Source of the DNA: Shinisaurus crocodilurus
Taxonomy: Eukaryota > Chordata > Lepidosauria > Squamata > Shinisauridae
DNA: 64,000 nt
Assembly: GCA_021292165.1 (NCBI GenBank)
Contig: CM037877.1
Location: forward strand, 213,528,716 to 213,592,715
Direction of reading: 5' to 3'
A program made the translations under genes and the position numbers. Positions 1-64,000 of this stretch are shown one piece after another. Numbering within the stretch: the stretch's first letter is position 1; every line of letters starts with the position of its first letter. The notes under the pieces are model-generated. The model worked only from the letters and a program-made list of their open reading frames with translations. It made no database searches and was not told where the DNA came from.

Positions 1-2052
1 AGAGGGGGCATAGCGGAGGTCACTCGGGAGAGAGTTCCACCATACGGGGGCCGCCACAGAAAAGGCCCTCTTCCTTGTCCCCACCAGTCTAGCTGCTCTG
101 GCTGAAGGAACAAGGAGAAGGCCATCCGTGGCAGATCTTGTTGAGCGGCCCACTTGGTGTTGCTGGAGACGCTCCTTGAGATAGACTAGACCGGAGCCGT
201 ATAGGGTTTTGAAGGTCAAAAGCAACACCTTGAATTTGGCTCGGCAAGCAACTGGTAGCCAGTGCAACTCCTTCAGCACTGGCGTGATGTGATCCTGCCG
301 GCGGCTGCCTTTAACCAGGCGAACCGCCGCGTTCTGTACCAGCTGTAGCTTCCGAACCGTCTTCAAGGGTAACCCCACGTAGAGCGCATTACAGTAGTCT
401 AGGCGAGAGGAGATCAAGGCATGAACCACTGATGGGAGCAGGTGATTAGGAAGGTAGGGACACAGCTGCCGTATCAGATGGAGTTGATACAGTACCGCCC
501 GGCTCACAGCTGCCACTTGAGCCTCCATGGACAGCTGGGAGTCTAGAATGACCCCCAGGTTGTGGACCTGGTCCTTCAGGGGTAGATGTACTCCATTCAG
601 AACCAGGTCAACATCCCCTAACCTCCCCTTGTCCCCCACCAGAAGTATCTCAGTCTTGTCGGGGTTCAGTTTCAGCATGTTCCTTCCCAGCCAGCCAGCC
701 ACTGACTCCAGGCACTTGGACAGGGTCTCAACGGCCAACCTCGGTGAGGACTTGAAGCAGAGGTAGAGCTGCGTGTCATTCACATACTGATGACACCACA
801 CCCCAAGCCTCCTGATGATAGCTCCCAGCGGCTTGAGGTAGATGTTGAATAACATCGGGGAGAGGATGGAACCCTGCGGCACCCCACAAGTGAGCGGCCG
901 AGGGTCTGAAGCCTCCTCCCCGAGAACTACCCTCGTATACCTTCCAGAGAGGAAGGACTGGAACCACTGCAATACAGTCCCTCCCATGCCCAAGCCCTAC
1001 AGGCAGTCCAGGAGGATACCGTGGTCAATGGTATCAAAAGCCGCTGAGAGATCGAGGAGGACTAGAAAGGAGCATTCGCCCCTATCCAAAGCCCTCCTCA
1101 TATCATCCACCAACGCGACCAAGGCCATCTCCGTTCCATGTCCAGACCTGAAGCCCGACTGGCACGGATCTAAATAATCGGCTTCATCCAAGTGTGCCTT
1201 CAATTGAGCACCCACCACCCGCTCGATCACCTTGCCCAGAAATGGTAAATTGGAGACTGGGCGAAAGTTGTTTAAATCCTGGGGATCCAAGGAGGGCTTC
1301 TTTAGAAGCGGTCTTATTACTGCCTCCTTGAGGGCTGATGGCATCACTCCCTCCTTGAGGGAGGCATTCACCACCGCCTTGATCCCCTCACCTAGTCTCT
1401 CCCTGCAGCTCATTATGAGCCAGGACGGGCAAGGATCAAGCAAGCAGGTGGTTGGCCTCACAGATTAAAGCACCTAGTCCACTTCATCAGAAGGAAGAAG
1501 CCGGAACCAATCCCACAAAACCGGTCTGCCATTGGCCTTCTCCCGCTCACTCCCTGTGTCCATGACGCACGATATCCCACTCCTAATCCGATCGATTTTA
1601 TCTGCGAAGTGCTTCGCTAAAGCCTCACAGGAGGCTTTAGACTGTTCCAGTGGGTCCGGAGCGACTGGACCGACCAGACTCCGGATCACTTGGAACAGCC
1701 TCCTGGGGCAGCACTCCGCAGACGCAATGGAGGCAGCATAGAAATTCTTTTTTGCTGTCTCCACCGCCACCTGGTAGGCTGAAGATGCAGCTCTAACCCG
1801 TGTTCGATCGTCTTCAGAGCAGGAATTATGCCATCGGCGCTCTAGCCTTCTCACCTCTTGTTCCAGAGCTCGCAGCAAAGGAGTGAACCATGGCGCCGTG
1901 CGAGCTCTGTTTAGGTGAAGAGGGCACTTCGGGGCAACTCGGTCTAATGCCCTGGTTATTGTAGCATTCCAGTCGTCCACCAGGGTCTCAACTGAGCTAC
2001 CGTTTGTGTGCTCCAATTCCCCAAGCACGTTCAGGAATCCATCCGGATCCAT
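1..2052 (-). pseudogene. LINE reverse transcriptase domain, active site mutated
   Basis: The frame 2052-1474 is the linker before the RT. The frame 1461-997 holds the RT fingers and palm, with F-R-P-V-S-N-L-P, S-G-F-R-S-G-H-G-T and the first catalytic Asp in L-L-D-L-S-A-A-F-D-T-I-D. The downstream part (about 960-1) continues the RT and the C-terminal region in other frames. The position of the universal Y-x-D-D box reads Tyr-Val-Asn-Asp (775-786 on the plus strand, reverse complemented), so one catalytic Asp is lost as well as the frame. The copy cannot be active. Confidence 0.8.
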
Positions 2053-2185
2053 AAGACGCCTGGGGAGACCATCCTAATAGGTCCCTCACCCCTGCAGAGG
2101 GGTTGTGGCATCGAGAAATCCAACCCCACCAGATAGTGATCTGACCATGACAAGGGGGGGGGTGGATATACCCCCGATTTCCAGA

Positions 2186-2835
2186 TCATTTCCCCCCTCT
2201 CCAGAAACAAAAACCAAGTTCAGTGCATGACCGGCTATGGGTAGGTTCAATTAATACAGGGTGCAGCTCCCAGGAAGCCATGGTCTCCATGAAGTCCCGA
2301 GGTCCCCCTGTGAGGGCGGCCCCCGAATGCACGTTGAAGTCCCCCAGCACCAATAGCCTGGGGGACAACACACGCACATCAGAGACCACCTCCAGCACCT
2401 CGGCCAGGGAGTCTGTCGTGCAGCGGGGTGGACGGTACACGAGCAGAATCCCCAGACTGCCCTTTGGACCCAACCTCCAGTACATGCACTCAGTAAACTT
2501 GGTCTCCCGGAGAGGGAGTCTGGTAAGGACCAAGGACTCCCGGTAGATAACAGCCACTCCCCTCCCCGTCCCCCAACCCTTGGCTGCTGGGCATATGAGA
2601 AACCAGCTGGACACAAGGCCGCCAGAGTTGGAACAGCGGCCTCATCCAGCCAGGTTTCCGTAATACATGCCAAGTCCGCACCCTCATCCAGGATCAAGTC
2701 ATGGATGAAAGATGTTTTTTGGGTAACGGACCTGGCATTGCACAACAGCAAACGCAAGGTGGGGGGAGGAGCCACACACCCCCAGTTATCCCTTGGCTCT
2801 GGGCAGGCCCAGGACAAGGGATATGTATTAAGCAT
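2186..2835 (-). pseudogene. LINE endonuclease domain, frameshifted
   Basis: Two overlapping minus-strand frames carry successive parts of an exonuclease-endonuclease-phosphatase fold. The first has L-L-L-C-N-A-R-S-V near its start and A-C-I-T-E-T-W-L, with the metal-binding Glu. The second has L-L-V-Y-R-P-P and L-V-L-G-D-F-N-V-H, with the catalytic D-x-N. The switch between frames near 2580-2610 shows a frameshift. In an intact LINE this enzyme nicks the target DNA to prime reverse transcription. Confidence 0.8.
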
Positions 2836-3385
2836 CGATCCCCTGTCCCCCTTAATCGGTGTGGCCTGCCCCTAGCGTTCTGCCAGCACCTGTCGCTCAA
2901 CAGTGGTATATTTTGCCCCCCAGAACTCCCTCCATCATCTCCCTGGGAGAGGCACATGCCCTCTCGCTTCCGCCGATCAGGCAGGAGACCCACCCCTAAA
3001 ATCAACCCCTAAAAAACCCCAGCCATTCAAATAGAAGGGCCTCTTAAAAACCCCAGCCCCACATATATCCCATCAGCAGGGGGGCAGGCCCTCGGCCTCG
3101 TGCCACCCCTGAAGTGGCTCCCCCAAAGGGCAACCCCCTTTGGTATCGCCCTTTCGGTGGCGACCCTGCCGGCGGCGGACCCGCCCCCGCTGGGGCCTGA
3201 TCTTTATAGCCCCACAGTTGCAGGTGGGGCGGGGTGGCTCCTGGCTGGGCCCGGTCCTGCAAGGGCAGCCAGCAGTCCCACCGGTGGTGCGGGTGGTCCC
3301 TCCCAGGCAGCAGCAAGCAGCCAGGCTGGGCTACTTGCCTGGCTTGGTCCTTCCTGGAGGCAGTGGTGGTGGAGTAGTTTGAAGG

Positions 3386-4104
3386 TTAGTTTGAAGGGTA
3401 CAACAATCCATTCATTTTATAGGAAAGGTGTTTAAAAGGACAAAACAGTATTTTAAAAAACATGGTTGTGATGGTGTGCTAGTCCTGGAAATGGGAAAAA
3501 GTGGTTTAAAATGTAAGGACTAAAGTGTGCTTTAGTGGAGGGAGTTTTAATATTATGATTGATTTTAGATTCAATTTAAAAATATATTCATTCATTCTTC
3601 TTTTGACCCTGCTAGAAGATTATATACCTGTGCTATTTGCTGTGGAGGCAAATCTTTTGCTATTTGCTTTGTTGCTGGTATGATGACTTTTAACTTAAGC
3701 CAATGTATGCTCCTTGTAATCAAAAGTTAACTCCTACAGCTACAATCCACAAACTACTGAAGACAGCTTGCTTACAATTTAGTTTGTGTGCCCATTGATT
3801 TCAAATGCAAGTACAGTAGCTCAGCTGCCTTGTATAATGCAGAGTGCTGTGCAGGCTATGTGTTTGACCTTCACAAATCATATTTGTCACAACTTTGCAA
3901 AGAAACCTGGGCACTGTTGTTTGTGTCAACATGCAGGGAATTCTTGCAACTTTTTAGTTAAAGAAAGAAGCAGGCTTGTCTGCTGAACATGTTCATGCTT
4001 AAATGTAATTGCAGTTCTGGTAGACAGAGACAGTATGGTACATTTGTTCAAGCATTGGACTTATGCATGTGAGATCTGCGTTCAGATTTCTACTCAGTCA
4101 TGAA
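3386..4104. other. No gene seen; AT-rich unique-looking DNA
   Basis: This is non-coding sequence between two LINE copies. I looked here for a leader (signal-peptide) exon of the CCP gene ending in phase 1 before a GT donor and found no convincing candidate. Confidence 0.5.
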
Positions 4105-4555
4105 CCTCACTAAATTATTTATTTATGTATTATTTAATATATTTGTTCACCGCCCATCAGCCGAAAGGCTCCCTGGGCGGTTTACAAAGAGAAAGAAGAT
4201 AAAAACAATCATCTTAAAAACAAAAGAACATAAAATAAAATGCAGAACAATATAAAATCACACAATAAAAACAAGCAGCCAAAAATCATCAGTCCGGAGG
4301 TACAGTAGAATAATAAAAATGAATAAAAAATAAACCATTAAAATACTGGGCAAATAAAAAGGTTTTCACCTGGCGCCTAAAAGAATACAGAGTGGGTGCC
4401 AGGCGCACCTCTTTGTGGAGCTGATTCCACAAATGGGGTGACACAACTGAGAAGGCCCTTCCCCTAGTAGCCACCCTCCTAACTTCCTTTAAAGGGGGCT
4501 CTCTGAGAAGGACCTCCGAAGAGGATCTCAGGGTTCGGGCAGGCACATATGGGAC
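4105..4555 (-). mobile_element. LINE 3' fragment (CR1/L2-like), 5'-truncated
   Basis: The minus-strand frame 4546-4289 is the C-terminal tail of a LINE ORF2 (R-G-R-A-F-S-V-V-S-P-H-L-W-N-Q-L). It is followed by a 3' UTR ending in the GGGCGGT block and an ATTTATTT-type tail at about 4105-4135. This is a different subfamily from the copy at 1-3385, because the terminal protein block differs. It is a dead 5'-truncated insertion upstream of the first visible CCP exon. Confidence 0.75.
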
Positions 4556-4771
4556 CTTGGGTCAGTCACTATTTCTCAACCTAACCTTCTTTATAGGGCT
4601 GTGGTGACAAAATGTGGGAGGAGGAGATCATGTATGATGCCTTGTGATCCTTGGAGGAAAGATGGGATTAAAATGTAATAAACACCTTTTCACTGTAACG
4701 TTCTGTTAAGCATTCTATTAAAATGCTTTTGTGAATATTTTTTCCACTTTATTTCCCCCCCCCCCTTTTAG

Positions 4772-4939
4772 TACCGCAGTGCCCATTGCCTCCAAACATA
4801 CCCAATGGGAAGCACAATGGTTTCGCTGGAGAAATGTCTGTAACATATTATTGTGATCCTGGTTATTCCCTTATTGGAAAGGCATCTATTTCCTGCACAG
4901 CTTCTGGAGAATGGAGCCTTCCTCTGCCTCGTTGTGCAG
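4772..4939 (+). CDS. CCP exon X (unique, first visible)
   Basis: The exon is 168 nt. The acceptor follows a C/T tract ending TTTTAG, and the donor is GTATTT after the terminal Gly codon base. It begins with the residues PQCPLPPNIPNG, shows four cysteines, and has W in GEWSLPLPRC. It does not group with any of the five repeated classes, so it marks the non-duplicated N-terminal side of the array. Confidence 0.88.
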
Positions 4940-5433
4940 GTATTTAAAATCGTAATTTGTATTTGTGAGCAGTAACAGAGGAGGATATCATTACTTTGTA
5001 CAGTCTATACTGGTCTTTCGTGTTAATTTATTTCTTTTAAAATTCCCATCTGAAGCCGTTGTGAATTTTGAAGTAAAATTACTTTTTAGACTCTCATGAT
5101 GTTGGGACACAAATCTGCAGGATAAACATGAACATAGCATACCTGATTTCAGAGTTGTGGGCTAGCCTAGCAAATATTCCATGGTTAACTGGATTGGTAT
5201 GCATTGATGACAGTCAGAAAAAAATAATGTAGGCACTTTGTGCCTATTATACCAGCCAAAGAACTCACATAAAAATACAGATACGCTAGTTTATCTTCGC
5301 AATTGTGTCCAGCAACTGGTAACAGGAAGATGTACGTAATTGGAGACATCTCAAAATATATGGCAGGATCCCAGATGTTGTGACAGTTTTCATTTGCTGT
5401 GTACTTGAGAGACTTCCCCCTCTCTTTCAACAG

Positions 5434-5613
5434 TGCAATGTTCCACACCACAAATGATTGCTAATGGGAAATACAAGATTCAGAAATCAGAAGACTTTAC
5501 TAATGGGATGTTTGTAGAATACAGCTGTGAGCCTGGATACAAGCTTGAAGGAAACAAAAGAATTTTTTGTACACAGTCTGGGTCCTGGAACTCCTTGCCA
5601 CCAAACTGTGAAT
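5434..5613 (+). CDS. CCP exon B0 (divergent B class)
   Basis: The exon is 180 nt, with acceptor TTTCAACAG and donor GTGAGT. It starts with QCSTPQMIANG and contains F-T-N-G-M-F-V-E-Y-S-C-E-P-G-Y-K-L, which matches the B class (F-T-S-G-M-F-V-K-Y). It is therefore the oldest copy of B, heading unit 0. It has four cysteines and is one codon shorter than the later B exons. Confidence 0.9.
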
Positions 5614-5699
5614 GTGAGTCTCTGGCAGCCTTTTTATTTAAATCATAGTATGCAAATAATACAGCAAATCTAGAAATCTTGCCAGGAAAGATAACATTT

Positions 5700-5860
5700 C
5701 ATACATGACCCTTTAGGTCAGGGGTGAGCAACTTGTGACCTTCCAGATGTTTTGGCCTACAACTCCTGGCAGCCCTAGCCAGCATATCCAGTGGTGAGGG
5801 ACTATGAGGGACTATAAGTTAAAGCATCTGGAGGGTCACAAAGTGCCCATTCCTGCTTTA
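5700..5860. repeat. Interspersed repeat (TTCCAGATG...CTACAACTC...GCCAGCAT type)
   Basis: The same roughly 100-150-bp motif recurs near 55260-55395 and 55935-56040 in this window (CTCCAGATG..., CAACTCCCATCAGCCC..., AGCCAGCAT). It is a dispersed, decayed repeat of unassigned class. Confidence 0.55.
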
Positions 5861-6480
5861 TATGTAAAGAAATCCAAGTTTACAAAGTTAATTTATTACT
5901 ATATATTTGGATGAGTAGTGTTTCATGTTCACTAAGAAGCACGTGTCTCTTGGAATTCTATTTCGGTGCTGGTTTCATCTGTCAGTCAATAGAATCCAAA
6001 ATCCAATGCAATGTGAGAAAGAGTAGTTGCGTTATTTATTTTCTCTTGCTCTTATGTCTCTTGCAAAGTCTCAGCATATGCTCAAAATTCAACTAATACC
6101 CTGGGAAGATGTAGTCCGGCCCATGTAAACATCACTTTCCACTGTGTGTGCAACCTTAGATCAGGATGATGATTTTGTGGAAAGATCTTCCTTACCAGAG
6201 AGATCAGAATCTGTATCAATTACATTGAGGTGCAACAGTCACATCCACTGGAGTTTTATTATGTAAGGGTAAATAGACAGGTTCTGTAGATAAGTATGGC
6301 ACATGAAGGCAAGCATAGACCTTCCCTATCATCTGTCATGAGTGGAAAGGTTGTTGATTGGAGGTGGTAGGAGTGTGGCGAGTAATCTGTGAAGCTAATC
6401 ATGGATAATGAATAATATGTGCCCATGTGAAAAACTAAGTTGCATATGATCAGGGACTTTCATTTTTGTAGATGACAATT
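5861..6480. other. Intron B0-C0, nothing further recognised
   Basis: The stretch is AT-rich intron with no CCP-like exon, no repeat that I can name and no RNA gene. Confidence 0.4.
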
Positions 6481-7640
6481 TTATTTTGTTATTATTTATT
6501 AAAAGTATTTTTAAACTGCCCTTCATCCTAAAATATCAGGGCAGTATACAGAGACACAAAAAACCAAAATATGCCAGAATATAATACAATAAAGGTGTGG
6601 AGAAAGCCAACCTAAGCCCCCTTTCTGACACACACACACTCACCAAGGTGGGGGGAAGGAGACCCAGGGGGGGGAGACAGCCAGTCTCCACAGAGGCCAA
6701 AGGGGACAAACAACATCTGCATAGAATCACCCCAGGGGGGAAGACAGGAAGCATCGCCAGGTTTGTCAATGCTCTCGTATATCAGGCCCATCTACATAAG
6801 ACTTGAATACCTCGCCAGAGCAACACTTCGGCACCCATAAGAAAGGACCACTCAACACCACAGGATGGGACCATTAAGCAAATGGCTTCAAAGGGACCTC
6901 ACCCCACGGGGGGAAGGCATCACCCCACTTGACCCAAAAGGCCGCCCCTCAGGGAGGGTGGCAACCCACCTGATTACAGAGGGAGGGGCTACCTGAAACA
7001 CCAAGGTATAAAACACCCTGTGCAAGGGAACTGAGTTGTTGGACCTGATCAGCAATCTTGCCCCATGCTTGGGGTAAGGGAACGAAGGATCGGCAACCCC
7101 GGGTAGCAGCACCCGGAGTGCTCCAGCTAGCTGAAATCACTGGCCGCTTGGGTTGACCGGACCCCCGGGAAACCAAGCTGAAATCACTGGCCGCTTGGGT
7201 TGACCGGACCCCCGGGAAACCAAACTGAAATCACTCACAAGCCGCTTGGGTAGACTGGACCTCCGCCGGGAACCCAGCTAGCAGCGTGCGGTTGACCGGG
7301 CCTCTGCTGGAGCCCGAGCTGAACTAACTAGCTGAGAGCCCTGAAATCACGGTGTCCTTGAGACTTCTTGCTTGCTACTTTGTACCGTACTGATAAGCTG
7401 TATTGCTGGCGTGTGTCTGGGTTTGTGAAGGTAATTTGTAAATAAACTTGTTTTATAAAAGATACTTTTGTGGCTATAAGTTATCCCTTTGTTCTGGGCT
7501 AAGGGTGATAGTCGCTGGGGACCTCGGAGAAGGCCCGCCCCAGGACTCGCTACCCCCTTAGCATTGAACCCGCGCAGAAGACCAGGTTGTCGGTCTTCCA
7601 CTAAAGGCATAAAACATCACAATAAAAACAAATCAGAAGT
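6481..7640. mobile_element. Roughly 1.0-kb LTR-like or DNA insertion inside a LINE 3' fragment
   Basis: The flanks (6480-6585 and 7627-7650) look like one A-rich LINE 3' tail. The inner segment 6594-7618 is bounded by the octamer ACAATAAA on both sides (6586-6593 and 7619-7626). It contains a TATA-like GGTATAAAACA near 7006, a tandem array (7124-7260) and an AATAAA near 7441, in an order typical of an LTR. The boundary repeats are A-rich and could be fortuitous, and I cannot assign a family. Confidence 0.45.
7124..7260 (+). repeat. Tandem repeat, about 50-bp unit, 2-3 copies
   Basis: Two adjacent almost identical units begin CTGAAATCACTGGCCGCTTG and include a GACCGGACCCCCGGGAAACC segment. 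A third, diverged unit (CTGAAATCACTCACAAGCCG) and a partial fourth follow to about 7330. The array is GC-rich in an AT-rich intron and lies in the LTR-like insertion. Confidence 0.8.
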
Positions 7641-9520
7641 ATCTATTTTGTCAGGGTTTTTACCCTGAAAAACAGGTTATAAATCTATTCAATTATCAAA
7701 TAACCTTTTAGTTTATCACACTGAGCTGGCTCGCACATCACGCTAAACCACCCTGCAAATAAGCCATGGTAGGTTGGTTATTCACGGAACAACCCACAGT
7801 ATGCCCGACAGACAATTGGGCTTGCTGTGGCTTGTTCTCTCCCTCCTTCCCCCTCATTCCTCCAGCCAGCTCCACCATGTACACCAAGGGACTTTTTGGG
7901 CAAATCTATCTTGTCGCTCCCTCCTTGCTCTGATTGTTACTCCTTTTTGTACCCTGACTTCTTTTTTCAGTGCCTCAAAAATGCGCAATTGGGGTAATTG
8001 TTGTTGTTGTTGTCGTCATCGTCATCATCATCAGTCTTTCACAAATGCACACTTACAGCTGTCCGATATGTGTAGTCTTGCCTGGTCAATTTGCTTTGCT
8101 TGTATGTTTCAGCTGTCAAAGAGAGCAGCAAAGTGGAGTAGGTAACATACAAGGAAATTGACAAGATGAGATTGCATACAGGCTAATTTGCACACAGTCA
8201 CAGTTGCAAATGACCAGTGGAAAAATAATAGTAAGAGAAAGGAGGGACCTAGTAGCGCAATTTCAGAAGTACCAAAAATGGGGGGAGCCAAAGGATTAAG
8301 TGCACCAAAAGCGGGGGGACAATATCTCCCCCCCCTTGGCAATGTGATCCTGCCACTTTTGAGTGTTGAACTGACACTTCTCAGTGTCCGCCACCTTTTC
8401 AACACTTCCCTGACTCTTCAGCTACTCCAGAAAGGGGAGATATTAACTCCCCCACTTTCATGGCTCCTTTTCAGAGCAGTTACTGCTGCAGTTACTGTGG
8501 TTCCCTGACAGTTAAAAACTAAAAACAAACAAACAAAAACCTGAGAAGGCAGCTGCATGGGACAGAGAGAATGGGCAGGTTTGGACATCACACTAACGCA
8601 ACACAACAGTGCACCCGACAGATGATCGGGCTCATCGCGTGTTATCCCCCCATTTCCCTCCAGGTCCTCCAGCCAATATCCCAGGGGACTTGGCAGCTAA
8701 AGCCGCCTGTCTCCTCTCCCTGCCCCAATCACAACCCCCTTTTTGCTCGCCGCAGCTTTCCCCCCTTCCCCCGGTTCCCCCCTCAAAGATTGCCTTTTGC
8801 AATCTCCGAGTGACAGCCCGTGGCACATTGGAGGGCCTGTCACTCATTTGCCACTTTTTTTGTGTACTCCAAATGTGTACAAATATTTTTGTACATTAAA
8901 AAAAAAATCAATTAGACTTGCGCAAGTGTGCACTTGTGCACTTCCGTGGGTCCAAAATGGGCAACCTCACCTGGGCAATGTCCTGAGGGGTGCCTTCTGT
9001 CAAAGTGCACAAGGACCCACCATGGACATTGACCCAGAGAGGCTGCAAAGAGGTTTATTTTTCACTTTGCTTTCCCCTGAGAGCTGTCAAAAGGCAAGCT
9101 ATCAAGGGAAAGCAAAGCCACAAGTGAACTTTGCTTGTGAAATGGAGTGGCCACTAGATCACCCCTTTTGTGGTGAGATCCTCTATTTTTTTGGCTGGAC
9201 CTGACTCTTCTCAGTGTCCTGCATCTTTTCCACCCTTTCCCAAATCTCTAGCTGCTCGGGGAGGTGGAAAAGAGCAAGCTGCCCCCTTTTATGGGCGCAT
9301 GGAGCTTTGACAGTTTTCACAGCTCAGGCTTCCTTTTAAAACGGGGGCATTGACATGACTAATCAGGATAGGGGCATATGCATATACACATGTATTTCCC
9401 TGGGTGGGGCGGGGGCGGGATTAGCCCTGTCAAGAAAACCTGCTTTAAAAGGAAGCCTGAATTTTGAGCTAGCTGTCAAAACAGTAAAAGGGGGTGGCTT
9501 GCACATTTCCTCCTTCATGA
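7641..9520. repeat. Composite of decayed DNA-transposon-like sequence with inverted repeats
   Basis: Two related blocks (about 8370-8510 and 9210-9320) share TTCTCAGTGTCC and AGCTACTC/AGCTGCTC-type motifs. The segment 9318-9490 forms an inverted repeat whose arms contain AGGCTTCCTTTTAAA and TTTAAAAGGAAGCCT and extend outward through GACAGTTTT and its complement. A GTTGTTGTTGTTGTCGTCATCG-like simple repeat lies at 8000-8035. No gene is seen. Confidence 0.5.
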
Positions 9521-9632
9521 GCACCTAGAGTCTCCACCTCTGCCTTGTATTCAAGTTCTTGGGCAAGTTACTTTCCTTCTAGCTTCCTCAGTTGCCTTCT
9601 GGAAACTGTTATATAACTGGCCATGCCCCCCA

Positions 9633-9866
9633 TTTATTTTTTTATGATTGCATTTATATCCCGCCTTTTTTTCTCTTGTAAGGAACCCAAGGTGGCCTCC
9701 TCTTCCTCTCCATTTTCTCCTCAAAACAACCCTGCGAGGTTGGTTCGGTTGAGAGTCAGTGACTGGCCCAAAGTCACCCAATGATCTTCACGGCTGAATG
9801 GGGACTAGAATCCGGATATCCCGAGTCCCAGTCCAACACTCTAACCACTACACCACTAGCTCACCA
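9633..9866 (-). mobile_element. tRNA-headed SINE copy
   Basis: Read on the minus strand it starts with GTAGTGGTTAGAGTGTTGGA (A-box-like), then a B-box-like region, the block GACTTTGGGCCAGTCACTGA, and an AAAGGCGGGATATAAATG-type 3' end. It is the same family as the copies at 22802-23050 and 32104-32342. It lies in the B0-C0 intron. Confidence 0.75.
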
Positions 9867-9975
9867 TGGCAGCCATTTTGTGAGAGCATTCTCAAGACAC
9901 TCAAATTTTGGAATGTACCCACCATCCTAAAAGCTTTGGGAGCCCTGCATTATGTATATTATTGTTGGATACATT

Positions 9976-10006
9976 GTCTGCCTGCCTGCCTGCCTGCCTG
10001 CCTGTC
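9976..10006 (+). repeat. (CTGC)n microsatellite
   Basis: Six uninterrupted tetramers lie just upstream of exon C0. Confidence 0.9.
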
Positions 10007-10059
10007 TCACTCTCTCAATAGTGTTCAGGACAATAAACTTATACCATTGCTCCTTTCAG

Positions 10060-10242
10060 TGGTACAGTGCCCCTCACCTCCAAAAGTCCATAATGGGAAG
10101 TACAAGGCCCCAGAATCAATAAAATATACCAATGGAAAATCTGTAAAATACAGCTGTGAACCTGGTTACATACTGATAGGAGAGGCAACTATTTATTGCA
10201 CAGCATCCGGTGCATGGAGTCTCCCTGTCCCACGCTGTGAAG
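10060..10242 (+). CDS. CCP exon C0, probable GC-AG donor
   Basis: The exon is 183 nt, with acceptor CTCCTTTCAG. The domain starts VQCPSPPKVHNG and groups with the C class (V-Q-C-H-Q-P-P-S-V-Q-N-G). It ends P-R-C-E-G like its paralogs, but the base after the G is GCAAGT rather than GTATGT, a typical GC-AG donor. A later GT at 10249 would add two codons in the same phase, so the exact end is uncertain by 6 nt. Confidence 0.88.
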
Positions 10243-10583
10243 GCAAGTGTATACAATGGATTTTCATTTTGGCATTAAACATTTAAAATGCAGATCATTG
10301 TTTACATAGATTTCCTCTTTCTGCATTGAGAGGCACTCCAAATGTTATGGATGAGCATGGTATATACATCACTGTTAATGGATCAGTACCTGATATGAAA
10401 TGAAAAACAAAAAAACTCTTATCCAAGTTTGTACTCTTACTATAAGTTTGTCCTGCTTACTTCTTTCCCAAATTAACACCAAAGAGAGGCTGTAAGACTT
10501 TTTATATTCCTCCATACCCTTGTTTTCTATAAATTGGGGGATCTGTGTTAACTCTCAGTTGGCATTTTGTTATTCTTTTACAG

Positions 10584-10766
10584 TTATGCATTGTCCATTG
10601 CCCCCAAGGATTGTCCATGGAAATTATGTTGGAGAAGACTTCAGATACGGGCAATCTACAATTTACATTTGTGATGCAGGCTATTCCCTTGTTGGAGAGC
10701 ACGTGGTTACCTGTAATTTAGAAGGCTCAAACTCTGTGAACTGGAGTGAACCTCCAAAATGCAAAG
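10584..10766 (+). CDS. CCP exon D1
   Basis: The exon is 183 nt, with acceptor TTTTACAG and donor GTTCTT. It starts MHCPLPPRIVHGNY and ends N-W-S-E-P-P-K-C-K-G, with an N-glycosylation sequon (NWS) four residues before Cys4. It has four cysteines and is the first of the five D-class copies. Confidence 0.92.
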
Positions 10767-11579
10767 GTTCTTTTTGATTTTGTTTTAACAACCTGGATCC
10801 ATTGATATAATCTCATGCACATACCTACTTAAACTGCATCTTTTGCATATAGCACCTACTGTAGGTGTTTAAGTGTGGAACAGTTGTTCTCCATTTAGGG
10901 CACAATCCTATGTCACTCCAACCTGGTCTAGGGGCTTAAGGTTGGATATAAGGTGCTGCGACCTCGGAAATCCCTTCCGAGGTTGCAGCACCGTGGAGCG
11001 CCCACCCCACCTCATAGTCAGTGTGGTTCTTTCCATACCAGCAAGGAACTGAAGAAAAAAGGCTGTGGGTTTTTTTTGGGTAACTTTTTTATTTCTATAA
11101 AAAAAGACAGAAGACTGTCTTCAGTTCCCCCATCAGGGGGGCATTCCCAGGGGTGGGGATAGGAGGAGTAGGACACTGTTGGCCTTCAATGAACCAGGCA
11201 GTGCCCCAGCCTCTCCTCCTCGTAAGGAGAGGTAAAACATCTAGGCTGCTGAAATCTGCTATCTAGATATTTTTGAGGGTGAGGGGAGCACGGCAGCAAT
11301 CCTATCTGCCACATTCCTCCCACACTTAATAGGATGCCTGCAATTCCCCGGGTTCGGCGGGTTGTGGGCACCCACATAGGATGGGGCTGTTAGTAACTCT
11401 GACGGGTTTATACATGGCCAAAGGTTCATTTTGATTTTGTTTTAACAACCTAGACCCATTGATATAATCTCATCCACATACCTACTTAAACTGGATCTTC
11501 TGCACGAAGCACCTAGGTGTGTAGGTGTGGGAAAACTGTCCGCAGTTTAGTAGTTCATATTGAAATGTTTTCTCCATAG
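10767..11579 (+). repeat. D1-E1 intron with internal partial duplication and an inserted CAATCCTATG-type repeat
   Basis: The end of exon D1 plus about 95 nt of intron (from CAAAGGTTCTTTTTG at 10762) recurs at about 11418-11515 (CAAAGGTTCATTTTG). Between them lies a roughly 490-bp repeat (about 10899-11390) that begins GGCACAATCCTATG and ends near CATAGGATGGGG. This is the same family as the segments near 59680 and 61500. The later repeat units lack this duplication. Confidence 0.7.
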
Positions 11580-11765
11580 GGTGCCTTGCACCTCCAGAGA
11601 TTGCCAATGGGAAACTTAAATTTGAAACTCTGGAAGATTTCCCTTACGGCTCCTCTGTGACGTACCATTGTGACCCAGGCTACTTTCTTACTGGAGAGGC
11701 AACAATCCATTGTCTATCTTCTGGAACATGGGATCGACCTGTCCCTCAATGTAAAGACAGAGAAT
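11580..11765 (+). CDS. CCP exon E1
   Basis: The exon is 186 nt, with acceptor TCTCCATAG and donor GTATGT. It starts GCLAPPEIANGKL and ends P-Q-C-K-D-R-E, so three charged residues follow Cys4. Unlike E2-E5 it has K rather than T after N-G and therefore lacks their NGT glycosylation sequon, which points to a separate older copy. Confidence 0.92.
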
Positions 11766-12962
11766 GTATGTGAGGGCATATTTACTATTGTCAGTTGAAG
11801 GGCTGTAGCAACAGTATATGGGGCATGGATTTTTAATGACATGGAGAGCCACTTGTATATATTTCATATTGGATATAACTTTTGCATTAGATCCAATTCA
11901 GGGTATGACTGTTAATGAAAATGGTTGGGAATCATGCATGCAGGGGATGTTTGCTATACCATGACATAATGAGGAATTCCTTTCACAGCTATGAGGTCAA
12001 CACAATCTCTGTATCTGTCTGTGCCTGAATCTTTAGATTACTACTACAAATGCTCTGAACAAAGATTTGATTATTGATCCTTGGATGGCAGTGGGTGGTG
12101 GTAGGAGCTTTATTCGTTATCTCACTCAGACTCATCTCCCCAGGCTCAGGTTCAAATAAAAGGAAAGCATAGCAACATCTGAATTCTTCTCTGATCTGTG
12201 TTTTAAATGAAGAGGAAGAAGAACTCGCCTCCTAACCTCCTCCCACCCATTCCTGAATCTCCCTTCTCTCCTTCCTCTCTTCCTGGACTGATGTTGCCAA
12301 AGTTGACATGTGTGTAGAGAAAAGAGAAGATGGCCTGTCCGCTTTCACGCTTTTACTGCCGAATGTGTTGCTATGCAGCATTCCAAGTCGCCAATAGCCA
12401 CTAGGAAATGTTGTTTTCGTCTCCTACAGTGCAGTAGACATTAGGAACCAGAGAGGTTATTTGCAGGCAGATGTGCTGGGTAGCAACATCTCAGGAACTG
12501 GAAGATGTACATGTAGGCCTCTCCCTACCTTACTCTCCAAGCTTGCCACACCCAAAGCCCAAGTGTCATGAAAATTGAAGAGTCCTTTTGGAATTTCCTC
12601 TCTTTGCTTATGGTGGCCAGCTTGTCAATGTGGGGAGTTGGGAGAGAACTCTCTGCCTTTTCTCTTTCCAATGGCTATGCTGATACCATGACAACCAACT
12701 GGAAGCCACTGAGGGTTGGTGACCTTGAGGGCCAGATTATTCCTGGCCACTTTTAACCTTCTGCATACAAAGTATGTACTCTCCTACTGATCTATGCCCT
12801 TTCTGAAAATCAAGAATGGGGATTTACCTCATATTGAAGAATTCTGAAATCGTGAGTTTCACATCAAGGTTTTGTGTGAAGAAAATGGTTGTGCGATGCA
12901 TCTTTTTTTCCAGTTTGCATAGGCTATGGAATCTAATGCTGGTTTTATCCCTTCCTTCGAAG
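11766..12962 (+). other. E1-A1 intron
   Basis: No gene is seen. Its sequence is repeated with high similarity in the E2-A2, E3-A3, E4-A4 and E5-A5 introns (for example around GTGTTGCTATGCAGCATTCC). It therefore serves as a marker of unit boundaries and of the unit 1 deletion. Confidence 0.6.
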
Positions 12963-13130
12963 TCACTGGCTGTGAAAGTCCAGAAGTTCAGAATGGAAAA
13001 GTAACAGTATCTGAAGTGGCAGGGACTATTACAATCCAGTGTAACCCAGGCTACATCCTCAAAGGCAACTATACGATTCAGTGCACATCTGACAGGACTT
13101 GGGACTCTCCTCTGCCCATCTGTGTCAAGG
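12963..13130 (+). CDS. CCP exon A1
   Basis: The exon is 168 nt, with acceptor CCTTCGAAG and donor GTATGT. It begins TGCESPEVQNGKV and is the shortest class. It has four cysteines, W in R-T-W-D-S-P-L-P-I-C, and an NYT sequon. Confidence 0.92.
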
Positions 13131-13335
13131 GTATGTATCAGTACAACATTGGTGGGATTTCATCACTCTCTGAAGAGTGGAATGCTGGATACATTTATGT
13201 GGGACTTCCTCAGAGTTTCCGTCATGAATGAAACTACTTGCATATCTCGTGTAATCTTGCATATATTAAAAAAAAAGGAGGTCAACAGTATGTTTATTTA
13301 CTATTTTATCTATTTCTCCTCTCTTCCCCTTTCAG

Positions 13336-13518
13336 AGGTCCGATGCCAACCACCCCCATATGTCCAAAATGGGAGTCATAACAAGGAAGAAACAGCAGTC
13401 TTTACCAGTGGGATGTTTGTGAAATACATCTGTGAGCCTGGCTACAAGCTTACTGGAGAGGCAACTATTTATTGCACAGACTCGGGCACATGGTCGTTCC
13501 CAGCCCCTTGCTGTGAAG
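13336..13518 (+). CDS. CCP exon B1 with a fifth cysteine
   Basis: The exon is 183 nt, with acceptor CCCCTTTCAG and donor GTACAT. It begins VRCQPPPYVQNGSHN, carrying an NGS sequon. The end reads P-A-P-C-C-E-G, where B2, B3 and B5 have R before Cys4. A CGC to TGC change has created an additional unpaired Cys next to Cys4. Confidence 0.92.
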
Positions 13519-14123
13519 GTACATTTCCCAACCACAGGATTGTCCATTTTGCTCTGGAAATGCAAGCTACAAAATGGAAAAGCAGTGTTCCCATGTTCCT
13601 TCTGTATGAATTGAAAACTTATATCAAACAACATCTTAAATTAAGGCTGCTTCAAAAGGTTTCATACTTCCTAGTTGGAAGTTCGCATTTAGGAAATGTG
13701 TCACATAGAAATCAGTTGTGTGGGATAAGGGAACATGTGAAGTGCCCCTTGGAAGAGGCAAAGCCAAAAGGCATCTGGGATTCATCATGCAAAATAGCAC
13801 TACAGGGGAAGCTGCAATCAATGTACTTATTCCTCAATGCCCCAAAGTCAGCTTCTGGGCATTTAAATGTCTGAGTGAACAAGAGATCTCCCACTTTGTC
13901 ACACCATTTTGTGCACAGGTATCGTGGCATCCCCAGCACACACAAGGCACAATTTCAATATCTAGCTGCATGTAGCTAACGTGGCCCCTTGGAGTCCACT
14001 GAAGCTTATGCCATAATAAATGTGTTTATCATCAAGGTGCCCCAAGACTGTCATTTTCACTCCTTGAACATAAAACATAAATTTCATTTTCTATACATAG
14101 TAATGCCCTCTTTTCTCTTTCAG

Positions 14124-14306
14124 TGGTGCAATGCCACCAACCACCATCTGTCCAAAATGGGGCTCACAGCAACCACGAAACAGCAGTGTTCACCAGAGGA
14201 ATGTTTGTGAAATACACGTGTGAGGCTGGTTACACTCTTACTGGAGAGGCAAATATTTATTGCACAGATTCTGGCACATGGAGTCCTCTTGCTCCTCGCT
14301 GTGAAG
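14124..14306 (+). CDS. CCP exon C1
   Basis: The exon is 183 nt, with acceptor TCTTTCAG and donor GTATGT. It begins VQCHQPPSVQNGAHSNHE, with the core F-V-K-Y-T-C-E-A-G-Y and P-R-C-E-G at the end. It has four cysteines. It is the last exon retained from unit 1. Confidence 0.92.
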
Positions 14307-15567
14307 GTATGTTTCTTCCTCATTGGCACTCGTGGCTGCTTTCACAGTGCACCAAGCTTGCCAACAGCCCTCTGAAGGGCAACCAGCCACCCAACAATTC
14401 AGACAACTGCCATTTAAAAAAAAATATGGCAGCACTTCTGGATCCAAACCAGGTATGCTGCTTCTGAACCTGGAGACACAGTTTAGCATAGGAGGTGATC
14501 CCATAGGCAGAAATGAGATGAAGGAGATAGGAGGAGCTACAGATGGTGGAATCCAGGGGATCTGTGATAGAATGGCTGGGCAGGTTGGTGGAATCTTTGG
14601 CACCTCCACTTTTTGGAGACACCAGCTGACCTTGCCCCATGGCTTTATTATTTAACTCTAGAACTTAGATAAAGTGAGAAGGAATGTTCAGAGTAGTCCC
14701 CCCCCCCCCCAGGTTCAAAACCGCATCTTTAGTTCAGTTCTTAAATTAGAAGAGTGAGTGAAAGGGTGAGTGTAATGTTTTGAAAGTTCCTCTTTACTTA
14801 ATTTCCATACTTCCTATGTATGCAAAGTGAATGAAAAAGTTGCTCTGAATGGCATGTTGTTGTTTTTTTGAACTGTCCATTTCCTTCTACTTCCTATTCT
14901 GCATTAACAATATTCAGGAAGAACACATCTAAAGGAATCACCCTGCAAAATAGCACTTGGCAGGAGACATGTGAAGAGATGTGAATGCCCCCCAGTGTCT
15001 GGTGTGTTGCTATGCAGCATTCCATGTTGCTAATAGCCTCTAGAAAATATCATTTTTCCTAATGTCTTCTACAGTATAGTAGACATTAGAAACCAGAGAT
15101 GTTATTTGCAGGCAGATGGGCTGGGTAGCAACATCTCAGGAACTGGACAATGGAGGTCTCCCCATCCCTTCCTCTCCAAGCTTGCCACACCCAAACCACC
15201 AGTGTCATGAGAACCTGAGAGTCCTTCATTTATTCTCCCCCCCCCCCGTTTATTGTGGCAAGCTGCTATCTTTGTCAAAGAGGGGAGTTGGGAGAGAACT
15301 CTCTCCCTTTCTGCTTTCTGTGGCTTGATACCCTGACAAACCACTAGGAGCCACTGAGGCTTGTGAGCTTGAGGTCTAGATACTTGCTGGCCGCATTTAA
15401 CCTTCCACAGGCAAAGTATGTGCTCTCCTAACAACCTGTGCGCTTTCTGAATATCAAGAATGGCACTTTACCTCATAGTGAGGAAATTTGAAATTGTGAC
15501 ATTGATTGAGAGCTTTTGTGTGAAGGAAATGGTTGTGGAATGCATCCTTTTTCCAGTTTGCATAGGC
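14307..15567 (+). other. C1 downstream intron, fused to E-A intron by a deletion
   Basis: Bases up to about 14993 match the C-D introns of the other units (for example 19284-19962). From about 14995 the sequence matches the E-A introns (for example from 21215). The D and E exons that should lie between are absent. The segment stops at 15567, a few bases before the place where an A exon would lie. Confidence 0.8.
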
Positions 15568-15903
15568 CAGGGGTCCTCAAACTTTTTAAACGGGGGGCCA
15601 GTTCATTGTCCCTCAGACTGTTGGGGGGCCGGACTATAGTTTGAAAAAAATATGAACGAATGGATCAAGTTTTTAAAAAAGGACCGGGGTCCTTTTTTTT
15701 TACTTGATTAAATTGAAAGTTATTATAAATTAATTATAAATTAATTTGCTGTCTAAAATTGAAATACATTAAATTTTAAAAAGGTATAGAAAGGCTTGAT
15801 TTGCACACTGCACATATCTTATTTGTAGTGCAAAAAAACATGAAAAAACAGTACAATATTTAAAATGAAGAACAATTTTAATCAACATAAGCTTATTAGT
15901 ATT

Positions 15904-16107
15904 TCAATGGGAAGTATGGGCCTGCTTTTGGCTAATGAGATGGTCAATGTCCAGTTCCATATTTGTCACTGCTAGTTGTAACAAGTGATGCAAGTGTGCA
16001 TCAGTTAGTCTGGATCTGGTTGGAGATTTCAGATGTTTCATTCGGGGAAAAGTCTGTTCACAGACATAGGTGCTGCCAAAGTTGCTCCTGAGTCCGACTG
16101 GGTTTGC
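15904..16107 (-). pseudogene. hAT transposase C-terminal dimerisation domain remnant
   Basis: The minus-strand reading gives the residues FGSTYVCEQTF, then M-K-H-L-K, then R-S-R-L-T-D-A-H-L, ending at a TGA (15904-15906). This is the hallmark of the hAT family dimerisation region (C-E-Q-x-F-S-x-M-K ... R-x-R-L-x-x-x-x-L). Upstream the frame is lost in unrelated repeat sequence, so only about 65 residues remain. Confidence 0.8.
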
Positions 16108-16387
16108 ATGATCATGTCAGGGGAAATAAGCCACGATGGCTTATTTCTGCCAGTGCGCGTGCCAACTGCATGCCAGGGGGACTTGCATACCTAATTACCC
16201 TTACCAGCACAGCTTGCTGTATCATGCAAACCCATTGAGGGTGACTTGTTGCCTTGGTTAACAAGTCACCCAGAACCCATGGGCTGTTATAGGGTTCTGG
16301 GGTGGTTTGTTAGCCATGGCAACAAGCCAGTCTCACCAGGTCCACATGACATGGCATGCCGTGCCGGCGAGAGTAATTATGCGAAAC

Positions 16388-16531
16388 CCAATCACTGTCT
16401 CTCAGCCTGACCTACCTCACAGGGTTGTTGAGGATAAAATGGAGGAGGAGGAGGAGGATTATGTAAGCCGCCTTGGGTTCCTTGCAGGGAAAAAGGCAGG
16501 GTATAAATATAATAAACATAAATAATACTCA
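16388..16531 (+). mobile_element. SINE 3' part inside the hAT copy
   Basis: The segment contains the CTCACAGGGTTGTTGAGG block, GTAAGCCGCCTTGGGTTCC and a GTATAAATATAATAAA tail, so it is the plus-strand 3' half of the same tRNA-headed SINE family found elsewhere in the window. Confidence 0.65.
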
Positions 16532-16939
16532 AAAGAAAGCCCTGCTGAACTCCATGGGGCTTACTAGACACCAGGGGCAGGAAACTATAGAGAGAGTGGG
16601 CAGTGAGATGCCTCCCACCCCTCTATGCCCCCATAACTCTCTCCCCAACCCAAATGAGAGCTTTCCAGTTGCCCCAACAGGCCCAGTCTTTGCACTTCAA
16701 CCATTCGCCGCCACCCCTCACCGAGCCACCTTCAAGCAACCTGCCTTGGGGGAGCTGTAACCATATAGCTGCCATATAGCTGCAAATAATTTTAAGGAGT
16801 GGGTGAGGAGTAAGTGCAAAACATTCTGCCCGGTGTGTGTGCAAATTCTATAGTGTGGGGATGCAGAGAAAATGGGAGGGGGAGATAACCAAAGCAAATT
16901 CTATGGGGGGGGGGTTTCAGATACTTTTTCAGAACTGGG

Positions 16940-17545
16940 TGTGGGACAATAGGCAGTGCAGATTCTGAGGGAGGTGTTCGATTCTACTGCAAGGAGGTGC
17001 AACGAAATGGGAGGGGGAAATAAGCCAAACAGAAGGGGTGCAAATTATTTTTTTCCAGGAGAGCGGGTGCGAGAGAAACAAAAGGCAAAACAGATTCTGT
17101 GTACGGGGGTGCCAACTTCTGCAGTAGGGGGTGCGGATTCAGAGGGGGGGAAATGCGAAGCAGATTCAGAGGGGGGCTGCAAGTTCTAGTCGGGGTGCAG
17201 ATTCAGAGGAGGAAAATATGGAAAACTGAGTCAGAGAGAGGTGCAAGTTCTAGTTAGGGGGTGCAGATTCACATGGGGGAACATGCAAAGAAGATTCAGA
17301 GGAGGAGCAAGTTCTAGTCAGGGGGTGCAGATTCAGAGGGAGGAATATGCAAAGCAGATTCAGAGCGGGTGCAATTCTAGTTAGGAGTGCAGATTCACGG
17401 GGGGGGGACAATGCAAAGCAGATTCAGAGGGGGTGTGCAAGTTCTACAGCAAGGGGTGCAAACCATTTTTCAGGAATGGGTGGAGAGGGGCAACAAGCAA
17501 AACAGATTCTGAGGGGCGGCTCCGATTCTACAGCAAGAATGGGGA
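16940..17545 (+). repeat. Minisatellite-like array based on GTGCAGATTCAGAGGG
   Basis: A unit of roughly 65-70 bp (GTGCAGATTCAGAGGG, then AATGCAAAGCAGATTCAGA, then GTGCAAGTTCTAGT) recurs about six times in degenerate form inside the hAT copy. The array is strongly G-rich and A-rich on the plus strand. Confidence 0.75.
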
Positions 17546-17739
17546 CCCTGTAGTCTCGAATTTGGAGAGCGCAGCAAATTATAGCACAATAATTTGGGAG
17601 CAAGCCAATACATTGAGAGAGAGAGAGAGAAAGGGCTAAGGATGCTGCTGATTATTAGGAGCAAAACTTTCACTCCTCATAAATTACGTCACGTGGGGGG
17701 GGCGACTCTTGTGTAGCTCAGCACCCTCCTATGCCCCCA

Positions 17740-18180
17740 CCTCTCTCTATTAGATTGAGCCCCACCACCGGCTCAGCCGCAACTCCTCCCGTTCCCCCCC
17801 AGAAGGAGATGCAGGGTGGCGGGCAGGCAGGCGGCCCACGCCCCGCCGCTGGTTCAGCCGCGCCTCCTCCCCTTACCAAGGCAGGGCGGCCGGTGGCGGG
17901 CGGCCCCCGCCCTGCCACCAACTCAGCCTCCCCTTACCCTGCAGGGAGGCAGGTGGGCGGCCTGCACCCCGCCGCCAGCTCAGCCGCAACTCCTCCCCTT
18001 CCTCCCCCCTGCAGGAAACGCAGGGCGGGGCGAGCAGCCAGGCGGTCTGCGCCCTGCCGCCAGCTCAGCCTCCCCTTGCCCTGCAAGGGGGCGGGCTGGC
18101 GGCCCGCGCCCCACCGCCGGCACAGCTGCCACTCCTCCCCTTCCCCCTCTTGCAGGAGACACAGGGTGGCCACCGGGCCA
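17740..18180 (+). repeat. GC-rich tandem repeat (CCGCC...AACTCCTCCCCTTCC)
   Basis: About four degenerate copies of a roughly 100-bp unit contain GCTCAGCCGCAACTCCTCCC, CCTGCAGGGAGGCA and GGCGGCC motifs. Long open frames here in both strands reflect base composition only. The array sits just inside the right hAT end. Confidence 0.7.
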
Positions 18181-18301
18181 CGATAAAAAGACCCGACGGG
18201 CCGGATGTGTCCCGCGGGCCATAGTTTGAGGACCCCTGGTCTATGAGATCGAAATCATTTTTATTTACTTTTCATGTCTTCCTCCTCTCTTCCCCTTTCA
18301 G

Positions 18302-18484
18302 AAGACCGATGCCAGCCACCCCCATATGTCCAACATGGGAGTCATAACAAGGAAGAAACAGCAGCCTTTACCAGTGGGATGTTTGTAAAATACACCTGTG
18401 AGCCTGGCTACAAGCTTACTGGAGAGGCAACTATTTATTGCACAGACTCGGGCACATGGTCTTTCCCGGCCCCTCGATGTGAAG
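18302..18484 (+). CDS. CCP exon B2
   Basis: The exon is 183 nt, with acceptor CCCCTTTCAG and donor GTACGT. It begins DRCQPPPYVQHGSHN, so N is replaced by H and the NGS sequon of the other B1-B5 copies is lost. It has four cysteines. It opens the first complete five-exon unit (unit 2). Confidence 0.93.
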
Positions 18485-19100
18485 GTACGTTTCTCGACCA
18501 CAGGACTGCCCATTTTGGCTCTGGCAATACCAGCTACAAATGGGGAAGCAGTGTTCCCACAAATTCCTCCTCTATGAATTGAAAACGTGTTTCAGGCAAC
18601 TTCTTAAATTAAGGCTGCTTCAGATATTTCAGACTTCTAGTCTCGAAGTTCACATTTAGGAAATGTGTCACATAGACATCAGTTCTGCCTTCTGTGTGGG
18701 ATAAGGGAACATGCGAAATGCCCCTTAGAAGCGGCAAAGCTAAATTGGGTCTGGAATTCATCAGATGAGATAGCACTAGAGGGGAGGCAGCAATCAATGT
18801 ACTTATTCCTCAGTGCCCCAAAGTTGGCTTCTGGGCATTTAAATGTCAGAGTGAACGAGAGAGCTCCCACTTTGTCACACCATTTTGTGCACAGGCATCG
18901 TGGCATCCCCAGCGCACACAAGGCACAATTTCAATATCTAGCTGCATGTAGCTAATGTGACCACTTGAAGTCCATGAAAGCTTATGCCATAATAAATGTG
19001 TTTGTCATCAAGGTGCCCCAAGCGTGTCATTTTCACTCCTTGAACATAAAACATAAATTTCATTTTCTATACATAGTAATGCCCTCTTTTCTCCTTTCAG

Positions 19101-19283
19101 TGGTGCAATGCCACCAACCGCCATCTGTCCAAAATGGGACTCACAGCAACCACGAATCAGCAGTGTTCACCAGAGGAATGTTTGTGAAATACACGTGTGA
19201 GGCTGGTTACACTCTTATTGGAGAGGCAAATATTTATTGCACAGATTCTGGCACATGGAGTCCTCCTGCTCCTCGCTGTGAAG
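19101..19283 (+). CDS. CCP exon C2
   Basis: The exon is 183 nt, with acceptor CTCCTTTCAG and donor GTATGC. It begins VQCHQPPSVQNGTHSNHES, and N-G-T is a sequon present only in this C copy. It has four cysteines. Confidence 0.93.
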
Positions 19284-20048
19284 GTATGCTTCTTCCTCAT
19301 TGGCACTCATGGCTGCTTTCACAGTGCACCAAGCTTGCCAACAGCCCTCTGAAGGGCAACCTGCCACCAACAATTCAGACAACTGCCATTTAAAAAAAAA
19401 AAAGTCAGCACTTCTGGATCCAAACCAGGTATGCTGCTTCTGAACCTGGAGACACAGTTTAGCATAGGAGGTGATCCCATAGGCAGAAATGAGATGAAGG
19501 AGATAGGAGGAGCTACAGATGGTGGAATCCGGGGGATCCGTGATAGAATGGCTGGGCAGGCTTGGTGGAATCTTTGGCACCTCCACTTTTTGGAGACACC
19601 AGCTGACCTTGCCCCATGGCTTTATTATTTAACTCTAGAACTTAGATAAAGTGAGAAGGAATGTTCAGAGTAGTCCCCTCCCCCCCAAGGTTCAAAACCG
19701 CATCTTTCAGTTCTTAAATTAGAAGAGTGAGTGAAAGGGTGAGTGTAATGTTTTGAAAGTTCCTCTTTACTTAATTTTCATACTTCCTATGTATGCAAAG
19801 TGATAGAAAAAGTTGCTCTGAATGGCGTGTTTGGTTTTGAACTGTCCATTTCCTTCCAGTTCCTATTCTGCATTAACAATATTCAGGAAGAACACATCTA
19901 AAGGAATCACCCTGCAAAATAGCACTTGGCAGGAGACATGTGAAGAGACGTGAATGCCCCCCAGCCAAAAAATATTAATAGGAACAATGTTCTTCCCCTG
20001 GGACTTGTGAAATATTTTCTTCTAGAATGTTTATTTTATGATTTACAG

Positions 20049-20231
20049 GTATGCATTGTCCATTGCCCCCAAGTATTGTCCATGGAAATTATATTGGAGA
20101 AGACTTCAGATACGGGCAATCTGCAATTTTCATTTGTGATGCAGGCTATTCCCTTGTTGGAGAGCGTGTGGTTTCTTGTATTTTAGAAGGCTCAAACTCT
20201 GTGAACTGGACTGAACCACCAAAATGCAAAG
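20049..20231 (+). CDS. CCP exon D2
   Basis: The exon is 183 nt, with acceptor GATTTACAG and donor GTTCTT. It begins MHCPLPPSIVHGNY and ends N-W-T-E-P-P-K-C-K-G (NWT sequon, shared with D3). The two bases opening the exon are GT rather than the TT seen in the other D copies; both give a valid codon after the preceding G. Confidence 0.93.
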
Positions 20232-20436
20232 GTTCTTTTCGATTTTTTTTTTTACAACCTAGACCCATAGATAAAGTCTCATGCACACACCTAATTAAAG
20301 TGCATCTTTTGCACAGAGCATCTATGTTTGTGGGTACTGGACAGTTGTCCTCAATTTAGTATCTCTGACAGGTTTATAGCTGGGGTATAAACCAATATTC
20401 TGGTAGTGACTTCTTCTTAAAACGTCTTCTCCACAG

Positions 20437-20622
20437 GGTGCCTTGCACCTCCAGAGATTGCCAATGGGACACATGACACCGAAACTCTGAAAGATTTCCC
20501 TTACGGCTCCTCTGTGACGTACCATTGTGACCCAGGCTACTTTCTTACTGGAGAGGCAACAATCCATTGTCTATCTTCTGGAACATGGGATCGACCTGTC
20601 CCTCAATGTAAAGACAGAGAAT
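20437..20622 (+). CDS. CCP exon E2
   Basis: The exon is 186 nt, with acceptor CTCCACAG and donor GTATGT. It begins GCLAPPEIANGTHDTETL (NGT sequon) and ends P-Q-C-K-D-R-E. The flanking intron is almost identical to that of E3. Confidence 0.93.
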
Positions 20623-21833
20623 GTATGTGAGGGCATATTTACTATTGTCAGTTGAAGGGCTGTAGCAACAGTATATGGGGCATGGATTTTTAATGACATG
20701 GAGAGCCACTTGTATATATTTCATATTGAATATAACTTTTGCATTAGATCTAATTCAGGGTATGACTGTTAATGAAAATAGTTGGGAATCGTGCATGAAG
20801 GGGATGTTTGCTATACCATGACATAATGAGGAATGCCTTTCTCACCTATGAGGTCAACACAATCTCTGTATCTGTCTGTGCCTGAATCTTTAGATTACTA
20901 CTACAAATGCTCTGAAGAAAGATTTGATTATTAATCCTTGGATGGCAGTGGGTGGTGTTGGGAGCTTTATTCGTTATCTCACTGAGACTCATCTCCCCAG
21001 GCTCAGGTTCAAATAAAAGGAAAGCATAGCAATATCTGAATTCTTCTCTGATCTTTGTTTTACATGAAGAGGAAGAAGAAGAACTCGCCTCCTGGCCTCC
21101 TCCCTCCTATCCATGAAGCTCTTGTTTCCCCTTCCTCCCCTCCTGGACTGATGTTGCCAAAGTTGACATGTGTGAAGAGAAAAGAGAAGACGGCCTGTCC
21201 GCTTTCACTCTTTTAGTGCCTCGTGTGTTGCTATGCAGCATTCCAGGTCATGAATAGCCACTAGGAAATGTCATTTTCCTAATGTCTTCTACAGTGTAGT
21301 AGACATTAGGAACCAGAGAGGTTATTTGCAGGCAGATGGGCTGGGTAACAATATCTTAGGAACTGGAAGATGGAGGTCTCTCCCTCCCTTCCTCTCCAAG
21401 CTTTCCACACCCAAACCACCAATGTCATGAGAACAGGAGGGTCCTTCCTTTATTTCCTCTCTTTGCTTGCTGTGGCAGGGTGTGATCTTTGTTAAAGAGG
21501 GGAGCTGGGAGAGAACTCTCTCCCTTTCCACTTTCTTCTGGCTGTGGCTTGATACCAAGACAACCCACTAGCAACCATTGTGGGTTGTGACCTTGAGAGC
21601 AAGATAATTTATGTCCAGGTTTAACCACCTGCATGCAAAGTATGTGCTCTCCTACCAACCTATGCCCTTTCTTAAAATCAAGAATAGGGCTTTACCTCAT
21701 ACTGAGGAAAAATGAAATTGTGAGGTTTCACAGCAAGGTTTTGTATAAAGGAAAAAGTTGTACAATGCATCTTTTTTCCAGTTTGCATTGGCTATGGAAT
21801 TTAATGCTGGTGGTTTTATACTTTTCTTCGAAG

Positions 21834-22001
21834 TCACTGGCATTGTAAGTCCAGAAGTTCAGAATGGAAAAGTAACAGTTTCTGAAGTAGAAGGGGCAAT
21901 TACAATCCAATGTAACCCTGGCTACATCCTCAAAGGCAACCAGACAATTCAGTGCACATCTGACAGGACGTGGGACTCTCCTCTGCCCATTGATGTCATT
22001 G
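21834..22001 (+). CDS. CCP exon A2, two conserved cysteines lost
   Basis: The exon is 168 nt, its frame is intact, and its splice sites are like those of the other A exons. Where the other A copies read T-G-C it reads T-G-I (Cys1 lost). Where they read P-I-C-V-K it reads P-I-D-V-I (Cys4 lost). CCP disulfides are Cys1-Cys3 and Cys2-Cys4, so neither bridge can form. The NQT sequon and the Trp remain. It is either a relaxed module or one that is skipped. Confidence 0.85.
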
Positions 22002-22284
22002 GTATGTATTATTACAAGTTTGGTTGGATTTCATCCCTCTCTGAAGGATGGAATGCTAGATACATTTCTTTGGGACTTCCTCTCAGATTTTCTGTCATGA
22101 ATGAAATTACATGATTGTCTCATGTAATCTTGCAGGTATTCAGGAGAAAAGAAAAGAACTCCAGATGCTTAGGAATTCTTGCCTACACCTCTCACTGATT
22201 GAGGGAGGCTGTAACATATTTGGTTAATCCATAGAGTGTGCCAAACAGAAAAAAACTGATGAGTTTTCCATGGCAACTGTGGAG

Positions 22285-22315
22285 GGGCAGCATGCACATG
22301 CCCCCCCCCCCCCGC
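22285..22315 (+). repeat. Poly-C run in A2-B3 intron
   Basis: About 15 consecutive C bases lie in a position that is C-rich in the other A-B introns as well. Confidence 0.8.
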
Positions 22316-22801
22316 AACTCCCTGATCTTCCAATGTTGAGTGGGAAGATCTGATGGGAGAGGGCAACCATTTTGATGGAATGTGGTAATTTTCCTCTCCA
22401 TGATGGGGAGCCCTGATTACACAGGCTACTCCAAATACTGAATTTAAAAAATCAAATGGTTGATAAATTGGCAGCTACTGCAAAAAATATTCCAAATGTG
22501 AGCTGGGCTATGATAGGTTCACTTGTCCAATAAGTTACTGCCCACATCAAAACCACACCTCTTAAAAAGGTGGAAGACTGGTGCTAAGGTCATCTATACC
22601 AGTGGAGGTGGAGTTTCTCTTTCATCCCCAAAATGTTGGATGTTCTGTTGTAGGAGAAAAGATGGAAACGGCACAGGAGAATTACAAATGGATGACAAAG
22701 TTATGTGGACCTCCTGTAAATTTCTTTTCCTTCCCCAAAATAGTTGGACATTCTCCATTAAGAAAATACATGGAAGCGGTACTGGGAAAACATGGGAGAA
22801 T

Positions 22802-23050
22802 TATTTATTTATTTAATTTTTATTTATTATATTTATACCCCGCCTTTTTTCCTGCAAGGAACCCAAGGTGGCTTACATAGTCCTCCTTCTCTCCATTTTA
22901 TCCTCACAACAACCCTGTGAGGTAGGTTAGGCTGAGAGTCAGTGACTGGCCCAAAGTCACCCAGTGAGTTTCATGGCTGAGCAGGGACTAGATCCCGGAT
23001 CTCCTGAGTCCCAGTCCAACACTCTAACCACTACGCCACACTGGCTCTCA
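22802..23050 (-). mobile_element. tRNA-headed SINE copy
   Basis: The minus-strand reading starts GAGAGCCAGTGTGGCGTAGT, with the RNA polymerase III A-box-like GTAGTGGTTAGAG. It continues through TCACTGGGTGACTTTGGGCC and ends in an AAGGCGGGGTATAAATATAA plus TAAA tail. It is complete and lies in the A2-B3 intron only, so it arrived after the units duplicated. Confidence 0.85.
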
Positions 23051-23214
23051 ATTACAGTTGGATGGCAATATCATATGGACCCCCTTTAAAATTTGAGTTA
23101 ATAGGTCTTGACAATTACATCATATAACCATGTCTAGAAGCAACCTAATGAGTCTATGAGATCAACATCATTTTTATTTACTTTTCATGTCTTCCTCCTC
23201 TCTTCCCCTTTCAG

Positions 23215-23397
23215 AAGTCCAATGCCAGCCACCCCCATATGTCCAAAATGGGAGTCATAACAAGGAAGAAACAGCAGCCTTTACCAGTGGGATGTTTGTG
23301 AAATACACCTGTGAGCCTGGCTACAAGCTTACTGGAGAGGCAACTATTTATTGCACAGACTCGGGCACATGGTCTTTCCTCTCCCCTCGATGTGAAG
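23215..23397 (+). CDS. CCP exon B3
   Basis: The exon is 183 nt, with acceptor CCCCTTTCAG and donor GTACGT. It begins VQCQPPPYVQNGSHN and ends S-F-L-S-P-R-C-E-G. It has four cysteines and an NGS sequon. Confidence 0.93.
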
Positions 23398-23995
23398 GTA
23401 CGTTTCTCGACCACAGGACTACCCATTTTGGCTCTCTGGCAATGCCAGCTACAAATGGGGAAGCAGTGTTCCCACAAATTCCTCCTCTATGAATTGAAAA
23501 CTTGTTTCAGGCAACTTCTTAAATTAAGGCTGCTTCAGATATTTCAGACTTCTAGTCTCGAAGTTCACATTTAGGAAATGTGTCACATAGACGTAAGTTC
23601 TGTGTGGGATAAGGGAACATGCGAAGTGCCCCTTAGAAGAGGCAAAGCTCAATTGGGTCTGGAATTCATCAGCTGAAATAGCTCTATAGGGGAGGCGGCA
23701 ATCAATGTACTTATTCCTCAGTGCCCCAAAGTTGGCTTCTGGGCATTTAAATGTCAGAGTGAACGAGAGAGCTCCCACTTTGTCACACCATTTTGTGCAC
23801 AGGCATCGTGGCATCCCCAGCGCACACAAGGCACAATTTCAATATCTAGCTGCATGTAGCTAACCTGACCACTTGAAGTCCATGAAAGCTTATGCCATAA
23901 TAAATGTGTTTGTCATCAAGGTGCCCCAAGAGTGTCATTTTCACTCCTTGAAGATAAAACATAAATTTCATTTTCTATACATAGTAATGCCCTCT

Positions 23996-24128
23996 TCTTC
24001 TTCGTGGTCTCCTTGCTTCACACACATATGGGTTCTCTGCGCCTGCGCTGAGATCGATCGGAAACTTCTTTAGCTGAGATGAGGCAGGCGGGAGCCCCTC
24101 CCCCTTGCGCGTGCTCCTTAGCGCGACT
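23996..24128 (+). repeat. DIRS left inverted terminal repeat
   Basis: The segment includes CACACACATATGGGTTCTCT, GAGATCGATCGGAAACTTC and AGCTGAGATGAGGCAGGCGG, each of which is found inverted at 29829-29960. The outermost about 30 bases differ from the right repeat, which is usual for DIRS. Confidence 0.88.
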
Positions 24129-24409
24129 CCCACCCGTCTCCTCAGTTCCTCTTCGACTACCTTTGCGACGAGTCGTTAAGTTCTTCTCTTCATTCTATCC
24201 ATTCGGAAAAGCTGAGTTTGTTCTTCTTTCTATTCTTCAAAAAGACTATTTTTCTCTCAGAAAATCTTTCATTCTCGATTCTCTTTCGCTCTTCACTCTT
24301 ATTTTTTCAAAAAAAAAAAAAAAAAATCCTATCTAAAACCATCTCTCTCCCCCACTCTTATCCAGTTATATTCTATATCTAAATTTCAACTTCTCTATTT
24401 TTTCCAACT

Positions 24410-26518
24410 ATGCCTCTCAAGGCACCTTTTAGAAAATGCCAGCGGTGTGGGACGAAAATCCCCCCCGCTGACAAACACACGCTCTGCCTGCTGTGCCTTG
24501 GGCAGGATCATGTTATGGAGGCCTGTAAAAATTGTCAGGCCTTCACGAAACAGGCCAGGAAGGCCCGCCAAATGAAATTGAGAGCAGTCTCTCTCCGCGA
24601 AGGGACCTGCTCTGGAGGAACGGCCTGGGGGATCCCAGTCGGCCAAGAAGCCGTTAACGGATGTAACGGCTAAAAAATTCGCCAAGAAGGCTCGCAAGGA
24701 TAAGGCGAAGCGCCTTAAGGAGAAAATGGCGGTTGAGCCTGGTGAGATGGCGGGCCCGTCGACTTCGTCCACTGTGGTGGTATCAAAGCGTACGGTGGCT
24801 GTGATTGAGGCTCTGACTGGTGCTCGAGATCGAGCTTCAGGACCGATTGCCCACCAGTCTCCTCTGGCCTCAACTTCGTCTCCTCGAGGCCGAGAGACTG
24901 AAAAAGAGCCAGTAGCTGCGGCAGCTTCCCTGTCGGAGGGAGAGCTTGTGGCTTTGCCAGTCCAGCTAGAGGAGCAGAAGGCACTGGATAGACCCCGTTC
25001 GGGCTCGAGGGGTCCTCCACCACGTCTGTCTCCGTCGGTTGGACACGCAGAGGAGCGTTGAGAATACCGCCGCCGATCGCGATCCCCGCACTATCGGGCT
25101 CGTGATTCGGTCTCCATGACTTCGAGCCCTCGATCTCGACTCTCCAGGTACAGGGATGAGAGGTCGAGGTCGCGCTCCTACTACTCGGGATCGAGTTCTA
25201 GCAGCTACTACTCGAGGTCGAGACGCTCACCAAGACGCGAGAGGTCGGAACGTCATTACTACCACCGGCGTTCCTTTTCACCCGACAGGCACCGTGGTCG
25301 AAGGCATTCTCCTTCAACTCGACGAGATGCAGCTGTGTCTCGTGCTCCGGCTGAAGTTGTGAGAGCCGACTGCATCGACATCGACGGCTCAACCACAAAC
25401 CCTCGTGCATCTACCGGTTGTGACTGCTGTTGTTGGCCACTCCTCGTCGGGATTGGCGTACCTGTCGGATTCGGACTCGGCGGCTTCCCCCTCCCACTCC
25501 ACTTCGCTGGATGCGCAGGTGGAGTCCAAGGACACGGTCTCCCCATCAGAGAACATGGGGAGTTTTGCGGAGCATGTCAGCCGGCTGGTGACTGCTCTGG
25601 GAGTCGAGGCGAAGTCGTCAAAGGGGAAGGCCAAGGATGACATTTATGCTGTCCTGAGGACGACGCAGTCGAACCAGCTGCTCCTTCCATTCTTGCCGAC
25701 ATCGTTGGAGACGGTGCAGGAAGACTCCGGCCTCAACGAAACAGACGGCCAAACGCCTGGAGTCGATGTACAAAATCCAGGAGGAAGGGGCAAAGTTTCT
25801 GTTTTCCCATCCGACCCCGAACTCGCTCATAGTCAAATCGGCGCAGTCTCGTGGAAGAAAACAGCACACCACCCCGGCAGATAAAGAGGGTAAGACACTA
25901 GATTCCTACGGCTGTAGGATCTATTCATCGTCTTCCCTCGGACTTAAGATATCTAACTACGAGGCGTGGTTAGCTAGATATCAAATGTATATCACAGAGA
26001 AGCTGGGAGACTTCTGTGATTATCTGCCGGATGACCAGAGAGACCTGGCGGCTCAGTTCATAAAGGAGGCAACTAGCATCGGTGCCCTGCAGATGAACAT
26101 GGCACGACATCAGGTCGATAGCCACGCCAGGTCGATGGTCAGTTCCGTGGCTTTGAGGAGGCATGCATGGCTTCGCTCTACCACCCTGACTCCCGACGAT
26201 AGGGCGAAGATCCAGGACCTCCCTTTCGACGGTGAGGGTCTATTCAATGCGTCCACGGATGACTCCCTCGACTCTGCCCAGAAAGCTCTGACGACGGCAA
26301 AGAAGATGGGGCTCGTTCGCCAGCAGCCATCCCAGAGTTTCAGGCCACGGCGTTGGTCCCGGTTTCCGTTCCCTACCCGGCAATACCAACTGTCGAGCCA
26401 ATACAGGGGCGGGAGCCGAAGACCCGGGGCATCACAGCCTCAAGCTCCGCAGCGGCCGTTTCAACAGCGGTCCAGAGGCAGCAGGAGAGGGGGCGACTTC
26501 GGCCGGCGTCGTCTTTGA
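24410..26518 (+). pseudogene. DIRS gag-like ORF, broken
   Basis: The first frame (24410-24673) has the DIRS cysteine pattern C-x-x-C-G ... D-x-H-x-x-C-L-x-C-L-G followed by C-x-x-C and F-T. The C-terminal frame (25766-26518) has R-R-H-A-W-L-R-S-T and D-L-P-F-D-G-E-G-L-F-N, both usual for vertebrate DIRS gag proteins. The middle part lies in other frames (24726-25061, 25116-25640, 25405-25884) and is Ser/Arg-rich. At least three frame changes separate the two conserved ends, so no full protein can be made. Confidence 0.85.
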
Positions 26519-26741
26519 CTGCCTTGCCGGCCTGGCCAAAGTACCACCGACGCTGCACCTCGACGACACCTCTGCACCACCTCGGACTACTCTCTTCGGC
26601 TCTCGACTTTGCCACCACCTCCAATCTTGGAGGACCATCACGACGGATCGGTGGGTGCTGAGCATCGTGGAACACGGTTACAGGATCGAGTTCTGAGTCC
26701 TCCCCCCGTTTCTAGGGATCAAGACCACCCATCCAACCCGG

Positions 26742-28446
26742 GTGCTGCTGGAGGAAGTTTCGACCCTCCAGAAAGGAGCAATACAGCCGGTTCCCGCAGA
26801 AAATTTAGAGGACGGGCTGTACTCCAGATACTTCATCGTGAAGAAGAAAGGAGGAGGACTCAGACCGATCCTGGACCTTCGGACTGTAAATCTTTTTATC
26901 CCACCAAAAAGATTCCACATGGTCACGCTCCAGTCGATCTTTCTATTACTCCGAAAGAGCGATTGGTTCGCATCCATCGACCTCAAGGATGCTGTACTTC
27001 CACGTCGCCATCAACCAAGACAGCCAGAAATACCTTTGGTTCCGAGTGGGAGACGACTCCTACCAGTTCGTCGTTCTTCCATTCGGACTTTCCACCGCGC
27101 CGAGGGTATTCACGAAGTGTGTGGCGGTGGTGTGCGCGAGCCTAAGGGCAAGAGGCATCACCATCTTTCCCTACCTTGACGATTGGTTGCTGGTGGCATC
27201 GTCGAGGGTCGAGCTTCAAAGCACTCTCGAGGAGACTCTCGATCTCATGCTCGAGTTGGGACTTTGCCTGAACGTGGAGAAGTCGGTCCTCCAGCCCGTG
27301 AGGGAGATCCAATACATAGGGGCAAGGCTAAGCGTGTTCGATGGTCGGGCATATCTTCCGAACGAAAGGGCGAACAATCTAATTTCCCTTGCAAGCAAAG
27401 TATTCAAACAACCGATATCGTCAGCTCATACGATACAGCGGCTTCTGGGGCACATGGCCTCGACCATCGCAGTCGTACGCTATGCGAGGCTTCGCATGCG
27501 GCCGCTTCAGACCTGGTTTGTTCGGGCTTTCAAGCTGGAAAAAGACAGACCTTCCCTCCGTCTACTAATTCCACGAGCCATAAGAGAGTCTTTGAGGTGG
27601 TGGAAGCAGGAATCAAACCTACTCGACGGTGTTCCATTTCAACCACCGGTGCCGAGCAGGATGCTGACGACGGACGCGTTGCTGCTAGGATGGGGAGCCC
27701 ACTCCGACGATCAAGTCGTGCAAGGCACATGGACTCTGACAGAGGCCTCCAAGCATATCAACTGGCTCGAACTGATGGCTGTTTGGAGAGCACTGCAAGC
27801 GCTAGACCATCATTTAGCCGGGCATCACGTTCAGATCGTAACAGACAACACCACAGTGTTGTATTTGAACAAACAAGGGGGCACAAGATCTATGCGTCTC
27901 ACACGGCTAACGCTGCAACTTTACGAGTGGGCTCTACCTCGTCGGATGTCGTTCGAAGCAATCCACATCGCGGGGAAAACCAATGTCTTGGCGGACACAC
28001 TGAGCAGAGTGTCTCTTCAGTCCCATGAATGGAAAATGAACCGGCAGGTATTGGCATCGCTGTTCCAACGTTGGGGTCGGCCGGACATAGACCTGTTCGC
28101 AACCAGCGAGAACATAGCCTGCCCCCTATTCTGCAGCAGAGCGGCTTCGGACCCGAAATCGATGTCCGACGCGTTCCTGCTGGACTGGAACGATGGGTTT
28201 TACTACCTTTTTCCTCCAATTCCACTCCTCACACGGGTAATCGCCAGGATATTGTTGAGCAAAACGAATTGCATATTGATTTCCCCGTGGTGGCCGAGGC
28301 AGCCTTGGTTTTCCCACCTACTCAGTTTGTCCCAGGGAGATTATCTGCAATTGCCAATTCAAGACAATCTATTGACACAGCATCAAGGCAAGGTACTTCA
28401 TCCGAATCTGCATTCCTTAAGCCTCACAGCCTGGAGAATCAGATAA
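26742..28446 (+). pseudogene. DIRS reverse transcriptase / RNase H, one frameshift
   Basis: The frame 26742-27000 carries the RT start (Y-F-I-V-K-K-K-G-G-G-L-R-P-I-L-D-L-R), and the frame 26989-28446 carries the rest. Features include the active site Y-L-D-D (27172-27183), P-F-G-L-S-T-A-P-R-V-F, an RNase H region with V-T-D-N-T-T-V, and the DIRS-specific C-terminal block ending W-W-P-R-Q-P-W-F. A single extra base near 26991-26995 breaks the frame within the D-L-K-D-A region. Apart from this the roughly 485-codon stretch is open. Confidence 0.9.
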
Positions 28447-29472
28447 CGATGGGTGCAGAGCTCTCTAAGGGAGTTAGAGACATTTTATTGGCAGCACGTA
28501 AGCCTTCGACAAGGCTCTCTTATGCAAGGAAGTAGCAGTCTTTCTCCGGCTTTGTGTCGGGTTCGGGTAAAGACCCTATAACATGCTCAGTATCGACTGT
28601 CCTTGACTTTTTGCACTCGCTGATGGCACGAGGACTAAAACTTTAATCAATCAAAGTATATTTGGCTGCAATTACGGCTTATCGGATGACTTCGACGGGA
28701 ACGTCTCTATTTGTTCATCCCTTGGTGAAGCAATTTCTGAAGGGTTTGAAGAACTTATGTCCTCCAAAGAGAAATATAATCCCTGGGTGGGACCTCCAAC
28801 TAGTCTTGAAGGCATTGACAAAAGCGCCATTCGAGCCCATGGCGAAATCGGACTTGCCTTCTTTCGTTGAAAACTCTATTCCTAATAGCAATTACATCTG
28901 CAAGACGTGTCGGGGAGTTAGCCGCACTCAGAATTGATCCTCCATATTTAACCTTTCATAAAGATAAAGTTGTTTTGCAGCCAGACATATCATTTCTTCC
29001 AAAGATCATTTCTGAATTTCATCTGGGACAGGACATTATACTCCCGGCATTCTTTCCGTCACCGTCGTCAGATGTCGAGAGGCTTCTGCACAGCCTCGAT
29101 GTTCGTAGAGCTCTAGCCTTCTACAAAGCGCTTACGGAGCCCATAAGGCTTACTCAACAGCTTTTCGTTTGCTACGGCCCACCAAAGCGAGGCCGTCCAG
29201 TGTCGAAGCAAAGACTGTCCTCCTGGCTGGTGGACGCTATCAAGCTGGTGTATCAACTTACCAATCGTGCTTTGCCAGACTCCATAAAGGCTCATTCTAC
29301 TAGAGCCATGTTGACTTCGACGGCATTCAGCAGAGGAGTCTCTTTATCGGACTTGTGCAGGGCGGCAACTTGGTCTTCACCCTCCACCTTCATCCGGCAC
29401 TACCGCCTCGACGTTCGAGCCAGGGCGCAGAACGCATTCGGGAGAGCGGTCCTATCCTCGATCACCATCTGA
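28447..29472 (+). pseudogene. DIRS tyrosine recombinase, broken
   Basis: The N-terminal part runs in one frame (about 28449-28935) and is cut by stops near 28533 and 28644. The catalytic part (28867-29472) follows in another frame. It shows S-A-R-R-V-G-E-L (catalytic Arg), H-S-T-R (His-x-x-Arg), an A-A-T-W box and a nucleophile Tyr in R-H-Y-R-L-D. In a live element this enzyme inserts the circular DNA intermediate. This copy cannot. Confidence 0.88.
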
Positions 29473-29515
29473 CTACCGACACCGACCCACCTCCGGTAAA
29501 GTCAGCTTGCTAATC

Positions 29516-29607
29516 TGCCCATATGTGTGTGAAGCACAGAGACCACGAAGAAGGACAGGTTGCTTACCTGTAACTGTAGTTCTTCGAGTGGTCATCTGTG
29601 CATTCAC
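29516..29607 (+). repeat. DIRS internal complementary region (circle-junction copy)
   Basis: The first half (CCCATATGTGTGTGAAGC through CCACGAAGAAGG) is the reverse complement of the left outer end. The second half (GGACAGGTTGCTTACCTGTA through TGTGCATTCACAC) is the reverse complement of the right outer end. The two halves abut exactly as the two element ends would in a circle. This signature is specific to DIRS elements and fixes the element boundaries. Confidence 0.9.
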
Positions 29608-29828
29608 ACAACCCGCCCTCCTTCCCCTCTCGGTGTCTGCATCGAGTTCGATGGATACCCAAGTGGAAATGGGATGGGCCAATTTTTTTACTATTGATTT
29701 TCGGGCTCGATCCCCATCGAGCTCGAAGTAACGTATCTGGTATAGGTATATATTGATAGTATGAATCATCCTCGGTCCCGAGGGTCGCAATAGGCGGTCT
29801 CAGGGAACTGAGGAGATGGGCGGGAGCC

Positions 29829-29986
29829 GCGCTAAGGAGCACGCGCGAGGGGGAGGGGCTCCCGCCCGCCTCATCTCAGCTAAAGAAGTTTCCGATCGAT
29901 CTCAGCACAGGCGCAGAGAACCCATATGTGTGTGAATGCACAGATGACCACTCGAAGAACTACAGTTACAGGTAAGCAACCTGTCC
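29829..29986 (+). repeat. DIRS right inverted terminal repeat
   Basis: The segment is the inverted match of 23996-24128, extended by GACCACTCGAAGAACTACAG and ending in AGGTAAGCAACCTGTCC. The CAGGTAAG near the end is a perfect 5' splice-site-like sequence about 30 nt before exon C3. Confidence 0.88.
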
Positions 29987-30000
29987 TTTTCTCCTTTCAG

Positions 30001-30183
30001 TGGTGCAATGCCACCAACCGCCATCTGTCCAAAATGGGGCTCACAGCAACCACGAAACAGCAGTGTTCACCAGAGGAATGTTTGTGAAATACACATGTGA
30101 GGCTGGTCACACTCTTACTGGAGAAGCAAATATTTATTGCACAGATTCTGGCACATGGAGTCCTCCTGCTCCTCGCTGTGAAG
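30001..30183 (+). CDS. CCP exon C3, acceptor abutting the DIRS insertion
   Basis: The exon is 183 nt, with donor GTATGT. Its acceptor TTTTCTCCTTTCAG is all that remains of the ancestral intron end; everything further upstream is DIRS sequence, so the branch point must come from the transposon. The domain itself is intact (VQCHQPPSVQNGAHSNHE, four cysteines, G-H-T-L instead of the G-Y-T-L of C1 and C2). Confidence 0.9.
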
Positions 30184-31290
30184 GTATGTTTCTTCCTCAT
30201 TGGCACTCGCGGCTGCTTTCACAGTGCACAAAGCTTGCCAACAGCCCTCTGAAGGGCAACCTGACACCCAACAATTCAGACAACTGCCATTTAAAAAAAA
30301 ATGTCAGCACTTCTGGATCCAAACCAGGTATGAACCTGGAGACTCAGTTTAGCATAGGAGGTGATCCCATAGGCAGAAATGTGATGAAGGAGATAGGAGG
30401 AGCTACAGATGGTGGAATCCAAGGGATCCGTGATAGAATGGCTGGGCAGGTTGGCGGAACATTTGGCATCTCCACTTTTTGGAGATACCAGCTGACCTTG
30501 CCCCATGATTTATTATTTAACTCTAGAAGATAAAGTGAGAGAGAATGTTCATTGACGTTCTGCCCCTAAGGTATGAAACCACATCCTTCGGTCAGTTCTT
30601 AAATTAGAGAGTGAAAGAGAGAGTGTACAATTTTAAAGTTCCTCTTTACTTAATTTTCATACTTCCTATGTCTGTAAAGTGGGTGAAAAAGTTGCTCTGA
30701 ATGGCATGTTTGGTTTTGAACTGTCCATTTCCTTCCACTTCCTAATCTACACATTAACAATAATCAAGAAGAACACATCTAAAGGAATCACCCAGCAAAA
30801 TAGCAGTTGGCAGGAGACATGAGAGGAGATGTGGATGGCCCCTATCCCCCAAAAAATATTAAGAGGAAAAATGTTCTCCCCCCCAGCACTTATGAAATAT
30901 TTTCTTCTAGAATGTTTATTAAAATGTTTAAGACAAAGTGTTAATATAGAATGCTATGTAATCTTTCTTCCCCAAAATGATTTCTAAAAATGCAGTAATT
31001 GGAAGAGTTTTATTTATTTTATGTACAGTATCAGATCATTACAAGTCTTGTACACTGAGGACAAGCATAGAGTGCAATTCTCCAATGCATGAGAAAGATG
31101 CACAATTTAGCTACTTTTGCTGTTGGAAGACATGTAAGTTGCCCTGTTACCACGGCTTCCTGCCATGTGGGAGAGCTGCTAGTCACTGTACATCCTCTTA
31201 AGCCATGGAGTCAGCCTCTTTACAATGTCTGTTATAAACTGAGGAATATGTGTTTATTCTCAGGTGGCATTTTATTTTATTCTTCTTCAG

Positions 31291-31473
31291 TTATGCATTG
31301 TCCATTGCCCCCAAGGATTGTCCATGGAAATTATATTGGAGAAGACTTCAGATATGGGCAATCTGCAATATACATTTGTGATGCAGGCTATTCCCTTGTT
31401 GGAGAGCGTGTGGTTACTTGTATTTTAGAAGGCTCAAACTCTGTGAACTGGACTGAACCACCAAAATGCAAAG
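31291..31473 (+). CDS. CCP exon D3
   Basis: The exon is 183 nt, with acceptor TTCTTCAG and donor GTTCTT. It is very close to D2 and shares the NWT sequon and the intron 3' of it. It has four cysteines and begins MHCPLPPRIVHGNYIGED. Confidence 0.93.
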
Positions 31474-31681
31474 GTTCTTTTCGATTATTTTTTTTACAAC
31501 TTAGACCCATAGATAAAGTCTCATGCACACACCTAATTAAAGTGCATCTTTTGCACAGAGCATCTATGTTTGTAGGTACTGGACAGTTGTCCCCAGTTTA
31601 GTATCTCTGACAGGTTTATAGCTGGGGTATAAACCAATATTCTGGTAGTGACGTCTTCTTCTTAAAACGTTTTCTCCACAG

Positions 31682-31867
31682 GGTGCCTTGCACCTCCAGA
31701 GATTTCCAATGGGACACATGATACCGAAACTCTGAAAGATTTTCCTTATGGCTCCTCTGTGACGTACCATTGTGACCCAGGCTACTTTCTTACTGGAGAG
31801 GCAACAATCCATTGTCTATCTTCTGGAACATGGGATCGACATGTCCCTCAATGTAAAGACAGAGAAT
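31682..31867 (+). CDS. CCP exon E3
   Basis: The exon is 186 nt, with acceptor TCTCCACAG and donor GTATGT. It begins GCLAPPEISNGTHDTETL (I-S-N-G-T rather than I-A-N-G-T) and ends D-R-H-V-P-Q-C-K-D-R-E. It has four cysteines. Confidence 0.93.
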
Positions 31868-32103
31868 GTATGTGAGGGCATATTTACTATTGTCAGTTGA
31901 AGGGCTGTAGCAACAGTATATGGGGCATGAATTTTTTAATGGCATGGAGAGCCACTTGTATATATTTCATATTGGATATAACTTTTGCATTAGATCTAAT
32001 TCAGGGTATGACAGTTAATGAAAATAGTTGGGAATCATGCATGCAGGGGATGTTTGCTATACCATGACATAATGAGGAATGCCTTTCACAGCTATGAGGT
32101 CAA

Positions 32104-32342
32104 TTTATTTATTTATTTATTTATGTATTATATTTATACCCCGCCTTTTTTCCTGCAAGGAACCCAAGGCGGCTTACATAGTCCTCCTCCTCTCCATTTT
32201 ATCCTCACAACAACACTGTGAGGTAGGTTAGGCTGAGAGTCAATGACTGGCCCAAAGTCACCCAGTGAGTTTCATTGCCGAGTGGGGACTAGAACTTGGA
32301 TCTCCTGAGTCCCAGTCCAACACTCTAACCACTATGCCACAC
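32104..32342 (-). mobile_element. tRNA-headed SINE copy
   Basis: This is the same family as 22802-23050, with an ATTTATTTATTT tail at its 3' (left) end. It is present in the E3-A3 intron and absent from the aligned E1-A1, E2-A2 and E5-A5 introns, so it is a lineage-late insertion. Confidence 0.82.
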
Positions 32343-33322
32343 TTTTCACACAATGCAATCTCTGTATCTGTCTGTGCCTGAATCTTTAGATTACTACTAC
32401 AAATGCTCTGAACAAAGATTTGATTATTGATCCTTGGATGGCAGTGGGTGGTGGTAGGTAGGAGCTTTATTCGTTATCTCACTCAGACTCATCTCCCCAG
32501 GCTCAGGTTCAAATACGAGGAAAGCAAGCATAGCAATGTCTGAATTCTTTTCTGATTTGTATTTATATGCAGAGGAAGAAGAACTCGCCTCCTAACCTCC
32601 TCCCACCCATCCCTGAATTTCCCTTCCATCCTTCCTCCCTTCCTGGACTGATGTTGCCAAAGCTGACTTGTGTAGAGAAAAGAGAAGATGGCCTGTCCGC
32701 TTTCACTCTTTTACTGCCTAATGTGTTGCTATGCAGCATTCCAAGTCGCCAATAGCCACTAGGAAATGTTGTTTTCGTCTCCTACAGTGTAGTAGACATT
32801 AGGAACCAGAGAGGTTATTTGCAGGCAGATGTGCTGGGTAGCAACATCTCAGGAACTGGAAGATGTAGGCCTCTCCCTACCTTACTCTCCAAGCTTGTCC
32901 ACACCCAAAGCCCCAGTGTCATGAAAACTGAAGAGTCCTTTTTTTATTTCCTCTCTTTGCTTGCTGTGGCAGGGTGTGGTAGTTGTCAAAGAGGGGAGTT
33001 GGGAGACAACTCTCTTCCTTTCTCCTTTCAGCTAGTTGTGGCTTGATACCATGACAACCCACCAGCAGCCACAAAGGGTTGTGACCTTGAGGGCCAGATA
33101 ATTCCTGGCTGTTTTTACCTTCTGCATACAAAGTATGTGCTGTCCTACTGACCTATGCCCTTTCTGAAAATCAGCTATGGGGCTTTACCTCATACTGACA
33201 AAATCTCAAATCATGAGTTTCACAGCAAGGTTTTGTGTGAAGAAAATGGTTGTGCAATGCATCAGCTTTCCAGTTTGCATAGGCTATGGAATCTAATGCC
33301 GGTATCATCTTTTCCTTCGAAG

Positions 33323-33490
33323 TCACTGGCTGTGAAAGTCCAGAAGTTCAGAATGGAAAAGTAGCAGTATCTGAAGTGGTAGGGACAATTATAGTCCAAT
33401 GTAACCCTGGCTACATCCTCAAAGGCAACCAGACAATTCAGTGCACATCTGACAGGACGTGGGACTCTCCTCTGCCCATCTGTGTCAAGG
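33323..33490 (+). CDS. CCP exon A3
   Basis: The exon is 168 nt, with acceptor CCTTCGAAG and donor GTATGT. It begins TGCESPEVQNGKVAVSEV, has an NQT sequon and four cysteines, and its Trp is retained. It is closest to A1 in its first 40 nt. Confidence 0.93.
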
Positions 33491-34621
33491 GTATGTATCA
33501 GGACAACGTTGGTTGGATTTCATCCCTCTCTGAAGGGTGGAATGCTAGATACATTTCTTTGGGACTTCCTCAGAGTTTCTGTCATGAATGAAACAACTTG
33601 CAAGTCATCTTGCATACATTCAAGAAAAAATAAAAAGTATAGTAGACCTGCTTAGGAATTCTTCCTTACTCCTCTCACCAAATGAGGGAGGCTGCAACCT
33701 GTTTGGTTATTCCATAGAGTGTGCCAAAGAGAATAAACTGAGTTTTTCATTGCAACTGTGGAAGAGCAGCATGCACATGCCCCCACCCCTCCACCCCACC
33801 CCCTTGATCTTCCAGTGTTGAGTGGGGAAATCTGAAGGGAGATGGTAAGCATTTTCAGATTAACCTGTTCATAGTCCTCTCCATGATGAGAAACCCTGAT
33901 TACAAAAGCTACTGCAAATATTTAGCTTAAAAAAGTAAATGTTTGATAAAAATGACACCTACTGCAAAAATTATTCTAAATGTGTTCTGGGCTATTATAG
34001 GTTAACTTGTCCAATAAATTATTGCCCACATCAAAACCACATCTCTTAAAATGGTGGAAGAGTGTTGCTAAGGGTATCTGCACCAGTGGAGATTGAGTTT
34101 CTCTTCCGTCCCCAAAATGTTGGACATTCTCTTGTAAGAAAAAAGATGAAAGTGGCATGGGAGAATTACAAATGGATGACAGTTATGTGGACCCCTAGTA
34201 AAGTTCTCTTCCAGTCCCAAGAATGTTGGACATTCTTCAGTAAGAAAATAGATGGAAGTAGTACTGGGAAAACACGGGAGAATTAAAAATGGATGACAAT
34301 GTCATATGGAAGCCCTTTAATATTTGAGTGGCATAAAGGGTAGCTACACTAGTGCAGAATGCGTTTGTGTCCCATCCCCCCAAAAGTGGGAAATACTCCC
34401 ATCAAGAAAAAAGAAGTAGAATGGGAGAATTACAAGTGGATGACATAGTTATGGAGACCCCCTTTAAAATCTGAATTAATGAGCCTTGGTAGTTACACCA
34501 TATATCCTAGTCCGGAAGCAGCCTAAGTGTACCAAATACATATTGGTAATAAGTACAAGTCCCTGAGGCTGACATTATTTATATTTACTTTTCATGTCTT
34601 CTTCCTCTCTTCCCTTTTCAG

Positions 34622-34805
34622 AGGTCCGATGCCAACCACCCCCATATGTCCAAAATGGGAGTCATAACAAGGAAGAAACAACAGTCCTTTACCAGTGGGA
34701 TGTTTGTGAAATACATCTGTGAGCCTGGCTACAAGCTTACTGGAGAGGCAACTATTTATTGCACAGACTCGGGCACATGGTCTTTCCCAGCCCCTCAATG
34801 TGAAG
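34622..34805 (+). pseudogene. CCP exon B4, one-base insertion
   Basis: Splice sites (CCCTTTTCAG, GTACAT) and most of the sequence match the other B exons, but the exon is 184 nt instead of 183. Relative to B1 there is one extra C at 34686-34687. Translation after it leads to an in-frame TGA at 34720-34722. Because the exon is phase 1-1, skipping it would restore the downstream frame. Otherwise the long protein would end here. An assembly error is the alternative. Confidence 0.85.
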
Positions 34806-34954
34806 GTACATGTCTTGAATACTGGGATTGTCCATCCAGTGGCAGAAATTCAATATCTAGATGCACGTAGCTAACGTGACTCCTTGGAGTGCACGAAAGT
34901 TTATGCCATAATAAATGTGTCATCAAGATGGCAGAAGACTCATTGAAGCTAATA

Positions 34955-35204
34955 CAGTCATGCCTTGGATTGAGAGCATAATTAGTTCCGGAAACGTGCT
35001 TGTAATCCAAAACATTCTTATATCAAAACGAAATCCCCCCCAAAAAATTTGTACAGAGATTTTTAATTTAAGCCGTACTACAGTACTTGTATTGCAAGAC
35101 GTCGCTTGTATATCAAGTAAAAAAAAATTAAATAAATATTTAAAAATTTGCTTGTCTTGCAAAACGCTCTCAAACCAAGTTACTTGCAATCCAAGGTATT
35201 ACTG
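34955..35204. mobile_element. Tc1/mariner-type MITE (pogo/Tigger-like), 250 bp
   Basis: The ends CAGTCATGCCTTGGATT and (inverted) CAGTAATACCTTGGATT form terminal inverted repeats, and the element is flanked by TA on both sides (34953-34954 and 35205-35206). Inner arms also pair. It is non-autonomous and lies in the short B4-C4 intron. Confidence 0.85.
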
Positions 35205-35257
35205 TATATGAATTTCATTTTCTACATATATAGTAACACCCTCTCTTCTCCTTTCAG

Positions 35258-35440
35258 TGGTGCAATGCCACCAACCGCCATCTGTCCAAAATGGGGCTCA
35301 CAGCAATCATGAAACAGCAGTGTTCACCAGAGGAATGTTTGTGAAATACACATGTGAGGCTGGGCACACTCTTACTGGAGAAGCAAATGTTTATTGCACA
35401 GATTCTGGCACATGGAGTCCTCCTGCTCCTTGCTGTGAAG
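35258..35440 (+). CDS. CCP exon C4 with a fifth cysteine
   Basis: The exon is 183 nt, with acceptor CTCCTTTCAG and donor GTATGT. It is similar to C3 (G-H-T-L-T-G). The end reads P-A-P-C-C-E-G: the codon before Cys4 is TGC where C0, C2, C3 and C5 have an Arg codon, giving an extra unpaired Cys as in B1. Confidence 0.92.
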
Positions 35441-36575
35441 GTATGTTTCTTACTCATTGGCACTTGCGGCTTCTTTCGCAGTGCACATTGCATGCAAACA
35501 GCCCTCTGAAGGGCAACCTGCCACCCAACAATTCAGACAACTGCCATTTTTAAAAAATGCCAGCACCTCTGAATCCAGATCAGGTATGCTGCTTCTGAAC
35601 CTGGAGACTCAGTTTAGCTTTGATAGATGATAGGAGATGATCCCATAGGCAGAAATGGGATGAGGGAGATATGAGGAGCTATGGATGGTGGAGTCCAGGG
35701 GATCTGTGATGGAATGGCTTGGCAGGTTGGCGGAACGTTTGGCAACTCCGCTTATTGGAGGCACCAGCTCTCCTTGCCCCATGGCTTTATTATTTAATCC
35801 TATAATTTAGATAAAGTGAGAGAGAATGTTCAAAGTACTTCCTCCCCTAAGGTATGAAACCGCATCTTTAGTTCAGTTCTTAAATTAGAAGAGAAGGAGA
35901 GTGAAAGAGAGTATACTGTTTTGAAAGTTCCTCTTTACTTAATTTTCATACTTCCAATGTCTGCAAAGTGAATGAAAAACTTGCTCTGAATGGAGTGTTT
36001 GTTTTTTGAAATGTCCATTTCCACTTTCGATTCTGCATTAACAATATTCAGGAAAAACACATCTAAAGGATTCACCCTGGAAAACAGCAGTCAGCAGGAG
36101 ACATGTGTAGAGATGTAAGTCCCCCCCCAAAAAAAATATTAAGAGGAAAAATGTTCTTCCCCTGGGACTTATGAAATATTTTCTTCTAGAATGTTTATTA
36201 AAATGTTTAAGACAAAGTGTTAATATATAATGCTATGTAATCTTTCTTCCCCAAAATAATTTCTAAAAACAATGCAATAGGAAAAGTTATATTTATTTTA
36301 TGTACAGTATCAAATCATTACAAGTCCTGTACACTGAGGACAAGCATACAGTGCAGTTTTCAAATGCAAGAGAAAGATGCACAATTTAGCTACTTTTGCT
36401 GTTGGAAGACATGTAACTTGCACCTATTACCATGGCTTCCTGCCATGTGGGAGAGAGAGCTTCAAGTGGCTGTATAACCCGTTGAGCCATGGAGTCAGCC
36501 TCTACTACAATGTCTGCTATAAATGGAGGGATATGTGTTTATTCTCAGGTGGCATTTTATTTTATTCTTTTGCAG

Positions 36576-36758
36576 TTATGCGTTGTCCATTTCCCCCAAG
36601 GATTGTCCATGGAAATTATATTGGAGAAGACTTCAGTTATGGGCAATCTGCAATTTACATTTGTGATGCAGGCTATTCCCTTGTTGGAGAGCACGTGGTT
36701 ACCTGTATTTTGGAAGGCTCAAACTCTGTGAACTGGAGTGAACCTCCAAATTGCAAAG
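36576..36758 (+). CDS. CCP exon D4
   Basis: The exon is 183 nt, with acceptor TTTTGCAG and donor GTCCTT. It begins MRCPFPPRIVHGNY and ends N-W-S-E-P-P-N-C-K-G. It has four cysteines and an NWS sequon. Confidence 0.93.
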
Positions 36759-37159
36759 GTCCTTTTTGATTTTGTTTTAACAACCTAGACGCAGATAAAG
36801 GGCTTCCCTACATGAGGCTCATACTGATTGATCACTAGACTAGGAAATTATAACTCACTTTCCTCACTCTTAAGAAAAGCCATGGATTGCTGCACAATAT
36901 GGGAAAGGCCCTGGAAGATAACGGCATCATGTAAAGCTCCCACAAACTACTGTGAATGAAGAATCACGAGCGCACAATAAATGCCTCATGTAGAAGAGAT
37001 CAAAGTCTCATGCACACACCTAATTAAAGTGCATCTAATGCACCTAGGTGTGTAGGTACTGGACAGTTGTCCCCAGTTTAGTGTCTCTGACAGGTTTATA
37101 GCTGGGGTATAAACCAACGTTCTGGTAGTGACTTCATTATTGAAATGTTTTCTCCATAG

Positions 37160-37345
37160 GGTGCCTTGCACCTCCAAAGATTGCCAATGGGACACATGAC
37201 ACCGAAACTTTGGAAGATTTCCCTTATGGCTCCTCTGTGACGTACCATTGTGACCCAGGCTACATTCTTACTGGCGAGGCAACAATCCATTGTCTATCTT
37301 CTGGAACATGGGATCGACCTGTCCCTCAATGTAAAGACAGAGAAT
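37160..37345 (+). CDS. CCP exon E4
   Basis: The exon is 186 nt, with acceptor TCTCCATAG and donor GTATGT. It begins GCLAPPKIANGTHDTETL, with G-Y-I-L in place of G-Y-F-L. It has four cysteines. The following intron is the transposon-rich one of about 9.1 kb. Confidence 0.93.
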
Positions 37346-37377
37346 GTATGTGAGGGCATATTTACTTTTGTCATTTG

Positions 37378-38007
37378 TGTTGGTGCTGGTGGTGCTGGGA
37401 GATTTAAAATCCAGTCTGTGTGCTATCAACTGCCTGGACTTCCACACACAGGTATTAGCAGATCTCACCCCCCTGCGCAGCATGAAGTGTGCAGTTCCAG
37501 CCAGGCCTCGTTATGACACTTGCTTCCAGCTTCCCCGTTGCAGATTAATCCATGGAATCAGGAAACACTCTGGAACACCACAGGTTCTAATACTACCTGT
37601 TTATTTACTTATCAAGTAAAGTTCTACAGAGTATACATTTCCTAGTTACAGTCCATGTGCAGAGTATAAATGCATAGCAAGCATTAAGTCCAGTGGAGTA
37701 AGTTGAGCTTCACTCCACCTCAGCAAAGGCATTACATTGTTGCAGGAACAAAGGAAAAGAACAAGAGAGAAGATCAAAACCTTTCCCTTAAAATGGCTTC
37801 TGCCTGAACAAGTCAGTACGTCATCAGAACAACAAACCATGTGACCAGTACGTTTCATTTCCACAGACTTGGTTCCCATGCGTTCAAGAATAGACTGTTT
37901 GTTCATAAAAGACCAGACATAACACAGATCTGTTTTCACAGAGCCAAACTGTACCTTCTTCTTGTAAACAATGTACAGCAGCTGGTAAAGTGATACATAT
38001 CACAACA
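37378..38007. mobile_element. Solo LTR, 630 bp
   Basis: The element starts TGTTG and ends CAACA, and is flanked by the 5-bp duplication ATTTG (37373-37377 and 38008-38012). Removing it restores the intron sequence found after exons E1-E3. No internal coding region is present, so it is a solo LTR of an LTR retrotransposon or endogenous retrovirus, strand not determined. Confidence 0.85.
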
Positions 38008-39252
38008 ATTTGAAGGACTGTAGCAACAGTATATCGGGCAGGAAGTTCTAATGACATGGAGAGCCAGTTGAGAGCAGGACCTCCCATAAACTGTATATAT
38101 TTCATATTGGATATAACTTTTGCATTATATCTAATTCAGGGTATGACTGTTAATGGAAATAGTTGGGAATCATGCATGCAGGGGATGTTTGCTATACCAT
38201 GACATAATGAGGAATGCCTTTCTCACCTATGAGGTCAACACAATCTCTGTGTCTGTCTGTTTCTGAATCTTTAGATTACTACTATGTACCAATGATCTCA
38301 ACCAATATTTGATTTTTCTTTTCCTTTGGGTGGCCTTGGGTGGTGGTAGGAACTATCTTCGTGATCTTCTTCTCTGATTTGCGTTTTAAATGACGAGGAA
38401 GAAAAACTCGCCTCCTAACCTCCTCCCACCCATTCCTGAATCTCCCTTCTCTCCTTCCTCCCTCCCTGGACTGATGTTGCCAAACCTGATGTGTGTAGAG
38501 AAATTGTGTTTTCCTAATGTCTGCTACAGTGTAGTAGACATTAGGAACCAGAAAGGTTATTTGCAGGCAAATGTGCTGTGTAGCTGCATCTCAGGAACTG
38601 GAAGATGGAGGCCTCTGTGATGTTATGTTATTTGGGTTTAAGTTTAAAGTGTACAGGTGGTAAATATAATGTGTATCTGTATTAAGTATAAGTATGCCTT
38701 CCTGCTGTATCTGGGTGAGTGAGAAAGGATGGAGAATTGTGTATTTGCATATGTGGTATGATTGGCTGAAAGGGTGAGAAGGGGGGTAGAGCCTGTGTTA
38801 TATAAACAGTAGGAGGTAATGTTCAGACAGGTTTGAGGGTTTTTGAGGGTTTTGTGAAGAAGGTTTGAAGGTTTTTGTGGGAAAGAGAAAGGAGTGTGTG
38901 GAATGTGAAGTGCTGTTTGGGAGTTTGTGAAGCTGATTAGGAGAGTTGAGCAATTAGGACTGTTCAGAGTTTAGCTAGTGAGTGCAGGGATTGATATTGG
39001 GAACAGTTGTTGAGGGAGGATTGGTACTAGGATAAGACAGTACATTACTTAAGATTATCTGAAACTTACACATCAAACTTATTTCCAGAACTTGTTGTAT
39101 TTTAAAATAAACTTTCTTTGTTATTTGAAACAGCCTGTGTGGGAAGCTGTGCTTATTGTACTGATCAATGAGGTATAAGGTAGGGATTAGACATTCCAAA
39201 GGCAGTGTGAGAGGTATAATGGCAAGGGTTAGTGGAAAAGAAAACCCCCAAC

Positions 39253-39998
39253 TGTCGAAACGTTGCTGCTGCCAGCCTGCCACACGTAGCAGAGATAGGA
39301 GTTGTTGTGTGCAAGCTCGAAGAATAATGAGGAGACGTGAGCTCATCAGTAGAAACTTTTACTGAGGTTCTTCATGCATAGATTCATTACAATTTACAGC
39401 TATACAATTCAGTGCAAGGCTCCCCATGTACGGCACAAAAGGCATAGAGTCAAAGACTAGTGGGGAGAGAATATTACAGCATATAACTCCTCCCCTCTCA
39501 ACACTGTTTATGACCTTGGGCTAGCGATGCATCCAAGCTGGGTCGGCGCCTCCAAGTCGATTTTCGGGCTTGGCGCCGATCCGACTCCATTTTCTGAGCG
39601 GCGCACTGCGCCGCTCGATTGGGCTGCTCCGGCCCATCCGACGCTTCCAAGAGGCGTTGGAACCCTGCGTAGGCGCAGAACGCGCCACAGGGGTCCAGCA
39701 CGCCTGCGCAGGCCAGGGGTCCGTCGCGTCATTTCCGGTCCCGGAAGTGACGCGATGGGATGGATCGGGCCGCGCGGGCGGCTCGCAGCGGAGTGGGCGA
39801 GCCGCCCCAAAGAAGAGGTAAGGCCTCGCCGGGTGTGAGTGGGGCCAATTTCGGCCTCGTTCTGCCCCGGCGAGGCTCGATTGTCAATCCTTGGGCACAC
39901 TGCCTGACTTTAACAAGTTACACTCCTTAATAGAACTTCTGTTCACAGGTGCTCTGCTGTAGTCCTTTCTGCTCAAGGACACATTTCACTCTCTGACA
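39253..39998 (-). repeat. Copia 3' LTR (interrupted)
   Basis: The LTR runs from TGTCGAAAC to CTCTGACA. It aligns with 44789-45157 throughout, apart from a 367-bp insertion and small substitutions (for example TTCATGCATAG against TTCACACATAG). Confidence 0.9.
39522..39888. mobile_element. Non-autonomous DNA transposon in the Copia LTR, 8-bp duplication
   Basis: The insert is 367 bp and CpG-rich (TAGCGATGCATCC to CTCGATTGTCAAT). It is flanked by CCTTGGGC on both sides (39514-39521 and 39889-39896), and the intact sister LTR has one copy of this octamer. An 8-bp duplication suggests hAT, although clear terminal inverted repeats are not visible. Confidence 0.75.
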
Positions 39999-40011
39999 CC
40001 CCTCCTTGTCC
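39999..40011 (-). other. Copia polypurine tract
   Basis: On the minus strand it reads GGACAAGGAGGGG directly before the 3' LTR, the expected plus-strand DNA primer site. Confidence 0.8.
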
Positions 40012-40028
40012 GCAGACAGAAAGGGTTT

Positions 40029-41325
40029 TTATTTTCCTTTATTAAAGATCACCATCCCTATTTCTGAACATAGTTCTTTGAATCTTGGCCCAGACAGTGG
40101 CTTAGTAAATATATCTGCTATATTTTGCTCTGTTGGACAATAGATCAACTCAATTGTCTTTTTCTGCACATAATCACGAACATTGCAGTATTTCACAGCT
40201 ATATGCTTTGTGAGCCCCTTCAAATACTCAGATTTTGCCATTGCAGAGCAGGCTTGATTATCACAGTACACATGAACTGTAATGCCACTTGTAAGCCATT
40301 CCAAGCTGTTACTGTGGGCTGTGCTGCATATCTACCCAAAATTCCAGTGCTTAAGGCCAAGTCTGGCCTAGACCACTGTGCAAGATAAAGTAGACTTCCA
40401 ACCAATGATTGATAACGTTCTTTGTCAGAGAAAAGTTCCTCTGACTCAGAAGAATGCAAAAAATCTGTTGTCATTGGGGTTTGTACACTTTTACAATCAG
40501 CCATTCCATAAGACTCTAACAATTGGATTATTTTATGCTTTTGGCTCAACAATATGTTACCATTGTCATCCTTGAGCACTTGAACCCCCAGATAATGAGA
40601 CACTTCACCTAATGACTTCAAGAGAAAACTCTCTCCCAGTTGTCTAGCCAATTCTTGAATTTGTTCAATGTTGCTAGATAAACAAAGTATATCATCAACA
40701 AAGGCAAGTAACACCATATAACTGGAACCTGAACCTCTAGTGTAAAGACACGGATCAGCAATGCCCTGCTGAAAATGCAACTGGATTAATTTGTCATTTA
40801 GACACTTGTTCCATACACGGGCAGATTGTTTTAATCCATACACTGCCCTGTGCAGTTTCCATACTACCCCAGCTTTTTCTTCAAATCCAGGGGCAGGATG
40901 CATATAAATTTCCTTCGTAAGATCTGCATTCAGATATGCTGTGGTAATATCAAAATGGTGAATTATGAGACCTTGCTGTGCAGCCAATGAGAGAACAAGT
41001 CTCACACTATCACTTTTTGCATTTGGGGCAAAGACCTCATCATAATTCAAACCTTTAACTTGAGAAAACCCTTGTGCTACACTTTATGAGTTTGTTCTTC
41101 ATTAAGAGAGATTTTCCTTTTAAACACCCAGCGACTACCCGTCACTTTTACACCAGGTGGTGCTACACATGGTGTATAAACCTCATTGCGCTGAAATGAA
41201 GTCATTTCAGCCTGCATGGCATCTTGCCATTTTTGTTTTTCTGGATCTGGTAATTCTTGTACCAGATCCAGATCATAAGTTTCTGGTTCACTAAATGTGA
41301 CATTACATACTCGAATCCCAGTCAC
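40029..41325 (-). pseudogene. Copia reverse transcriptase / RNase H, frameshifted
   Basis: The RT N-terminus lies at 41325-41077 (G-S-R-W-V-F-K-R-K), and the palm at 41050-40220 (F-D-I-T-T-A-Y-L-N-A, Y-G-L-K-Q-S-A-R-V-W, and catalytic F-V-D-D at 40702-40691). RNase H with Y-C-D-N-Q-A-C and a D-I-F-T-K-P-L end lies at 40304-40029. The three segments are in different frames, so there are frameshifts near 41080 and 40220-40300. Confidence 0.88.
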
Positions 41326-41432
41326 TACAAATCTCTCTGATGGTACACCTTTTGTTGCTCGTTGGGATCTGCAAACGGCAGATTCAACATTCTCAGTTTG
41401 ACTGTCTTCCCCCCCTTCCCCCTAGCCCCTCC

Positions 41433-42234
41433 CAGGGATGTTGAAGAGTCCTTGGTCTCGAGTCACGAGTCGAGTCACGAGTCGAGTCACGAGTCGAGTC
41501 ACGAGTCTTTGGACCCAAGTCTCGAGTCCGAGTCCTTGGTCCAAAATGGTGACTCACGAGTCCCGAGTCACTCCCAAAACTGACTCCAAGAGTCCCTATT
41601 AAAATCAATGGGGTTTCCCCCCAACAAAATAAGGCTGCTTCAGCTGTGTGGCTTAAATAAATTCTAGGCACAAGTGTGCCTTTTTATTTCAAAACTTTGC
41701 CACTGATTTTGGCAAGAATAGACCAGGCAGACAAACCCAAAATAACCAGGCAGGCAGAGGAGGCAGGGAGCCCCAAAGCAGGCAGGCAGAGGTCTTTGTC
41801 TTGGACAGTTCAAACTGTGGAACTGGTTAAGAAGAGACCAGGCAGGCAGAGGAGGCTGGGAACCCCAAACAGGCAGGCAGAGGCAGCCAAACCCAAAATG
41901 TCTGACCCTAACCCTAACCCCAACCCCCTACAACAACATATCAATCAAAATAAATCTCAACACATTGTTGGGGTTGCACTCCTGGTAGTTGTCCATAGTG
42001 GCCGAGCAGCGGTGCGCCTCGCTTCCATGCGCTCTTCACCGGTGATTGCGCTCCTCTCCACTCCTTCTGGCACAGCCCAGGGGTGTTGACGAGTCCTTGG
42101 TCTTGAGTCCCGAGTCCTTGGTCTCGAGTCCCGAGTCGAATCTCGAGTCCCATTAAAAATATTGGGACTCGAGTCAGAGGGGGGACTCAGTCCGACTCAC
42201 GACTCGAGTCCTCGAGTCCGAGTCCCCATCCCTG
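41433..42234. mobile_element. hAT-type non-autonomous element, 802 bp, in Copia pol
   Basis: The ends CAGGGATG and CATCCCTG are perfect inverses, and the flanks carry the 8-bp duplication GCCCCTCC (41425-41432 and 42235-42242). Subterminal regions at both ends are packed with GAGTC/GACTC motifs (about 41450-41570 and 42085-42215). No transposase is visible. Confidence 0.9.
41457..41510 (+). repeat. Short tandem repeat of GAGTCACGAGTC, about 4 units
   Basis: A roughly 14-bp unit (GAGTCACGAGTCGA) is repeated within the left subterminal region of the hAT element. Its inverse complement is the same motif family found near the right end. Confidence 0.85.
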
Positions 42235-42242
42235 GCCCCTCC

Positions 42243-43200
42243 TCATCTGAGCTAGTGGGGGTGGAATGTGTGTGTGTGTGGCTTCTCGAGCTGCCTTCTC
42301 CGTTGCTTTCGCTTTCCGCCTCTTGCTGAGCTGTTAGCTCAGGCTTATCATGGACAGGCAACAAAACTTCAGGATTGGCATGAATTCTTTCCCATCCCTC
42401 CTCAACAAAAGTTGCATTTTGCGAGATAACAACCCTGTTATTTCTACAGAAAAACCTCCATGACTTTGAACCCTCTGTCCCAGAGTAACCCACAAAACGC
42501 AGTCTTTGAGCTTTTGGTTCTCCTTTTCTCCTTTGTGCCTTGGGGATATGCACGTATGCAAAACTCCCCCAGACTCTCAAATGTTTTAAGTTAGGAGGTT
42601 TACCAAACAACCTTGTGTAAGGGATATCATTTATAGCTGCTGTCTACGTTCTATTACATAAGTAACTTGCTGCTAAGAATGATTCTCCCCAGAATCTTGA
42701 ATTAGATTCCAAACCAGCATCTTTTAACAGACAATCCTTAATTTTCTGTAATTCAGCAAGATGCCTTTGCACAGTTCCGTTCTGCCACGGAGAATATGCA
42801 CAGGATTTTCTGTGCACAATACCTTGGATACTGAGAAGTTGCTGGAACTGATGATTCATGAACTCAGTTCCCAAATCTGTTTGCAATTGCAACACATTTT
42901 GCTTAAACTGTTTCTGGGCATAAGTTAACCACCTTTTGAAAACAGAATAAACATCTTTTTTCCTGAGTAGGTAAATCCAACCAAACCTGCTTCTGTCATC
43001 CAGTATCAAAAAAGCATATCTTGCCTCTCCCCAGCTTGGAGGAAAAGGGCCACATAAATCTGCATGTACTAACCCGAAAAGTGTGTCAGTCTGTCTATCA
43101 GATTTACGGTTTATAGGCTAGATACGGGACTTTGCTGCTTTGCACACACCACAGTTCAAATATTTGTTACATTTGTTTGGTTGTAAGCCTTCACATTCTT
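42243..43200 (-). pseudogene. Copia integrase region, stop codons
   Basis: The integrase core (about 43060-42645) contains the first catalytic Asp in H-A-D-L-C-G-P-F, then T-D-L-G-T-E-F with the second Asp, and a Q-N-G-T motif. The C-terminal part (42610-42243) has L-R-V-W-G-S-F-A-Y-V and F-V-G-Y. Stops at 43118-43120 and 42642-42644 interrupt an otherwise common frame. The zinc-binding H-x-R-x-L-G-H and C-x-x-C residues lie just upstream (about 43245-43145). Confidence 0.85.
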
Positions 43201-43497
43201 TAGACATCTTTTGAATAGTGTTGAAATTTGGGTGCCCTAGTCGTCTGTGAAACAGATGCGCACATTGTGAATGTGGAGGGGCATTTAAGCTTGCTACAGC
43301 AGGGATGTCTCCTCCCTCAGTATTTTGGTTTTGTAATACATACAGACCATTAATTTACTCTCCTGAGGCAATTCTTTTCCCTGCCTTTGCCACAATGCCT
43401 CCTTCTTGTGAAAAACTGACATTATACCCATTTGCAATCAAAGAGAATACACTTAAAAGTGAGTAATCTAAGGAAGGCACAAATAACACTCCCTGCA

Positions 43498-44700
43498 TTA
43501 CATTGCCAAGACAATTAACCCTATACAAGTCCCCTCCCCCAAGATAGGCAATTTATGTCCATCTGCCAAAGCAATAGTCTTACTGTTTTCGTTCTTGGAG
43601 ACAGGAGTAAACTTGACAAATTGTTCATATGAGTTGCAAATAGTTCTTGAACTTCCACTGTCCAGAATCCAAGAGTCCATGCCGAGTTTTCTGTCCAACT
43701 CTACAGCAGCTGAGAATAGAGTAGCTTTCTCCTCCCTCCTTTCCGACTGCATTCCTTTCTTCTCAGGGTCAGGCTTGGAATTTAGTTTCACTTTACAATT
43801 TTTTCGAATATGCCCCGGTCTGCCACAACGATAACATTTCCTCACAATGACCATAGCTCTTTCTGTTCCGGCTTCTCCAGCCTTCTGAGGTGTTATTTTT
43901 CCTTTGGTTGTGCCATTGCCACGTTTTCCCATACAGCCAGAAGAAAGGTTGTTTTTAGCTGCTTCTTCCAGCTCTAACAGCCTTTTCGCCTCAGCTTCAA
44001 TCAGACATCCTGACAGGTACTCCATTGTAAGCTGATCCTCTGGCATGGCCTCAAGACTGGCCACTAAAATGTCCCAAGATGAATCAAGAGAAGAAATAAC
44101 AATCTGTACCTGCTGGATTTCTTCTAATTGCTGGCCCCTTTCAGCAAGTCGAGCCAGTAATCCAGTGATCACTTGCAAGTGTTCAGACACTTTTTCTCCC
44201 TCTTGTAACTTTTTGTTATACAGTTGTCATGCCAGTGCTATTTTAGTTCCAGCTGTGGTACGTACATGTATCCGCCTCAGTGTCCTCCAGCATTCTGCAG
44301 CTGTCTGAAGCCTTCTAACATACATTAACTGTGAATCTTCAAGGCCCAAAACTATTAAAGAGTGGGCTCTGTCCATCAGTCTCCGTTCCGCAGGACTAGG
44401 CGCTGCCGGAGGAGCATTCACTCCCACCGCCCATAAATCCTCTCTTTTCAGCAACATTCGCATTTTAAACTCCCATGACAGATAGTTCCGATTGTTAAGT
44501 CGCTTGACATACACACCAAGAGGTTGCTGAGGTGCTGCCATGACTTCAATATTGGGAGCAGGTTGTATCAGCTGTTCCTCACCTTCTTCCTCCTCTTCCT
44601 CAGACTTTATTCTGTCTGTATCATCCTCCAGCTTTTTCCCGTGAGCCAGCTTTCCGGAGATATGAATGCAGCTAAACCACTGCTCCTCCAACTGTCTCAC
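43498..44700 (-). pseudogene. Copia gag and protease, one internal stop
   Basis: The frame 44700-44230 is the gag N-terminus, with an acidic stretch and W-E-F-K-M-R-M-L-L. A TGA at 44227-44229 interrupts the same frame, which then continues to 43498. It contains a CCHC zinc knuckle (C-x2-C-x4-H-x4-C, 43836-43795) and the start of an aspartic protease (I-L-D-S-G-S-S). Downstream protease and linker sequence is decayed. Confidence 0.88.
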
Positions 44701-44774
44701 AAAGCAAATGGACTATCTTCGGTTGCAATGCACACCTCCTCACCAGGAAACACACCGTTACGCAGCTGAAGAAT

Positions 44775-44788
44775 CTGGGCCCATAACC
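44775..44788 (-). other. Copia primer-binding site (internal initiator tRNA-Met)
   Basis: On the minus strand GGTTATGGGCCCAG immediately follows the 5' LTR. Its complement CTGGGCCCATAACC is the anticodon-arm segment of initiator tRNA-Met (CAT anticodon inside), as in Drosophila copia. This implies a half-tRNA primer rather than the tRNA 3' end. Confidence 0.85.
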
Positions 44789-45157
44789 TGTCGAAACTTT
44801 GCCGCCGCCACACGTAGCAGAGATAGGAGTTGTTGTGTGCAAGCTCGAAGAATAACGAGGAGACGTGAGCTCATCAGTAGAAACTTTTACTGAGGTTCTT
44901 CACACATAGATTCATTACAATTTACAGCTATACAATTCAGTGCAAGGCTCCCCATGCACTGCACAAAAAGCATAGAGATAAAGACTAGTGGGGAGAGAAT
45001 ATTACAGCATATAACTCCTCCCCTCTCAACACTCTGTTTATGACCTTGGGCACACTGCCCGCCCGACTTTAACAAGTTACACTCTTTAATAGAACTTCTG
45101 TTCACAGGTGATCTGCTATAGTCCTTTCTGCTCAAGGACACATTTCACTCTCTGACA
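44789..45157 (-). repeat. Copia 5' LTR
   Basis: The LTR is 369 bp, from TGTCGAAAC to CTCTGACA on the plus strand. It is the uninterrupted reference for the left LTR. Confidence 0.9.
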
Positions 45158-45547
45158 CCAACCTTACATAAGCACACCCAGAGATCCTAATGAGGAGGGC
45201 AAGCTTGAGGCCCTATGGGGGGGGTATGACAGCCTCTCCCTCCCTTACTCTCCAAGCTTGCCACACGCAAAGCACCAGTGTCGTGAGAACAGGAGAGTCC
45301 TTCTTTTATTTCCTCTCTTTGCTTGCTGTGGCCAGCTGTTATCTTTGTCAAAGAAGGGAGTTGGGCGAGAACTCTCTCCCATTCCACTTTCTGCTGGCTG
45401 TGGCTTGATACCATGACAACCCACTAGCAGCCACTGAGGCTTGTGAGCTTGAGGAACAGATACTTCCTGGTCAATTTTAACCTTCTGCAAGCAAAGTATG
45501 TGCTCTCCTACCAACCTATGCCCTTTCTGAAAATCAGGAATGGGGCT

Positions 45548-46326
45548 TGTGAAGGACCGCTGCCTGTCCTTTGCGTGAGTTCGGGAGTTAACGGGTTAAC
45601 CCAACCGCGATGTATATTGACACTGAAAAGCACTGAGGCAATAGCAGAGCTTATGTTTATATCACCTTTCATGGAGTGGAACTAATAGACTACTAGGAAT
45701 TTCACACTATAAACAGAGAAGTCTATAAAACTTAATGGAGCGTAGCGCTTCCATACACATCCAATCTGCAGAAGGCTATACAGAGCGAGGCTTGCAAAAC
45801 ACAGGGAGCATTAACACCAAAGAACCTGACTTACTATTCTAGCCCTGTATATTGTTCTGTCTTGCAGCCAGTCACCGAGCACCGGGCCCGGGGTTGTATG
45901 AGCTTTGTCTCCGACCAGAGTCAGGGACTTGATCTGTGCAGTCCTGCACCTTGCTTCCAACAACCCCTGATGGAAAAGATGTTCCCTTTTTACCTCTTCT
46001 CTCGCCCCCTCCCCTTCTTTGATGGCAGGCTGGACTGGTCTGCCCAGCAGGGTCGTGGTGCCTTTCAGTACTTGGGGGACATTTTGCAGCTCTTTGAGAC
46101 TGCACCCCTTGTACTTGTGGGTGCTTTGCAGCTCCTTGGGGTAAATGTAAATGTGCCCTGTTAAAGTAAATGCAAATGTAGCTATGCAAACAGGTCTGCT
46201 CGGAACTCTGTCTTTTGCCTGGGGTGGGGATTATGCAGACAGAGGAAAGGAGAATGTGTGGACAGCTGAAAGGAAAATGTGCGAGGGGTCAGAAAGGAAA
46301 ATGTGTGATCAGGCTTTCTCTCCACA
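45548..46326. mobile_element. Solo LTR, 779 bp
   Basis: The element begins TGTGAAGG and ends TCTCCACA. It is flanked by the 5-bp duplication GGGCT (45543-45547 and 46327-46331), and removing it restores the intron as in the E2-A2 copy. There is no internal region, and its class is unassigned. Confidence 0.85.
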
Positions 46327-46479
46327 GGGCTTTACCAAATACTGAGGAAATCAAGAATGGGAAATCTGAAATCTTGAGTTTCACAGCAAGGTTTTGAAGG
46401 AAATAGTTGTACAATGCATCTTTGTTCCAGTTTGCATAAACTATGGAATCTAATGCTGGCTTTATCCTTTCCTTTGAAG

Positions 46480-46647
46480 TCTCTGGTTGTGTAAGTCCAG
46501 AAGTTCAAAATGGAAAAGTAACACTATCTAAAGTGGAAGGGACAATTACAATCCAATGTAACCCTGGCTACATCCTCGAAGGCAACCAGACAATTCAGTG
46601 CACATCTGACAGGACGTTAGACTCTCCTCTGCCCATCTGCCTCAGGG
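46480..46647 (+). CDS. CCP exon A4, conserved Trp lost
   Basis: The exon is 168 nt, with acceptor CCTTTGAAG and donor GTATGT. It begins SGCVSPEVQNGKVTLSKV and has four cysteines and an NQT sequon. The near-invariant CCP Trp (R-T-W-D in A1-A3) is replaced: TGG has become TTA (R-T-L-D). It ends P-I-C-L-R-G instead of P-I-C-V-K-G. Confidence 0.9.
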
Positions 46648-47621
46648 GTATGTATTAATACAACATTGGAAGTGTGCAATGCTAGATACATTTTTCTAGG
46701 ACTTCCTCAGAGTTTCCATCATAAATGAAATTACATGAACAACTTATGTAATCTTGCATGTATCCAGGAAAAAAGAAAAAAACTAGAGCTCTTTAGGAAT
46801 TCTTGCCTACTTCTCTCACCAATTAAGGGAGGAAGTAACCTATTTGGTTATTCTATAGAATGTGCCAAAGAGAGTAAACGAGGAGTTTTCCACTGCAACT
46901 GTAGAGGGGCAGGAAGGATGCACATGACCCTGCCCCTCCACCCACCTCCGCAATCTTCCAGAATTGAGTGGGAAGATCTGAAGGAAGATGGAAACCATTT
47001 TCAGCTGAACATGGAAATATTCCTGTCCATGATAGGGAACCCTGATTATACATGCTGCTGCAAATATTGAGTTAAAAAAAGCAAATGGTTGATAAAACCG
47101 TCACCTACTGCAAAAATTATTATAATTGTGTGCTGGAGTATTATAGTTTCACCTGTCCAATAGTTTACTGCCCACATGAAAACCACACCTCTTAAAAACA
47201 TGGAAGAGTGGCACTAAGGGCATCTACACCAGTGGAGATTGAGTTTCTCTTCCATCCCCAATAAGTTGGACATTCTCTCATATATATAAAAGATGGAAGC
47301 AGCACGAGAGAATTACAGATGGATGAGAAAGATTTGTGGACCCACTGTAAAATTCCAGTCAATACACAGAAGAGTAGGACATTCTTCAGTAAGAAACTAC
47401 ATGGAAGCAGTACTGGGAAAACTTAGGAGAATTACAAATGAATGACAATGTCGTGTGGACCCCCTGTAAAAATTGAATTAATGAACCTTGGCAGTTACAC
47501 AATATATCCTTGTATAGAAGCAGCCTAAGTGTACCAAATACATATTGGTAATCATGAGTCCATGAGGTCAACAGTATATTTATTTACTATTTCATCTATT
47601 TCTCCTCTCTTCCCCTTTCAG

Positions 47622-47804
47622 AGGTCCGATGCCAGCCACCCCCATATGTCCAAAATGGGAGTCATAACAACCAGGAAACAGCAGCCTTTACCAGTGGGAT
47701 GTTTGTGAAATACACCTGTGAGCCTGGCTACAAGCTTACTGGAGAGGCAACTATTTATTGCACAGACTCGGGCACATGGTCTTTCCCGGCCCCTCGCTGT
47801 GAAG
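47622..47804 (+). CDS. CCP exon B5
   Basis: The exon is 183 nt, with acceptor CCCCTTTCAG and donor GTACGT. It begins VRCQPPPYVQNGSHNNQET (N-N-Q in place of N-K-E). It has four cysteines and R before Cys4. Confidence 0.93.
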
Positions 47805-48231
47805 GTACGTTTCTCGACCACAGGACTGCCCATTTTGGCTCTGGCAATGCCAGCTACAAATGGGGAAACAGTATTCGCACAAATTCCTCCTCTATGAATT
47901 GAAAACTTGTTTCAAGCAACTTCTTAAATTAAGGCTGCTTCAGATATTTCAGACTTCCTAGTCTGGAAGTTCACATTTAGGAAATGTGTCACATAGAAAT
48001 CAGTTCTGTGTGGGATAAGGGAACATGTGAAGTGCCCCTTAGAAAAGGCAAAGCGAAATTGGGTCTGGAATTCCTCAGCTGAAATAGCACTATAGGGGAG
48101 GCAGCAATAGGCTTATGCCATAATAAATGTGTTTGTCACCAAGGTGCCCCAAGAGTGTCATTTTCACTCCTTGAAGATAAAACATAAATTTCATTTTCTA
48201 TACATGGTAACGCCCTTTCTTCTCCTTTCAG

Positions 48232-48414
48232 TGATACAATGCCACCAACCGCCATCTATCCAAAATGGGGCTCACAGCAACCACAAAAAAACAGTGTTCA
48301 CCAGAGGAACGTTTGTGAAATACACATGTAAGGCTGGTCACACTCTTACTGGAGAAGCAAATATTTATTGCACAGATTCTGGCACATGGAGTCCTCCTGC
48401 CCCTCGCTGTGAAG
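48232..48414 (+). CDS. CCP exon C5
   Basis: The exon is 183 nt, with acceptor CTCCTTTCAG and donor GTACAT. It begins IQCHQPPSIQNGAHSNHKK and contains Y-T-C-K-A-G-H. It is more basic than the other C copies (K for E twice, G-T-F for G-M-F). It has four cysteines. Confidence 0.93.
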
Positions 48415-49542
48415 GTACATTTCTTACTCATTGGCACTCGCGGCTTCTTTTGCAGTGCACAAAGCATGCAAACAGTCCTCTGAAGGGCAACCTGCCACCC
48501 AACAATTCAGACAATTGCCATTTAAAAAAAAATATGTCTGCTCCTCTGAATGTGGACTAGGTATTCTGCTTCTGAATGTGGAGACTCAGTTTAGCTTTGA
48601 TGGTTGATAGGAGGTGCTCCGATAGGCAGAACTGGTATGGACGAGATAGGAGGAGCTATGGGTGGTGGAGTCCAGGGGATCTGTGATTGGAATGACTTGG
48701 CAGGCTGCTGCTGACGCCTATAAAGCTTAGAATAGAAGCTGCAGTGGATAAGCACCTTCACTGACACAGGAGTCATCAGCCTCCACTGGTAACCCCCCCC
48801 CCCCCAACGTTTGAAACCACATCTTTAGGTGAGTACTTCAATTAGAAGAGAGAGAGAAAGTGAGAGTACTGTATGGAAAGTTCCTCTTAACTTAATTTTC
48901 TGACTTCCTATGTCTATAAAGTGAATTAAAAACTTGCTCTGAATGTCATTTTTGGTTTTGAAATGTCCATTTTCTTCATTTCCTATTTTACATTAAAAAT
49001 ATTTAGTAAGGACATATCTGAAAATAATCGCCCTGCAAAATAGCAGCTGGGAGATTATATGCGTAGAGATGTGAATGCCCTCCCAAAAAAGAAATTAAGA
49101 GGAAATTTTTTTCCCCATTTCCCCCCCCCCCAGGACTTATGAAATATTTTCTTCTAGAATGTTTATTAAAATGTTTAAGACAATGTGTCAACATGTAATG
49201 ATACTGAATGTTCCTCTTCCCCCCAAATGATTTCTAAAAACAATGTAATAGGAAGACTGTTATTTATTTTATGCACAGTATCAGATCATTACAGGTATTG
49301 TACACTGAGGACAAGCAAACAATGCAGTTCTCAGATGCAAAATAAACCTGCTCAGTTTAGCAAATCTTGCTGTAGGAAGATATGTAAGTGACACCTGTCA
49401 CCACGGCTACCTGCTATGTGGGAGAGCTTCCAGTCGCTGTACAACCTCTTAAGGCATGGAGTCAGCCTCTACTACAATGTCTGCTATAAATGGAGGAATC
49501 TGTGTTAATACCCAGTTGGCATTTTATTTTATTCTTCTACAG

Positions 49543-49725
49543 TTATGCATTGTCCATTGCCGCCAAGGATTGTCCATGGAAATTATATTGGAGAAGACTT
49601 CAGTTATGGGCAATCTGCAATATACATTTGTGATGCAGGCTATTCCCTTGTTGGAGAGCGTATGGTTACCTGTATTTTAGAAGGCTCAAACTCGGTGAAC
49701 TGGAGTGAACCTCCAAAATGCAAAG
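49543..49725 (+). CDS. CCP exon D5
   Basis: The exon is 183 nt, with acceptor TTCTACAG and donor GTTTTA. It begins MHCPLPPRIVHGNYIGED and ends N-W-S-E-P-P-K-C-K-G. It has four cysteines. Confidence 0.93.
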
Positions 49726-50297
49726 GTTTTAATTTTGTTTTAACAACCTAGACTCATATAAAGGGCTTCCATACATGAGGCATTTAACCGGCTTCTTTAC
49801 TGAGGCGTCTTCTTTATTTCCAGTAAGAGTGGGTTCTTTACACATTTTTTCCCCTCGGGGTTTTTCTTTCTCTTCCTTTCTATGTACTCTGTCACACAAA
49901 CACAAGATGGCAATGTGGTATACCTGTGATATAGTGGAATTGTGAGAATACATGGGCTTCTTATAGCGATTGAACACAAGATTAGGAAATAGAACCCCAC
50001 TTTTCTCACTCTAAGAAAAGCTGTGAAAATGGTTGCAAAACATGGGAGAGCCCTGGAAGATGACAACATTGTGTAAAGCTCCCGTAAACTACCATGAATC
50101 ATAATAAATGCCACATATATAGAAGCCCAAAGTCTTGTGCACACACCTACATAAAGTGCATCTTTTGCACACAGCACCTAGGTGTGTAGATGTGGGACAG
50201 TTGTCCCTAGTTTGGTAACTCTGACAGATTTATAGCTGGCCTAGGCTATAAACCAACAATCTGATAGTGACTTCATATTGAAATATTGTCTCCATAG

Positions 50298-50483
50298 GGT
50301 GCCTTGCACCTCCAGAGATTGCCAATGGGACACATGACACCGAAACTCTGGAAGATTTCCCTTACGGCTCCTCTGTGACATTCCGTTGTAACCCAGGCTA
50401 CTTTCTTACTGGAGCAGCAACAATCCATTGTCTATCTTCTGGAACATGGGATCAAACTGTCCCTCAATGTACAGACAGAGAAT
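50298..50483 (+). CDS. CCP exon E5
   Basis: The exon is 186 nt, with acceptor CTCCATAG and donor GTATGT. It carries F-R-C-N-P-G-Y instead of Y-H-C-D-P-G-Y, G-A-A-T instead of G-E-A-T, and ends P-Q-C-T-D-R-E. It is the most diverged of E2-E5. It has four cysteines and an NGT sequon. Confidence 0.93.
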
Positions 50484-51417
50484 GTATGTGAGGGCATATT
50501 TACTTTTTTCAGTAGAAGGGCAGTAGTAACAGTATATCGGGCAGGAAGTTCTAATGACATGGAGAGCCAGATGAGAGCAGCACCTCCACTAAAGTGTATA
50601 TATTTCATATTGGATATAACTTTTGCATTAGATCTAATTCCTTGTATGACTGTTAATGAAAATAGTTGGGAATCATGCATGCAGGGAATGTTTGCTATAC
50701 CATGACATAATAAGGAATGCCTTTCACACCTATGAGATCAAGGCAATCTCTATGTCTGTCTGTGACTGAATCTTTAGATTACTACTACTAATGCTCTCAA
50801 TCAATATTTGATTTCTCCCCCTTAGATGGCAGTGGGTGGTGTTGGGAGCTTTATTCATGCTCTCACTCAGACTCACCTTCCCAAGCTCAGGTTCAAATAA
50901 GAGGAAAGCATAGCAATGTCTGAATTCTTCTCTGCTTTGTGTTTTAAATGAAGAGGAAGAACAACTCGCCTCCTAACCTCCTCCCACCCATCCCTGAATC
51001 TACCTTCTTCCCCCATTCCTGGACTGATGTTGCCAAAATTGACATGTGGATAGAGAGAAGATGGTCTGTCCCCCCCCACCTTTTTAGTGCCTAGTGTGCA
51101 GCATTCCAGGTCACTAATAGCCACTAGGAAATGTTGTTTTCCTAATGTCTGCTACTGTGTAGTAGACACTAGGAACTGGACAGGTTATTTGCAGGCTAAT
51201 CTGCTGGGTTGCAATATCTCAGAAACTGGAAGTATCTCCCTCCCTTCCTTCTTCTCCAAGCTTGCCACACCCAAATCACCAGTGTCATAAGAACAGCAGA
51301 GTCCTTCTTTTATTTCCTCTCCTTGCTTGCTGTGGCAGGCTGTAATCTTTGTCAAAGAGGGGAGTTGGGAGACAACTCTCTCCCTTTCTCAGCAGCAGAT
51401 AGGACCTACCTTACTTA

Positions 51418-51553
51418 GGATCATAGAGTTGGAAGGGACCTACAAGGCCATCAAGTCCAACCCCCTGCTCAATGCAGGAAACTAGAGGAGGGGTCTCCCA
51501 TCCAAGTAATAACCGGGCCTGACCCTGCTTAGCTTTCCATGCTCAGACAAGCT
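51418..51553 (-). mobile_element. SINE fragment: 5S rRNA-derived part plus CR1-like tail
   Basis: On the minus strand, 51553-51488 matches the 3' half of vertebrate 5S rRNA (AAGCAGGGTC, TACTTGGATGGGAGACC with few changes). It is followed by 51480-51418, which reads GGTTGGACTTGATGGCC, CTTCCAACTCTATGATCC, the usual CR1 3' end. A 5S-type head joined to a CR1 tail is the structure of a SINE3-like element. It is truncated and not a 5S gene. Confidence 0.75.
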
Positions 51554-51834
51554 GGCTTGATACCAAGACAACCCACTAGCAGCCACTAAGGGTTGTGACC
51601 TTGAGGGCCAGATACTTCCTGGCCCATTTTTACCTTCTGCATACAAATAGTTGGGAATACTGACCCATGCCCTTTCTGAAAATCAGCTACGGGGCTTTAC
51701 CTCATACTGACAAAATCTCAAATCATGAGTTTCACAGCAAGGTTTTGTGTGAAGAAAATGGTTGTGCAATGCATCAGCTTTCCAGTTTGCATAGGCTATG
51801 GAATCTAATGCTGGTTTTATCCTTTCCTTTGAAG

Positions 51835-52002
51835 TCACTGGCTGTGTAATTCCAGAAATTCAGAATGGAAAAGTAACATTATCTGAAGTGGTAGGGACAA
51901 TTACAATCCAATGTAACCCTGGCTACATCCTCAAAGGCAACCATACAATTAACTGCACATCTGACTGGATGTGGGACTCTACTCTACCCATCTGTGTCAA
52001 GG
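51835..52002 (+). CDS. CCP exon A5
   Basis: The exon is 168 nt, with acceptor CTTTGAAG and donor GTATGT. It begins TGCVIPEIQNGKVTLSEV. NHT and NCT sequons overlap Cys3. It has four cysteines, and its Trp is retained in W-M-W-D-S-T-L-P-I-C. It is the last class-A copy. Confidence 0.93.
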
Positions 52003-52650
52003 GTATGTATCAGTACAACACTGGTGGGATTTCATCACTCTCTGAAGGGTGGAATGCTGGATACATTTCTTTGGGACTTCCTCAGAGTTTCCGTAATGAA
52101 TGAAACTACATGAAAGTCTTATATAATCTTGCATATATTCAGGAAAAAAGAAAAGAACTCGAGCTGCTTAGGAATTTTTGCCTACTTCTCTCACCAATTG
52201 AGGGAGGAAGTAACCTATTTGGTTATTCCACAGTGTGTGCCAAAGAGAATAAATTACACATGCTACTCTAAATAGTGAGTTTTTAAAAAAGCGAATGCGT
52301 GATAAAAACAGCACCTACTGCAAAACTTATTCTAAATGTGTGCTGGGCTATGTTAGGTTCACCTGTCCAATAGATCACTGGCCGCATCAAAAGCACACAT
52401 CTTAAAAAGGTGGAAGAGTGGCACTAAGGGATTCCACACCAGTGGAGATTGCATTTCACTTCCTTCCCCCCCAAAAGTTGGACATTCATCAGTAAGAAAA
52501 AAGACTAAAGTAGTACTGGGAAAACACTGGAGGATTACAAATGGTTGACAATGTTGTGTAGACCTCCTGTAAAATTTGAGTTAGTGAGCGTCAGCAATTA
52601 CAACATATATCCTTGTCTGGAAGCAATCTAAGTGTACCAAATACATATTA

Positions 52651-53161
52651 GGATCCGGACTCCGCTTCTAGGTATCTTGCTGTGAAAAGTGGCAATTGAA
52701 AGGTGTGTGAGGTGCGTGTGCACCATTCCCAACAAGTATGAAGCCTTGTATTTTGCATTTGGATATTTGTGCCCTGATACAAATAGTATTGTGAGACACA
52801 GCCAGGAGTCAGGGCCGAGTACACTCAGCTTATCCAAGCTAAACTGAGAAGAAGGAAAGAAGAACATAAGACAAGGATTTATAGAAAAGTGGTATCTATC
52901 ATTTTTGCATGAATAGAAAGATAAAGTAAGTCCACTTTGTTTGAAATTGAGATCTGTTTTGGATATTGTATCTCATACATTTCTATATTTTGGGGGAAAT
53001 GTTTGGAATTTTAGGCTTTTTCTGTAGAGTAAAAGCTGATCTAGGTAAGCAAATCTATTTTAAGTAGGCACCAACCCTGCTTATTTTAAGAGTGGTACAT
53101 TTTATTTTCATATGTAAGTCATGGATGAAAAAACATAGGTGACAGGCAAATATTTAGATTT
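52651..53161. mobile_element. Unclassified 511-bp insertion with 9-bp direct repeats
   Basis: The sequence on either side matches the A-B intron of the other units. Between them lies unrelated DNA starting GGATCCGGACTCCGC and flanked by TACATATTA (52642-52650 and 53162-53170). No inverted ends or coding sequence are visible. Confidence 0.6.
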
Positions 53162-53170
53162 TACATATTA

Positions 53171-53445
53171 GTAATAATTATGACTCCCTGAGGTTGACAG
53201 TATTTTGATTTTCTTTTTCTTTAGGTAGTTCTTAAATTAGAAAAGAGCGATAAAGGGAGAGTGTACTGTTTTGAAAGTTCCTCTTAACTTCCTATGTTTG
53301 TAAAGTGAATGAAAAACTTGCTCTGAATGGCATGTTTGATTTTGAGATGTCCATGTTTTCCCACTTTCTGTTATTCTGTGGAATAACCTATTTGGTTATT
53401 CCACAGAGTGTGCCAAAGAGAATAAATTACACATGCTACTCATAA
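53171..53445 (+). pseudogene. Relic of a sixth CCP unit (introns only)
   Basis: The segment 53171-53223 is the intron sequence that precedes B exons. At TTCTTTAG it jumps straight to C-D intron sequence (GTTCTTAAATTAG onward, about 53225-53380), and then to A-B intron sequence (GGTTATTCCACAGAGTGTGCC, about 53385-53440). All five CCP exons B6-A6 are gone through at least two internal deletions. Confidence 0.8.
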
Positions 53446-54390
53446 AGGTATCACCTAACCCCAAACTTGCAACTGGGAGACGACATGTTTGCGATTGAAC
53501 CAGCTTTCCACATGAGATATGTTTCTCAGAGATTAGTTTATGTATTTTATATTTTTGTTGTTCCCCGCCTCAATCTAGACGGAGAGACGGGTAAGAAATT
53601 ATATTATTGTTGTTGTTGTAGACCCATTCACTTGTTTAACATGCTGTCATATTATACTGCAAAGGAAATGTATCTGCAGACCACTTCCTTGCCAAGAGAG
53701 AGCACAAAGCTTATTCTTTCTCTATGCCTTGTGTGTTTTCTCTTCCCGATGTGTTTGTGTCTGTCTGTTTCTCCTTGTCTGTAGACATGTGTGACGATAA
53801 CGTGGCCGGTTATTTAGTTTTATTTCTCTAACTACCACCTGGATGTTAGTTGGCTTTCTTCACTAACCCAGTGGCTGAGATATGGTAGCTCCAGCGTATT
53901 AGTTCACCCTATTTTAAACTAACACAGTTCCAACTCTGTCACAAGTCTTCACTCACTCCCCGACAAACCTGAGCGGACAATCTGTCTGTGGGAGATAAAC
54001 TCTGTTAAAATTCTGTTATTGGTTATTGTGGTGTTTACGCTGGGTAGATATCGTGTATCTTTGCGTTGCGCGAGCCAGCCTCTAGCAGAGCACAGGAGTA
54101 ACATATCTTTTGCCAGGAAATCTAATAAAATTGGCATCATTGCCTTAATCATCCAATGAGAAAAGCTTTGGCAATAAAGTGATATTTTAAACTGAGTAAT
54201 GTTATATAGTATAATGATATGCAAGATGCATTAACTGCAGCTGTTTTCAGAAAGGCCTGAAGAACTTAAGGGGAATTCTAGTGCACCATAGTGTGGAAAG
54301 CAGGAACATAAATGGTATCAGAAAGTGGGAGGAAGAGGAATGGTAGTGGCTTTGAGGAAACTGAGAAGAGTAGCCCATGGGACGCTCAGT
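53446..54390. other. Intron, nothing firmly recognised
   Basis: The stretch is AT-rich with a GTTGTTGTTGTTG run at 53607-53620. No exon with a CCP pattern is present. Confidence 0.4.
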
Positions 54391-54394
54391 ATAC

Positions 54395-54565
54395 TAACGT
54401 CTGTAGTCATTAAGAACATGAGAAGAGCTGTGCTGGATCAGACTGAAGGTGTATCTAGTCCAGCATTCTGTTCACACAGTAGCCAACCAGGTGCCCCAAT
54501 GAGAAACCCATCAGCAGGACATGGGAACAATAGCACCCTCTGGCTCGTGTTTCCTAGCAACTAGT
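54395..54565. repeat. Interspersed repeat (AGAGCTGTGCTGGATCAGAC type)
   Basis: The segment holds the phrases GTGCTGGATCAGAC, CTAGTCCAGCATTCTGTT and CCAATGAGAAACCCATCAGC, which characterise a widespread sauropsid repeat. It is a single decayed copy. Confidence 0.55.
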
Positions 54566-54807
54566 ATTGAACAACATGCTGCCTCCAATAGTGATATACT
54601 GCTGTCATGACTAGTAACCATTGTTAACCTTATCCTTCATGAATTGCAAAACAGAAGATGGAAACATGCTGTTACTTAGTCAAAGGGCCATACAAAACAT
54701 GAAAGACAGTACATGCATCAGCTGGATGAATAGGAGAGACAACTGACAAGACAATCAGGCAGTGATTAACTCTGGACAGAGCACATTAAGGAAAGACGCA
54801 AACCCTA

Positions 54808-55140
54808 TTCAGGCATTCCAAACCAGAGATACTAAACATGTGAGGCATGGAAGCATGCTAGCCCTGCCCCTCTGTTGTTGCTTTTGGCGCCCTCTACTTA
54901 TGGAGGGCAACATTCTGAAGAGGAGAGCCTCTTGTATCTGTGGAGGCTCTCCACATGATTTTGAACACTGATTTTCCAGCATTCTCAATCGTGTGCAGCA
55001 TCTCCACAGATACAGGAGGCTCTCCTCTTCAGAAAGTTTCCCTTCACAAGTAGAGGGTGATGAATATGACAATGGAGGGGGGAGGGCCTAGCACACACCC
55101 TCCTAGTATGTTTAGTCTCCCCAGTTTAGGAATGCCTGAA
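54808..55140. mobile_element. Foldback/MITE, 333 bp palindrome-like
   Basis: The outer ends TTCAGGCATTCC and GGAATGCCTGAA are inverse. The inner arms (TACTAAACATG with CATGTTTAGT-like, and GAAGAGGAGAGCCTC with GAGGCTCTCCTCTTC) also pair, so most of the element can fold into a long hairpin around 54975. It has no coding content. Confidence 0.75.
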
Positions 55141-55249
55141 CGGACCTGCAATTGTTGTAACATGTAGCTAAGCCCTGGCCTGTGCTACAAAAACAGGTCT
55201 GGGTTTGAAACTTGCTGCCCCCAGTAAAATAGGTATGAGCAATGTTAAT

Positions 55250-55400
55250 GTCTAAGGCAGGATTGGGCAACTTGTAGGCTAAAGCATCTGGAGGGCTACA
55301 ACTACCCTCATCCTCACTATTGGCTATGCTGGCTAGAGCTGATGGAAGCTGTAGGCCAAAACATCTAGAGGGCTACAAATTGCCCAACCCTGGTCTAGAA
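55250..55400. repeat. Interspersed repeat (CAACTTGTAGGC...ACATCTAGAGGGCTACA)
   Basis: This is the same decayed family as 5700-5860, present as two partial inverted pieces. Confidence 0.5.
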
Positions 55401-55598
55401 GGCATGAAACAAAGATACATGTTCAGCAACTTTTCTAAATCTCCTTTCATTTAATAATGAATTACACTTCCACCATAACTTTTTAGTTTTCCAATCAGAA
55501 GGCTGTAACTTTAAGTTATCAAAAGGGCATTTGTAGCTAATTCCCACCATCACCACATATATCTGATAGGCCTTTTTGTCACCTTTGATTTTCAGCAG

Positions 55599-55775
55599 TT
55601 GGCTGTATCCTTCCACAGATTTCTGGTGGCAAGACGACCAGCGCTGAAACTGTGATTCAGGTTGGAGTTAATGTGACTCTGGAGTGTGAGGATGGTTATG
55701 TCTTGACAGGTAGTCCTCATGTTCAGTGTCAGCATGGTTTCACTTGGAATCCTCCTGTGCCAGTGTGTAAACCAG
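55599..55775 (+). CDS. CCP exon Z (membrane-proximal, divergent)
   Basis: The exon is 177 nt (or 180 if the first of two tandem CAG acceptors, at 55593-55595, is used). The donor is GTGAGT. It begins GCILPQISGGKTTSAE and contains an NVT sequon, four cysteines, and W in F-T-W-N-P-P-V-P-V-C. It belongs to none of the repeated classes, so with X it brackets the duplicated array. Confidence 0.9.
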
Positions 55776-55934
55776 GTGAGTAGAGAGCAAATAGAAAGAA
55801 AGTCTCTCTGGAGTTGAAAAAGAAATTTAATTTTGTGGAATAATTTGTATTGATGGTAAGATGCTTTAGACCCCTTCCCACCAGTGCATAAATGGCTAAC
55901 CTGTGACATGAGTGCCACATACAGCAAAGGTTTA

Positions 55935-56045
55935 CTGCACTGGTGGGGAATATGTGGCTCTCCAGATGCTGTTGGACTGCAACTCCCATCAGCCCTAGCC
56001 AGCATAATCAATGGAGGAGTTGCAGCCAACCACATCTGGAGCATG
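55935..56045. repeat. Interspersed repeat (CTCCAGATGCTGTTGGACTGC)
   Basis: This is the best-preserved copy of the family also present at 5700-5860 and 55250-55400. Confidence 0.55.
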
Positions 56046-56592
56046 TTCTGTATCCCTGGCTTGCTGCATGCCTGGACAGAAGGGGAAGGCCTGTATGGCT
56101 AAATCTTGTCTGTTCTCTTGCACTGGGCTACTGCATGGTTCATAGCTAAATAGGCTGGAGGCAAAATGGCAGCAAGACACCGAGGAAGGTGAAAAGACTA
56201 AATATCTTGTAGCTGCGTTATTTCTTACTGATTCTGTAGACTTGGCTTGTTGATCACTTGCCAAAAAGGTTGGCCAGCACTAATTTAGTGATTACAAAAT
56301 CATAGCTAAATGGCATATTAAGAGACATTAATCAATGTATTGGTGTGGGAGTAGTCATGCATATATCTATGGACATGTATTTAAGATTCCTCGGGGTAGT
56401 TTTTATTTTAAGATGATATCATTTGCTTAATTAATTAACAGTTACTGAGTTCATTGTTAAACTTTACATATTCCCTTTGCTGAGATACTCTGACTCATAA
56501 CGTTCCTAATTTTAAACCTTGTCTGTGCTGAAAACTTTTAATCAAATGCATAGCAAAACAGCTCAGTATTCTTGTTTTATTTCCCAAATTAG

Positions 56593-56622
56593 GCTCCTTT
56601 GTTTCTGCTTCCATAGGCTCTG
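56593..56622 (+). CDS. 30-nt juxtamembrane linker exon
   Basis: The acceptor is CCCAAATTAG and the donor is a strong GTAAGT. It is phase 1-1 and encodes ten small polar residues (S-F-V-S-A-S-I-G-S-G with the split Gly). It sits between the last CCP and the transmembrane exon, like the short Ser/Thr-rich exons of CD46. Both ends fit the frame exactly, but so small an exon remains a prediction. Confidence 0.65.
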
Positions 56623-56849
56623 GTAAGTAATTTCAAGAAAATCCCATTGGATCCTTGATAAATGTAAGATAATACAGTCTCACAAACATTAGTAAGATTA
56701 ATGGAGCAATCCTACTGTTTGGGGTGGAGGATTTCAACTTCAAAGCCTCCAAAGACTCTACAGCCCTGCCAGGCTCATGTGTAGTGTGTAGTGACATGAA
56801 CAGGCTTGTTATCTGTGTTAATCAAATTGGATACCTTATACTGGGGCAT

Positions 56850-57235
56850 ATAAGGTATGCCCCAGCAACACCAAGTGGGCCGCTCAACAAGATCTGCCAC
56901 GGATGGCCTTCTCCTTGTCCCTTCAGCCAGAGCAGCTAGACTGGTGGGGACGAGGAAGAGGGCCTTTTCTGTGGCGGCCCCCGTACTGTGGAACTCTCTC
57001 CCGAGTGACCTCCGCCATGCCCCCTCTCTGATGAGCTTCCGTCGCTCATTAAAAACCTGGTTGTTCAGGCGGGAATATGGGGTGGGTTAAGATTTTAAAA
57101 TTTTTATATTGTTTTAATGTATTTTATTGTATTTATGTATTTTATTGTGTGTACATCGCCCAGGGTGGCCGGTTGCCGGCCAGATGGGCGATAAATAAAT
57201 ATTAATAATAATAAATAAATAAATAAATATCTCAC
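56850..57235 (+). mobile_element. LINE 3' end, same family as the copy at 1-3385
   Basis: The open frame 56857-57090 is the ORF2 C-terminus (A-R-A-A-R-L-V-G-T-R-K-R-A-F-S-V-A-A-P). It is followed by a short 3' UTR with GATGGGCGATAAATAAATA and an AATAAATAAATA tail. The coding part matches bases 1-170 in reverse complement. It is 5'-truncated and lies in the linker-TM intron. Confidence 0.85.
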
Positions 57236-57439
57236 CAGGCTAAGGATTAGGCAGTCTCAGCCTCATCTTTCTCCCAGTAGATGCTGCAAACTTTTAAAAC
57301 AAATATTAATAGAAGGCTCATACCTCCAATCGGACCTTGAACATGACCCCTTTACTCAGAACTGATTGACGCAGGTTTATATCATTTTAAAAAGTTCTTC
57401 CTTCCCATAGCAATGGCTCTATTCCTCAAAGGAAGGTAG

Positions 57440-57462
57440 GAAGTGTGTGTGTGTGTGTGTGT
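57440..57462 (+). repeat. (GT)n microsatellite
   Basis: About ten GT dinucleotides. Confidence 0.9.
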
Positions 57463-57589
57463 TAATGTTTAAGGAGTAGGGTATGTGAAGCAGAACATTT
57501 GGAATCGTTCCATTTGGCCCATCATAGCAGAATTTTGTTTTTGTTCCCCCCTTTTGTTACATAGCTGCTCAAAGATAAATGTGTTCAAT

Positions 57590-57770
57590 ATTTTAAATAT
57601 ACTTTTTATCCCACCCTAATTCCAAGGAACTCAGAGGCATTATAACCTCACAACAACCCAGTGAGGTAGGTTAGTCTGAGACTGATTTGCTCAAAGATGT
57701 TCAGCGAACATGATAGCTAACAAACCTGTGTGTCCCAAACCCAACCCTACCACACTGACTCTCACATAGG
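57590..57770 (-). mobile_element. Old tRNA-headed SINE fragment
   Basis: It shares CCTCACAACAACCC and GTGAGGTAGGTTAG and the GACTCTC end with the three better copies, at lower identity. Confidence 0.6.
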
Positions 57771-58230
57771 AATGTAGAAGTGTAAGATTAGTAGGTGTTA
57801 TCAGTGTCTTACACATTTGAGTAGTTATGAACCCTGTAGTTATAGAAGCTGCCCTAGGTTTCTTTTCTTTTCTTTTCAGGCTGGGATAAGCTTAGATGGC
57901 ACTGGCAACTTTGTTTAGTTTTAATCTTTTTTGACAAGTGCATTCAAAACACGTCAAAACAAGAAATGCTTTATTGAAGCACATTATATTCCTTTGAGTC
58001 TGATCCTAAACAGATTTTTTTCTCAGTTCTACAGAGTTCAGTGGAACTTCCAAAGAGATACGCTTAGGATTTCAGCCCTTTTGTTAGATGAATTATCATA
58101 GCATTTTAATTGTTAGATAATATTCATGTTGCCTGTTTTTGGTCTGTTATTGTTAATCACTTTGGACTTCCTTTTTGAGTGACAAACAGGATACAAACAT
58201 TGAAATGAAATTGTTATTTAGTTTCAACAG

Positions 58231-58306
58231 GATCTCTGGTTGGTGTCATGCTGTTTTTGTTTCTTTCCGGTGGTATATGGGCGATAGTTTCGAAGAAGAA
58301 CAAAGT
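58231..58306 (+). CDS. Transmembrane exon
   Basis: The acceptor is GTTTCAACAG. After the split Gly the exon encodes about 19 mainly hydrophobic residues (S-L-V-G-V-M-L-F-L-F-L, S-G-G-I-W-A-I-V) followed by S-K-K-N-K, a typical stop-transfer sequence. This makes the product a type I membrane protein. The donor GTAAGG follows the first two bases of the next codon (phase 2). If it is not used, the frame reads GTG and then TAA at 58308-58310, giving a very short tail. Confidence 0.85.
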
Positions 58307-59549
58307 GTAAGGCACTTTCCTTCATTTATATTATTTGCAGCTCAGTCCTATGAGTCATTGAGCAGACACAGCAGCTCAAACGAATAAGTGCCCCAACTCC
58401 TGCACAAAAGCACAATTACTGTAGTATATTTAAGCTGTACCAGGATCTTAATCTTTTGTACAAATACCAATGTTTCCTTTGCCTTCTATATTGGCAGTAT
58501 GGATATGGGGCTAGAATTTGTGGTATGAAGAAAAGGAGGCTTTTGAATTAAATTTCATCCTGCTTTTTAAACGGAATAACCACATCTTAGTACTTCTGTT
58601 TAAGTTATTAGAAGAGGTCTTGACACTAGCCTTAAAAACATCTCACACTGATATTTTGCAGCACTTATGAAGATGAATGCATTTATTATGGCACAGGTTT
58701 TTGTGGCCTGGAATCTACCATCAGAGTTTCAATTTTCTGACACTATAATTAAATGAACATGGGCCAAATCTTTAAAATTATTTTCTTTAAATGTAAGGAG
58801 TTTAAATAAAATCTCCACAAATAGCTCTACTAACAAGCTTCATCCTTGCCAAGACTTCAGATTTCTGTACTTTCATACTGACCTTAGCTTTAAGAACTAA
58901 TTGTTATCTTGGCAGACACACTGTCCTAATTGCACATTTGCCAAGATAATGGGGAATGGGGTAACAGTTACAAGGGAGGATCTCAGGAAAGCATGTTTAA
59001 CTTCTGTTTCTGCTGATTCCCCCTTGGAAATCCCCTCTGGATTTGTTTTAACTCTGGGGTGCAGGGGTGGGGAACACAGCTGCCTAGACTGGGCACTTGC
59101 AAAGGATAATTGTTTGGTAGAGAGTACCTCCTTCAACTTTCCAGTTTTCCTCTGCATATGCCCTCGGTCCTATATTAGCATTATACAGGAAATATATTAG
59201 GAACCCTCTAGTTCCCTCAACATGCCTTGTTTGGGCCCAAGGATGCCATAATTTTCAAAGGGAGACATCGTCCCTCCAGCATTAGTTGCTCTGAGAAAGG
59301 CAATAAAGGAGCACAAGCTTTCCTGTACCCTTCAATGAGAAATGCTGGGATTCTGTTTCCAGCATTTGTTAGGGCAATCCTTCAAATTGCAACACAAAAC
59401 AAAACTAGCTGCGATGCCAAAGTACTTTCATTTCCAAATTATATTTTCTCTTTCGAAAACCACCTAATTAATATTTTGTGGGATTATGAGGTTGCCCAGA
59501 AATACTGAAAATATTTGATTTTATGGATAAAAAATATTATTTTTGATCC

Positions 59550-59608
59550 ATATTATGGGTTCCTTGCAGGAAAAAAGGTGGAGTATAAATATAATAAATA
59601 AATAAATG
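59550..59608 (+). mobile_element. SINE 3' end fragment
   Basis: The segment GGTTCCTTGCAGGAAAAAAGG, GTATAAATATAATAAATAAA is the 3' terminus of the tRNA-headed SINE family on the plus strand. Confidence 0.65.
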
Positions 59609-59679
59609 GACAAAGTATCCCATTGATGCCTATCATTATTTTGCTTGGGTATATTAAATCTGAAAAGTCCGTTAGGGTG

Positions 59680-60140
59680 CAATCCTATGGCTGCTAGACA
59701 GAGTCAAGACAGCCATAGGAGAGGTTGGAATCCCAGCTCCAACCTCGGAAACGCACTCTGAGGTCAGAGCTGGGACTCTGACCTTGGAGTGCCCTCTTCC
59801 CACCCCCACAACCAGTGTGGACGAACTGCGCTGGCTACAGCTCCGAGGCTGGAAGACTGACCCCAGAGTCGGGGGTTGTGGGTGTTCCGAAGGGCGGGGA
59901 GGGGAGGAGACAGGCTCTGCCATGATACATAGTATCCTGGCGGCACCCCAGCCGCTCCATCTCATTTGCTGGGGAAAAGACTTAGATAGCTGAAACCTGC
60001 CTTCTAAGTCTTTTGGAGGACTGAGGAGTGCAGAAGCGACTTTTGCCTGTGCTCTCCTTCCGCACTCCATCGAATGCCTATAATCCTCTGAGTTTGGAGG
60101 GTTACAGGCAGCCACATTGGATTGTGCTGCCTGTTCTCAA
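59680..60140. repeat. CAATCCTATG-type dispersed element
   Basis: The element begins GGGTGCAATCCTATGG, shows short internal inverted repeats (CTCGGAAACGC, CTGAGGTCAGAG), and ends near GCAGCCACATTGGATTGTGC. Related copies lie at 10899-11390 and 61080-61505. It is probably a non-autonomous DNA transposon. Confidence 0.5.
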
Positions 60141-60692
60141 TTTCTTAATTAGGGGAAGGATCTTACTGCCTACACATTATACACAAGGCCATCTGCCAAA
60201 TATAGAGATACAGAAATGAAACAATAGTACATTATTATTATTATACCACGAGATACTACCTATGGTTTGAGATAGACTTATATTGAATATGGATATTTGA
60301 CATATATACTGCTTGACAGAATTATTGAGTTTTTTGTCTTTTTATATATTTATAGGGTTGGTTCCAGAGTGTCCCTTCCATGAATGGAAGGTCTCCTTCC
60401 ATTCACAGAGATGTCTGATATCCAGTGGGGACTCCCACTGGAGGAGGGGAGGCAACTTTTGCCAATTCCTCCTTCCCCTTGCAGCCCCCCTCCCATACTA
60501 GAGGGTTGCAGGGGGAAGGTGGCATCAGAGAAAATCATGTACACCCTTCCTCCAGCAAGAGCAACCCCTGAACAGAGTTCTGTTCACAGGCACTCTGGAT
60601 CCAAGCCATTTTAAAATGCACCTGATTGTTTTCTTTAAATCCTAAACCCATCTGCTTGATTCTTTAATATTGTTTTCTCCCTATTCCTTCAG

Positions 60693-60800
60693 CAAATATA
60701 CCCTTGGAAACAGAAAAATATATAGGAATCCAGACAGTGAAGTAGACTCACCATCCAGCATACCACTCTGAAAAAGGCTTTATTTTTTTTACAGCAAAAG
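60693..60800 (+). CDS. Cytoplasmic-tail exon with stop codon
   Basis: The acceptor is CTATTCCTTCAG. In phase 2 after the TM exon it reads V-K-Y-T-L-G-N-R-K-I-Y-R-N-P followed by D-S-E-V-D-S-P-S-S-I-P-L and TGA (60769-60771), a 26-residue tail with two Tyr; Y-R-N fits a Y-x-N SH2 motif. A good donor (AAAAG/GTAATA) at 60800/60801, 29 nt after the stop, would join it to the 3' UTR exon. The open frame of exactly the required phase supports the call; the splice choice is inferred. Confidence 0.7.
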
Positions 60801-61079
60801 GTAATAATTTCATTCAAACAATTTTGTTCAAATTGAAAATTGTCCTAGTTGTATGGTAAAAAGTGACTATGAATCCAATACTATAAAATAATATTTAATG
60901 CACATATACCTGTAGACTAGGCAGGTGCTTGAGCAGTGACTCCCTCTCTGCACTGGGGAAATCTTTGTTGGTTACATATGCAGTCTTAGACAACTAGCTG
61001 AGGGTTGGAGTATGTACCAATCTTTGAATTTCGAAAATACATTGGTCCTGATCCAGATATAGTTGCATGAAGGCTTACG

Positions 61080-61510
61080 TGCAGCTTACGGAGGTTTATG
61101 TGCATCCAAGGCATCACGAGGTGTGGTGGCAGTGATCAGCACGCCATTTTATCTTCTATGTTGGATCAAAAACGGCCTCACGCCCTGCATTTTACCTAGA
61201 TGGCTGTTTCCGGCCATCTAGATGAAGCTCCGCAGAGGGGCAGGGAAGGAGGCCGGGGCACTGTTTGGATACCATGTAAACCGTCAGCCCCCGTCTCCCC
61301 CGCCCCCAGCATGCCCTTTCCCTCCTCTCTGAGACCAATTCCTGACCTCGGAGAAGCAGCCGGCATGGTTCTTTCCATGCTGGCTGCAAGTGGGATCGGG
61401 CAGGGGCTCGGAGTCCCAGCTCCGAGGTCGCAGAACCTCAGAGCTGAGACTCTAAATAATCCTATTTTTCCCCCAATGTTGGGAGGCCATAGGATTGCAC
61501 CCTAAATCAC
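61080..61510. repeat. CAATCCTATG-type dispersed element, opposite orientation
   Basis: It ends GGCCATAGGATTGCACCC, the inverse of the start of the 59680 copy. The GC-rich core has no gene content. Confidence 0.5.
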
Positions 61511-61511
61511 T

Positions 61512-61642
61512 AAAGGAGCAATCCTATGCATATTTAGACAGAAAAAAGGTCTACAACTCCCAGCATGCCCCAGCCAGCATGACTGACTGGGTTATGCTGG
61601 GAGTTATAGGCCTTTTTTCTATTTAAACAGGATTGCACCCTT
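61512..61642. mobile_element. Palindromic MITE, about 130 bp
   Basis: The left arm (GCAATCCTATGCATATTTAG, AGAAAAAAGGTCTACAACTC, CCAGCATG) pairs with the right arm (GTTATGCTGGGAGTTATAGG, CCTTTTTTCTATTTAAACAG, GATTGCACC) around a short loop near 61577, giving a near-perfect hairpin of about 60 bp. Confidence 0.85.
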
Positions 61643-61891
61643 AGTTGTCAAGGTGAGCCTGGATGAAATAATGCAAATTCACTGTAAACAAATGAGTACT
61701 GAATGCTGCTGCTGTTAAATCTTAGCCAAAATATAAGTGACAATAATTGGGTGAACATATGTCAGCAAATATACTGGCTTCTTTGGGCTAGCTGTTGCAA
61801 TCTATGCCTGGAAATTGAGTAAAACTCTGCAACATTTCTCTAAAAATAAAAGGTTGTGTTCATGTTTTGATTTTGATTTTTCCCCCTGCAG

Positions 61892-62215
61892 ATGGAAATA
61901 ATTTCCTTTGCCAGTGATCCTCTGCTTTGCTTTTATTGTCTTCATGAACAGTCATAATAGGTTCCAGAGCCCTGTCCATTTTATGTATATAACTGATGAT
62001 CCTGTATTCTCCTGCTAACTTTAATGACGTAAATAGGTCCCTGTTTTCCTAGAAGAGTTGGTCCTGTAGATGTGTGCAATAACCTGTTGGGTGACATGCT
62101 GAATGAATGACTTTGGCTATGAAAGGTAGAACTGTTATATAAAGAAATTGTTATAATTCATTGTGATCAGATTAGTTATTGTACAATGAAGAAAATAAAT
62201 ATTTTTATATACTAC
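61892..62215 (+). other. 3' terminal exon / 3' UTR with poly(A) signal
   Basis: A strong acceptor (TTTTTCCCCCTGCAG) precedes it, and AATAAA occurs at 62194-62199. If spliced directly to the TM exon (phase 2) it adds only V-W-K before TAA. If spliced after the tail exon it is entirely untranslated. The poly(A) signal supports a gene end near 62215. Confidence 0.65.
62194..62199 (+). terminator. Poly(A) signal AATAAA
   Basis: The canonical hexamer lies about 300 nt after a strong splice acceptor and is followed by a T-rich stretch. It is the probable end of the CCP gene. Confidence 0.65.
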
Positions 62216-62344
62216 CATGGATAAATAATTCGTTTAATTAATTTATTTAACCATACTTAGAAAATATCTCTTAAGTGGCTGGATTTGAAAGAGAAAAACA
62301 AGAGGAGATGAACATCCAGTAGCAATGAAAAAAGGAGAGAACTA

Positions 62345-63420
62345 GGTTCTCAGGATGCAAAAATCTTTATTAAATAGAGGAGCCCGACGCGTTTCGGTCT
62401 GTGTTTTTTTCTAAGGCCTTCCTCAGGGGGCTGTAAATATTCAAAATACATACAAATAAGTTCACATGGTGAGGACAACACATAATAAAAATACATTCTC
62501 ATTATATAATGAATTTCCTCGTATTCTGAATAGAAATAATTTAAAAACAATTTCTTAAAAATAATGAGAATCAAATATTTATTTTTAAACAAAGACATAC
62601 GTTTTCTTTATATAAAAAATATCTTGTAAAAAAGTCTGCAGAATTCTTTCACAACTGAAGTGTCACTGTTTTAGTGGCGACTGAAAAGACAGGTCTTTTT
62701 GAACGTTATTATATTTTGGTACAGTTTTTTTCTTAGGTGTTATCTTGTTGGCAAAATGTCAAGGACACCCAATCTGGACACAGCTTTCTTGTAGAACTGC
62801 AGTAATTTGCAGAGTCATATTAATGGGAACAGTTCCAAATCCTCATTGAGACCCTTAGGTTTTAAAGTATCTAATTTAATGATCCATTGTATTTCCCTTC
62901 TTAATAATTGTTTTTCATTATTAGTGTTAATTTTATCCAGAGCCCATGTAAGATCTGTATCGGAATGTTGCTGTTCTGTAAAATGTTGTATTAGTGATGC
63001 ACCTTGTTTTTGGTTTTTTATATTACTGAGGTGCTCTCCTATACGTTTTTTTAAGGGTCTGATGGTTTTTCCTACATAAATTTTTGAGCATTTACACTGG
63101 ATTGCATAAATAACAAAGGAACTGTTGCAGGTGGTAAAGTGTTTTAGAAAAAACTTTTGTGGATACGAGGGATTTACAAATGCTGTAGTTTTGTTTGTAT
63201 GCTTACAATAGCAGCAATGTCCACAGGGGTGGTGTCCTATTGGCCTGTGAGAGTCAAACAGAACATTGGATGGGCTTCCATAATTTTCTTTTTCTTTAAA
63301 TTCACTCCTTATTAGTAAATCTCTAAAATTTCTTGTTCTTTTAAAGGAGACCATTGGAAGAAGAGGCCTAGCTAGTGGAAGAGTCTGCCTATAAACAAAA
63401 AAGGTGTAGGCTAGCTTCAG
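62345..63420 (-). mobile_element. Penelope-like element, 3' part
   Basis: The endonuclease reading frame (63354-62815) is followed by a non-coding part containing the GACGCGTTTCGG ... CTTCCTCAGGGGGC motif (about 62385-62435), typical of Penelope-like elements in vertebrates. The reverse transcriptase that should precede the endonuclease (beyond 63420) is absent, so the copy is 5'-truncated. Confidence 0.8.
62815..63354 (-). CDS. Penelope GIY-YIG endonuclease domain, open frame
   Basis: The 179-codon open frame begins inside the element. It has a C-x-x-C-x-x-C-type cluster (C-G-H-C-C-Y-C) and then the GIY-YIG core: V-I-Y-A-I-Q-C, K-I-Y-V-G-K-T, R-I-G-E-H and a following N-x-x-Q-x-x-Q segment. 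In Penelope-like elements this C-terminal domain nicks target DNA. The frame lacks its RT partner, and its start codon is only the first available Met, so it is a fragment of a longer ORF although uninterrupted. Confidence 0.8.
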   Translation of the reverse strand: MVSFKRTRNFRDLLIRSEFKEKENYGSPSNVLFDSHRPIGHHPCGHCCYCKHTNKTTAFVNPSYPQKFFLKHFTTCNSSFVIYAIQCKCSKIYVGKTIRPLKKRIGEHLSNIKNQKQGASLIQHFTEQQHSDTDLTWALDKINTNNEKQLLRREIQWIIKLDTLKPKGLNEDLELFPLI

Positions 63421-64000
63421 TTTGAGCTCAGTGTAGGCTCAGGTTTTTAGGTCTGACAGAGCATAAACCAAAGCTCAGAAATAGACTCATCCCAAGTTCG
63501 AGAGTTCAGCTTATTATTTAGTTTTAAAAAACCACACATAATGAGACAGCCCTTGCAAGCCACATCCCTTCCTAAATGAGATACCAGCGTCAGCCCCTTA
63601 GCCTGTTGCATCCCCAGGGGAGCCTGAACTACATCCCTTCCCAAATCACCTATGCTTTGTCTCTTGTCCCCTCCAATGACCCATTGACTATTGTCCTCTC
63701 CCCTAAATAGAAAATCTCCACTCCCAGGGGGCTCAACTGGCCTACCAAGATTGAGGTGGTGGTGTGGAGCGGAGAGGACTTATCTGCCACCGGCTCTCGG
63801 GGACTCCTCATAAGCCAGTGGCAGGAATCCGCACCATGCCAGAGGTGGCAGCAGTGATCTGTTCCGTGCTGCCGCCGCGAGCCAAAAGAGCTTGCATAAG
63901 CAGCATGGGGCAGAGATCAGGTCAGTCTACTCATGAGTTGGCTGACCTGACCCTGGCTTTCCCATCCTGCACTGCTGCTGTGAAGCCAAAAGCCTGTGTG
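63421..64000. other. Intergenic, nothing recognised
   Basis: No exon, repeat family or RNA gene that I can support. The last about 280 bases are GC-richer. Confidence 0.4.

What the first reader, a model, noticed from the sequence alone, without database searches (positions are those of the whole stretch)
5434..52002. A receptor built from a repeating five-CCP unit (B-C-D-E-A), six units long
The CCP exons fall by sequence and length into five classes that recur in fixed order, with matching introns, over units of about 5 kb once transposons are removed. Human CR1 repeats seven CCPs and CR2 about four, so a five-CCP period in a sauropsid gene would be an independent expansion. Unit 0 (B0, C0, D1, E1, A1) is diverged while units 2-5 are near-identical even in introns, so the expansion, or its homogenisation by gene conversion, is recent.
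Basis: partly seen in the sequence, partly recalled or inferred. Interest (0 to 1): 0.78.

Follow-up and report, generated by a model that had tools for sequence, protein, structure and literature searches.

The report
Lizard complement receptor with amplified five-domain unit
This is the membrane-anchored end of an immune receptor of the CR1/CR2 kind, probably from a lizard, in which a block of five small domains has been copied about six times; the block is shared with other lizards, but more copies were seen here than in the relatives examined.

Summary
Each class clusters in a tree of the exons.

Corrections. Unit 1 keeps only B and C. One B exon is frameshifted; one A-class exon lost two cysteines. 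'B0' and 'C0' are separate old classes. Alignable blocks are 80-98% identical between units, not near-identical throughout.

I also found the gene's 3' end (last CCP, microexon, transmembrane and tail exons), so it is a CR1/CR2-like receptor of a squamate.

The unit is not new to this animal: Sceloporus and Varanus models each hold one complete L-A-E-P-H run plus partial ones. The window's copies are on average closest to each other, but some Varanus copies nest among them. The closest unit pair changes along the unit, which suggests gene conversion or staggered duplication. A dead sixth CCP lies between C and D in three units; it is intact in many other squamates.

I rate it a new variant of a known kind.

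The parts
4772..4939 (+). CCP exon class Q (before the array)
5434..5613 (+).
10060..10242 (+).
14994..15567 (+). intron remnant of unit 1 (A-E intron type); exons L, A and E of this unit are missing
   Evidence: aligns to 21215-21792, 12364-12924, 32722-33284
18302..18484 (+). unit 2, class P
19101..19283 (+). unit 2, class H
20049..20231 (+). unit 2, class L
20437..20622 (+). unit 2, class A
21834..22001 (+). unit 2, class E, decayed: Cys I and Cys IV replaced (frame open)
23215..23397 (+). unit 3, class P
30001..30183 (+). unit 3, class H
31049..31228 (+). relic of a sixth CCP (class X) in unit 3, not an exon
   Evidence: stop, matches split over frames, no GT after the last Cys
31291..31473 (+). 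unit 3, class L
31682..31867 (+). unit 3, class A
33323..33490 (+). unit 3, class E
34622..34805 (+). unit 4, class P, frameshifted (184 bases)
35258..35440 (+). unit 4, class H
36380..36513 (+). relic of class X in unit 4
36576..36758 (+). unit 4, class L
37160..37345 (+). unit 4, class A
46480..46647 (+). unit 4, class E (conserved Trp replaced by Leu)
47622..47804 (+). unit 5, class P
48232..48414 (+). unit 5, class H
49345..49449 (+). relic of class X in unit 5 (best preserved; 70% identical to Lacerta X over 30 residues)
   Evidence: Pfam finds no family in 49309-49449
49543..49725 (+). unit 5, class L
50298..50483 (+). unit 5, class A
51835..52002 (+). unit 5, class E (end of the array; no P or H exon was found after it)
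55596..55775 (+). membrane-proximal CCP exon, class T
56593..56622 (+). 30-base microexon GSFVSASIGS between last CCP and membrane helix (by similarity and splice sites)
   Evidence: compare ASYVSAAIGF of Sceloporus P0020
58231..58306 (+). transmembrane exon SLVGVMLFLFLSGGIWAIVSKKNK
60693..60771 (+). cytoplasmic tail exon with stop, KYTLGNRKIYRNPDSEVDSPSSIPL
24001..29780 (+). retrotransposon inserted between P and H of unit 3 (RVT_1 + RT_RNaseH; DIRS-like by recalled appearance; ends approximate)
38503..45232 (-). stretch with a copia-type LTR retrotransposon between A and E of unit 4 (ends approximate)
   Evidence: RVT_2, Retrotran_gag_2; repeats 39252-39521 and 44788-45051, 93.4% identical

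Best explanation
The window holds the membrane-proximal part of a single-pass complement receptor gene of the CR1/CR2 kind from an unnamed squamate, probably a lizard near anguimorphs or iguanians. Its array grew from a five-CCP unit (L-A-E-P-H) that already existed before this lineage split from Varanus and Sceloporus. Unequal exchange raised it to about six copies (one lacking L, A and E, the last followed by no P and H), and gene conversion or staggered partial duplications made the copies mosaic; part of this may predate the split from Varanus. The unit once had a sixth CCP (X) between H and L, which died, probably before the copies multiplied. Shown: exon anatomy, classes, order, 3' end, the same unit in annotated proteins of other lizards, changing partners between units. 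Inferred: one transcript; C3-fragment binding by CR1-type repeats expected upstream of the window; and that the array serves as a long flexible stalk that lifts those sites off the membrane and/or adds avidity.
For: Exons, phases, splice sites. Order test and class tree. Closest solved proteins are CR1 (3.1e-258) and CR2 (2.2e-133); Pfam Sushi. Relatives named complement receptor type 1 or 2 of lizards, snakes and turtles. Same cycle in Sceloporus and Varanus models; P and H types there by tree. TM and tail exons found once in the window; joined end; alignment. Within-window aa identity (L .86-.95, A .82-.96, E .76-.90, P .91-.95, H .84-.96) against the best mean for a copy of 16 other squamate models (.83.83.75.77.76). 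Most similar unit pair differs between blocks: P U2-U3 (94%), H U1-U2 (100%), A U2-U3 (94-95%), A-E intron U0-U3 (100%). Pooled pN/pS below 1 (L .42, P .45, H .54, A .75, E .75; frameshifted exon left out). X relic.
Against: No transcript was available; one-gene splicing is inferred and the relatives' proteins are gene predictions. Two of 29 exons are damaged. The L donor scores poorly in all five copies on an ad hoc matrix from memory. pN/pS of A and E (.75) is nearer to neutral. In single-CCP trees of low support a Varanus copy falls inside the window's L and E groups, and the window's A exon at 50300 groups with Podarcis and Lacerta, so lineage-specific amplification is not clean; identity ranges to outside copies touch the within-window ranges in L, A and E. 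In Sceloporus, both P/H modules of the first pair fall in the P group. The L and E blocks give no clear partner (57% and 66%). The N-terminal part of the gene is outside the window, and ligand binding was not tested.
Confidence: 0.74

Rival explanations
1. One reading: a five-CCP repeat invented independently in this species by recent duplication.
For: Window copies are on average closer to each other than to outside copies; at 90 bits no protein among the 247 held has more than 3 L modules, the window has 5.
Against: Sceloporus P0020 and Varanus P0132 have the same cycle; the P/H split predates the split from iguanians in the tree, with modest support, and Varanus copies nest among window copies in L and E.
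Confidence: 0.12
2. A decaying pseudogene array: the receptor is no longer expressed and the units are drifting.
For: One frameshifted exon, one exon without Cys I and IV, weak L donors, pN/pS of .75 in A and E.
Against: 27 of 29 exons are open with their cysteines; pN/pS .42-.54 in L, P and H; TM and tail exons are open and conserved. The damaged exons are flanked by phase 1 introns and could be skipped (inference).
Confidence: 0.12
3. Several separate short CCP genes rather than one transcript.
For: No cDNA; the array spans some 50 kb with large retrotransposons inside.
Against: The T class and TM and tail matches occur once, after the last unit; the microexon was sought only between T and TM. 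Annotated receptors of Sceloporus and Podarcis join L and A modules with T and TM in one protein.
Confidence: 0.06
4. The unit is the same cycle as the four-CCP repeat of mammalian CR2 (b-c-d-P), with the P-type CCP doubled into P and H.
For: Alignments to human CR1 and CR2 place L on CCP2/6-type (CR2 CCP4) and A on CCP3/7-type (CR2 CCP5) modules (alignments partly cut); class d's closest profile is E; P and H are sister classes in the exon tree (79.4/88).
Against: Profile comparison: L is closest to Q, then c, and only eighth to b; A is closer to P/H, Q, X, K, S and E than to c. At fixed score thresholds L and A were found only in squamates.
Confidence: 0.4
5. An assembly artefact that duplicated one region.
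For: Tandem arrays are prone to misassembly.
Against: Aligned blocks of the units differ by 2-20% and the units carry different insertions and deletions.
Confidence: 0.03

Closest known systems
[quoted passage not shown]
   Same: Receptor built from tandem CCPs, amplified by a long repeat unit; best solved match. The macaque CR1 ends with a CCP scored as class T, then TM and tail. Human CR1 forms have 23, 30, 37 or 44 CCPs (PMC10518620, passages).
   Different: CR1's repeat is seven CCPs (same passages); here it is five with a dead sixth slot. The amplified part lies next to the membrane.
Human complement receptor type 2 (CR2, CD21)
   Same: Second best solved match; repeats of about four CCPs (reader and recalled), close to the five-CCP order if P is doubled.
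   Different: 15 CCPs (title of a reference seen) against at least 29 here; L and A have no proven one-to-one counterpart.
Sceloporus undulatus complement receptor type 2 (P0020) and Varanus komodoensis CR2 (P0132)
   Same: Same five-CCP cycle, one complete L-A-E-P-P run each plus partial runs; the Sceloporus protein end aligns with the window's T, microexon, TM and tail.
   Different: Sceloporus has 3 L and 3 A modules; Varanus P0132 has 2 and 2, with two more L in P0001 (models fragmentary); the window has 5 and 5.
Pogona vitticeps, turtle and Paroedura CR1/CR2 proteins
   Same: Same receptor family; their models also show tandem amplification of CCP blocks.
   Different: A different block: a-b-c-d-P type repeats in Pogona, a-b-c-d-E-P in Natator, a P module five times in a row in Paroedura.

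Membership tests
CR1/CR2-type complement receptor | Ectodomain made of tandem CCP (sushi) domains | tested here: met
   29 CCP exons; Pfam PF00084 in the two CCP proteins submitted, a five-CCP composite and the last CCP
CR1/CR2-type complement receptor | Closest relatives by sequence are CR1 and CR2 | tested here: met
   PDB search: CR1 3.1e-258, CR2 2.2e-133; named relatives
CR1/CR2-type complement receptor | Characteristic last CCP, transmembrane helix and short cytoplasmic tail | tested here: met
   T exon, microexon, TM and tail found and aligned
CR1/CR2-type complement receptor | N-terminal LHR-type CCPs (a-b-c) that bind C3b/C4b | not testable with these tools
   None of the 28 window CCPs scored is of class a, b or c (the frameshifted one was left out); such repeats are expected beyond the left edge; the own-genome search did not complete
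CR1/CR2-type complement receptor | Binds C3 fragments | not testable with these tools
   Needs protein
CR1 long homologous repeat (seven CCPs) | Period of seven CCPs | tested here: not met
   Period is five: 23 of 24 transitions
Mammalian CR2 four-CCP repeat | Each module of the unit homologous, in order, to b, c, d and P modules | tested here: inconclusive
   Register fits; profiles support E~d but not L~b or A~c specifically
Squamate L-A-E-P-H module | Same five classes in the same order in another species | tested here: met
   Sceloporus P0020, Varanus P0132; the split into P and H rests with modest support

The most novel reading that the evidence does not exclude
Squamate and other reptile lineages may each have amplified a different block of the same complement receptor (LHR in Pogona and turtles, P alone in Paroedura, L-A-E-P-H here), with unit number still changing within species by exchange and conversion, as in human CR1 length forms. 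The receptor would then be a fast-turning domain array shaped by pathogens, and this animal's array would vary in length between individuals.
Probability: 0.3. Interest if true: 0.62.

Novelty: new variant of a known kind. Interest (0 to 1): 0.47.

Why it matters
Human CR1 exists in forms that differ in the number of CCPs. A lizard receptor with a different period, a dead extra slot and mosaic copies gives a further case of how such arrays grow and are kept uniform, and suggests that the block that gets copied differs between lineages. It also shows that predicted receptor models of squamates should be checked for collapsed or missing units.

Tried and rejected
Rejected: that B0 and C0 are unit members. 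Rejected: that the unit is unique to this species. Left open: L = class b and A = class c (for, against). A half-CCP hit at 8277-8348 was dropped: weak score and no donor. A splice-score scan for C-terminal exons found nothing and a motif scan for tails was uninformative; homology later found them. A first microexon scan found nothing; a looser one gave 14 candidates, of which I took 56593-56622 for its match to relatives and its donor. A frame slip of mine gave a wrong TM translation; one search has the right one. In one search the A exons ended one base short; one search has the right ends. In one search, without a score threshold, an invertebrate protein (P0024) got 5 L calls and P0041 4; the 90-bit threshold dropped them. 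Likewise an Alligator module called A (P0016) did not reach 95 bits. Own-genome search: five tries, never answered. Literature: seven searches (one search returned no paper) showed no title or abstract start on a five-CCP repeat in squamate receptors; the listings are capped. I saw passages of PMC6683126 and PMC10518620, and only listings of the rest. Structure prediction was not run.
Full report
What is there. An HMM built from the window's own sequences found 29 complete CCP exons, all on the + strand. Each has AG before it and phase 1 at its start; apart from the frameshifted one, each keeps phase 1 to its donor, which is GT except for one GC donor after the exon at 10060-10242.

Classes and order. 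The tree of the 29 exons recovers every class, E with the lowest support (67.7/84). Nucleotide self-comparison shows that intron stretches match too. So the periodicity is real.

Corrections. Unit 1 has only P and H: L, A and E are missing, and the intron remnant at 14994-15567 runs straight on from the H intron. The last unit has L, A and E, and no P or H exon was found after it. Exon P of unit 4 is frameshifted; exon E of unit 2 has lost Cys I and IV. Block identity between units, exon plus intron, is 0.80-0.98; self-BLAST pieces go lower, and several 200-base flanks are not alignable.

The 3' end. Translated comparison with 19 squamate receptors found a TM exon and a tail exon, and a scan of the interval a 30-base microexon between the last CCP and the TM exon. 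The joined end reads ...VPVCKP-GSFVSASIGS-GSLVGVMLFLFLSGGIWAIVSKKNKV-KYTLGNRKIYRNPDSEVDSPSSIPL-stop and aligns with Pogona (68% identical), Sceloporus, Podarcis and others. T, TM and tail were each found once, after the last unit, which favours one gene.

What it is. A 296-residue composite (E0, P1, H1, L3, A3) finds human CR1 (3.1e-258) and CR2 (2.2e-133) first among solved structures. Protein searches return complement receptor type 1 or 2 of Sceloporus, Varanus, Heteronotia, Podarcis, Anolis, snakes and turtles. The best identity listed was 58%, so the host species itself is probably not among those searched. The T-TM-tail tree puts the window beside iguanians with support of only 0.10 (some of its rows do not end in T), while L, E, P and H copies of Varanus fall near the window's. 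I therefore say squamate, probably a lizard near anguimorphs or iguanians.

Is the unit new? Class strings of relatives show the cycle in Sceloporus (E P P L A E P P L A K P L A T) and Varanus P0132 (P L A E P P L A); the scan does not tell P from H. In the tree the second pair of Sceloporus is P then H, but both modules of its first pair fall with P; the Varanus module at 281 of P0001 falls with P and the one at 103 with H. Of the 247 proteins held (the lists were cut at 120 each), 23 hold an L module at 90 bits or more and 21 an A module at 95 bits or more; every one is a squamate. The models were seeded mostly on squamates, which favours this, and modules below the thresholds, such as one called A in Alligator, were dropped. 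Sceloporus has the most L modules, 3; the window has 5. So the unit is older than this lineage, but its number here is the highest seen. Window copies are on average closer to each other than to copies of 16 other squamate models, with overlap at the edges in L, A and E. In the trees a Varanus copy falls inside the window's L and E groups, and the window's A exon at 50300 groups with Podarcis and Lacerta. Part of the amplification may thus be older than the split from Varanus.

How the copies changed. The most similar pair of units differs between blocks: P block U2-U3 (94% of bootstraps), H block U1-U2 (100%), A block U2-U3 (94-95%), A-E intron U0-U3 (100%); the L and E blocks are undecided (57% and 66%). 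Within one set of units, U0, U2 and U3, U2-U3 is closest in the A block (0.969) but U0-U3 in the next intron (0.936, against 0.876 for U2-U3). Simple whole-unit duplication would give one partner throughout. Gene conversion or staggered partial duplications fit better; the data do not separate these two. The two large retrotransposon stretches sit in single units (24001-29780 in unit 3, 38503-45232 in unit 4), so they came after the copies.

The dead sixth slot. Between H and L, units 3, 4 and 5 carry a degraded CCP; Pfam did not recognise the unit 5 relic. Intact versions (class X) lie directly before L in Podarcis, Lacerta, Rhineura, Anolis, Hemicordylus, Eublepharis and Paroedura, and a truncated model in Heteronotia; snakes have a similar module there that my models call Q. 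Sceloporus and Varanus P0132 have none before L. The unit 3 and unit 5 relics share the altered stretch with a stop and lack a donor (sequence), so X most likely died before the copies multiplied. None was found in units 0 and 2.

Selection. Pooled pN/pS is 0.42 (L), 0.45 (P, frameshifted exon left out), 0.54 (H), 0.75 (A), 0.75 (E): constraint on L, P and H, less on A and E.

Relation to mammals. In the alignments shown to human CR1 and CR2, L falls on CCP2/CCP6-type and A on CCP3/CCP7-type modules. Profile-profile scores do not single these out. The idea that the unit is the four-CCP repeat of CR2 with P doubled is attractive but not shown.

Function. In CR1 the C3b/C4b sites lie in CCPs 1-3, 8-10 and 15-17 (PMC10518620, passages). 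By analogy, a-b-c repeats expected upstream of the window would bind ligand, and the array in the window, in which no a, b or c module was scored, would act as a long stalk or add avidity. The same passages give 108 nm as the theoretical extended length of 30-CCP CR1, and 55 nm measured because it folds back; 29 CCPs would be of similar size. This part is inference.

Noticed in passing
24001-29780: Retrotransposon with RVT_1 and RNase H domains and a separate frame without Pfam hit, inside unit 3; looks DIRS-like (recalled).
   Followed up: partly
38503-45232: Copia-type LTR element on the - strand inside unit 4, LTR-like repeats 93.4% identical.
   Followed up: partly
1-996: Reverse transcriptase (RVT_1) frame on the - strand; further frames up to about 2871 look like the same LINE-like element. 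Bases 1-166 recur inverted at 56862-57027 (97% identical).
   Followed up: partly
62818-63438: GIY-YIG domain frame on the - strand, Penelope-like (recalled).
   Followed up: partly
17125-18166: Minisatellites (periods 64/130 and 142) lie in the stretch where the L-A-E exons of unit 1 are missing.
   Followed up: partly
10766, 20231, 31473, 36758, 49725: All five L exons have a weak donor (GTTCTT three times, GTCCTT, GTTTTA); models of Sceloporus and Podarcis nevertheless join L to A as PKCKGC, while one L of Varanus P0132 runs on into other sequence.
   Followed up: partly
P0018, P0036, P0044, P0113: These annotated receptors begin with a CCP, linker and membrane-helix block that looks like a neighbouring CD46-like gene fused to CR1 by annotation (recalled resemblance).
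   Followed up: no
P0037 (Paroedura): Five near-identical P modules in a row: another block amplified in a gecko model.
   Followed up: no
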